From positions 1 through 26,137 of the IMG/VR virus record IMGVR_UViG_3300031951_001063: a stretch of DNA of 26,137 nt; one strand, 5' to 3'. Shown piece by piece: positions 1 to 26,137 of the stretch. The position numbers and the translations under genes were made by a program. The stretch comes from a virus. Numbering within the stretch: position 1 is the first letter of the stretch; each line of letters begins with the position of its first letter. The notes under the pieces are model-generated. The model was given only the letters and a program-made list of their open reading frames with translations, was not told the DNA's origin and made no database searches.

Positions 1-84
1 CCAGAACCTTTGGAGAATAAGTTTCATTCTGAAATCATTCAAGGTTATAATACAGCAATCAAAGATATTGTGGAGAACTTCTGA
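1..84 (+). CDS. 3' end of a small hypothetical phage protein (partial)
   Basis: The reading frame is open from base 1 and stops with TGA at 82-84, giving the last 27 residues of a protein cut by the window edge. The tail has a GYNTAIKDIVENF pattern, which recalls the GWNDCLNEIK ending of the next two genes, so it may belong to the same small family. Its stop overlaps the next start by one base (TGATG), which implies co-translation. Function unknown. Confidence 0.6.
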   Translation, partial: PEPLENKFHSEIIQGYNTAIKDIVENF

Positions 85-515
85 TGACTTTTAATTCTGA
101 TATTCAAAAAACGGAAGCAGAAATCAAAGTGCTTCAAAAGAAACTTGAACTCCTCAAAGAGATTGAGACACATAAATCTCAACTACCAAGAATGACTTTT
201 GATTATGGTGGAAAGTTTGAGATTGTTTCTTATAATAAAAAATCTTATTATCGTTTTGAGTTTCCTGATGAGGTTTATTGGTATAAGAGAACTAGTCACG
301 AGACCTACTTGGATTTGAAGTTAGAACGGATTACTGATGGTGAAACTCATCGTCTTCTTGAAGGACTTTGGTTTAATGATGTGCGAAAAGGAAGATATAC
401 TTATGTGGGTGAAGAATGGTTGCCTGATGAGTTAGAATATGAAGAAGATGAGATGGGATATAATCAAGGATGGAATGATTGTTTGAACGAAATCAAGAGG
501 AAACTAAATGACTAA
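84..515 (+). CDS. hypothetical protein with N-terminal coiled coil and WLPDE/GWNDC C-terminal module
   Basis: 143 residues. Residues 5-30 form a Lys/Glu/Leu heptad-like coiled coil, followed by an aromatic-rich middle. The C-terminus (about 112-140) holds EEWLPDELE and then YNQGWNDCLNEIKRKL. This C-terminal module recurs in the genes at 508 and 4291, so the three are likely paralogs or share a swapped module. The start at 84 overlaps the previous stop by one base; the end overlaps the next gene by 8 bases. I know similar GWND/N-C endings from cyanomyovirus hypotheticals but no function. Confidence 0.85.
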   Translation: MTFNSDIQKTEAEIKVLQKKLELLKEIETHKSQLPRMTFDYGGKFEIVSYNKKSYYRFEFPDEVYWYKRTSHETYLDLKLERITDGETHRLLEGLWFNDVRKGRYTYVGEEWLPDELEYEEDEMGYNQGWNDCLNEIKRKLND

Positions 516-816
516 CCCAGAAATCATCGTAGAACGAAAAAAATACGGAAGTTCTGCTATGGATTATACTATGAGAGTTTATCAAAAACTTGATGAAGAA
601 ACCATAATGATTGATGGTGTGAAGTATCAAAAAGTAGAGGAACCAAAACCAAAGACACTTTATGAGATGTTCTGTAAGGAACACGGACAATTTATAAACA
701 GAGATGTTATTTGTGAGATTGTTGAAAGATGGTTGCCTGATGAAGATGATGGTGATGATAGATATGCTTGTGGTTGGAATGATTGTGTTGAAAAGTTGAA
801 GTTGAGGTTAAAATGA
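508..816 (+). CDS. hypothetical protein, WLPDE/GWNDC family
   Basis: 102 residues. The N-terminal half carries MIDGVKYQKVEEPKPKTL, closely matched by GVKYKRVEEPKTPVEEAY in the gene at 4291. The C-terminal half has VERWLPDEDDGDDRYACGWNDC and a basic Lys-rich end. It therefore shares both halves with the 4291 gene and the last third with the 84 gene. It overlaps both neighbours (8 bases, then ATGA), consistent with translational coupling. Function unknown. Confidence 0.85.
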   Translation: MTNPEIIVERKKYGSSAMDYTMRVYQKLDEETIMIDGVKYQKVEEPKPKTLYEMFCKEHGQFINRDVICEIVERWLPDEDDGDDRYACGWNDCVEKLKLRLK

Positions 817-1388
817 CTGAACAACGACTAAATCATAAACTTGATGTAAGTAAAATCAAAACACTCAAAGATGTAAAGAATGTCTTTGAGTCTATGAGTT
901 TGGTTACTAATGCGAGTGAAGACAACGAACAGTATGAACTCATCAAAGAATACTTCACCATTCCAAATGAACCACAAGAACTCAAACTTGAACTACCACG
1001 CAAGTCATTAGAAGAAATATCGCAGGAGTTTGATGAGAAGATTGATAAACAGATTGAGGATGTAGAGTATAAGTTCGCACAACTCAAATACTATCAAGAG
1101 TATCAGTTTAGTAAAAAGATTACAAGGATTATTGAGGATATTGAACACGCAAAAACTTATGGTAGTTTTCCAACTAGAATTACAATAGGTAATTTAGATT
1201 GTTCTAAACTTACTGCGACTGGTAGTAATATTACTTCCAGTTTTGTAATTAAAGAAGGTGGTAAAGAAGTTGGGTATTATACTTTTGGTTCGGGATATTT
1301 TAGATATTATAAAAGAGATAAACCGAATTTTATAGTGCGTTTTTGTATGAATAAACTTTTAGATTTTAGGTGGGTGGATGAGAAATGA
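813..1388 (+). CDS. hypothetical acidic protein
   Basis: 191 residues, one of the longer products in this array. The N-terminal two thirds are highly charged and helical (EEISQEFDEKIDKQIEDVEYKF suggests a coiled coil at about 66-100). The C-terminal third is rich in Gly, Tyr and Phe and looks beta-stranded (GSGYFRYYKRDKPNFIVRF). It begins with an ATGA overlap and ends with an ATGA overlap to the small zinc-ribbon gene. I recognise no domain. Confidence 0.85.
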   Translation: MTEQRLNHKLDVSKIKTLKDVKNVFESMSLVTNASEDNEQYELIKEYFTIPNEPQELKLELPRKSLEEISQEFDEKIDKQIEDVEYKFAQLKYYQEYQFSKKITRIIEDIEHAKTYGSFPTRITIGNLDCSKLTATGSNITSSFVIKEGGKEVGYYTFGSGYFRYYKRDKPNFIVRFCMNKLLDFRWVDEK

Positions 1389-1489
1389 CCCACCCATCAT
1401 ATTGTTGCCCTAAATGCGGAGAACAGATAGGATATATTGGAAGGTTCTTTCAGTTTCTTCGTATTCCTTTACATCGGTGTGAGAAATGA
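1385..1489 (+). CDS. 34-residue zinc-ribbon protein
   Basis: A very short gene reading MTHPSYCCPKCGEQIGYIGR and ending HRCEK. The CCPKC knuckle near residue 7 and the C-terminal His-Arg-Cys make a minimal zinc-ribbon/treble-clef candidate, a type often seen in cyanophage small ORFs. ATGA overlaps on both sides (1385-1388 and 1486-1489) argue strongly that it is translated. The partner or target is unknown. Confidence 0.8.
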   Translation: MTHPSYCCPKCGEQIGYIGRFFQFLRIPLHRCEK

Positions 1490-1779
1490 CTAATCCTCTC
1501 ATAGAAAAATATAATGAACTCTACGGAAAGAAAGAAGACCCAAAACCAGATTATTATAAGGGTGAAAAGTCATACGCAGAAGAACTGGAAGAACTTCGGG
1601 ATACTTCTACTATTCCTGTTAGTAAAATCAAATCTTATGACCTTGATGATTTGAAAACTTCTTTTCAACAAGTCGCAGAACAACTCCAAAATGATGAGGC
1701 ACAGGTGGTAAGTATGAATATGGAATTTGGAGACCATATGAATAAAATAACCTTTGAGGTTTATGTCTATAAACCTTGA
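1486..1779 (+). CDS. hypothetical protein
   Basis: 97 residues. The N-terminal 40 residues are charged and Pro/Tyr/Lys-rich. Residues 48-97 alternate helix and strand, ending in a hydrophobic strand (KITFEVYVYKP). It starts inside the previous gene's stop (ATGA) and overlaps the next gene by 17 bases. No recognisable domain; acidic like its neighbours. Confidence 0.82.
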   Translation: MTNPLIEKYNELYGKKEDPKPDYYKGEKSYAEELEELRDTSTIPVSKIKSYDLDDLKTSFQQVAEQLQNDEAQVVSMNMEFGDHMNKITFEVYVYKP

Positions 1780-1921
1780 AGAACTCCAAAAATACTTGGA
1801 TGATAATAACATCACTTTTGAAGAGTATATGAGAGCAAATATGATTACTGATGAAGAACGGAAATATATTGATAAGATATGGGTGGATGCGATTTATAAG
1901 AACTTGGGTGAGGACACTTGA
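1763..1921 (+). CDS. small acidic helical protein
   Basis: 52 residues beginning MSINLEELQKYLDDNNITFE. The start is inside the preceding gene, and the product is almost entirely predicted helix with alternating acidic residues. It is the last gene of the first transcription unit: a terminator-like hairpin and a new promoter follow within 40 bases. Function unknown. Confidence 0.75.
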   Translation: MSINLEELQKYLDDNNITFEEYMRANMITDEERKYIDKIWVDAIYKNLGEDT

Positions 1922-1926
1922 AGAAC

Positions 1927-1968
1927 TGGCACAGGAGCATCCCACAAGTGCTCCTTTTGGTCTATAAT
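1927..1968 (+). promoter_or_regulatory. TGGCACA box plus -10 TATAAT promoter (class A copy)
   Basis: TGGCACA lies at 1927-1933 and TATAAT at 1963-1968, 36 bases apart start to start. The leader ACTCTCATAAGCAACCAAACCG runs directly into the ATG at 1991. A nearly identical leader follows the -10 at 12230. No TTGACA-like -35 is present. First of 17 copies of this arrangement in the window. Confidence 0.7.
1934..1958 (+). terminator. Rho-independent terminator
   Basis: GGAGCA (1934-1939) pairs with TGCTCC (1949-1954) across a 9-base loop and is followed by TTTT. It closes the unit ending at 1921 and sits between the TGGCACA box and the -10 of the next unit. Confidence 0.7.
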
Positions 1969-1990
1969 ACTCTCATAAGCAACCAAACCG

Positions 1991-2164
1991 ATGGACTACG
2001 AAACTCACATAGACATCCACCAGTATTTCCCTGGTGATAGATTTTATTACAAACTCAAAGTCACAGATGTAATGAATATGGATTACTACTATGATGGTAG
2101 TGCTCTAACTCTTGATAATGTTATGGAATGTATCCAACTTCACCTCAAACAACATCAGAACTGA
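1991..2164 (+). CDS. hypothetical protein, first gene of second unit
   Basis: 57 residues with many Tyr and Asp (QYFPGDRFYYKLKV, MDYYYDGSAL). The start lies 23 bases after the TATAAT at 1963 with no Shine-Dalgarno sequence; the start/leader pattern matches other cassette genes. It ends one base before the next ATG. No domain recognised. Confidence 0.8.
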   Translation: MDYETHIDIHQYFPGDRFYYKLKVTDVMNMDYYYDGSALTLDNVMECIQLHLKQHQN

Positions 2165-2165
2165 A

Positions 2166-2495
2166 ATGATTGACCTTTCACAACTGACTGAAGAACAACT
2201 CAACGAACTTGAACTTCAAATCCAAAAGCATAAGGAACAACAGAAGGTAAAGGATGCTTTGGAAAATCTAAAAGGTTATAAAGTAACTTTTTATATGAGG
2301 TTTGACCCTGAAAAGCATAAAGATAATGATATGCTTACAGATGATGGAGAACTTGACCCAAACATTTTTGCTGATTATCTGTGTGATAATCTTGTTACAG
2401 ACCTGATTAGAAATTTTGAATTGTATGGTTATGAAGATGTGAGTTATCCTATTGTGGAGATAGCAACAGAAGAAGAAATTGAACACCAATTTTGA
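2166..2495 (+). CDS. hypothetical acidic protein
   Basis: 109 residues beginning MIDLSQLTEEQLNELELQIQ. The first 35 residues form a helical coiled coil; the rest is a mixed alpha/beta segment with FYMRFDPEKHKDNDMLTDDG. I chose the start at 2166 because it follows the preceding stop by one base, whereas an upstream in-frame ATG at 2112 would overlap that gene by 53 bases. Function unknown. Confidence 0.8.
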   Translation: MIDLSQLTEEQLNELELQIQKHKEQQKVKDALENLKGYKVTFYMRFDPEKHKDNDMLTDDGELDPNIFADYLCDNLVTDLIRNFELYGYEDVSYPIVEIATEEEIEHQF

Positions 2496-2505
2496 GGAAA
2501 CTGAA

Positions 2506-2727
2506 ATGACTGATACACAAAAACTCCAATTCCTTCTCACCAAACTTCAAGAAACTGCAGACAGTAAGCATTGTTATGATGAATGTGGTGATGATTATTC
2601 TCCTTCAGATGCTGGAAATTATGATGATGCTTTTGATGTAGGATGTGAGTATGGTGAAATCACATTTGCTCGTGATTTGCTTCAACAACTTAAACTTCAA
2701 ACACAAATTGAACCTCATTTGAAATGA
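2506..2727 (+). CDS. cyanophage hypothetical protein (YSPSDAGNYDDAFDVG type)
   Basis: 73 residues. The central motif YSPSDAGNYDDAFDVGCEYG followed by FARDLL matches a small protein I recall from many cyanomyoviruses (inference from memory). The start at 2506 has GAGGAAA just upstream (2493-2499), one of the few convincing ribosome binding sites here. It overlaps the next gene by ATGA. Function unknown. Confidence 0.82.
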   Translation: MTDTQKLQFLLTKLQETADSKHCYDECGDDYSPSDAGNYDDAFDVGCEYGEITFARDLLQQLKLQTQIEPHLK

Positions 2728-2915
2728 CTGACTTCTCTCAAGAACGATTTGTTGATTTAGGACAAACACTCTATGTTGAGTGGTTAAAAACTTGTTCTAA
2801 TATGCAAAGTGCTACTGAACAAGAACGACGAGAAATCTTTAAGTTTTGTGCTGAACTTTCATTTGAAGCAGCAGAAGAGTTTGTTAAAGTATTCCGTCAT
2901 CAAGAGGACAACTGA
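2724..2915 (+). CDS. hypothetical helical protein
   Basis: 63 residues, mostly helix, beginning MTDFSQERFVDLGQTLYVEW. ATGA overlap upstream and one base to the next ATG. A frame from 2809 reads through this gene but is the extension of the following gene and is ignored before 2917. Function unknown. Confidence 0.8.
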   Translation: MTDFSQERFVDLGQTLYVEWLKTCSNMQSATEQERREIFKFCAELSFEAAEEFVKVFRHQEDN

Positions 2916-2916
2916 A

Positions 2917-3243
2917 ATGACTATCAAAACAACTGAACTTCTCAAACTCTTTTCCAAAGCAAAACAACTTGATTTAAGTGTTGAGGTTTGTGAGGACAAA
3001 GATGGTGATTATGTAATTCGTATCTATGAAATGTTCCGTCCAGAAAACTTTGATGAAAAGGTAGTCATCACTCAAAAAGGTGATAGTGATTGGGATAAGG
3101 GTGATTATAGTTTTGATTGTATGATGGATATTCTTGATGAACAGTTGGAAGAAAAACGACAAGAAGAAATCAAAGAACAAAAACGACAAGAACTTCTTGC
3201 TCGTTTGACTGATGAAGAAAAGGAATTGCTTGGAGTAAAATGA
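2917..3243 (+). CDS. hypothetical protein with charged C-terminal helix
   Basis: 108 residues starting MTIKTTELLKLFSKAKQLDL. An N-terminal alpha/beta domain (to about 70) is followed by a long Glu/Lys/Arg helix (LEEKRQEEIKEQKRQELLAR). The start at 2917 is preferred over in-frame ATGs upstream because it abuts the previous stop. Ends with ATGA overlap. Function unknown. Confidence 0.8.
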   Translation: MTIKTTELLKLFSKAKQLDLSVEVCEDKDGDYVIRIYEMFRPENFDEKVVITQKGDSDWDKGDYSFDCMMDILDEQLEEKRQEEIKEQKRQELLARLTDEEKELLGVK

Positions 3244-3425
3244 CTGAACGAGTAAAATTCAAAACTATCACACGAGTGATTGACCCAAAGACACGCATTC
3301 ATTATCTTGATGCTGTTGATGAGAATGGATACCACTGGACTGCCGAAATGTCACCACACGAAGAGAGATGGTTGTGTTATACTGATATTTGGAAAAAAGA
3401 CCCTCAACAACCTTACGATCTATGA
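3240..3425 (+). CDS. hypothetical protein
   Basis: 61 residues with a compact beta-rich pattern (FKTITRVIDPKTRIHYLDAV, then GYHWTAEM). It is coupled on both sides by 4-base overlaps. Trp and His are frequent in the second half. Similar small beta proteins occur in cyanophages, but I assign no function. Confidence 0.8.
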   Translation: MTERVKFKTITRVIDPKTRIHYLDAVDENGYHWTAEMSPHEERWLCYTDIWKKDPQQPYDL

Positions 3426-3790
3426 CTTACAAGTGCCCTCGTTGTTCTACCAGAGTAAAAGACTGGTCTGGTGATGATCCTAAATGTGGATTTGATAAGA
3501 ATGGAAACTTCCTTGAACATAACTGGAACTGTGCAACTCTCAATGCTCTCCGTGAGATGAATGGAGAAGAAACTTGGTGTGATAACAATTATGTGAAAGT
3601 TGTAAGTTGTTCTGATGTTGGATTTGGTATCCTGACTTGGTATAAACAACGTGGGCAAACTGATGACTTCCGTGATGGTTATTTTGATAGAGGAACTCTA
3701 CGCTATGCACAAGAACTTTTGGGTGACGTAGAAGTTGATTATAGTGATTGGGATAATGTAAGTCTTGATTGGGAGGATGATAAAGAATGA
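3422..3790 (+). CDS. phage zinc-ribbon protein (CPRC...WSGDDPKC)
   Basis: 122 residues. The N-terminus has a CPRC knuckle, then VKDWSGDDPKCGF and EHNWNCATLNAL. Four cysteines in this spacing make a zinc-binding fold likely. The middle (FGILTWYKQRGQTDD) and the zinc region match a conserved hypothetical family found widely in phages, as I recall it. The start at 3422 overlaps the previous stop by 4 bases; the in-frame ATG at 3389 lies inside the previous gene. Role unknown. Confidence 0.85.
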   Translation: MTYKCPRCSTRVKDWSGDDPKCGFDKNGNFLEHNWNCATLNALREMNGEETWCDNNYVKVVSCSDVGFGILTWYKQRGQTDDFRDGYFDRGTLRYAQELLGDVEVDYSDWDNVSLDWEDDKE

Positions 3791-4056
3791 CCCTTGAAGA
3801 AATCCTAGAAGAATACGGACAGGAAGTATTAGATACTTACTATGAACTCTTCCCAGACAAAAGTATTTCAAAGTTTCCTGACCGTTTCTGTGGCTTTGTT
3901 GGTGAGTATGAAGATTTTGTGCTAGACTGTTATCATTCAACTGGTAGTGATGAACTGGAAACACTTGAAGACTTTATGAATGGTGTATTTCAGGAGTATT
4001 ATTACTATTGCGAAAAAACAGCAACAGGATTTGTATTTTATAATGAAGACCGATGA
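3787..4056 (+). CDS. hypothetical acidic protein
   Basis: 89 residues, strongly acidic (TLEEILEEYGQEVLDTYYEL; EYEDFVLDCYHSTGSDELE). The charge and length could fit a DNA-mimic or antirestriction-type protein, but I see no defining motif and do not assert that. ATGA overlaps at both ends. Confidence 0.82.
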   Translation: MTLEEILEEYGQEVLDTYYELFPDKSISKFPDRFCGFVGEYEDFVLDCYHSTGSDELETLEDFMNGVFQEYYYYCEKTATGFVFYNEDR

Positions 4057-4298
4057 TTAAACATCCAGCAAATGATTGGGACTTTGATGATACAATTGAA
4101 GAAGCATTTCAGGAATGGTTCAACGACCTTTGTGGTGGTTTTTCACTTCGTAGTGAATGGTTCTATGGTGATGCGGAGGTAGAAGATGTGAAGACCCGTC
4201 AGGATTTGATGTATAAGTGGTTGCACTCTGCGTTCGTTGTGGGGTATAATATGGGAAGAATGGAAGGACTTGAAGTAGGACTGACGAACAATGACTGA
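4053..4298 (+). CDS. hypothetical protein
   Basis: 81 residues, acidic and Trp/Phe-rich at the N-terminus (DWDFDDTIEEAFQEWFNDLC). The C-terminus VGYNMGRMEGLEVGL is a short helix of the kind that ends other proteins of the array. Coupled by ATGA upstream; overlaps the next gene by 8 bases. Confidence 0.82.
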   Translation: MIKHPANDWDFDDTIEEAFQEWFNDLCGGFSLRSEWFYGDAEVEDVKTRQDLMYKWLHSAFVVGYNMGRMEGLEVGLTNND

Positions 4299-4812
4299 AA
4301 CCGACATCTCAAAAGTTCTCATAGAAGGAGACTACGCAACCATTATGGGTGTGAAGTATAAGAGAGTGGAAGAACCAAAGACACCAGTAGAAGAAGCATA
4401 TAAAGAAGTTTTCGGCAAGTATCCTGAAACTGGTTCAGATGCAACTAAATTTGATATTCAATCCTGGAATATTTTTCGGTATGGTTGGAATGCAGCACAA
4501 GTAAAAGATGGGTGCCCTGAACCACCTGATGAACCAGAGTATTATGATGAAGTAGAGTGGGATGAGAAAGATAATCCAAACCTTCAAAAGATTATTGATA
4601 AAATGGTAGAGGAACGTAAAGCACAAAAACTCTACAATATCCTAAAAGATAGATGGTGTTTTTCCAAAGATGCTTGTGAAGAGATTGTAGAGGCAGTTGC
4701 TGAATGGTTGCCGAAAGAACAATCTGCTGCTGGTTCACAGAATGTAGATACTGAATTGCTTGTGGATGGTTTCAACGATTGTTTGCGTAAAATGAAGGAG
4801 ATGTTGCGATGA
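4291..4812 (+). CDS. hypothetical protein, two-part WLP/GWN family
   Basis: 173 residues. It starts with a GVKYKRVEEPKTP segment shared with the gene at 508, then FDIQSWNIFRYGWNAAQVKD, a first GWN element. The C-terminus has VAEWLPKEQSAAG and VDGFNDCLRKMKEML, a second element. It therefore looks like an internally duplicated member of the 84/508 family. Overlaps of 8 and 4 bases tie it to its neighbours. Function unknown. Confidence 0.85.
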   Translation: MTETDISKVLIEGDYATIMGVKYKRVEEPKTPVEEAYKEVFGKYPETGSDATKFDIQSWNIFRYGWNAAQVKDGCPEPPDEPEYYDEVEWDEKDNPNLQKIIDKMVEERKAQKLYNILKDRWCFSKDACEEIVEAVAEWLPKEQSAAGSQNVDTELLVDGFNDCLRKMKEMLR

Positions 4813-5333
4813 ACGATGATATGCCGTGGGTCAATCTCACACAACAAGAAGTTGATGAACTCCGCAACAAAAAGCACGAACTCACTGAATATGGCAAAGA
4901 GAAACTGAGGAAACTCATCTACGAACAGGATATGAAAAAAATGGAAGATGCAGCAAAGAACCTTGTTCTTCAAAATCTCACGCACGAAGAGATGTTAGAA
5001 GAAGCAGAACGTCGTGAAGCAGCAAACAGAGAACTTGCAAAGGAAGAATGGGAACGCAAAGAACGAAGTGATACTGTGCTGCGACGTTATAATGCTTTCT
5101 ATAATGAAGAATGTTCTGGTCTTCCTCACGGCACACCAATCACACCAGAACATATGCAAGCAATGACACTTGAATGTATGATTGATGCACTCATTTGTGA
5201 GAATATGAATGTGGAGTATAATGTGATTGCGATTGATGATATCAAGGATTTGATTGCGGGATTGTATCAGCAAAGTGACGAGTTCCTGAAAAGAGTACAA
5301 GAATTCAAAGATAGTGCAGATGGAGTAGCATAA
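4809..5333 (+). CDS. coiled-coil hypothetical protein
   Basis: 174 residues. Residues 10-95 are long, highly charged helices (EEMLEEAERREAANRELAKE), a probable coiled coil. The remainder is a smaller helical segment. No enzymatic motif. It starts with ATGA and shares its last base with the next start (TAATG). Confidence 0.83.
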   Translation: MNDDMPWVNLTQQEVDELRNKKHELTEYGKEKLRKLIYEQDMKKMEDAAKNLVLQNLTHEEMLEEAERREAANRELAKEEWERKERSDTVLRRYNAFYNEECSGLPHGTPITPEHMQAMTLECMIDALICENMNVEYNVIAIDDIKDLIAGLYQQSDEFLKRVQEFKDSADGVA

Positions 5334-5521
5334 TGAATATTACATTTAAGCAGCATATTCTCTTGTTAGCAGGACTTACTTTACTGTATGATGAGTCTGC
5401 AAAAGTGAATAATACACAAATGCAACATGAGATTTTAGAACTTTCTGATATTATTCAAGAGTATGCTGAAAGAAAGCAAAGGGCAGATGAAAGACGTGAG
5501 AAGAAAAATGAAACTCTGTAA
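5333..5521 (+). CDS. small helical hypothetical protein
   Basis: 62 residues; hydrophobic N-terminal helix (FKQHILLLAGLTLLYDES) and a basic/acidic C-terminal helix (QRADERREKKNE). It may be an amphipathic or membrane-associated peptide. It overlaps the downstream Cys-rich gene by 14 bases. Confidence 0.78.
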   Translation: MNITFKQHILLLAGLTLLYDESAKVNNTQMQHEILELSDIIQEYAERKQRADERREKKNETL

Positions 5522-5723
5522 AGATTGCAAGTATTATCGTAAAGATTGGTTCTCTCATCTTATGGGAATGGGACACCGACACGATACTTGCAAATCACCA
5601 AATACTTCACAAAATCTTGTAACTGGTAATGAGAACAGATTTTGTGATATGTTGAGATCAAATAGATGGCAAGATCTTGATTACTCCTGTGGTCCTGATG
5701 GTAAGTTCTGGGAAGCAAAATGA
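5508..5723 (+). CDS. Cys-rich phage protein (CKDCKYY...CGPDGKFWE)
   Basis: 71 residues. A CKDCKYY knuckle at the N-terminus, one Cys in HDTCKSP, one in FCDML, and the ending YSCGPDGKFWEAK form the pattern of a widely distributed phage zinc-binding hypothetical that ends CGPEG-F-E. I chose the start at 5508 because the Cys domain begins immediately after it; the upstream in-frame ATGs lie in the previous gene. ATGA overlap downstream. Confidence 0.85.
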   Translation: MKLCKDCKYYRKDWFSHLMGMGHRHDTCKSPNTSQNLVTGNENRFCDMLRSNRWQDLDYSCGPDGKFWEAK

Positions 5724-5914
5724 CTAAACTAGTAAGGTGGGAAGAAAACCCAGACGAAATCGTGTTGGAAGAGGTGGAAATGTTTCATCTGGAAAGTATG
5801 AACGAACGCAGCCTGTGGGTGGGCATTTACACACAAGACAAAAAGATTTACCACTTGAATATTCATGCCGATGGTGATAAACTTCGTTATTATTGGAGCG
5901 ATGAAACGCCGTGA
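5720..5914 (+). CDS. hypothetical beta-rich protein
   Basis: 64 residues with alternating hydrophobic strands (EIVLEEVEMFHL, SLWVGIYTQDKKIYHLNIHA). The ending LRYYWSDETP is typical of small cyanophage proteins. Coupled by ATGA upstream and a GTGA overlap downstream. Function unknown. Confidence 0.8.
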   Translation: MTKLVRWEENPDEIVLEEVEMFHLESMNERSLWVGIYTQDKKIYHLNIHADGDKLRYYWSDETP

Positions 5915-6258
5915 GATTTGAAGAACCAACAAAATGGGAATACTTTCTTGATGGATTTCGTAATGTCCTGTATATTCTTGACTGTTATGATGACGGTGAT
6001 GAATGGGGTTATGGTGAGTTCTGGGAGAGTTTGAGTATTGGTTGGATGCAGGAATACATCTATCCTTATGATGACCCCTACAATATAACTATCAGTCCAG
6101 AACGCAGGTTGCGATTGTCAGAAGAACCAGAAAGGATTATTGTATCCGCAGAAGCATATGATGAACTTGTGCGACGAATCAATGAACCACCAGATCCTGC
6201 TGTGGTGGAAAGAATTAAAAAACTTATGAACCGTAAAGCGCCGTGGGATAATGAATGA
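5911..6258 (+). CDS. hypothetical protein with GTG start
   Basis: 115 residues. The likely start is GTG at 5911, forming a GTGA overlap with the previous stop exactly where ATGA is used elsewhere. The protein is acidic and Tyr/Trp-rich (YILDCYDDGDEWGYGEFWES); the C-terminus has SAEAYDELVRRINEPPDP, a short helical tail seen on other phage proteins. Overlaps the next gene by 8 bases. Confidence 0.82.
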   Translation: MRFEEPTKWEYFLDGFRNVLYILDCYDDGDEWGYGEFWESLSIGWMQEYIYPYDDPYNITISPERRLRLSEEPERIIVSAEAYDELVRRINEPPDPAVVERIKKLMNRKAPWDNE

Positions 6259-6427
6259 AAAATCTAAAATCTTCTATAATGTCTGGTGCTGTGCTTATCA
6301 ACGCAGGGGATTGTATCGTGGCACACAACGAGAACAAAGAGAGCATGATACAATATTAATGTGCTTAAATATGAAAGATGTTAAGTTCTATCAATTTGAT
6401 ACCGAAAAACCTCATTATCTGAAATGA
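6251..6427 (+). CDS. small basic hypothetical protein
   Basis: 58 residues, MNEKSKIFYNVWCCAYQRRG then KFYQFDTEKPHYLK. The frame was chosen over an alternative ATG at 6255 (34 codons) because it runs to a stop that overlaps the next ATG by ATGA (6424-6427). Has a CC pair and a basic middle. Function unknown. Confidence 0.7.
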   Translation: MNEKSKIFYNVWCCAYQRRGLYRGTQREQREHDTILMCLNMKDVKFYQFDTEKPHYLK

Positions 6428-6624
6428 AAACCTTTAAGCAAACTTGTGATAAACCTTACGATCGTCACGATTATAAGTTAATTTGTGAAGATGGTAGGGA
6501 ATTTATTTTTGACAACTATGAAGACATTCAAGTGTCTTGGTTCCAATGTAGTGGAAGATTTCTGAGTCACGTTGAAGTTTTGGATAAAGTTGTTGAGAAG
6601 CAAAAGAGTAAAGGGTTTAAGTGA
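6424..6624 (+). CDS. hypothetical protein
   Basis: 66 residues. The segment YKLICEDGREFIFDNYEDIQ followed by SHVEVLDK resembles a small cyanophage protein family known to me only as hypothetical. Both ends are coupled (ATGA upstream, TGATG downstream). Confidence 0.8.
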   Translation: MKTFKQTCDKPYDRHDYKLICEDGREFIFDNYEDIQVSWFQCSGRFLSHVEVLDKVVEKQKSKGFK

Positions 6625-6818
6625 TGGTGTCAATTTTTAATTTATTTCATGATGAAAGAAAGTATGGGTGGGTCGTAGATAAACACTACGATTGGATTAA
6701 TATGCTTTCAAAAATGCAAAAAAACAATCCACAAAGATTTAAAGAGTTTAAATACTCACAGGAAACAATCTATCATTACTTAGATAGAATCCAACAAGAA
6801 CAAAACCTTTACGACTAA
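6624..6818 (+). CDS. hypothetical helical protein
   Basis: 64 residues from the ATG at 6624, which overlaps the preceding stop by one base; a GTG at 6621 is an alternative start that adds one residue. Tyr/His/Lys-rich helical sequence (HYDWINMLSKMQKNNPQRFK). TAATG coupling downstream. Confidence 0.75.
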   Translation: MVSIFNLFHDERKYGWVVDKHYDWINMLSKMQKNNPQRFKEFKYSQETIYHYLDRIQQEQNLYD

Positions 6819-6979
6819 TGAACTTTACACAAGAACAGTATAAACTGATCTTCAATGCTGTACGTAGATGGCAGATTGAAAAAACACTCCTGAATAGTCA
6901 AGAATATCAGAAGTGTAACGAGGTACTTGACGAACTCTTCAAATACGTTTATACTCAGAACGTAGAGCAACCAACCTAA
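6818..6979 (+). CDS. cyanophage hypothetical protein (QYKLIFNAVRRWQ type)
   Basis: 53 residues, MNFTQEQYKLIFNAVRRWQI followed by CNEVLDELFKYVYTQ. The sequence matches a small helical protein I recall from many marine cyanomyoviruses. The start shares one base with the previous stop and the stop shares one base with the next ATG (TAATG on both sides). Confidence 0.82.
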   Translation: MNFTQEQYKLIFNAVRRWQIEKTLLNSQEYQKCNEVLDELFKYVYTQNVEQPT

Positions 6980-7152
6980 TGGCAACTAACGAAGAAGAAT
7001 TTCCGTTTGATCAATTCCCCTGGAAACTGATTCACAAAGATGGAAAAGAAACACGTAAGTGTTACTTTCAAACGGAAGAGCATCGTAAAAAGCACATTGA
7101 ACGCTACAATCTTAAAAAGAAAGACATTCAACTGAGTTATAAGTATGACTGA
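6979..7152 (+). CDS. small basic hypothetical protein
   Basis: 57 residues; acidic first 12 residues, then a basic Lys/His-rich body (FQTEEHRKKHIERYNLKKKD). The basic charge contrasts with the mostly acidic neighbours and would suit nucleic-acid binding, though no motif shows this. Overlaps the next gene by 8 bases. Confidence 0.78.
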   Translation: MATNEEEFPFDQFPWKLIHKDGKETRKCYFQTEEHRKKHIERYNLKKKDIQLSYKYD

Positions 7153-7276
7153 ACGCACATTTGTCGATAAAAATGGAAATTCTTGGTCTTGGGAAGAAAC
7201 TCCTGAAACCATTGAAGCACTGAAACAACTTCACGAAACTGTAAAACAAGTAAATGACCGAAAAGAAACTAATTGA
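7145..7276 (+). CDS. 43-residue hypothetical protein
   Basis: MTERTFVDKNGNSWSWEETP then a helix of about 20 residues. It overlaps upstream by 8 and downstream by 23 bases, a longer overlap than usual. The Trp/Glu element GNSWSWEETPET is typical of cyanophage small proteins. Function unknown. Confidence 0.72.
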   Translation: MTERTFVDKNGNSWSWEETPETIEALKQLHETVKQVNDRKETN

Positions 7277-7463
7277 TGAGTGCTTTTACATTGAACAAAA
7301 AAAATATGGACTTTGGGACTCAACAGATCTTGATGGAAAGGGATTGGTCACATCTCTCACTGAGGAGCAATGTATTTCAGCAACCCGTTTTTATCTTAAA
7401 GGACGGCAGGAAGGTTTCTCTGAATCCAAAACTTATGAAGGTCAGGTAGGTGGAAAACTCTGA
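7254..7463 (+). CDS. cyanophage hypothetical protein
   Basis: 69 residues. KLIDECFYIEQKKYGLWDST and SLTEEQCISATRFYLKGRQE look like a cyanophage family of unknown role. Start overlaps the preceding gene by 23 bases; end overlaps the next, GTG-started gene by 14 bases. Confidence 0.8.
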   Translation: MTEKKLIDECFYIEQKKYGLWDSTDLDGKGLVTSLTEEQCISATRFYLKGRQEGFSESKTYEGQVGGKL

Positions 7464-7614
7464 TTATCCCTACCACGTATTAGATCCTACTACTCCTTGG
7501 TATGAATGGTTATGTTATTGTGAAATTTGCCATCAATTGGAAATTCAAGGACAACCGAATTGGAATCGTTTTATGAGATACAGAAACTATCTTAAAGAAG
7601 TTGGAGTGATCTAA
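7450..7614 (+). CDS. Trp/Tyr-rich small protein, probable GTG start
   Basis: 54 residues in a frame opened by a TAG at 7447-7449, so GTG at 7450 is the first possible start; AGGTAGG just upstream may serve as ribosome binding site. The product (YHVLDPTTPWYEWLCYCEIC, then EIQGQPNWNRFMRYRNYLKE) has a CYCEIC cluster that could bind a metal. TAATG coupling to the next gene. Confidence 0.68.
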   Translation: MENSDYPYHVLDPTTPWYEWLCYCEICHQLEIQGQPNWNRFMRYRNYLKEVGVI

Positions 7615-7844
7615 TGTGGAGAAAACTCAGAATATTACTCTGGCAAATAGTTTCTGATTGGGAACAACGCCTGTATCCTTATGAAAAAGAGGATGCGGGC
7701 GACTATTATTATACGGTTAAAAATGAAGAAACTGGTGAAAGTTATATGATTATCGAATGGATTAAATCTTTCGATGAGCGTATACAAAGACTACAAGATG
7801 AAATGTTGTGGGTTTTAAGTGAAATTCGTGAATTAAGAAAATGA
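7614..7844 (+). CDS. hypothetical protein
   Basis: 76 residues with an amphipathic N-terminal helix (MWRKLRILLWQIVSDWEQRL), a short beta segment (YYYTVKNEETGESYMIIEW) and a C-terminal coiled-coil helix. It may be peripheral to the membrane. Shares one base with the previous stop; ATGA overlap with the next coiled-coil gene. Confidence 0.78.
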   Translation: MWRKLRILLWQIVSDWEQRLYPYEKEDAGDYYYTVKNEETGESYMIIEWIKSFDERIQRLQDEMLWVLSEIRELRK

Positions 7845-8089
7845 TTAATAAAATTATAAATTGGTTCTTCTCACCTTCACAAAAACCAATTGTTGAAGAT
7901 ATTGATGTTTATGAAAAACTCATTGACTTAGAAGAAAAGTATAATAATCTTCTCTACGATATGGTAAAACTTGAAGAAGAAAATATAGAAACTTCTAATG
8001 TTCTCTATGAAGTTATGAATTCTATTGAGGCAGTTGATCGTCGTATAGATATTCTTGCAGAACGTTGTAGGATTAACTTCGATGTATGA
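7841..8089 (+). CDS. coiled-coil protein with hydrophobic N-terminus
   Basis: 82 residues. The first 15 residues (MINKIINWFFSPSQK) are hydrophobic and short for a membrane span. Residues 22-75 are a continuous heptad-patterned helix. Together with the gene before it, which also ends in a coiled coil, it could form a small oligomer; this is inference. Overlaps the next gene by 8 bases. Confidence 0.78.
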   Translation: MINKIINWFFSPSQKPIVEDIDVYEKLIDLEEKYNNLLYDMVKLEEENIETSNVLYEVMNSIEAVDRRIDILAERCRINFDV

Positions 8090-8255
8090 ATTTGACGAAT
8101 TTGAAAAAGCAATTGCTCACTTTGGTACAAGGGTTGATATTATCATTGCCCTTGAAATGGGAGGCAAAATTGATGCTAATTCTGCCTATAAGGAAATTAA
8201 AACAGAACTCAAAGAACTCAAACGAGCAAAAAAACAATACGGGAAGGACTTGTAG
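8082..8255 (+). CDS. small helical hypothetical protein
   Basis: 57 residues, MYEFDEFEKAIAHFGTRVDI and a Lys/Glu helix at the end. The start at 8082 overlaps the preceding stop by 8 bases; an in-frame ATG at 8055 lies deeper in the previous gene. Its 3' end contains a run of seven A (in AGCAAAAAAACAAT) and overlaps a zinc-ribbon frame in the +1 register. Confidence 0.75.
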   Translation: MYEFDEFEKAIAHFGTRVDIIIALEMGGKIDANSAYKEIKTELKELKRAKKQYGKDL

Positions 8256-8370
8256 TAAATGTGGTGAAACTAAACCACTAAATGAAGAGTACTACCAATC
8301 AGTAAAACATTTCAAGCAAAAATTTAGTTTCTATTGTAATGAGTGCAACAAACCCAAACCAAGAGAATGA
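8173..8370 (+). CDS. zinc-ribbon protein with uncertain start
   Basis: The C-terminal 40 residues are convincing: RTCSKCGETKPLNEEYYQ then FYCNECNKPKPRE, a CxxC...CxxC ribbon of the kind found on its own or in HNH proteins in phages. The start is unclear. In-frame ATGs are at 8086 and 8173, both inside the preceding gene, and the upstream part looks like a shadow of that gene. A non-ATG start near 8237, or a +1 frameshift from the previous gene, is possible. It overlaps the next gene. Confidence 0.5.
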   Translation: MLILPIRKLKQNSKNSNEQKNNTGRTCSKCGETKPLNEEYYQSVKHFKQKFSFYCNECNKPKPRE

Positions 8371-8527
8371 TTCTCTCAAAATATCACAGAACGAAGATGG
8401 GTCTTTTACTATGGACTGGGACCCACAAGACCCAAAGTGGTCCTGGTTGAATGGGTTGACATCCAAAGAAGTTCAGGTTATTATGGATCAAGCAATCAAG
8501 GATTACATCAATGACCTCCGACTTTGA
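8339..8527 (+). CDS. cyanophage hypothetical protein (DGSFTMDWDPQDPKWSWLN)
   Basis: 62 residues. SLKISQNEDGSFTMDWDPQD followed by PKWSWLNGLTSKEVQ is a pattern I recall from many cyanomyovirus small proteins. The start lies in the end of the zinc-ribbon frame, and the stop is 17 bases into the next gene. Function unknown. Confidence 0.82.
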   Translation: MSATNPNQENDSLKISQNEDGSFTMDWDPQDPKWSWLNGLTSKEVQVIMDQAIKDYINDLRL

Positions 8528-9173
8528 TTATAAAAAGTATTCTCTTGGACAACTTGAAACTTGGGTAACAGATGCTTTGACAAGCGCAGAAGCATCTCCA
8601 CAAGAAATCTATGATACTATCAAACGTGTTGTTGAAGAGGAATATTATCACTTCAAACATCATACTGAACGTTGTTATGAACTTTTGGCACTTCTGAATG
8701 GTAATGGTAATTCCATTCTTAAAGAAATGAAGGATGATTGTATGCCACCTTGGGGACATAGTGATATGGAAGCACTTCGATATACCGAAGAAGAATTGAA
8801 TTCTATGTGCGATAAAGCGGCATCAGATGAAGAAAAGAATAAATGCCGTGAATATAATTTGCGTGAAGCAGAATACTACAACAAACGTGTAGAACTTGAT
8901 GCTAAGCAAGATAAAGTAGTTAAGTGGCAACTTCCCATTGAGATTGATGGTGCGAGTGGAGAATATTATATCCAGTTTCCTGATGACTTGATGGAGGCAG
9001 CAAATATTAAAGAAAATGATATGGTAGAATGGGTAGATCAGGATGATGGTTCTTATCTTCTCAAAAAAGTTGAAAAGAGAACTGAAAAAGTTAGTCCCAA
9101 TAATATGACTTGGGATCAAGCAATGGAAGGTGGTTGGTCTATGACTGATGATGGTTTTTGGATCAAAAAATGA
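8511..9173 (+). CDS. hypothetical protein with C-terminal AbrB/SpoVT-like segment
   Basis: 220 residues, the longest product in the first 9 kb. Residues 1-70 are helical. About residues 145-190 (IDGASGEYYIQFPDDLMEAA, then IKENDMVEWVDQDDGSYLLK) have the pattern of a swapped-hairpin AbrB/MazE-type domain: a PTGE-like turn, a strand, 'lpddl', then DMVEW. The same pattern occurs alone in the gene at 24834. Such domains bind DNA in transition-state regulators and antitoxins; whether this copy does is inference. The final WDQAMEGGWSMTDDGFW is a separate tail. Confidence 0.8.
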   Translation: MTSDFDYKKYSLGQLETWVTDALTSAEASPQEIYDTIKRVVEEEYYHFKHHTERCYELLALLNGNGNSILKEMKDDCMPPWGHSDMEALRYTEEELNSMCDKAASDEEKNKCREYNLREAEYYNKRVELDAKQDKVVKWQLPIEIDGASGEYYIQFPDDLMEAANIKENDMVEWVDQDDGSYLLKKVEKRTEKVSPNNMTWDQAMEGGWSMTDDGFWIKK

Positions 9174-9340
9174 TCGAAACAATTCTTTGTGGTTATAATA
9201 TATTCTGTCACGTAAAAAATATGATAGAATATCAAAACCATCAACCACCTGTGGTAAGATACTATGAACCAGGAAAATCTTGCTACGTTAATGGTGTTTT
9301 CTATACTAAATGTGAGGATCGATTAAATGGCACTAAGTGA
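9170..9340 (+). CDS. small hypothetical protein
   Basis: 56 residues (MIETILCGYNIFCHVKNMIE then PVVRYYEPGKSCYVNGVFYT). I prefer the ATG at 9170, overlapping the previous stop by ATGA, over a TTG at 9158. A TATAAT string at 9193 lies inside the gene but no second start suits it. Overlaps the next gene by 14 bases. Confidence 0.75.
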   Translation: MIETILCGYNIFCHVKNMIEYQNHQPPVVRYYEPGKSCYVNGVFYTKCEDRLNGTK

Positions 9341-9557
9341 ATCTGTTGAAACTAGTTTGAAAGAAGCAGAGCAATCTTTGCGTAATGCACTAGCATATGC
9401 TGCTCGTCAAGAACGTCCGATGGTTTGTAGCGTTATTGCAGATATGATTTCTCGCATCGAAACACTGCAAACTACTGATTCTCTTCTTGATAAACTTGAA
9501 AATCGCAAACCAGGCGACTCTGGATTCTTTGGAACTATCTTTGGAAAAGATGACTGA
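9327..9557 (+). CDS. cyanophage hypothetical protein (LRNALAYAARQERPMV)
   Basis: 76 residues. SLRNALAYAARQERPMVCSV and ADMISRIE followed by DSLLDKLENR match a conserved small helical protein of cyanomyoviruses as I remember it. Gly/Phe-rich tail (DSGFFGTIFGKDD). Overlaps the next gene by 8 bases. Confidence 0.85.
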   Translation: MALSESVETSLKEAEQSLRNALAYAARQERPMVCSVIADMISRIETLQTTDSLLDKLENRKPGDSGFFGTIFGKDD

Positions 9558-9906
9558 ACCTAACGAATTTGGTAAAGCACTACAAGAATGGTGGGATTCT
9601 GATTCATTCAAAGAGATGCAGAAGTCTCATCAAGAAAGTCTAGAAAGAGCAGTCGGAAAGTATTTTATGCTTTCTGAATCAGATAAGATTGATATGCTTC
9701 AAGCAATCTGCTATATTATGTGTAAGGCAGAGAGTGAAGGAACCAGTCATCGTGGTCTTCAAGATGCACTTGGAGTTTATCCTGCTGGTTTCTGGATAAG
9801 TGAACTAATGGATGTTCATAATGCTCTTTGGTCTTATTATCACGATAAAAAACAAGAGAAAGAATTACAAGATGATCTAGATTCACTAGATAATTTTATT
9901 AACTAA
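9550..9906 (+). CDS. hypothetical helical protein, last gene of the first array
   Basis: 118 residues, MTEPNEFGKALQEWWDSDSF and a helical core (LSESDKIDMLQAICYIMCKA; YPAGFWISELMDVHNALW). The start at 9550 overlaps the previous stop by 8 bases; the upstream ATG at 9487 is inside that gene. The gene closes the long array; 84 bases without genes follow. Function unknown. Confidence 0.82.
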   Translation: MTEPNEFGKALQEWWDSDSFKEMQKSHQESLERAVGKYFMLSESDKIDMLQAICYIMCKAESEGTSHRGLQDALGVYPAGFWISELMDVHNALWSYYHDKKQEKELQDDLDSLDNFIN

Positions 9907-9916
9907 TGTAAAGTGA

Positions 9917-9990
9917 TCCCAAAGAAATCATTAAGTTTCTAGATAGTATGATATTGAAATGCTAACATTGGGACACAACGCAAGAAACTT
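9917..9990 (+). promoter_or_regulatory. candidate 5' leader pseudoknot before 9991 gene
   Basis: TCCCAA (9917-9922) can pair with TTGGGA (9968-9973), and AAGTTTCT (9933-9940) with AGAAACTT (9983-9990). The pairings interleave, as in an H-type pseudoknot. The last stem ends at the base before ATG 9991, so it would occlude the ribosome site. A TATGAT at 9946-9951 is a possible -10 inside the element. Confidence 0.4.
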
Positions 9991-10197
9991 ATGACGCTAG
10001 CAAAAACTGGAACAGAAGTTCTTACAAAAGAAGAGTGGGATGAACTTGTTGCCCTCAAAGATGCAATTACTTATGCTCCACAAACAGTTTCTGCTGAAAA
10101 AATGGAGAAATTTACTGAATTAATGGTTCGCTCACTTGAAGGTAAATGCGATCCACCGCCACCAAAAAACTGGCGTGGAAACTCATTGAGTGAGTGA
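9991..10197 (+). CDS. cyanophage hypothetical protein
   Basis: 68 residues. A helical body (KEEWDELVALKDAITYAPQT, KMEKFTELMVRSLEGKCD) is followed by a Pro-rich linker PPPPKNWRGN. It stands alone between two gaps, preceded by a leader that may fold into a pseudoknot. The family is familiar from cyanophages but has no function known to me. Confidence 0.82.
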   Translation: MTLAKTGTEVLTKEEWDELVALKDAITYAPQTVSAEKMEKFTELMVRSLEGKCDPPPPKNWRGNSLSE

Positions 10198-10199
10198 CA

Positions 10200-10207
10200 A
10201 AATAAAT
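10200..10207 (+). promoter_or_regulatory. T4-late-like promoter box before CP12
   Basis: AATAAATA lies 23 bases before the CP12 start. T4-type late promoters have a single TATAAATA box at -10 recognised by the phage sigma gp55; this copy differs at the first base. Supports late or middle/late expression of CP12 by sequence alone. Confidence 0.4.
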
Positions 10208-10229
10208 ATTATCATCACGATACAAAACA

Positions 10230-10442
10230 ATGGACAACATCGATCAACATATTCGAAAGGATGAAGACCTTTTGAGTGATCCTTTGATTTCTCCACAATC
10301 TAGGAGACATACTGAGGAAGAATTAGAAGCACTAAAAGCATACAAAGAAAACCATCCAGATGATTCTCACGATCCTACACCATTAGAACTTTACTGTGAT
10401 ACTCATCCAGATGCTCCTGAATGTAGAGTTTACGAAGACTGA
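10230..10442 (+). CDS. cp12: CP12-like Calvin cycle inhibitor
   Basis: 70 residues. The C-terminus reads DPTPLELYCDTHPDAPECRV and YED, the signature of CP12, in which the Cys pair (here C56 and C65) forms a redox-switchable disulfide loop that enters GAPDH. CP12 joins GAPDH and phosphoribulokinase into an inactive complex. Phage copies are proposed to stop carbon fixation and push NADPH into nucleotide synthesis. The N-terminal part (IDQHIRKDEDLLSDPLISPQ, RRHTEEELEALKAYKE) resembles cyanophage CP12 as I recall it and lacks the N-terminal Cys pair of host CP12. It is a single-gene unit with a late-like box upstream. Confidence 0.85.
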   Translation: MDNIDQHIRKDEDLLSDPLISPQSRRHTEEELEALKAYKENHPDDSHDPTPLELYCDTHPDAPECRVYED

Positions 10443-10443
10443 A

Positions 10444-10451
10444 AAATAAAT
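10444..10451 (+). promoter_or_regulatory. T4-late-like promoter box
   Basis: AATAAATA 24 bases before the ATG at 10476, the same box and nearly the same spacing as the one before CP12. Overlapping AATAAATAAAT repeats make the exact register uncertain. Confidence 0.35.
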
Positions 10452-10475
10452 AAATTTTAGTTACTCCTAATAAAA

Positions 10476-10616
10476 ATGTCTAGATTTACTGATCTTTTCC
10501 AAGAACCAACTCCTACACCAGAACCAACCACAGAACCTGCGAAAGTAGAAGAGGTTGTGGAAGTTAAGACTGAAAAAGTAAACAAAGCACCTAAGAAAAA
10601 GTTCACAATGGATTGA
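10476..10616 (+). CDS. Pro/Glu-rich small protein
   Basis: 46 residues, MSRFTDLFQEPTPTPEPTTE, then a Val/Glu/Lys-rich segment and a basic end (KAPKKKFTMD). Low-complexity PTPEPT linkers like this occur in short cyanophage proteins, often downstream of structural or late genes. No domain. A box/hairpin/-10 cassette follows its stop. Confidence 0.75.
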   Translation: MSRFTDLFQEPTPTPEPTTEPAKVEEVVEVKTEKVNKAPKKKFTMD

Positions 10617-10632
10617 GTGACACTTTAAAAAC

Positions 10633-10674
10633 TGGCACACGGGGGTTCTCAGGGCACTGAGGACCTCTTATAAT
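10633..10674 (+). promoter_or_regulatory. class A cassette: TGGCACA, hairpin, TATAAT
   Basis: TGGCACA at 10633-10639 and TATAAT at 10669-10674 (36 apart). Between them GTTCTCAG (10645-10652) pairs with CTGAGGAC (10657-10664) over a GGCA loop, an 8-bp stem. The upstream context GACACTTTAAAAACTGGCAC is nearly repeated before the copy at 12013. Drives the gene at 10700. Confidence 0.7.
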
Positions 10675-10699
10675 ATGTGGGTAATCAACGAAACGCCTC

Positions 10700-11128
10700 A
10701 TGGCAACCCGCTCTCGCATTGGTATCGAACTCTCTGATGGTTCGATTCTGTCTGCTTATTCTCACTGGGACGGTTATCCCGAATGGATGGGTCGCATTCT
10801 TCGCACTCACTATAACACCAAAGAGAAAGTCGCTGAACTCATTGATGGTGGAGATATGAGTTCTCCTTGGACTGAGGATCGTTTTAGTGTTGATCCCACA
10901 CACGGTTGGAAAGTTCAAGAATATGGTCCTCAATACTATTCTCAGCGTGGTGATAATTGTCCTCCTCGCCTTGATGCAGATCTCTGTGAGTATCTTCTTC
11001 CCAATAATAATGAAGAATACGCATATGTCTTCCGTGCTGGTGAGTGGGTGTGCTACAATATGAATCAGTTTGATGATAGCAAACTCCCCGAAGTTGTTGA
11101 AATTCCCTCAGGAGCATTAGCAGTATGA
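10700..11128 (+). CDS. conserved phage protein (MATRSRIGIE...SHWDGYPE)
   Basis: 142 residues. MATRSRIGIELSDGSILSAY followed by SHWDGYPEWMGRIL and ELIDGGDMSS is a family found in many unrelated dsDNA phages, always annotated hypothetical to my knowledge. Compact beta-rich start with conserved His, Trp and Asp. The start is set by the cassette promoter 26 bases upstream. ATGA overlap with the next gene. Confidence 0.88.
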   Translation: MATRSRIGIELSDGSILSAYSHWDGYPEWMGRILRTHYNTKEKVAELIDGGDMSSPWTEDRFSVDPTHGWKVQEYGPQYYSQRGDNCPPRLDADLCEYLLPNNNEEYAYVFRAGEWVCYNMNQFDDSKLPEVVEIPSGALAV

Positions 11129-11211
11129 TTACTACAATTATGGCAGCATTTGCCTTCGGTTATTGTGTAACTGACCTTGCTTTGACTGTTTATTCTAAGG
11201 TGAAAAAATGA
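11125..11211 (+). CDS. 28-residue membrane peptide
   Basis: MITTIMAAFAFGYCVTDLAL then TVYSKVKK: one short hydrophobic helix and a basic tail, fitting a single-span inner-membrane peptide with the C-terminus inside. ATGA overlaps on both sides support translation. It starts a run of small membrane genes. Confidence 0.7.
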   Translation: MITTIMAAFAFGYCVTDLALTVYSKVKK

Positions 11212-11396
11212 AATCTTCTACTGCTCTTGGTTTTGCTTTTGGTGTAATTGTCATTGCTGTTGCTGGACTATTCTTTGAAGCAGCATTGCTTGGATTGATT
11301 CTGTCTTGGTTTAATGTATCTTTGACCATTTGGCAAAATCTTGCTATTGTATTCCTTGCTAATCTTATTTTTAAAACTAACGTTTCTTCTAAATGA
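11208..11396 (+). CDS. two-span membrane protein
   Basis: 62 residues with two hydrophobic segments, about 6-33 (ALGFAFGVIVIAVAGLFFEA...) and 38-56 (LTIWQNLAIVFLANLIF). A small integral membrane protein of unknown role. Coupled by ATGA to both neighbours, the second being the prepilin-like gene. A lysis or superinfection-exclusion role is possible but not shown. Confidence 0.78.
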   Translation: MKSSTALGFAFGVIVIAVAGLFFEAALLGLILSWFNVSLTIWQNLAIVFLANLIFKTNVSSK

Positions 11397-11584
11397 AAAA
11401 CGGATTCACTCTTATTGAGTTGCTGATTGCTGTTGCGATTGCTGGTATTGGATGTGCTTTTTTGTTTAGTATTGCTACTGGCAACACTGCACTTCCAAAC
11501 AAACAATCCTGCCTTGATGCTGGTGGAAAATGGTCTGAAGGCATTCAATATGGTCGTATTACTCAACTTTGTACTTATAACTGA
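11393..11584 (+). CDS. type IV prepilin-like protein
   Basis: 63 residues starting MKNGFTLIELLIAVAIAGIG. The short basic leader, Gly4/Phe5 cleavage point and Glu9 (+5 of the mature form), then a hydrophobic helix, are the class III signal read by prepilin peptidase PilD. The remaining 40 residues are short for a pilin but keep two cysteines (SCLDAGGKW and QLCTYN) that could form the C-terminal disulfide of minor pilins. It lies between membrane-protein genes. Known pilins assemble in the inner membrane; here the role could be interference with host pili. Confidence 0.75.
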   Translation: MKNGFTLIELLIAVAIAGIGCAFLFSIATGNTALPNKQSCLDAGGKWSEGIQYGRITQLCTYN

Positions 11585-11592
11585 GGTAAATT

Positions 11593-12000
11593 ATGAAAAA
11601 TCAAAACGGTTTTATTGATTCTGGTGTTGCTCTCGTAGCAGTTGGTGTTGCTGTGATTGGTGGACTTATCTTTATTGGTGGTCCACAATACAATGTATGG
11701 CAACAATCGCTCGCTGGTAAGGCAGAACTGCAAAAGGCAGAATATACTCGTCAGGTAGCAGTGTTGGAAGCACAAGCAAAGAAAGATTCTGCACAGCAAC
11801 TTGCTGATGCTGAAATCATCCGTGCTACTGGTGTTGCCAAAGCAAACCAAATCATTGGTGATTCGCTGAAAGATAACCGTGAGTATCTCCAATATCTGTA
11901 CATTACTGGACTGGAAGATGGTAGCAAGAATGGTAATGTGACCATCTATGTGCCCACGGAGAATGGTCTTCCTGTGCCAACTCTACAAATGAATAAGTGA
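11593..12000 (+). CDS. truncated HflC/SPFH-like membrane protein
   Basis: 135 residues. Residues 9-32 form one membrane helix (VALVAVGVAVIGGLIFIGGP). The body (SLAGKAELQKAEYTRQVAVL, ADAEIIRATGVAKANQIIGD, YLQYLYITGL, NVTIYVPTENGLPVP) matches the helical C-terminal region of HflC/prohibitin-type proteins. The SPFH domain itself is absent. I recall proteins of this size and pattern in many phages. HflKC modulates the FtsH protease in bacteria; a similar effect here is inference. GAGG at 11583 serves as ribosome binding site. Confidence 0.8.
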   Translation: MKNQNGFIDSGVALVAVGVAVIGGLIFIGGPQYNVWQQSLAGKAELQKAEYTRQVAVLEAQAKKDSAQQLADAEIIRATGVAKANQIIGDSLKDNREYLQYLYITGLEDGSKNGNVTIYVPTENGLPVPTLQMNK

Positions 12001-12012
12001 CACTTTAATAAC

Positions 12013-12053
12013 TGGTACACGACCCGCCCACAAGGCGGGTTTTCTGCTATAAT
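12013..12053 (+). promoter_or_regulatory. class A cassette (variant TGGTACA) with TATAAT
   Basis: TGGTACA at 12013-12019 and TATAAT at 12048-12053 (35 apart). The sequence before it, GACACTTTAATAACTGG, repeats that at 10619. Leader to ATG 12078 contains GAGG and TTGAGGAA, a plausible ribosome binding site. Confidence 0.6.
12022..12043 (+). terminator. Rho-independent terminator after HflC-like gene
   Basis: ACCCGCC (12022-12028) pairs with GGCGGGT (12034-12040) around CACAA, followed by TTT. It sits between the TGGTACA box and the TATAAT of the next unit. Confidence 0.8.
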
Positions 12054-12077
12054 ATTGAGGTAGTTGAGGAACTCTCC

Positions 12078-12203
12078 ATGAATCTGACTGAGTTGATTGA
12101 AGAAATCCGTGAGATTGAAATCTATGGTTCTGATCCAGCAGACTGGATGGGTTATCTTGGTTCTGACGACTACTGGGTGCCAGATGAGGAACTGGCATAC
12201 TAA
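12078..12203 (+). CDS. 41-residue acidic protein
   Basis: MNLTELIEEIREIEIYGSDP then DWMGYLGSDDYWVPDEELAY. Strongly acidic. Its last codons include TGGCATAC, the degenerate TGGCACA box of the next cassette, so the end of the protein and the regulatory site share sequence. Single-gene unit. Function unknown. Confidence 0.75.
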   Translation: MNLTELIEEIREIEIYGSDPADWMGYLGSDDYWVPDEELAY

Positions 12204-12235
12204 CCCTCTCAGGGGTGCCTAGGTGCCCCTATAAT
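12193..12235 (+). promoter_or_regulatory. class A cassette (TGGCATA) with TATAAT
   Basis: TGGCATA at 12193-12199 and TATAAT at 12230-12235 (37 apart). Between them AGGGGTGCCTAGGTGCCCCT (12211-12230) forms a hairpin that runs into the -10. The leader ACTCTCATACGCAACCAACCG closely repeats the one after 1963. Confidence 0.65.
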
Positions 12236-12256
12236 ACTCTCATACGCAACCAACCG

Positions 12257-12616
12257 ATGCCTACCCTCAACAAAGAGTTCAGCGCCTTCTGTGCCGAGCG
12301 TGATGCCAAGAACACCATTCAACTGAATGTTGTTAAGTGGACTTGGATGTTCTGTGATGCTCTGCGTGGCGGTGCTCCTGATGGTTATGACTACATCTTC
12401 GAGTCTGGTAAGAAGTATCACAAGGTCATTATGATTGATTCCAGTGGTGCTCGCTCTGTCCATTGCTTCATTGATAAGAAGACTGGTGAGGTTTACAAGT
12501 CTGCATCTTGGAAAGCACCTGCCAAAGGTGTTCGCTATGATCTTCGTATCATTGAGCAACGTGAATGGTTGTTTGAGAAAGCAGATTGGGCAGGTGGTTA
12601 TTTGTACGCAAAATGA
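12257..12616 (+). CDS. conserved phage hypothetical protein
   Basis: 119 residues from the ATG that follows the cassette leader. GKKYHKVIMIDSSGARSVHC, FIDKKTGEVYKSASWKAPAK and GVRYDLR are a pattern I know from many phages, including non-cyanophages, as a conserved hypothetical. Beta-rich middle, helical start (TLNKEFSAFCAERDAKNTIQ). An in-frame ATG at 12215 lies upstream of the -10 and is rejected. ATGA overlap with the next gene. Confidence 0.85.
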   Translation: MPTLNKEFSAFCAERDAKNTIQLNVVKWTWMFCDALRGGAPDGYDYIFESGKKYHKVIMIDSSGARSVHCFIDKKTGEVYKSASWKAPAKGVRYDLRIIEQREWLFEKADWAGGYLYAK

Positions 12617-12708
12617 TATACTTCCTGATTATTTCTGCTGGTGTTGCTTGGGTAGCACTAGCACTGTTTTCTCCTTGGTTCAATCATCTTGATGACATAG
12701 AAAAATGA
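12613..12708 (+). CDS. 31-residue membrane peptide
   Basis: MIYFLIISAGVAWVALALFS then PWFNHLDDIEK: one membrane span and an acidic tail. ATGA overlaps both upstream and downstream. It pairs with the similar next gene; both may be accessory membrane peptides. Confidence 0.7.
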   Translation: MIYFLIISAGVAWVALALFSPWFNHLDDIEK

Positions 12709-12806
12709 TCTCTTCTATTTTCTTCTGGTGGTTCATCGCTGCCATTGGCGCTGTGTTTGTTAATTATGCACTGATGCAATTCACTGATCATGATGACGAC
12801 AACTGA
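12705..12806 (+). CDS. 33-residue membrane peptide
   Basis: MISSIFFWWFIAAIGAVFVN then YALMQFTDHDDDN: one membrane span and an Asp-rich tail, the same plan as the gene before it. Coupled by ATGA. Function unknown; could belong to a small membrane complex with its neighbour. Confidence 0.7.
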   Translation: MISSIFFWWFIAAIGAVFVNYALMQFTDHDDDN

Positions 12807-12854
12807 TAAATTGATCTTCATTTCTTCGTTCATTTGGTTTCTTCACTGGGGGCA

Positions 12855-13373
12855 ATGTCTTACATCACTCTTTCTGGATATGGTTATTCTAAACTCCTCT
12901 GTAAGGATGTTACCACTTGGTTTCTGAATAAGTTTTTACCACGCCATAAGATTGAAGTAGAGATTCTGCACCGTGGATTGAAACGTGAGCAGGTTTATGG
13001 ATACTGTGATTATGTGGGGGAATCTTATCGCCCTCGTGAGTTTCTGATTGAACTTCAAACCCACATGGATGAGGAGTTGTATATAAAAACTCTTTTGCAT
13101 GAACTGGTCCACCTGAGGCAGTGGGTGGTTGGTTCACTGCGGATGCGACGTGGAAAAATGCATTATGGTAAAATAGCAGTCGAACTTTATGACTATTGGC
13201 ATCAACCACACGAAATAGAGGCAAGAGAGCAAGAAGAAACCTTATATTATGAATACCTACGACGGCATTGGACCGTATCTGAGCATATTCTAAGTCAGAT
13301 TCCATATGTGAAGTATGTGCCACCTACCAAAGTGGCACAGTTCTTCCCGAACCGCCTGATGGTGGCGCTATAA
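12855..13373 (+). CDS. SprT-like zinc metallopeptidase domain protein
   Basis: 172 residues from ATG 12855 (a TTG at 12834 would add seven). The motif LLHELVHLRQW gives HExxH at H82-E83-H86. It is followed by GKMHYGK and PHEIEAREQEETLYYEY, where a Glu/His after the helix would be the third zinc ligand, as in SprT/gluzincin-like proteins. The N-terminus has KIEVEILHRGLKREQVYGYC, a beta region. SprT/Spartan proteins act near DNA in eukaryotes; in phages the substrate is unknown. The 3' end carries the TGGCACA of the next cassette. Confidence 0.83.
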   Translation: MSYITLSGYGYSKLLCKDVTTWFLNKFLPRHKIEVEILHRGLKREQVYGYCDYVGESYRPREFLIELQTHMDEELYIKTLLHELVHLRQWVVGSLRMRRGKMHYGKIAVELYDYWHQPHEIEAREQEETLYYEYLRRHWTVSEHILSQIPYVKYVPPTKVAQFFPNRLMVAL

Positions 13374-13374
13374 T
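13333..13374 (+). promoter_or_regulatory. class A cassette overlapping the end of the SprT-like gene
   Basis: TGGCACA at 13333-13339 and TATAAT at 13369-13374 (36 apart); the SprT-like stop (TAA 13371-13373) lies inside the -10. The box encodes Val-Ala-Gln in that protein. CGCC (13353-13356) can pair with GGCG (13364-13367). Drives the gene at 13399. Confidence 0.65.
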
Positions 13375-13398
13375 TACAAGGTAATCAAGGGAACCGCA

Positions 13399-13557
13399 AT
13401 GGTCACCGACACTGCACAGGACGCTCAGATCCGCCGAACGATCATCAAATCGGTGAATGATATGGATCTTCGCCTTCTGCAACGAATTGCCTATGAAGTT
13501 CGTTGTGAAGAACTGGGCATTCGCCCTGATGGTTGGAAACTCTATCCTGAGAACTGA
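13399..13557 (+). CDS. hypothetical helical protein
   Basis: 52 residues, MVTDTAQDAQIRRTIIKSVN then LRLLQRIAYEVRCEELGIRP. Two helices, mixed charge. The start follows the cassette leader, which contains AAGGGAA. Three bases separate it from the next gene. No known family. Confidence 0.78.
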   Translation: MVTDTAQDAQIRRTIIKSVNDMDLRLLQRIAYEVRCEELGIRPDGWKLYPEN

Positions 13558-13560
13558 TTC

Positions 13561-13764
13561 ATGAAACTTGCTACTACCTCTGTCACCAAGATTGCTGATG
13601 CTCTCAAACCAGCAGTCATTGATTACATTTATGAAGATGAAGGATTCACTGAGTATATGCAGACTGCTGTGGTAGAGGGTATTCGCAATGCGATGGGAGA
13701 TATGGATGAAGATTTACTTTTTGAACTGGGTATGCTAATCTTTGATCGGATCGAACTGAAATGA
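13561..13764 (+). CDS. hypothetical acidic helical protein
   Basis: 67 residues (KIADALKPAVIDYIYEDEGF, EGIRNAMGDMDEDLLFELGM). Acidic helical protein with hydrophobic face. Two bases... the start lies three bases after the upstream stop, and the stop overlaps the next ATG (ATGA). No function assigned. Confidence 0.78.
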   Translation: MKLATTSVTKIADALKPAVIDYIYEDEGFTEYMQTAVVEGIRNAMGDMDEDLLFELGMLIFDRIELK

Positions 13765-13979
13765 TGAACGAGCAACAAAACAAAGTAATCAAATATGCCC
13801 TTGTTGCTGGCACTGTTCTTAATCTAGGAATGTGCCTGAATTTGTATCTTCAACTTGGTAGAATGCAATATCAAGTCTCACAGTTGGACAGTAATGTTGC
13901 ATCTTCTATTCAAGCACTGAGTCGTTACATTTGGGAAATGAAAAATAATTCTGAAACTTATTCAGGAGAATTTCAATGA
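13761..13979 (+). CDS. single-span membrane protein
   Basis: 72 residues. Residues 12-31 (YALVAGTVLNLGMCLNLYLQ) form one membrane helix; the rest is a polar helix (VSQLDSNVASSIQALSRYIW). The start is ATG 13761 or 13764. It directly precedes the RlpA-like gene with ATGA overlap, so the two are probably made together. Confidence 0.78.
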   Translation: MMNEQQNKVIKYALVAGTVLNLGMCLNLYLQLGRMQYQVSQLDSNVASSIQALSRYIWEMKNNSETYSGEFQ

Positions 13980-14287
13980 TTGGATTGATCGCTGGTTTGA
14001 CTTGTGGTATTGCTACATACTACGGTGTTGGCGATGGTTTCCATGGACAAACAACCGCGAATGGTGAACGGTTTGATGCTTATCGTTGGACTGCAGCTCA
14101 TCCTTATCTTCCTATGGGCACAAAAATTAGGGTAACGAATCAAGACAATCTTAAACAGGTAATTGTAAGAGTCAATGATCGTGGTCCATATTCTCATGCA
14201 GACCTAGATCTATCTTATGCTGCATTTGCACATATTCAATCTCCCCGCAAGGGTAATGCCACTATTTGTTATCGTGTAATTGGATGA
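13976..14287 (+). CDS. RlpA-like double-psi beta-barrel protein
   Basis: 103 residues. ATYYGVGDGFHGQTTANGER, then PMGTKIRVTN, VIVRVNDRGPY and DLDLSYAAFAHI are the ordered motifs of the RlpA-like barrel, with the catalytic-type Asp in VNDRGPY (D68). The first 13 residues are hydrophobic and could be a weak signal or membrane anchor. RlpA proteins cleave denuded peptidoglycan strands; in a phage this would fit wall remodelling, entry or lysis. The usual SPOR domain is absent. It lies between a membrane protein and a secreted protein, supporting an envelope role. Confidence 0.88.
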   Translation: MIGLIAGLTCGIATYYGVGDGFHGQTTANGERFDAYRWTAAHPYLPMGTKIRVTNQDNLKQVIVRVNDRGPYSHADLDLSYAAFAHIQSPRKGNATICYRVIG

Positions 14288-14658
14288 AAAAACTTCTTTT
14301 TGCTGCTGCACTTTTGTTCTCTGCACCAGTTTATGCACAACAGTCACCAACAAATTATCAACCATTTCGTTATGAAACGTCTTGTGCTTTGATGTATGAG
14401 GGTAATCCAATGACGGATTTGTGTGTGGTGATTGAAACCCGTGAAAAGGGTGGAGCACTTCGCACTCGTAATATCTTTTCAAATCGATTCAGTCTGACGA
14501 TCAAAGGTCGATTTGATAAAGAGAAAGGTTATATGACCTGGGACAGTCATAATAAGTATGAATATAAATGGGACTATAAGATCGGTCAGGTTGGAGAACT
14601 TGGTAACTGGTCTGAGGTTATGCCTAGTTTTTATTTGCAAAACGTAAGTTGGGATTGA
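14284..14658 (+). CDS. secreted hypothetical protein
   Basis: 124 residues beginning MKKLLFAAALLFSAPVYAQQ, a textbook Sec signal peptide with cleavage after VYA. The mature part is beta-rich with two Cys (YETSCALMYEGN; MTDLCVVIETREKG). The ATG at 14284 overlaps the RlpA-like stop, so both are expected to reach the periplasm together. Possibly an accessory of the wall-active protein; this is inference. Confidence 0.83.
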   Translation: MKKLLFAAALLFSAPVYAQQSPTNYQPFRYETSCALMYEGNPMTDLCVVIETREKGGALRTRNIFSNRFSLTIKGRFDKEKGYMTWDSHNKYEYKWDYKIGQVGELGNWSEVMPSFYLQNVSWD

Positions 14659-14661
14659 ATA

Positions 14662-14871
14662 ATGAAAATTACAGAAGCAACAGTTAATTTAAATGTACAT
14701 GAGATGGGAGTGATTCTCTCTGCACTTCAAAATCTTGAACACGCAGATGAAAATCGTATTGCCAGAGAATATGGCAGTGTGCCAGCACTGTATAATAAAC
14801 TTTATACGGTCTTCGAGCGAATGGACACTTCTGAAACTGGACTACGGTACGACGTGGTTCCCTCCTTCTGA
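14662..14871 (+). CDS. hypothetical protein
   Basis: 69 residues (NLNVHEMGVILSALQNLEHA, ALYNKLYTVFERMDTSETGL). The family is familiar from cyanophages: a helical protein with the start ITEATVNLNVHE. Its 3' end holds TGGACTA and a TATAAT follows 4 bases after its stop. Function unknown. Confidence 0.78.
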   Translation: MKITEATVNLNVHEMGVILSALQNLEHADENRIAREYGSVPALYNKLYTVFERMDTSETGLRYDVVPSF

Positions 14872-14880
14872 GGTTATAAT
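14838..14880 (+). promoter_or_regulatory. class A-like promoter (TGGACTA, TATAAT)
   Basis: TGGACTA at 14838-14844, inside the preceding gene, and TATAAT at 14875-14880 (37 apart). The leader ACAGAGGTAATCGGGACACA resembles the one after 13369. Weaker box than other copies. Drives 14905. Confidence 0.5.
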
Positions 14881-14904
14881 ACAGAGGTAATCGGGACACA
14901 CCCA

Positions 14905-15165
14905 ATGCAAATGCCTCAACTAACCAGCAAGGATGGCAATATGGTGGTTGACTTCTATCCCATCAAGACCCCCTACGGTGATATTTCCGAAACTTGGGTT
15001 CTTCGTGCAGTCACCTTTGCCCCTCACGGTCAAGTGTCCAAGAAGTTTCTGAACAAAGTGGAGATGCTGCTGGATATTCGTGAGCGCATGGCATACGGTT
15101 ACAATCAAACGGGTGATAACTCCAATCTTCCCCAACTTGGAAATCCGATGGCAGGTGCCTGCTGA
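14905..15165 (+). CDS. hypothetical protein
   Basis: 86 residues. Beta-rich start (SKDGNMVVDFYPIKTPYGDI) and a helix (KFLNKVEMLLDIRERMAYGY). Start set by the promoter 25 bases upstream. Shares one base with the next gene (TGATG). Function unknown. Confidence 0.8.
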   Translation: MQMPQLTSKDGNMVVDFYPIKTPYGDISETWVLRAVTFAPHGQVSKKFLNKVEMLLDIRERMAYGYNQTGDNSNLPQLGNPMAGAC

Positions 15166-15314
15166 TGAAAACTTCTTATTGGTTTCTTGGTGTGATTGCC
15201 ATTCTAATGTGGAATGGTGTTCTAATCAAACGTGATCAACAACTGTTCAAGGCATATGATAAACTATGTGCCGAACTTTCACAACCGCATCCTGATTGCC
15301 GCTACGCCAAATGA
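15165..15314 (+). CDS. small single-span membrane protein
   Basis: 49 residues, MKTSYWFLGVIAILMWNGVL then a polar tail with two Cys (KLCAELSQPHPDCRYAK). N-terminal signal/anchor helix; the Cys pair would be exported and could form a disulfide. Resembles small Rz1/anchor-like phage proteins in layout only. ATGA overlap downstream. Confidence 0.72.
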   Translation: MKTSYWFLGVIAILMWNGVLIKRDQQLFKAYDKLCAELSQPHPDCRYAK

Positions 15315-15493
15315 ACGACGAAGACATTCAACAATTTATGAATGCATTTGATGATTTTATGAAGCATTCTGAGGTTGAGCAATTTAATCATGATGCCTGG
15401 GCAGTTGCCAGGCAATACACTGATCATTTTTATGAACAAAAAGCAGCAGAACTAGAAGTGACTGTTGATTATTACATTCAGGAGTTTGTATGA
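15311..15493 (+). CDS. hypothetical acidic helical protein
   Basis: 60 residues (MNDEDIQQFMNAFDDFMKHS; EQFNHDAWAVARQYTDHFYE). The in-frame ATG at 15296 is inside the previous gene and is not used here. ATGA overlaps at both ends. Function unknown. Confidence 0.78.
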   Translation: MNDEDIQQFMNAFDDFMKHSEVEQFNHDAWAVARQYTDHFYEQKAAELEVTVDYYIQEFV

Positions 15494-15660
15494 ACACCGA
15501 AACTAAGATTCATTTTGCTCTCATGCAAATTGAGAATGTTTCGAATCTCATTGCAGGAAATGAATATGAACACTTCTTCGTTTCGCACTTAGTTCCAATT
15601 CAAATCGAACTCCAAAGGCAATTGACAAATCTCACTCATTCATCTAAAATTAAGGAGTAA
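15490..15660 (+). CDS. cyanophage hypothetical protein (ALMQIENVSNLI)
   Basis: 56 residues, MNTETKIHFALMQIENVSNL and FFVSHLVPIQIELQRQLTNL. This two-helix pattern is a small protein I recall in many T4-like cyanophages. Begins with ATGA overlap; GGAG near its end serves as ribosome binding site for nothing closer than the gene at 15674. Confidence 0.83.
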   Translation: MNTETKIHFALMQIENVSNLIAGNEYEHFFVSHLVPIQIELQRQLTNLTHSSKIKE

Positions 15661-15673
15661 TTTAGAAATACCA

Positions 15674-15904
15674 ATGAAATCACTTTACATTGTTGACTAC
15701 TGGGTTCCGTTTCCTTCTTCCGAATATGGTGGTGTTGTATCACTGATTGCCGAGAACGATACGGAAGCATTTCAACTCCTTGCCGATGAGAATGGTTTTG
15801 ATGATAGTTATCAGAATCTGATCATGCCCAATGTCGTCAAGGCACAGAAGTTCAAACTTGTGGATGATTATGAATCTGGTATCATTGATGCATTTACTAC
15901 CTGA
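15674..15904 (+). CDS. cyanophage hypothetical protein
   Basis: 76 residues (KSLYIVDYWVPFPSSEYGGV; SLIAENDTEAFQLLADENGF). Beta-alpha-beta layout with the ending IIDAFTT. The family is known to me from cyanomyoviruses without function. 13 bases after the previous stop and 14 before the next start, so likely the same transcript. Confidence 0.82.
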   Translation: MKSLYIVDYWVPFPSSEYGGVVSLIAENDTEAFQLLADENGFDDSYQNLIMPNVVKAQKFKLVDDYESGIIDAFTT

Positions 15905-15918
15905 TAAAGATAAACGTT

Positions 15919-16089
15919 ATGGAAGAAAGACTCTATCGCATTGAAGAACTCTGTACAACTGGTTGGGAACTCGTTGATCCGAAGTATACTGATATGACAA
16001 AGGAAAGGACAAAAGAAGTGTTAGATCTTCTAATTGCAGATGGTTATAATCCAAATTCATTACGTGCAGTACCCAATCCACTCACATGA
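15919..16089 (+). CDS. cyanophage hypothetical protein (RIEELCTTGWELVD)
   Basis: 56 residues. RLYRIEELCTTGWELVDPKY and LLIADGYNPNSLRAVPNP are diagnostic of a small protein conserved in T4-like cyanophages. 'Tail tube-like' names sometimes attached to such proteins are not supported by anything visible. ATGA overlap with the next gene. Confidence 0.85.
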   Translation: MEERLYRIEELCTTGWELVDPKYTDMTKERTKEVLDLLIADGYNPNSLRAVPNPLT

Positions 16090-16364
16090 TTGAGTTTCCT
16101 CATAAACCACCAGTAGGTTATTCTTATGAACAAGTTCCATTTAAACGTAATGTTGTTGCAATCTGGATTCATAATCATTACAGGTTTGTTTACAATAGCG
16201 GTGGGACTACTCGTAGCATCTGGGGATTCTACAATCTCAAAACCAAGTGCTTCCACTCTCCTGTCAACTCCAAAACAATCGGTGATCAAGTAAGTATCAG
16301 TCAAACGACACCATACTCTGCTATGATTCTTAAACGCACACCTCTTGAACTTGCTTATGTCTAA
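16086..16364 (+). CDS. hypothetical protein
   Basis: 92 residues, beta-rich (PPVGYSYEQVPFKRNVVAIW; FVYNSGGTTRSIWGFYNLKT). The ending QTTPYSAMILKRTPLELAYV is regular. ATGA start; overlaps next gene by 8 bases. No family recognised with confidence. Confidence 0.8.
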   Translation: MIEFPHKPPVGYSYEQVPFKRNVVAIWIHNHYRFVYNSGGTTRSIWGFYNLKTKCFHSPVNSKTIGDQVSISQTTPYSAMILKRTPLELAYV

Positions 16365-16605
16365 GTATAGTCCACGCCTGAATGATTATGTTTCATGGAC
16401 CAAAGGTGTCGAAGGATGGGTGTATTTTGTTGATAAAGAGTATATCACCATCGAAACCAACGTCCGCCCCAAAGACATTCAAAACGTTCAGGCATGTTCT
16501 CTTCATAAGAATGATCGCCTATTAGTCTTATGTTATTCGAATCAATGGAGCGAATTAACTTATGTTGGACATCGTGTTGATCAGTATTCAACTACAATTA
16601 TATGA
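16357..16605 (+). CDS. conserved phage protein (VEGWVYFVDKEYITIE)
   Basis: 82 residues. LNDYVSWTKGVEGWVYFVDK and EYITIETNV, then HKNDRLLVLCYSNQW form a small beta barrel-like pattern found in T4-like phages, as I recall. I start at 16357; an ATG at 16345 is deeper in the previous gene. ATGA overlap downstream. Confidence 0.82.
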   Translation: MSKYSPRLNDYVSWTKGVEGWVYFVDKEYITIETNVRPKDIQNVQACSLHKNDRLLVLCYSNQWSELTYVGHRVDQYSTTII

Positions 16606-16847
16606 AACAGAAGAGAACAGTATGGAGATGGTGGGCGAAAGCATTAGGAGAAAAGGCAAGTAAATGTGACAAAGAATCAGATCTCATTGCTATTATACGT
16701 ACTGTTATATTCAGTACTTATCTCATTACTAATCTATTCATTATTGCAGGTGTAATTCGACATTGGAACAAAAATGAAATACCAGGTTGTATACTACAAA
16801 TTGAAGAAGGACAACAAGAAAGCAAAACAAACGGCAATTTTCTATAA
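16602..16847 (+). CDS. cyanophage membrane protein (WWAKALGEKAS)
   Basis: 81 residues. The basic start KRTVWRWWAKALGEKAS is followed by ESDLIAIIRTVIFSTYLITN and LFIIAGVIRHW, one or two membrane spans. This matches a small membrane protein of cyanomyoviruses. The last 25 residues overlap the next gene by 74 bases, so the true end may be an extension peculiar to this phage. Confidence 0.8.
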   Translation: MKQKRTVWRWWAKALGEKASKCDKESDLIAIIRTVIFSTYLITNLFIIAGVIRHWNKNEIPGCILQIEEGQQESKTNGNFL

Positions 16848-16929
16848 CATTGAGGATGCTACATTATGGGAAGAACATATTCAGAAGAACGGTTTTCTGA
16901 ACAGCGAAATTATACCTCTTTTTCAATGA
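16774..16929 (+). CDS. cyanophage hypothetical protein (AIFYNIEDATLWEEH)
   Basis: 51 residues, MKYQVVYYKLKKDNKKAKQT then AIFYNIEDATLWEEHIQKNG and SEIIPLF. Matches a recurrent cyanophage small protein with a beta-alpha-beta plan. It begins inside the previous gene and its stop overlaps the next ATG (ATGA). I rank it above the overlapping C-terminal tail of 16602. Confidence 0.8.
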   Translation: MKYQVVYYKLKKDNKKAKQTAIFYNIEDATLWEEHIQKNGFLNSEIIPLFQ

Positions 16930-17144
16930 AACCAATCTTTGTAGGTGCTTATTGTGTATTGTCTGCATTGTCTGCATATGCATTGACAGGACCAGTAACT
17001 GATAAACAGGCAGTGAATCGTACACTTAAAATGTGTAATGAGAAACCATTAGAGTGTAAGTTCAAGTATGATATTATTCGGTATAATGAGACAGGACAAG
17101 TACCTTATAAGGAAGAGAAACCAGTAGAGAAGAAAACGAAGTAA
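16926..17144 (+). CDS. exported small protein, last gene before noncoding hub
   Basis: 72 residues beginning MKPIFVGAYCVLSALSAYAL, a signal peptide or anchor (possible cleavage at AYA). The mature part has two Cys (KMCNEKPLECKFKYDI) and a Lys/Glu-rich tail. The ATG at 16926 overlaps the previous stop by ATGA; the in-frame ATG at 16866 is rejected. Similar exported proteins with a KMCNEKP-like motif occur in cyanophages. Confidence 0.8.
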   Translation: MKPIFVGAYCVLSALSAYALTGPVTDKQAVNRTLKMCNEKPLECKFKYDIIRYNETGQVPYKEEKPVEKKTK

Positions 17145-17376
17145 ATGGTATTGATTTATACCATTTAACCTTAATTTAATTTAAAAAATATATTAAAAAA
17201 CATATAGTTATTGTTTATACAGTTCTCAATAAGGTGTAATTAATTGAGAATCAATAAGGTTTTATTGTTGAGAATAGGGTGTTTAATACCTTGTTTTATG
17301 TGCTTATAATCTTATAAATGCTTCCTGGTATTATGATTATAAGACCTTATAAGACCTTATAAGACCTTATAAAGGG
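17145..17376. other. AT-rich noncoding stretch, possible duplex-unwinding region
   Basis: No plausible gene. Very AT-rich to 17340 (for example TTAATTTAATTTAAAAAATA). It holds TTCTCAAT (17223-17230)/ATTGAGAA (17243-17250) as an inverted repeat, a second related arm CAATAA...TTATTG (17252-17269), and ends in tandem TTATAAGACC units. TTCTCAATAAG recurs at 18012. Confidence 0.55.
17337..17376. repeat. tandem TTATAAGACC repeat (3 units plus degenerate fourth)
   Basis: TTATAAGACC starts at 17337, 17347 and 17357, then TTATAAAGGG at 17367. Period 10, close to one helical turn, so bound proteins would align on one DNA face. Related CTTATAA strings occur at 17302, 17311 and 17488. Confidence 0.85.
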
Positions 17377-17382
17377 TGTCAG

Positions 17383-17469
17383 GTCTTGTGGACTTAGCGA
17401 GCGTATCATAAGGAGCGCAGTTTGTCAAGTCCGCCGCCCGCGAAAATTTTCCGAGACCCCACACAAGAC
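17383..17469 (+). other. nested inverted repeats, candidate structured RNA or DNA element
   Basis: GTCTTGTG (17383-17390) can pair with CACAAGAC (17462-17469); inside it GGACTT (17390-17395) with AAGTCC (17427-17432), the two stems sharing G17390. GC-rich core CCGCCGCCCGC at 17431-17441. It lies just upstream of the sigma-70 promoter at 17480. No tRNA T-loop or D-stem is present. Confidence 0.4.
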
Positions 17470-17479
17470 TCATAAGCAC

Positions 17480-17508
17480 TTGACATTCTTATAAGTTCGT
17501 GATAGAAT
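17480..17508 (+). promoter_or_regulatory. consensus sigma-70 promoter
   Basis: TTGACA (17480-17485), 17-base spacer, TAGAAT (17503-17508): the best -35/-10 pair in the hub and one of only two with TTGACA in the window. Transcription would start near 17515 and read through the CTCGACGAG cluster. Confidence 0.75.
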
Positions 17509-17614
17509 CTAGACGAGATTATGTGTCGAGAAGAACATAATTCTCGACGAGACCGCATATATATTGGTATGAATCTCGACGAGACACTATATTGAATCTC
17601 GTCGAGTTTTATGG

Positions 17615-17620
17615 TATAAT
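17615..17620 (+). promoter_or_regulatory. -10 box TATAAT before the 17651 gene
   Basis: TATAAT 31 bases before ATG 17651, lying between two CTCGACGAG sites (17598 and 17639), an arrangement suited to repression. No TGGCACA box and no good -35. Confidence 0.5.
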
Positions 17621-17650
17621 ACGAAAGCGTTCACAAATCTCGACGAGCTT

Positions 17651-17794
17651 ATGTACGACGACTACGATCTCGACTACACATACACAGGCAACGATTACGC
17701 GGATCTCGACGAGTATTATACACAGGATCTCGACGAGGATTATGCACGTGACGGGCAGGATTATCAAGATCTTGCGTATCGCCATTATGCATGA
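17651..17794 (+). CDS. Asp/Tyr-rich small protein encoded across the palindromes
   Basis: 47 residues, MYDDYDLDYTYTGNDYADLD then EYYTQDLDEDYARDGQ. About half of the residues are Asp, Glu or Tyr. The palindromes read in frame as DLDE, so protein repeat and DNA repeat coincide. It follows a TATAAT by 31 bases. A competing frame (17592-17819) is Thr/Ser/Ile/Arg-rich and looks like a shadow. An acidic DNA-mimic-type protein is possible, but nothing proves translation. Confidence 0.5.
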   Translation: MYDDYDLDYTYTGNDYADLDEYYTQDLDEDYARDGQDYQDLAYRHYA

Positions 17795-17800
17795 TATAAT
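17795..17800 (+). promoter_or_regulatory. -10 box TATAAT before the 17825 gene
   Basis: TATAAT starts immediately after the previous stop and overlaps a degenerate palindrome (ATCTCGACACA). The ATG lies 24 bases downstream, similar to cassette leaders, but no TGGCACA precedes it. Confidence 0.5.
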
Positions 17801-17824
17801 CTCGACACACTACACATAACTATC

Positions 17825-17977
17825 ATGCCTACACAAAAGCGCATAGTTACGGTTACATTAGACATAGAGTGTTATGATGATCTAGATGTGGAGGATATTA
17901 ATTGGCGAGAGTTATTGCAACTCGAACCTGGTGAGGATGTCAAGTCTAGGGTAAAAGAATTCGATCCATCCTGGTAG
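17825..17977 (+). CDS. 50-residue acidic hypothetical protein
   Basis: MPTQKRIVTVTLDIECYDDL, then DVEDINWRELLQLEPGEDVK and a short basic tail ending DPSW. A strand followed by an acidic helix. Small proteins with 'DINWRELLQLEP' layout occur in cyanophages next to regulatory regions as I recall. It has its own -10 and no overlap with neighbours. Confidence 0.72.
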   Translation: MPTQKRIVTVTLDIECYDDLDVEDINWRELLQLEPGEDVKSRVKEFDPSW

Positions 17978-17984
17978 TGTGCCA
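17943..17984 (-). promoter_or_regulatory. possible minus-strand class A promoter
   Basis: On the minus strand TTAAACTGGCACAC (17990-17977) matches the + strand boxes, with TGGCACA at 17984-17978. TAGACT follows at 17948-17943, 36 bases from the box, the usual spacing. It would transcribe antisense into the palindrome cluster. No gene lies on that strand. Confidence 0.4.
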
Positions 17985-18010
17985 GTTTAAATATTGCCAC
18001 AGGACCTCTT

Positions 18011-18040
18011 ATTCTCAATAAGGGGTTTCTTATTGAGAAT
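18011..18040. repeat. perfect 12-bp inverted repeat
   Basis: ATTCTCAATAAG (18011-18022) and CTTATTGAGAAT (18029-18040) around GGGTTT. The arm recurs in the AT-rich stretch at 17223. It could be a bidirectional terminator or protein site; no U-tract follows. Confidence 0.75.
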
Positions 18041-18045
18041 GAATA

Positions 18046-18176
18046 TTTTATGGTAGGAGGAGTGGCGATGTATTGTCGTCAGCAGGGATACCTCTCCCCT
18101 CATTAGATTTCTTATAAGATAGCACGGCACCGGTGCCCAGATCAAGGGGTCTTATGCCAGTTCTTCTAGTGGCACA
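18046..18176 (+). ncRNA. structured duplicated element, copy 1
   Basis: TTTTATGG, then AGGAGGAGTGGCGA...CGTCAGCAGGGATACC and CTCTCCCCTC. TGGCG pairs with CGTCA as an inner hairpin, enclosed by a GGAGGAG/CTCTCC outer stem. A 12-base palindrome GGCACCGGTGCC lies at 18126-18137, and the block ends in TGGCACA at 18170. Copy 2 at 21447 has the same order and almost the same length. No known RNA family recognised. Confidence 0.5.
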
Positions 18177-18212
18177 AGAGGGGTTGTGATCTGCCACGTG
18201 GCGGGTTATGTT
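18170..18212 (+). promoter_or_regulatory. class A cassette, TGGCACA and TATGTT
   Basis: TGGCACA at 18170-18176 and TATGTT at 18207-18212 (37 apart). GTGGCACAA (18169-18177) folds back on TTGTG and TGCCAC (to 18197). The leader TTCGTTCCTGAGA recurs after the next copy. Drives 18235. Confidence 0.55.
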
Positions 18213-18234
18213 GGTTTCGTTCCTGAGATTTCCG

Positions 18235-18438
18235 ATGATTTTTCTCACTTCCACCAATCACGGTTGTGTGTATACTTTGAGTCAGGAAGATGGCGATGAG
18301 TTGTATTATGCTCCGATCTATGCAAATGGTAATATTAACCTCGAAGAATTCGCTCCCGTTGATATGAACGAAGTCGATATGGATGATATGGAGATTTATG
18401 ATATCATGCGTCGTCTTAAAGTTATGAATGAGGTGTGA
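18235..18438 (+). CDS. cyanophage hypothetical protein
   Basis: 67 residues from ATG 18235, MIFLTSTNHGCVYTLSQEDG then DELYYAPIYANGNINLEEFA and a very acidic end. The start is chosen because the leader TTCGTTCCTGAGA precedes it as it does the next gene; the ATG at 18208 lies within the -10 box. The ELYYAPI...NINLEEF pattern is known from cyanophage small proteins. Function unknown. Confidence 0.75.
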   Translation: MIFLTSTNHGCVYTLSQEDGDELYYAPIYANGNINLEEFAPVDMNEVDMDDMEIYDIMRRLKVMNEV

Positions 18439-18450
18439 CGGTTTAGCAAG

Positions 18451-18493
18451 TGGCACAAGATCGGTTGAAATCCGATCTTCCCCCTGATAAATT
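18451..18493 (+). promoter_or_regulatory. class A cassette, TGGCACA, hairpin, TAAATT
   Basis: TGGCACA 18451-18457; AAGATCGG (18457-18464) pairs with CCGATCTT (18472-18479) with a 7-base loop; TAAATT at 18488-18493 is the weak -10 (37 apart). Leader TTCGTTCCTGAGA repeats that of the gene before. Confidence 0.6.
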
Positions 18494-18517
18494 ACATTCG
18501 TTCCTGAGAGACAAACC

Positions 18518-18646
18518 ATGTTTGATGAACTCTGGCAAGAGATTCAAGACATGCCAGGTGAGATTTTCGACCTGGACATTCCCGAACTTCGTGAAGGTGA
18601 GAAGTTCGATGTCAATGAGTACCTGAACGCAAATTACGATTACTGA
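18518..18646 (+). CDS. 42-residue acidic protein
   Basis: MFDELWQEIQDMPGEIFDLD then IPELREGEKFDVNEYLNANY. Small acidic helical protein; first of three coupled genes (TGATG, then ATGA). Function unknown. Confidence 0.78.
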   Translation: MFDELWQEIQDMPGEIFDLDIPELREGEKFDVNEYLNANYDY

Positions 18647-18843
18647 TGTTGTTTCAAGTCACCGCAATCGAGTTTGATTTTGATGAGGATGATGACTTTC
18701 CCGAGCATCAATTCTCTAACATTACCGATGAAACGATTGGTATGATTTGGGAAGCAGATGATGAAGATGATCTAGTTGAAGAGATCACATGTGCCACAGG
18801 TTGGTGCATCAAATCCATTGATTATCGTCACGTTCTGAAATGA
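18646..18843 (+). CDS. hypothetical acidic protein
   Basis: 65 residues with an acidic run (EFDFDEDDDFPEHQ; EADDEDDLVEEITCATGW). Alpha/beta; looks like a small ferredoxin-like domain by pattern, uncertain. Coupled at both ends. Confidence 0.78.
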   Translation: MLFQVTAIEFDFDEDDDFPEHQFSNITDETIGMIWEADDEDDLVEEITCATGWCIKSIDYRHVLK

Positions 18844-19028
18844 CAATCAACCGCGAAGAACTCATCGCTGATTATGCTCAGCAGATCCTAGATGGAATGG
18901 ACATGAAAACAATGGAGTGTTTCGTTTATGATACTTTGAGGGACAATCTTTCGTCCTATTCTGATGAAGAATTGATCGCTGAGGTTACAGAATACAATCC
19001 CGAACTGCTGGAGGATGTGACAGTCTAA
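18840..19028 (+). CDS. cyanophage hypothetical protein (ILDGMDMKTMECFVYD)
   Basis: 62 residues, NREELIADYAQQILDGMDMK and SDEELIAEVTEYNPELLED. A conserved helical protein that I recall from many cyanomyoviruses. ATGA coupling upstream; a TGGCACA cassette with a G6/C6 hairpin follows its stop. Confidence 0.85.
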   Translation: MTINREELIADYAQQILDGMDMKTMECFVYDTLRDNLSSYSDEELIAEVTEYNPELLEDVTV

Positions 19029-19032
19029 GAAG

Positions 19033-19075
19033 TGGCACAAGGGGGGTTGCAATGCCCCCCGATCTGGTCCATACT
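19033..19075 (+). promoter_or_regulatory. class A cassette, TGGCACA, G6/C6 hairpin, CATACT
   Basis: TGGCACA 19033-19039; GGGGGG (19041-19046) and CCCCCC (19055-19060); CATACT 19070-19075 (37 apart). The leader runs to ATG 19100. Confidence 0.7.
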
Positions 19076-19099
19076 ACCTTTGTCAACGCGATTCAACCC

Positions 19100-19447
19100 A
19101 TGCGTAAGATCGAACGTGAAATGAACGCCGCCATTCTGAACAATCAGAACTGGCAAAAAGACAACACTTCTGTTCAATTCGATTCTGAAACTAACGAGTC
19201 GAAAGTGTTTCTTTACGGCAACCACATTGCCACCATTGGTGATGATTTCGTGCAGATCTTTGATGGTGGGCATCAGTCCAACACCACCAAATCCCGCCTG
19301 AATGCGATTCTTCAAGAGCATGGAATCAAGGGCGAATGTGTATTCCAACGCAACTGGAATTGGTTCGTTCATAAGTTCGTTGGACAGGCAGGAACTTCAC
19401 CTGTTTACAATGAGTATGAATTCAAAGATGGGTTCATGTTCGCCTGA
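19100..19447 (+). CDS. conserved cyanophage protein (QIFDGGHQSNTTKSRLNAIL)
   Basis: 115 residues from ATG 19100 (MRKIEREMNAAILNNQNWQK), chosen because it follows a CATACT -10 by the usual distance; an ATG at 19052 lies upstream of that box. VFLYGNHIATIGDDFVQIFD, GGHQSNTTKSRLNAIL and FQRNWNWFVH form a compact beta-alpha protein common in phages and cyanophages. The final EYEFKDGFMFA is also typical. Function unknown. Confidence 0.83.
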   Translation: MRKIEREMNAAILNNQNWQKDNTSVQFDSETNESKVFLYGNHIATIGDDFVQIFDGGHQSNTTKSRLNAILQEHGIKGECVFQRNWNWFVHKFVGQAGTSPVYNEYEFKDGFMFA

Positions 19448-19452
19448 CGAAC

Positions 19453-19495
19453 TGGCACATCGGGTGCCCCACACGGCACCCTCACCCCCTATACT
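19453..19495 (+). promoter_or_regulatory. class A cassette, TGGCACA, hairpin, TATACT
   Basis: TGGCACA 19453-19459; GGGTGCC (19462-19468) pairs with GGCACCC (19475-19481); TATACT 19490-19495 (37 apart), then TTCAGTTCA, the first copy of the conserved transcript start seen in the GC-rich island. Confidence 0.75.
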
Positions 19496-19516
19496 AACTT
19501 CAGTTCAATCAAACCA

Positions 19517-20083
19517 ATGGAAACCTTCCTCGAGACTTCCTTCCAGAACGTTCGTTCTTCCAAGCGTACTGATGAGTTTCATAAAGTTCTTCTAGATGAA
19601 GTTCTGAATGCTAATCCTGCGTGGGCAGAGTATGATTGGCAGTATGAATACCAACTGCCCGTTGACGGTTTTGGAGGTACTTTTGACATTGACATTGCTG
19701 GGTTTCGTGATGGTCAACTTAAAGTTGCGATTCTTGGCAAAGCACTCAACAGCAACATCAACAAAAACATCAAAAACTACGCTAACACTAGTGTAGGTGA
19801 GGCAGCACGATTGATGTATGCTCCTGACATTCTGCTCGAGAAAGTGTTGTTCGTGAGTGTTCTTCCCCGTGTGGCACCACGTTTCAACAAAGCAGGCGAA
19901 GTTCAGGGTTACGATGATGTCGTAAGTGCCAAAGAGCGTACCAAGATTAACACCGTGCTGCACTTTCAATACGGTGGTAAAGTGGAAGCAATCGACCTGT
20001 TCTTTGACATTGAAGGTGTCAAGACTCTGCAAGAGTTTCACACCGTTAGCATCACAAACCTGGATACTCTGACTCTGGTGTGA
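19517..20083 (+). CDS. hypothetical protein, possible PD-(D/E)xK-like fold
   Basis: 188 residues. FDIDIAGFRDGQLKVAILGK places Asp residues and a Lys in a strand-turn-strand that recalls the D...(E/D)xK core of nuclease-fold proteins, but the E/D-x-K triad is not intact (ILGK). LLEKVLFVSVLPRVAPRFNK and KINTVLHFQYGGKVEAIDLF are further strands. Single-gene unit with its own cassette promoter. I treat the nuclease idea as weak. Confidence 0.8.
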   Translation: METFLETSFQNVRSSKRTDEFHKVLLDEVLNANPAWAEYDWQYEYQLPVDGFGGTFDIDIAGFRDGQLKVAILGKALNSNINKNIKNYANTSVGEAARLMYAPDILLEKVLFVSVLPRVAPRFNKAGEVQGYDDVVSAKERTKINTVLHFQYGGKVEAIDLFFDIEGVKTLQEFHTVSITNLDTLTLV

Positions 20084-20095
20084 CAGTAGGATAGG

Positions 20096-20138
20096 TGGCA
20101 CAAGACCTCTTGTGCTGCCTCCCTGTTCGTGCCATACT
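20096..20138 (+). promoter_or_regulatory. class A cassette, TGGCACA in hairpin, CATACT
   Basis: TGGCACA 20096-20102 is itself part of a stem: GCACAAG (20098-20104) pairs with CTTGTGC (20109-20115) around ACCT. CATACT at 20133-20138 (37 apart). Leader to ATG 20165. Confidence 0.7.
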
Positions 20139-20164
20139 ACGTTCATCAGCAATCAACCCGACCG

Positions 20165-20413
20165 ATGAAACTCTACATCCTGAAAGAAGTCCTCTACGAC
20201 TACACTGACGGAATGGCAGTTATCGCTGCTGAATCTATGCCTCAGTGTGAACAGATCTTTATGGAAGAGTTTGGGTATTTTACTGACTGCAATGGTGAAC
20301 GTGTGAAAGATGAAAAGGTGCAAAAAGAGTTCAACAATGCTAAGGTTACTATCATCGAAAGCGTAGGACTTGACGAGGCAGGTATTGTAGAGTATGTGTA
20401 CGGTGGGGGGTGA
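20165..20413 (+). CDS. hypothetical protein
   Basis: 82 residues, MKLYILKEVLYDYTDGMAVI then AAESMPQCEQIFMEEFGYFT. Beta-alpha-beta start, charged middle, Gly-rich end (VEYVYGGG). Start taken at the ATG after the leader ending CCGACCG. Single-gene unit. Function unknown, cyanophage-like. Confidence 0.8.
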   Translation: MKLYILKEVLYDYTDGMAVIAAESMPQCEQIFMEEFGYFTDCNGERVKDEKVQKEFNNAKVTIIESVGLDEAGIVEYVYGGG

Positions 20414-20425
20414 CACCCCGACAAG

Positions 20426-20468
20426 TGGCACACACCCCCTTGTGCTGCCCCTTGATTCGTGCCATACT
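20426..20468 (+). promoter_or_regulatory. class A cassette, TGGCACA, CATACT
   Basis: TGGCACA 20426-20432; GCACA can pair with TGTGC (20441-20445); CATACT 20463-20468 (37 apart). The part CTTGTGCTGCC...TTCGTGCCATACT closely repeats the copy at 20109-20138. Drives 20490. Confidence 0.7.
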
Positions 20469-20489
20469 GATTCCATCAACACAAGACCG

Positions 20490-21398
20490 ATGCAAAACAA
20501 GCACCAAGAGCACCCCGAAGATACCATCCTGACAGGTGATCTGTCCGTGCTGGATTGGTTCACTGCTGCTGGACATCTGAGCGTTAAGATGGACGGTTCT
20601 CCTGCAATCGTGTGGGGAATTGATCCTGCAACTGGTACATTCTTCGTTGGTACAAAAGCAGTATTCAACAAAAAGAAGATTCGTATTGCACACTCTCACG
20701 ATGAGATTGACCAGCATTATGAAGGCGACGTTGCAGTCATTCTTCATTCGTGCTTTGATCATCTGCCCCGTGTGAATGACATCATTCAGGGTGATTTTAT
20801 CGGGTTTGGTGGTGACACTGAGTACAATCCTAACCTGATTACGTATCAGTTCCCTGAGGTAGTTTCCCAAGAAATTATCATCGCACCTCACACCCGTTAT
20901 GAGGCAAACGATGACCTTCGTGATAGTTGGGCAATCCCTCTCACTGTGAACCTGGAATCTACCGATTCTGTTCTATTCGTGAAACCCGATGCCTGGATTG
21001 CACACGGACAGACTTCGTTCGCTGATGTCAAGGAAGTGTGTAAGTTTGCCCGCCAAATGGCAACCACCTGCCAGTTCGTGACTGATAAGGAAGCGGCAAA
21101 GATCAAGCAACAGATTAACGCTTGCATCCGTGCTGGTGAAGAGATCAACCCCGAAGATTTTGATTGTGACACTAATCTGATGCGCTTGTGGGCATTGGTA
21201 AAGTCAATCAAAGACGATTGTTTGTTCCTCTGCCGTAACAACGGACCCGCTGCTTATCTGGGTTCTCCCTATAAAGGTTATGAGAGAATTGATGCCGAAG
21301 GTTATGTGTTGACCAATGAGTTTGGTATGTTCAAACTTATCAACCGTGAGGTATTCTCTCACGCTAACTTTAACTTCGGTCGGTTTCAGGTAGCATAA
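20490..21398 (+). CDS. nucleotidyltransferase / RNA-DNA ligase-like protein
   Basis: 302 residues, the longest in the window. LSVKMDGSPAIVWGIDPATG carries the KxDG motif of the ligase/capping-enzyme superfamily (K33 would be adenylated). FFVGTKAVFNKKK follows as an additional conserved stretch, DIIQGDFIGFGGD could supply the motif III/IIIa acid, and AEGYVLTNEFGMFKLINREV has EGxV and FKL as motifs IV and V. It resembles a cyanomyovirus family sometimes described as RNA ligase-like (from memory). The partner substrate is unknown; nick or RNA-end repair would fit. Start from the cassette leader; strong terminator right after. Confidence 0.83.
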   Translation: MQNKHQEHPEDTILTGDLSVLDWFTAAGHLSVKMDGSPAIVWGIDPATGTFFVGTKAVFNKKKIRIAHSHDEIDQHYEGDVAVILHSCFDHLPRVNDIIQGDFIGFGGDTEYNPNLITYQFPEVVSQEIIIAPHTRYEANDDLRDSWAIPLTVNLESTDSVLFVKPDAWIAHGQTSFADVKEVCKFARQMATTCQFVTDKEAAKIKQQINACIRAGEEINPEDFDCDTNLMRLWALVKSIKDDCLFLCRNNGPAAYLGSPYKGYERIDAEGYVLTNEFGMFKLINREVFSHANFNFGRFQVA

Positions 21399-21402
21399 GA
21401 TA

Positions 21403-21427
21403 GGGGGCACAATCGCCCCCTTTTTTT
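21403..21427 (+). terminator. strong Rho-independent terminator
   Basis: GGGGGC (21403-21408) pairs with GCCCCC (21415-21420) around ACAATC, followed by seven T. It ends the ligase-like unit and is the best terminator in the window. Confidence 0.92.
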
Positions 21428-21432
21428 ATACT
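21427..21432 (+). promoter_or_regulatory. possible -10 TATACT for structured element copy 2
   Basis: TATACT overlaps the end of the U-tract and lies 20 bases before the duplicated element. TAGCATA at 21391-21397, 36 bases upstream, is a degenerate TGGCACA at the usual distance. Weak. Confidence 0.35.
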
Positions 21433-21446
21433 TTTATTTTTTATTA

Positions 21447-21576
21447 TTTTATGGCAGGGGGCGTGGCGACCGTTTTCGTCATCAGGGCTACCCCGCCCCT
21501 CCTTCGCTTGTGACCTTAGTATAGGGCACCAGGCACCCCATACAACCCACCTTGTGCCACCTTCTGAACTGGCACT
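21447..21576 (+). ncRNA. structured duplicated element, copy 2
   Basis: TTTTATGG then AGGGGGCGTGGCGA...CGTCATCAGGGCTACC and CCGCCCCTCC. The same TGGCG/CGTCA inner hairpin as copy 1; the outer stem GGGGCG/CGCCCC replaces GGAGGAG/CTCTCC, including a C-G to A-U exchange. The second half (GGCACCAGGCACCCC, TTGTGCCA, then TGGCACT) parallels copy 1. 123 bases from start to TGGCAC versus 124 in copy 1. Confidence 0.5.
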
Positions 21577-21612
21577 CTGCCCCTGACTCTACCCCCACTC
21601 TGCCCCTATACT
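21570..21612 (+). promoter_or_regulatory. class A cassette, TGGCACT and TATACT
   Basis: TGGCACT 21570-21576, TATACT 21607-21612 (37 apart), then GATCTCAGTTCA. Drives the first gene of the GC-rich island at 21635. Confidence 0.65.
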
Positions 21613-21634
21613 GATCTCAGTTCAAACGACAGCG

Positions 21635-21796
21635 ATGCGCTTTGAAGTCCGTTACCAGACCCCCTACAATGCCTGCGAGTGGCGCTCACAGTGGTTCCCC
21701 ACCCTGGCAGAGGCAGAGCGTATGGTAGAGTTCTACCGCTCCTGTGGGTCACCCTCCCACGTCGCACCGTCCTCCCTGGCACAACTGGAACGATGA
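21635..21796 (+). CDS. hypothetical protein, first gene of GC-rich island
   Basis: 53 residues, MRFEVRYQTPYNACEWRSQW then FPTLAEAERMVEFYRSCG. The strand-loop-helix plan with a WFPTLAEAERMV helix is common in small phage proteins. Codons end mostly in C or G, unlike genes before 17 kb. The leader is AGTTCAAACGACAGCG with no ribosome binding site. Overlaps the next gene by ATGA. Confidence 0.75.
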   Translation: MRFEVRYQTPYNACEWRSQWFPTLAEAERMVEFYRSCGSPSHVAPSSLAQLER

Positions 21797-21879
21797 TCAC
21801 CGTAGCGTTCTTCCTGATCGGTTATACTATGGGAGCAGGGCACGTCCTGATCCTGCAACGTATCCTCCGCCGCCGATGA
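21793..21879 (+). CDS. 28-residue membrane peptide
   Basis: MITVAFFLIGYTMGAGHVLI then LQRILRRR: one membrane helix with a strongly basic cytoplasmic tail. ATGA overlaps at both ends. A longer frame through it, from 21679, has no support. Confidence 0.65.
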   Translation: MITVAFFLIGYTMGAGHVLILQRILRRR

Positions 21880-22043
21880 TCAACGCTCTGACCCGCTCAC
21901 GATCCCCTGAGTTTCACCGCGCTACGATGCTCCGCCTGACGATCGCTGCTCTGCTGCTCTGGGGGTTCTGGGGTCCACTCTACCCCGTGCGTAGTGTGAC
22001 AGCGGACCTACTGGACACTACCGCCGACTTCCTGCGCCGCTGA
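21876..22043 (+). CDS. small membrane protein
   Basis: 55 residues. A basic start (INALTRSRSPEFHRATMLRL) precedes one hydrophobic span (TIAALLLWGFWGPLYPV), then RSVTADLLDTTADFLRR. Its last codons include TGGACAC, a degenerate box for the next promoter. An internal start at M18 (MLRLTIAALL) is equally possible. Coupled by ATGA to the gene before. Confidence 0.7.
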   Translation: MINALTRSRSPEFHRATMLRLTIAALLLWGFWGPLYPVRSVTADLLDTTADFLRR

Positions 22044-22054
22044 CCCCTTATACT
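22012..22054 (+). promoter_or_regulatory. class A-like promoter, TGGACAC inside coding sequence, TATACT
   Basis: TGGACAC 22012-22018 and TATACT 22049-22054 (37 apart), then GATCTCAGTTCA. The leader AGTTCACAAGCGAACCCG is identical to that before 23608. Drives 22079. Confidence 0.6.
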
Positions 22055-22078
22055 GATCTCAGTTCACAAGCGAACCCG

Positions 22079-22267
22079 ATGACCCGCACCAACGTTCTTC
22101 CCATGGACCTCTGCACCGTCACCCTGACTGAGGCACAGTGGAGCACCATCCGCACCGCCGTTCTCTGCCTGGCAGTCGACTGCCGTGTCGCTGGTAAGGG
22201 CACCGACGCAGACTACTACCTGAATGCATACAACCTCCTGCGGGATGCGATGGGGATGGACGCCTGA
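22079..22267 (+). CDS. hypothetical helical protein
   Basis: 62 residues. VTLTEAQWSTIRTAVLCLAV and ADYYLNAYNLLRDAM. Helical protein with a hydrophobic Cys-containing core. It has its own promoter and a G6/C6 hairpin after its stop. GC-rich codon use. Function unknown. Confidence 0.8.
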   Translation: MTRTNVLPMDLCTVTLTEAQWSTIRTAVLCLAVDCRVAGKGTDADYYLNAYNLLRDAMGMDA

Positions 22268-22272
22268 GGCAC

Positions 22273-22316
22273 TGGCACACGGGGGGTGGAACCCCCCTAC
22301 CCTCACCCCTTATACT
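22273..22316 (+). promoter_or_regulatory. class A cassette, TGGCACA, G6/C6 hairpin, TATACT
   Basis: TGGCACA 22273-22279; GGGGGG (22281-22286) pairs with CCCCCC (22292-22297), loop TGGAA; TATACT 22311-22316 (38 apart); GATCTCAGTTCA follows. The T of TGGCACA is 50 bases from AGTTCA, as in the copy at 22604. Confidence 0.8.
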
Positions 22317-22340
22317 GATCTCAGTTCAAACGAACCACCA

Positions 22341-22601
22341 ATGGCAACCGCAACCTACCAGACCAACCTCACCGATCGCACCTACAACGGTTGGACTAAC
22401 TACGAAACCTGGAATGTTGTGCTCTGGATTGAGAATGATGAGAGCATCTACAACTTCATTCAAGAGAATGAGATCTGCTGCTATGAGGAACTGCTGGACG
22501 CATTCTATGAGTTTGGCACAACAGAAACCCCTGATGGTGTAAAGTGGAACGACCCTAAGATCAACCGCGCTGAGATCAACGGCGACGTGTTCGACTTCTA
22601 A
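22341..22601 (+). CDS. conserved phage protein (NGWTNYETWNV)
   Basis: 86 residues from ATG 22341. RTYNGWTNYETWNVVLWIEN and DESIYNFIQE form a signature found in many phages and some bacteria, known to me only as a conserved domain of unknown function. The end DPKINRAEINGDVFDF is acidic. The upstream ATG at 22224 lies inside the previous gene. Own promoter; cassette follows. A useful anchor that the island is coding and phage-like. Confidence 0.88.
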   Translation: MATATYQTNLTDRTYNGWTNYETWNVVLWIENDESIYNFIQENEICCYEELLDAFYEFGTTETPDGVKWNDPKINRAEINGDVFDF

Positions 22602-22603
22602 AC

Positions 22604-22647
22604 TGGCACACGGGGGGCACCAACCCCCCATCCTGACCCTCTATACT
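22604..22647 (+). promoter_or_regulatory. class A cassette, TGGCACA, G6/C6 hairpin, TATACT
   Basis: TGGCACA 22604-22610; GGGGGG (22612-22617) pairs with CCCCCC (22624-22629), loop CACCAA; TATACT 22642-22647 (38 apart); then GACCTCAGTTCA. One of the clearest copies. Confidence 0.8.
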
Positions 22648-22669
22648 GACCTCAGTTCACAGACCGACC

Positions 22670-22840
22670 ATGACTTCTACCCTTGCCCTCTCCCTGCTCC
22701 GTCGCGGTGCCAATGGCGCTCAGATCCTGGAGATCCTGGACTCTATCACCAACGACGTAGAGCAGGCAGGGATCGACGACTGCGCCGCCCATTATGCTGC
22801 CATCAGTGCCCAACCTACTCTGAGCGAAGTCCAGTTCTGA
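22670..22840 (+). CDS. small phage protein (LRRGANGAQILEILDSI)
   Basis: 56 residues, MTSTLALSLLRRGANGAQIL then EILDSITNDVEQAGIDDC. Matches a short helical protein I know from several phages with 'LLR.G..G.QIL.ILD'. Start 23 bases after the -10, no ribosome binding site. GC-rich codons. Function unknown. Confidence 0.8.
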   Translation: MTSTLALSLLRRGANGAQILEILDSITNDVEQAGIDDCAAHYAAISAQPTLSEVQF

Positions 22841-22843
22841 TAG

Positions 22844-22887
22844 CGGCACAACGGAGGGGGATGACCCTTCCCTTTTGCCCCTATACT
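22844..22887 (+). promoter_or_regulatory. class A cassette, CGGCACA, hairpin, TATACT
   Basis: CGGCACA 22844-22850; GGAGGGG and CCCTTCC form a stem between about 22853 and 22872, followed by CTTTT; TATACT 22882-22887 (38 apart); then GATCTCAGTTCA. Drives 22910. Confidence 0.7.
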
Positions 22888-22909
22888 GATCTCAGTTCAA
22901 ACGACACCA

Positions 22910-23092
22910 ATGACCCGCACCCTGCAAGACGACCTCTACGATCTGGCAAACGCAATCGCCGCTGAGATGTATGGTTGCGACCTGGACCGCCTGGACCCTG
23001 AGGAACTGGAATGGTATGGTTCCCAACTGACCGAAGACAACCTGGAAGAACTGGCAAACGACCTTGCCGCTGCCGCCTGGCAGTCCTACTGA
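22910..23092 (+). CDS. acidic helical protein
   Basis: 60 residues, TRTLQDDLYDLANAIAAEMY then CDLDRLDPEELEWYGSQLTE. Acidic and Leu/Ala-rich, fully helical. Only a TGCTACAAT extended -10 and a 32-base gap separate it from the next gene. Function unknown. Confidence 0.78.
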   Translation: MTRTLQDDLYDLANAIAAEMYGCDLDRLDPEELEWYGSQLTEDNLEELANDLAAAAWQSY

Positions 23093-23094
23093 TC

Positions 23095-23103
23095 TGCTAC
23101 AAT
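23095..23103 (+). promoter_or_regulatory. extended -10 TGCTACAAT (class B)
   Basis: TGC plus TACAAT (23098-23103), then ACTCTCAGTTCA. The same TGCTACAATACTCTCAGTTCA appears at 23851 and 24079. No TGGCACA at the class A distance. Drives 23125. Confidence 0.65.
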
Positions 23104-23124
23104 ACTCTCAGTTCAGACGATCCC

Positions 23125-23295
23125 ATGTTCATCACCAACGCCACCGCTGATAAGGACCCCGCCTGCCAGGCAGCGATGGCAGCATACGCTCAGCGCCTGC
23201 AACGGGAGGAGGAGCGCCGCCAGCAGATCCTGGCAGGCACCTACATCCCCTGCCCTGTCCAATCCGACAACTGGTACATCAGCGACCGCGACTGA
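23125..23295 (+). CDS. small hypothetical protein
   Basis: 56 residues, MFITNATADKDPACQAAMAA then YAQRLQREEERRQQILAGTY. A basic/acidic helix and a short tail (CPVQSDNWYISDRD). Start follows the class B leader; frame extension upstream to 23011 crosses the previous gene and is rejected. Confidence 0.75.
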   Translation: MFITNATADKDPACQAAMAAYAQRLQREEERRQQILAGTYIPCPVQSDNWYISDRD

Positions 23296-23312
23296 TCCCA
23301 CCGACCGACTAG

Positions 23313-23327
23313 GATACTTTCAGTTCA
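23313..23327 (+). promoter_or_regulatory. promoter, GATACT with TTTCAGTTCA
   Basis: GATACT (23313-23318) followed by TTCAGTTCA, three bases closer than usual. TGGTACA at 23272, inside the previous gene, is 50 bases from AGTTCA, as in class A copies. Drives 23340. Confidence 0.5.
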
Positions 23328-23339
23328 AACGACAGACCA

Positions 23340-23525
23340 ATGACCAAGACCGACAACCTCCGCTCCCTGATCGCTCACACCCTGACTGAGATCGACCGCG
23401 AGTTCCACGGTTGGACCTTTACCGCTGATGACTTCGCTGGTGAGTCGATCCACGACCTGCGGGAATTCTGCTACCGCCACCACTCCCCCATCGTTCGGGC
23501 ACTACCCACGACGGTGATGATCTGA
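23340..23525 (+). CDS. hypothetical protein
   Basis: 61 residues. TDNLRSLIAHTLTEIDREFH then GWTFTADDFAGESIHDLREF. Helical with a His-rich patch (CYRHHSP). Start fits the leader AGTTCAAACGACAGACCA. GC-rich codon use. Function unknown. Confidence 0.77.
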   Translation: MTKTDNLRSLIAHTLTEIDREFHGWTFTADDFAGESIHDLREFCYRHHSPIVRALPTTVMI

Positions 23526-23553
23526 GGACGGTTGGGGAACTGGTCAGAACCCC

Positions 23554-23583
23554 TTGACCAGGACCCCTTCTACCCCATACAAT
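23554..23583 (+). promoter_or_regulatory. class B promoter, TTGACC -18- TACAAT
   Basis: TTGACC (23554-23559), 18-base spacer, TACAAT (23578-23583), ACTCTCAGTTCA. Preceded by GGTCAGAACCCCTTGACC, an inverted repeat (GGTCA/TGACC). The leader AGTTCACAAGCGAACCCG is identical to that before 22079. Confidence 0.65.
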
Positions 23584-23607
23584 ACTCTCAGTTCACAAGC
23601 GAACCCG

Positions 23608-23844
23608 ATGACTAACCTCTCCACCCTTGCTGCTGCTCCTAGCATGGACCTGCTGCTCGCTGAGATTCAAGGGCAAGTTAAGGTCACCCGCCTGCCCCGT
23701 CGCGGTCCCCGTAAGGGCGAAGCGATTGCCGACCGCGTTGGCGGTGCTAGCACCCGTTGGCGCAACTCTACTGGTGGCAACGGTCGCCTTAAGGCAGGGC
23801 AACTCCGCGCGGATGAGATCGCCCTCAAGTCCGCACTCCGCTGA
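23608..23844 (+). CDS. basic hypothetical protein
   Basis: 78 residues. The first 28 are hydrophobic/helical (LSTLAAAPSMDLLLAEIQGQ); then a strongly basic segment (VKVTRLPRRGPRKGEAIADR; STRWRNSTGGNGRLKAGQLR). The basic half suggests nucleic-acid binding, unusual here since most proteins are acidic. Start set by the promoter; an ATG at 23554 is upstream of the -10. Confidence 0.77.
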   Translation: MTNLSTLAAAPSMDLLLAEIQGQVKVTRLPRRGPRKGEAIADRVGGASTRWRNSTGGNGRLKAGQLRADEIALKSALR

Positions 23845-23850
23845 CAGACC

Positions 23851-23859
23851 TGCTACAAT
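23851..23859 (+). promoter_or_regulatory. class B extended -10 TGCTACAAT
   Basis: TGC plus TACAAT (23854-23859) and ACTCTCAGTTCA, directly after the stop at 23844. Drives 23887. Confidence 0.6.
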
Positions 23860-23886
23860 ACTCTCAGTTCACACGACACCTGACCG

Positions 23887-24063
23887 ATGACCTTCCCTCA
23901 GATCCTCTGGAATGCCACCAACCCTGAGAATGGCACCATCCGCTGGAGCACCGCTTGCCAGGCAGCAAAGGAGCATGGACTGTGGGACGACTTCCGCACC
24001 GACTACGGGACCGTCCCCTTCCGCGTCGACACTGGCGAATTCCTGGTGTGGTTGGGGTATTGA
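23887..24063 (+). CDS. hypothetical protein
   Basis: 58 residues, MTFPQILWNATNPENGTIRW then STACQAAKEHGLWDDFRTDY and a beta end (VPFRVDTGEFLVWLGY). A small alpha/beta domain. No ribosome binding site. The next promoter's TTGACC begins within its stop region. Confidence 0.75.
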   Translation: MTFPQILWNATNPENGTIRWSTACQAAKEHGLWDDFRTDYGTVPFRVDTGEFLVWLGY

Positions 24064-24087
24064 CCCCTGCCCCTGACCTGCTACAAT
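24060..24087 (+). promoter_or_regulatory. class B promoter, TTGACC and TGCTACAAT
   Basis: TTGACC (24060-24065) overlaps the previous stop; TACAAT 24082-24087 after a 16-base spacer, with TGC before it, then ACTCTCAGTTCA. Drives 24113. Confidence 0.65.
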
Positions 24088-24112
24088 ACTCTCAGTTCAC
24101 AACCCCAGACCA

Positions 24113-24313
24113 ATGACCGAAGCATACGCGATCTTCACCACTGGCACCGACTACTACGATCGCCCCGAACTGTTCGGACTCTACGCTTCCGTTGATAAGG
24201 CAGAGGCAGAGGCAGCAGTCCTACGCGAGCGCCTGGAGGATCCCGACTGTGCCGAATTCGAAGGGCAGCGCCTCTATGATCAGGTGACCGTGACCTACGT
24301 TCCCATCCGCTGA
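24113..24313 (+). CDS. hypothetical protein
   Basis: 66 residues, TEAYAIFTTGTDYYDRPELF then GLYASVDKAEAEAAVLRERL and a final strand VTVTYVPIR. A beta-alpha-beta small domain with the 'SVDKAEAEA' helix typical of phage/bacterial hypotheticals. Function unknown. Confidence 0.78.
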   Translation: MTEAYAIFTTGTDYYDRPELFGLYASVDKAEAEAAVLRERLEDPDCAEFEGQRLYDQVTVTYVPIR

Positions 24314-24327
24314 GATCCTATGGGGGG

Positions 24328-24357
24328 TTGACCGATCGACCCCCTACCCTCTACAAT
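24328..24357 (+). promoter_or_regulatory. class B promoter in hairpin, TTGACC -18- TACAAT
   Basis: TTGACC (24328-24333) lies in a hairpin made by GGGGGGTTG (24322-24330) and CGACCCCC (24337-24344). TACAAT 24352-24357, then ACTCTCAGTTCA. Drives 24383. Confidence 0.65.
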
Positions 24358-24382
24358 ACTCTCAGTTCACACCTCCGAACCG

Positions 24383-24580
24383 ATGGCACTCTACAACATC
24401 GCAACCGACCTCCAGACCCGCCAGACCGTATGGGTCATGACCAACGTAGAAGGCGGTCGCCCTCAGTTAAACTCTCACCGTGAGGGTAACGCTGGGCGCT
24501 CGCTTGCTGCCTCTGGTATTGACGGTCTGCCCGCTTGGGAACTGGCAGCGATGCACCATGCCTACCGTGGACGGGGTTGA
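24383..24580 (+). CDS. hypothetical protein, last of GC-rich island
   Basis: 65 residues, MALYNIATDLQTRQTVWVMT then EGGRPQLNSHREGNAGRSLA and AASGIDGLPAWELAAMHHAYRG in the second half. Beta start, helical end. It uses the same promoter/leader type and ends at the structured GC-rich spacer. Confidence 0.77.
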   Translation: MALYNIATDLQTRQTVWVMTNVEGGRPQLNSHREGNAGRSLAASGIDGLPAWELAAMHHAYRGRG

Positions 24581-24681
24581 CCCCCCATCCTAGCACACGG
24601 CGGGGCGCTTATGGGTTGGTGCGTGGCAGTCGCAGTGCCCCCGCCGCCCGCCCCGTGCGGTCGCGGCGCGTGATGGGGGGT
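24580..24681 (+). other. GC-rich structured spacer
   Basis: ACCCCCCATC (24580-24589) can pair with GATGGGGGGT (24672-24681), enclosing about 80 bases with further GC arms such as CGGGGCG and CGCCCCG. No reading frame is convincing. It lies at the switch from GC-rich to AT-rich DNA and may be a terminator, a stable small RNA or a boundary element. Confidence 0.45.
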
Positions 24682-24833
24682 TGTTATAAAAACGCACCAC
24701 TACCCTAGGCTATAAAGTGTTACGGAAGCGATCTAAATATCAGACTCAATAAACATTCAAAATCAAAAAATTTTTCGCCAATAAAAAGTTCTCATAAGGT
24801 TGATATATAAAAAAATAAAAAAATATCAAACGA
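24682..24833. other. AT-rich spacer
   Basis: About 150 bases without a gene. TTATAAAAA at 24684 and GCTATAAAG at 24709 are -10-like; CTAAATA at 24734 resembles a T4-late box but is 100 bases from the next ATG. Ends in A/T runs between GATAT and ATATC just before 24834. Confidence 0.4.
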
Positions 24834-25004
24834 ATGAGAAAAAAATCCGGAGAAGAAAAACGCCCCGTAGAGGTTGATCCAATTACTGGTGAGTATTCGA
24901 TTAAACTGCCAGAGTGGATGGTTAACGAACTTTCGTGGTATGAAGATACTGAGATTACGTTTACCTTAGAGGGTAGTGAACTTATACTTTCAGAATCAGA
25001 ATGA
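24834..25004 (+). CDS. AbrB/SpoVT-like swapped-hairpin protein
   Basis: 56 residues. VDPITGEYSIKLPEWMVNEL then WYEDTEITFTLEGSELILSE has the order PxTGEYxIxLPxxLxxxLxWxExTE seen in AbrB/MazE-type DNA-binding hairpins. Basic start (RKKSGEEKR). I recall small proteins of this type in cyanophages. A dimeric DNA-binding regulator is likely; target unknown. It shares four bases with the next gene (ATGA). Confidence 0.8.
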   Translation: MRKKSGEEKRPVEVDPITGEYSIKLPEWMVNELSWYEDTEITFTLEGSELILSESE

Positions 25005-25159
25005 AAAAATATGATATCTATGTAAAAGATAGGTGTATCTTTCATTCAGTAACTGAAAGTGAATTCAAAACGACTTGGAATACTTTGAACATTATGGTTG
25101 GAATTATGAAGACTGAATATTGTTCAGAGGACCTCCATTATCAAGAAGTGGTTGATTGA
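25001..25159 (+). CDS. cyanophage small protein (YDIYVKDRCIFHSVTESEF)
   Basis: 52 residues. The beta start and SVTESEFKTTWNTLN helix share the layout of the gene at 25964 (YNILCKGRKIYQNLTEEEYF), so the two look like distant paralogs. Conserved in T4-like cyanophages as I recall; no function. Coupled by ATGA. Confidence 0.8.
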   Translation: MKKYDIYVKDRCIFHSVTESEFKTTWNTLNIMVGIMKTEYCSEDLHYQEVVD

Positions 25160-25184
25160 CAACCGCTACATAATACTGTATGAT
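25156..25184 (+). promoter_or_regulatory. consensus sigma-70 promoter
   Basis: TTGACA (25156-25161), 17-base spacer, TATGAT (25179-25184). The -35 overlaps the stop of the previous gene. Drives the glycosyltransferase at 25207, with the leader 22 bases long. Confidence 0.75.
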
Positions 25185-25206
25185 ATGATTGAAAATTAAT
25201 CAAGTT

Positions 25207-25962
25207 ATGACAAAAGGATTTACTGTAAAGGCAAAGAGTCCAGTAGTCGCAAAAGAACCTGAATGGGACTACGATAAGGCAAGGGAAATGGTACGTGGAA
25301 AGACAATTGTATTTTGTCTTCCTGGACGTGGTGTTTCCTATACATATCTGAAAAACTTTGTTCAACTTTGTTTTGATCTTGTACAAGCAGGTGCAAGTAT
25401 TCAGATTTCACAAGATTATAGTTCAATGGTGAACTTTGCACGTTGTAAGTGTCTGGGTGCAAATGTTCTGCGTGGTCCTGATCAGAAACCATGGGATGGT
25501 AAGTTGCAATATGATTGGCAACTGTGGATTGATAGTGATATCGTCTTTAACAGTGAAAAGTTCTGGCAACTTGTTCTAATGGAAAAGGATATTGCTGCTG
25601 GTTGGTATTGTACCGAAGATGGTATGACCACCTCAGTTGCACACTGGTTGGACGAAGATGATTTCAGAGGTAATGGTGGTGTCATGAATCACGAAACTCT
25701 GGAAAGCATTCAGAAGCGTCGTAAACCATTTACTGTTGATTACACTGGATTTGGTTGGGTTCTGATTAAGAACGGTGTATTCGAACACGAAGATATGAAG
25801 TATCCTTGGTTTGCACCGAAGATGCAAGTCTTTGAATCTGGTGAAGTTCAGGACATGTGTGGAGAGGATGTATCCTTCTGTTTGGATGCAAAAGAAGCAG
25901 GATTTGAAATCTGGTGTGATCCTCGCATTCGCGTCGGTCACGAAAAGTCAAGAATCATCTAA
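25207..25962 (+). CDS. GT-A-type glycosyltransferase-like protein
   Basis: 251 residues from ATG 25207 (a TTG at 25189 would add six). KTIVFCLPGRGVSYTYLKNF starts the first beta-alpha unit; YDWQLWIDSDIVFNSEKFW holds the DSD (D109, D111), the DxD metal/nucleotide-sugar site of GT-A folds. VDYTGFGWVLIKNGVF, CGEDVSFCLDAKEAGFEIWC and RVGHEKS are later conserved elements of a T4-like cyanophage glycosyltransferase I recall. Substrate could be virion or host surface sugar, or DNA; not decided by sequence. One base separates it from the next gene. Confidence 0.85.
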   Translation: MTKGFTVKAKSPVVAKEPEWDYDKAREMVRGKTIVFCLPGRGVSYTYLKNFVQLCFDLVQAGASIQISQDYSSMVNFARCKCLGANVLRGPDQKPWDGKLQYDWQLWIDSDIVFNSEKFWQLVLMEKDIAAGWYCTEDGMTTSVAHWLDEDDFRGNGGVMNHETLESIQKRRKPFTVDYTGFGWVLIKNGVFEHEDMKYPWFAPKMQVFESGEVQDMCGEDVSFCLDAKEAGFEIWCDPRIRVGHEKSRII

Positions 25963-25963
25963 A

Positions 25964-26128
25964 ATGGCACAAGAGCGGTATAATATTCTCTGTAAGGGAC
26001 GGAAAATATACCAAAACCTTACAGAGGAAGAATACTTCGATACTATGGAGGATCTGTCCCAACAGTTTTATGAGACAGGTTCTCCAAACCCAAGCGAACT
26101 TGAAACTGAAATTTATTTGGAGAATTAA
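25964..26128 (+). CDS. cyanophage small protein (LTEEEYFDTMEDLSQQFYETG)
   Basis: 54 residues, MAQERYNILCKGRKIYQNLT then EEEYFDTMEDLSQQFYETGS and a Pro/Glu tail. Well known to me as a conserved small protein of T4-like cyanophages. Its ATG lies one base after the glycosyltransferase stop; an in-frame longer reading from 25811 is inside that gene. Paralog-like to 25001. Confidence 0.88.
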   Translation: MAQERYNILCKGRKIYQNLTEEEYFDTMEDLSQQFYETGSPNPSELETEIYLEN

Positions 26129-26131
26129 ACA

Positions 26132-26137
26132 ATGGCA
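26132..26137 (+). CDS. start of next gene (partial)
   Basis: ATGGCA begins 3 bases after the previous stop; GGAG at 26119-26122 is a suitable ribosome binding site. Only two codons are in the window. Confidence 0.5.

Follow-up and report, generated by a model that had tools for sequence, protein, structure and literature searches.

An inverted repeat at a fixed distance from the -10 box defines a predicted class of activator-dependent promoters in T4-like cyanophages

T4-like cyanophages are abundant viruses of the ocean. In the middle promoters of T4 (MotA/AsiA), the host polymerase uses a good -10 and a poor -35 together with an extra upstream element, the MotA box at -30, which is not a dyad. 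The late promoters of phage P2 have a dyad centred near -55, and the P2 activator contacts the alpha subunit. The P2 and P4 late promoters, served by the small phage activators Ogr and delta, respectively, are without the usual sigma-70 promoter and carry an upstream inverted repeat (PMC3931495, PMC5694545). T4-like cyanophages reportedly have neither motA/asiA nor middle promoters of the T4 type (PMC5780444). Here we describe a recurring promoter-like cassette in a window of 26 137 nucleotides of viral DNA (IMG/VR record IMGVR_UViG_3300031951_001063, positions 1 to 26 137) and in related phages.

An initial annotation of the window had placed 17 TGGCACA-type boxes in it, all of which were found at those positions (Table 1), and had regarded the 7-bp box, centred at -46, as the functional unit. 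TGGCACA, however, forms only the right half of a longer element, the 24-bp dyad TGTGnCA-S-YT-N4-AA-S-TGGCACA, centred near -54; the inverted left arm, exactly 17 bp upstream, had been overlooked. At this offset the left arm of the 17 window sites shows a mean of 4.2 matches out of 6, compared with a background of 1.5, a value never equalled in 100,000 resamplings, and C is found at position -12 in all 17. Furthermore, 162 distinct contig sites show conservation of the inner S-YT and AA-S positions, for which no selection had been made. TGGCACA alone is only modestly enriched in the window (93 matches with up to one mismatch versus 74 ± 8 in shuffled sequences), and exact copies at 6319, 21777, 22514 and 25965 are without a cassette. 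The full cassette is far beyond chance.

Table 1. Cassettes and candidate regulator gene in the window (dyad, -10 and ATG as positions)
Feature	Coordinates	Strand	Dyad	Spacer	-10	ATG (gene) or remark
Cassette 1	1910..1968	+	1910-1933, GAGGACA-N10-TGGCACA	hairpin	TATAAT 1963	1991
Cassette 2	10616..10674	+	10616-10639	hairpin	TATAAT 10669	10700 (phrog_1987)
Cassette 3	11996..12053	+	11996-12019	hairpin with T-run	TATAAT 12048	12078
Cassette 4	12176..12235	+	12176-12199		TATAAT 12230	12257 (DUF7717)
Cassette 5	13316..13374	+	13316-13339, perfect arms, TGTGCCA-N10-TGGCACA		TATAAT 13369	13399
Cassette 6	14821..14880	+	14821-14844	no strong hairpin	TATAAT 14875	14905 (phrog_500)
Cassette 7	18153..18211	+	18153-18176		TTATGT 18206, poor	18235
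Cassette 8	18434..18493	+	18434-18457	hairpin	TAAATT 18488	18518
Cassette 9	19016..19075	+	19016-19039	hairpin	CATACT 19070	19100 (phrog_554)
Cassette 10	19436..19495	+	good right arm, weak left arm	hairpin	TATACT 19490	19517
Cassette 11	20079..20138	+	20079-20102, overlaps upstream stop codon	no hairpin	CATACT 20133	20165
Cassette 12	20409..20468	+	20409-20432	no hairpin	CATACT 20463	20490 (DUF6267)
Cassette 13	21553..21612	+	21553-21576	no hairpin	TATACT 21607	21635
Divergent promoter	21518..21576	-	same dyad as cassette 13; minus-strand box 21559		TATACT 21523-21518	spacing 36
Cassette 14	21995..22054	+	21995-22018, within upstream ORF	no hairpin	TATACT 22049	22079
Cassette 15	22256..22316	+	22256-22279, weak left arm	hairpin	TATACT 22311	22341 (DUF7249)
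Cassette 16	22587..22647	+	weak left arm	hairpin	TATACT 22642	22670
Cassette 17	22827..22887	+	partial left arm, right arm CGGCACA	hairpin	TATACT 22882	22910
phrog_661	24834..25004	+				56-aa AbrB/MazE-like protein; weak lead, possible DNA-binding dimer, no link to dyad

The cassettes resemble the P2 Ogr/P4 delta promoters in being phage promoters with an upstream inverted repeat and no good -35, the dyad lying near -54 here and near -55 in P2. However, the P2/P4 pattern TGT-N12-ACA occurs in 0 of the 17 window sites and 0 of 181 contig sites, which instead have TGTGnCA-N10-TGnCACA, and the genes concerned belong to a small-gene region and are not virion genes. A search for the Ogr-type zinc-finger pattern CX2CX22CX4C among the ORFs of partial genomes gave unconvincing matches. 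With T4 middle promoters the cassettes share a T4-like phage, predicted use of the host polymerase, a good -10, a poor -35 and an extra upstream element, but the MotA box is matched in none of the 17 and none of the 181 sites, in agreement with the distinction drawn in the initial annotation. The T4 late promoter sequence TATAAATA is present at the -10 in 0/17 and 2/181 sites. Sigma-54 promoters (TGGCAC-N5-TTGC) have the TGGCAC hexamer in common with the cassettes, and TTGC occurs at the required spacing in 0/17 and 0/181 sites. Sites of the CRP/NtcA type in cyanobacteria likewise have a -10 preceded by an inverted repeat, TGTG...CACA, but span 16 bp (CRP) or 14 bp (NtcA) compared with 24 bp here. 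The CRP pattern TGTGA-N6-TCACA, with up to two mismatches, is found at one of the 17 window sites and at 46 of the 181 contig sites, where most of TGTGA had been preselected; the NtcA pattern GTA-N8-TAC and the Pho box CTTA-N7-CTTA are each found in 0/17 and 0/181. On these counts and spacings, the MotA, T4 late, sigma-54, CRP, NtcA and Pho readings of the cassettes were rejected.

A -10-like hexamer lies 35–38 bp downstream of all 17 boxes, as the initial annotation had noted, although some of its hexamers had to be corrected: to CATACT at +37 for the boxes at 19033, 20096 and 20426, to TAAATT at +37 for 18451, and to the poor TTATGT for 18170. Among 155 contig sites with a -10, the hexamer begins 36–37 bp after the start of the right arm in 121, which would put the dyad centre near -54 of the predicted transcript start, and a purine is present at hexamer+12 in 144. 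The distance from the -10 to the ATG has a median of 30 bp (middle half 28–34). No -35 is conserved in these 155 sites (up to 0.23 bit), again as first annotated. A residual weak -35 (mean of 3.04 matches out of 6 versus 2.56 at random positions) counts against our preferred explanation, and no mutual exclusion between the dyad and a good -35 was found.

The good -10 at most sites and this weak -35 signal are what would be expected of ordinary sigma-70 promoters lying behind terminators, with the box a duplicated stretch without function of its own. The cassettes do resemble the host-sigma-70 early promoters of T4-like phages in their -10 (TATAAT/TATACT) and in their genes, which are of the presumed early region; those promoters, however, rely on a -35 without an activator, whereas here the dyad is conserved and the -35 is not. 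In the orthologous promoters of DUF7717 from five phages, where the dyad lies 64 bp before the ATG in all five, it retains 68% identity compared with 22% in the flank and 33% in the spacer. The dyad thus outlasts the divergence of its surroundings, and dyads with unrelated flanks recur throughout the T4-like cyanophages, so that a functionless duplication is hardly credible.

Eight other T4-like cyanophages, unused in the choice of sites, served as a held-out set. Of their 60 dyads, 49 have a -10 at 35–39 bp, whereas other offsets average 0.5. The earlier proposal that the box works with the -10 at constant spacing, independently of any hairpin, is borne out by this result, the dyad being far from equally frequent without a spaced -10. 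The remaining 11 dyads have no good -10, which counts against our preferred explanation, although at several sites of Syn9 and Sf-CH5 TATTCT-like hexamers stand at the correct place. Sites in Syn9 lie near 47.2, 48.6, 53.0 and 57.7 kb. The dyad matrix gave 89 strand-hits on the held-out phages compared with one on reversed sequence, and a scan of viral contigs found at least 120 stretches with dyad arms compared with five for a scrambled arm.

The dyad occurs in viruses of marine and lake cyanobacteria, Synechococcus and Prochlorococcus phages among them, and most copies lie in the small-gene region that precedes gp25. Judged by sequence, the class runs through the T4-like cyanophages and is not specific to one phage, contrary to the initial annotation. 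S-SM2 and S-ShM2 have few dyads (two pattern hits each); the system is therefore unequally used among T4-like cyanophages, which counts against our preferred explanation. In T4, KVP40, the pelagiphage HTVC008M, S-TIM5 and 291 cyanobacterial genomes, the dyad is either missing or no more frequent than expected by chance. A host transcription factor could nevertheless read the dyad and be exploited by the phage, as is thought for NtcA and Pho regulation, since early phage genes need host machinery for their transcription and NtcA and Pho sites have been predicted in cyanophages (PMC3037559). We consider this unlikely, because the 291 cyanobacterial genomes contain only 10 matches in all, the 33 matches in a genome collection are scattered (three of them in apparently misbinned cyanophage contigs), the consensus is unlike that of NtcA or Pho, and the arm spacing is unlike that of CRP.

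A hairpin had been described as usually filling the space between box and -10. This holds in the window, where 12 of the 17 spacers have a folding energy of -7 kcal/mol or below, but not in related contigs, where a stem of 5 bp or more occurs in only 56 of 147 sites and about a third of the spacers have no hairpin. Stems followed by a T-run are enriched (22 of 147 contig sites versus 3 of 147 shuffled). The idea of a promoter class fused with a terminator thus stands as regards the promoter, whereas an intrinsic terminator (GC stem, then T-run) is not found in every copy, and the fusion is optional. Scanning the window for Rfam families and tRNAs gave no hits. The stable spacers and the enriched T-runs would also suit a repeat that functions at the RNA level, either within a terminator or as a 3'-end hairpin of the upstream gene. 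Against this, the two arms pair incompletely, with A opposite G at central positions; of 162 contig sites, 105 have GG or CC at positions -10/-1 and 39 have GC or CG, and no compensatory pairing between the arms was found in these 162. The hairpin is missing from many spacers, and the repeat keeps a set distance to the -10, which is mirrored on the other strand. An RNA element is accordingly very improbable.

This mirroring concerns -10 hexamers on the opposite strand, of which 26 lie at 35–38 bp, compared with 5.1 per four offsets elsewhere. They peak at the same 36–37 bp, and therefore the dyads appear to serve divergent promoters as well, as they can because of their two-fold symmetry. In T4-like infections the early genes are switched off, and dyads are typical targets of repressors and activators alike, so that the dyad might be an operator at which a repressor silences the small-gene promoters later in infection. 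However, strict spacing in both directions fits contact with the polymerase and not simple occlusion at -54, and a missing -35 is expected of a protein that touches the polymerase. Repression is thus a rather remote prospect, somewhat less likely than the host factor.

The dyad, its fixed spacing, the start-codon geometry, the spread across phages and the divergent -10s can be read off the sequences themselves. Beside them stands the prediction, which we regard as probable, that the dyad is the site of a dimeric and probably phage-encoded activator that recruits the host sigma-70 polymerase. In this model, in which protein binding, activation rather than repression, the origin of the protein, the transcript start and the timing in infection are what we infer, the dimer would bind the 24-bp dyad, centred some 54 bp ahead of the transcript start, and bring the polymerase to a -10 without a conserved -35. 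Each cassette would drive a gene or a short small-gene operon, whose transcript would carry a leader of about 18 nt ahead of the start codon; the terminator of the upstream gene would often, though not always, be packed into the 28–31 bp between dyad and -10; and the symmetric dyad could also serve a promoter that faces the other way. We see about an even chance that, more broadly, T4-like cyanophages replaced the MotA/AsiA step with an activator of their own and a symmetric -54 dyad firing both ways, an undescribed class that controls small, mostly uncharacterised genes before gp25 in Synechococcus and Prochlorococcus phages. No description of the motif was found in the literature searched; an earlier mention in the Syn9 transcriptome study (Doron et al. 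2016) is possible. From the dyad geometry, transcript starts can be predicted almost to the nucleotide, at a purine about 48 bp after the right arm begins, and many unknown genes fall into a single candidate regulon. The dyad could also serve as bait for capturing the activator, and the promoter could be used for infection-induced reporters in laboratory cyanobacteria.

No dyad-binding protein was found among the candidates examined. The product of phrog_661 is present in most dyad-bearing phages, but went undetected in Bellamy, P-HM2 and S-SSM7, all with dyads, and is weakly present in S-TIM5, a phage without them; it is kept only as a weak lead. For PHM2_139, annotated as a 'DNA binding protein', the family match is to a pyrimidine-dimer glycosylase, and for the Sf-CH5 'transcriptional regulator' it is to a ferredoxin. 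The very basic 47-aa protein phrog_516, adjoining gp25, is conserved, with no link to the dyad.

Cassette 13 has its dyad (21553-21576) in common with a minus-strand promoter, which the initial annotation had overlooked. Cassette 7 may also be divergent, with TATCTT on the minus strand.

The window is a 26,137-base IMG/VR virus record, and its closest named relatives are the T4-like Synechococcus phages Sf-CH5, Bellamy, S-SRM01, S-SZBM1 and S-PM2. A glycosyltransferase-type gene lies at its right end, and because the counterpart in Bellamy and Sf-CH5 is found shortly before the baseplate genes gp25 and gp6, the window represents the small-gene region before gp25. All 17 TGGCACA boxes reported in the initial annotation are present, each with a -10-like hexamer 35–38 bp downstream (CATACT at three sites, TAAATT at one and a poor hexamer at another). 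The box alone is unremarkable in the window. The initial annotation did not include its inverted partner, a left arm (TGTGnCA) exactly 17 bp upstream, which matches at a mean of 4.2 of 6 positions over the 17 sites compared with a background of 1.5; this mean was reached in none of 100,000 random draws. The left arm played no part in how the sites had been picked, which relied on the box and the -10, and so serves as an independent test. Together, the window sites give the dyad profile (T/A)GTGACA-S-YT-N4-AA-S-TGGCACA.

A matrix built from the window sites found 18 plus-strand matches in the S-SRM01 region, compared with 0.6 in shuffled sequence. After refinement on window and contig sites, its strand-hits in six other phages numbered 89, versus one in reversed sequence, and 34 matches had a -10 at 35–38 bp, compared with 1.8 expected. 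When each dyad scoring >18 was counted once, with P-HM2 and P-SSM2 added to the six phages, 49 of 60 had a -10 at 35–39 bp on either strand, mostly at 36 or 37, whereas other offsets averaged 0.5. This outcome speaks against the refuting condition named in the initial annotation, under which the box would occur equally often without a -10 at 35–38 bases. In the contig sites, the search pattern itself shapes the profile at the arms and to some extent at the -10; evidence is therefore taken only from unselected positions and held-out phages.

Among the matches listed, conservation in 162 distinct contig sites extends to the inner dyad positions, which the search left free (left S, T, T; right A, A, S). 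In the 155 contig sites with a -10 among these matches, the distance from box start to hexamer start is 36 or 37 bp in 121, and 144 have a purine 12 bases downstream of the hexamer start; there is no prominent -35. Judged from sequence, this purine likely marks the transcription start, which together with the -10 spacing would place the dyad centre near -54. The median distance from -10 start to start codon is 30 bp, and with such constant spacings the cassette is fixed from the dyad through the ATG. In five phages the dyad lies 64 bp before the ATG of the DUF7717 gene, and identity among these promoters is 68% in the dyad, compared with 22% for the flank and 33% for the spacer. For S-PM2p056, an ATG at 17111 suits the promoter better than the annotated start.

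Features in the window and in L168, the sequence carrying S-PM2p056
Feature	Coordinates	Remarks
AbrB/MazE-like segment in 220-aa protein	window 8511-9173	related to S-SRM01 protein annotated so
CTTATAAGAC	window 17340-17375	short tandem repeats upstream of TCTCGACGAG cluster
TCTCGACGAG, palindrome-like	window 17542-17740 (cluster)	five copies in window, one strand counted; also in the S-SRM01 region
TGTGCCA-N10-TGCCACA, dyad-like	window 17978-18001	no good -10 at expected distance; directly precedes inverted repeat TTCTCAATAAG/CTTATTGAGAA
Two-way use of a dyad	window 21518-21576	one clear case in window
CTCAGTTCA, shared leader	window 21616-24370	10 plus-strand copies, just after -10 boxes
CTCAGTTCA without dyad	window 23.1-24.4 kb	five copies, three with TTGACC -35
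S-PM2p056 (DUF7717)	L168:17030-17111	annotated start inside its dyad promoter
phrog_516	L168:26078-26221	

The fusion of terminator and activator-dependent promoter proposed in the initial annotation holds only in part. Folding energy is at or below -7 kcal/mol in 12 of the 17 window spacers; the other five fold weakly or not at all. Among the matches listed, 56 of 147 contig sites have a stem ≥5 bp long (26 when shuffled), and 22 have a stem with a T-run (three when shuffled). The spacer therefore often accommodates a terminator of the upstream gene, yet terminators do not define the cassette. The arms themselves were rejected as an RNA stem, because GG or CC predominates at the -10 and -1 positions.

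On the opposite strand, read from the left arm, -10s peak at 36–37 bp as on the forward side, with 26 at 35–38 compared with 5.1 per four offsets elsewhere. A symmetric bound protein able to touch polymerase on either side would explain this simply.

A search of viral contigs for the two arms together with a -10 gave at least 120 stretches, compared with five when the left arm was scrambled; among the matches listed, one or more proteins related to ORFs from the named cyanophages are encoded on 113 of 120 stretches. The pattern is present in S-SRM01, Bellamy, S-SZBM1, Sf-CH5, Syn9, S-PM2, P-HM2, P-SSM2, P-SSM4, S-RSM4, S-SSM7 and Syn1, with just a few copies in some of these phages, and S-SM2 and S-ShM2 have two copies each. 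The pattern scan found none in T4, KVP40, HTVC008M, S-TIM5 and P-SSP7, and the one match in Ma-LMM01 is taken as chance. There were 10 matches in all in 291 cyanobacterial genomes and 33 scattered ones in the genome collection, three of which, from a Flavobacteriales metagenome bin, appear to lie on cyanophage contigs that were misbinned. By these scans, the dyad belongs to phages, not hosts. In that bin, TMED113, NHFO01000061/63 contain many dyads and cyanophage-related genes, and are very likely misbinned cyanophage DNA.

The best explanation of the sequence patterns is a predicted dimeric activator that would sit on the dyad at -54 and recruit the host sigma-70 polymerase. Since the site is absent from hosts, we infer that the phage encodes this activator; its gene was not found in this analysis, in which phrog_661 emerged as a weak candidate. 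Among known systems, the Ogr/delta promoter class of P2-like phages comes nearest as a working analogue, but the dyad sites lack the P2-type sequence element and fall outside that class. T4 middle promoters, sigma-54, CRP, NtcA, Pho and T4 late promoters were each tested against the sites, and none fits. T4-like cyanophages are reported to be without T4-like middle promoters and motA/asiA (PMC5780444). The genes behind the dyads lie in the region where early expression is expected.

TCTCGACGAG, counted ten times when both strands of the S-SRM01 region are combined, is possibly another operator. The phrog_516 proteins are very basic, share a conserved C-terminus and are 44–49 aa long, except for the 66-aa Syn9 ORF; in each of the seven named phages under comparison, their gene directly precedes gp25.
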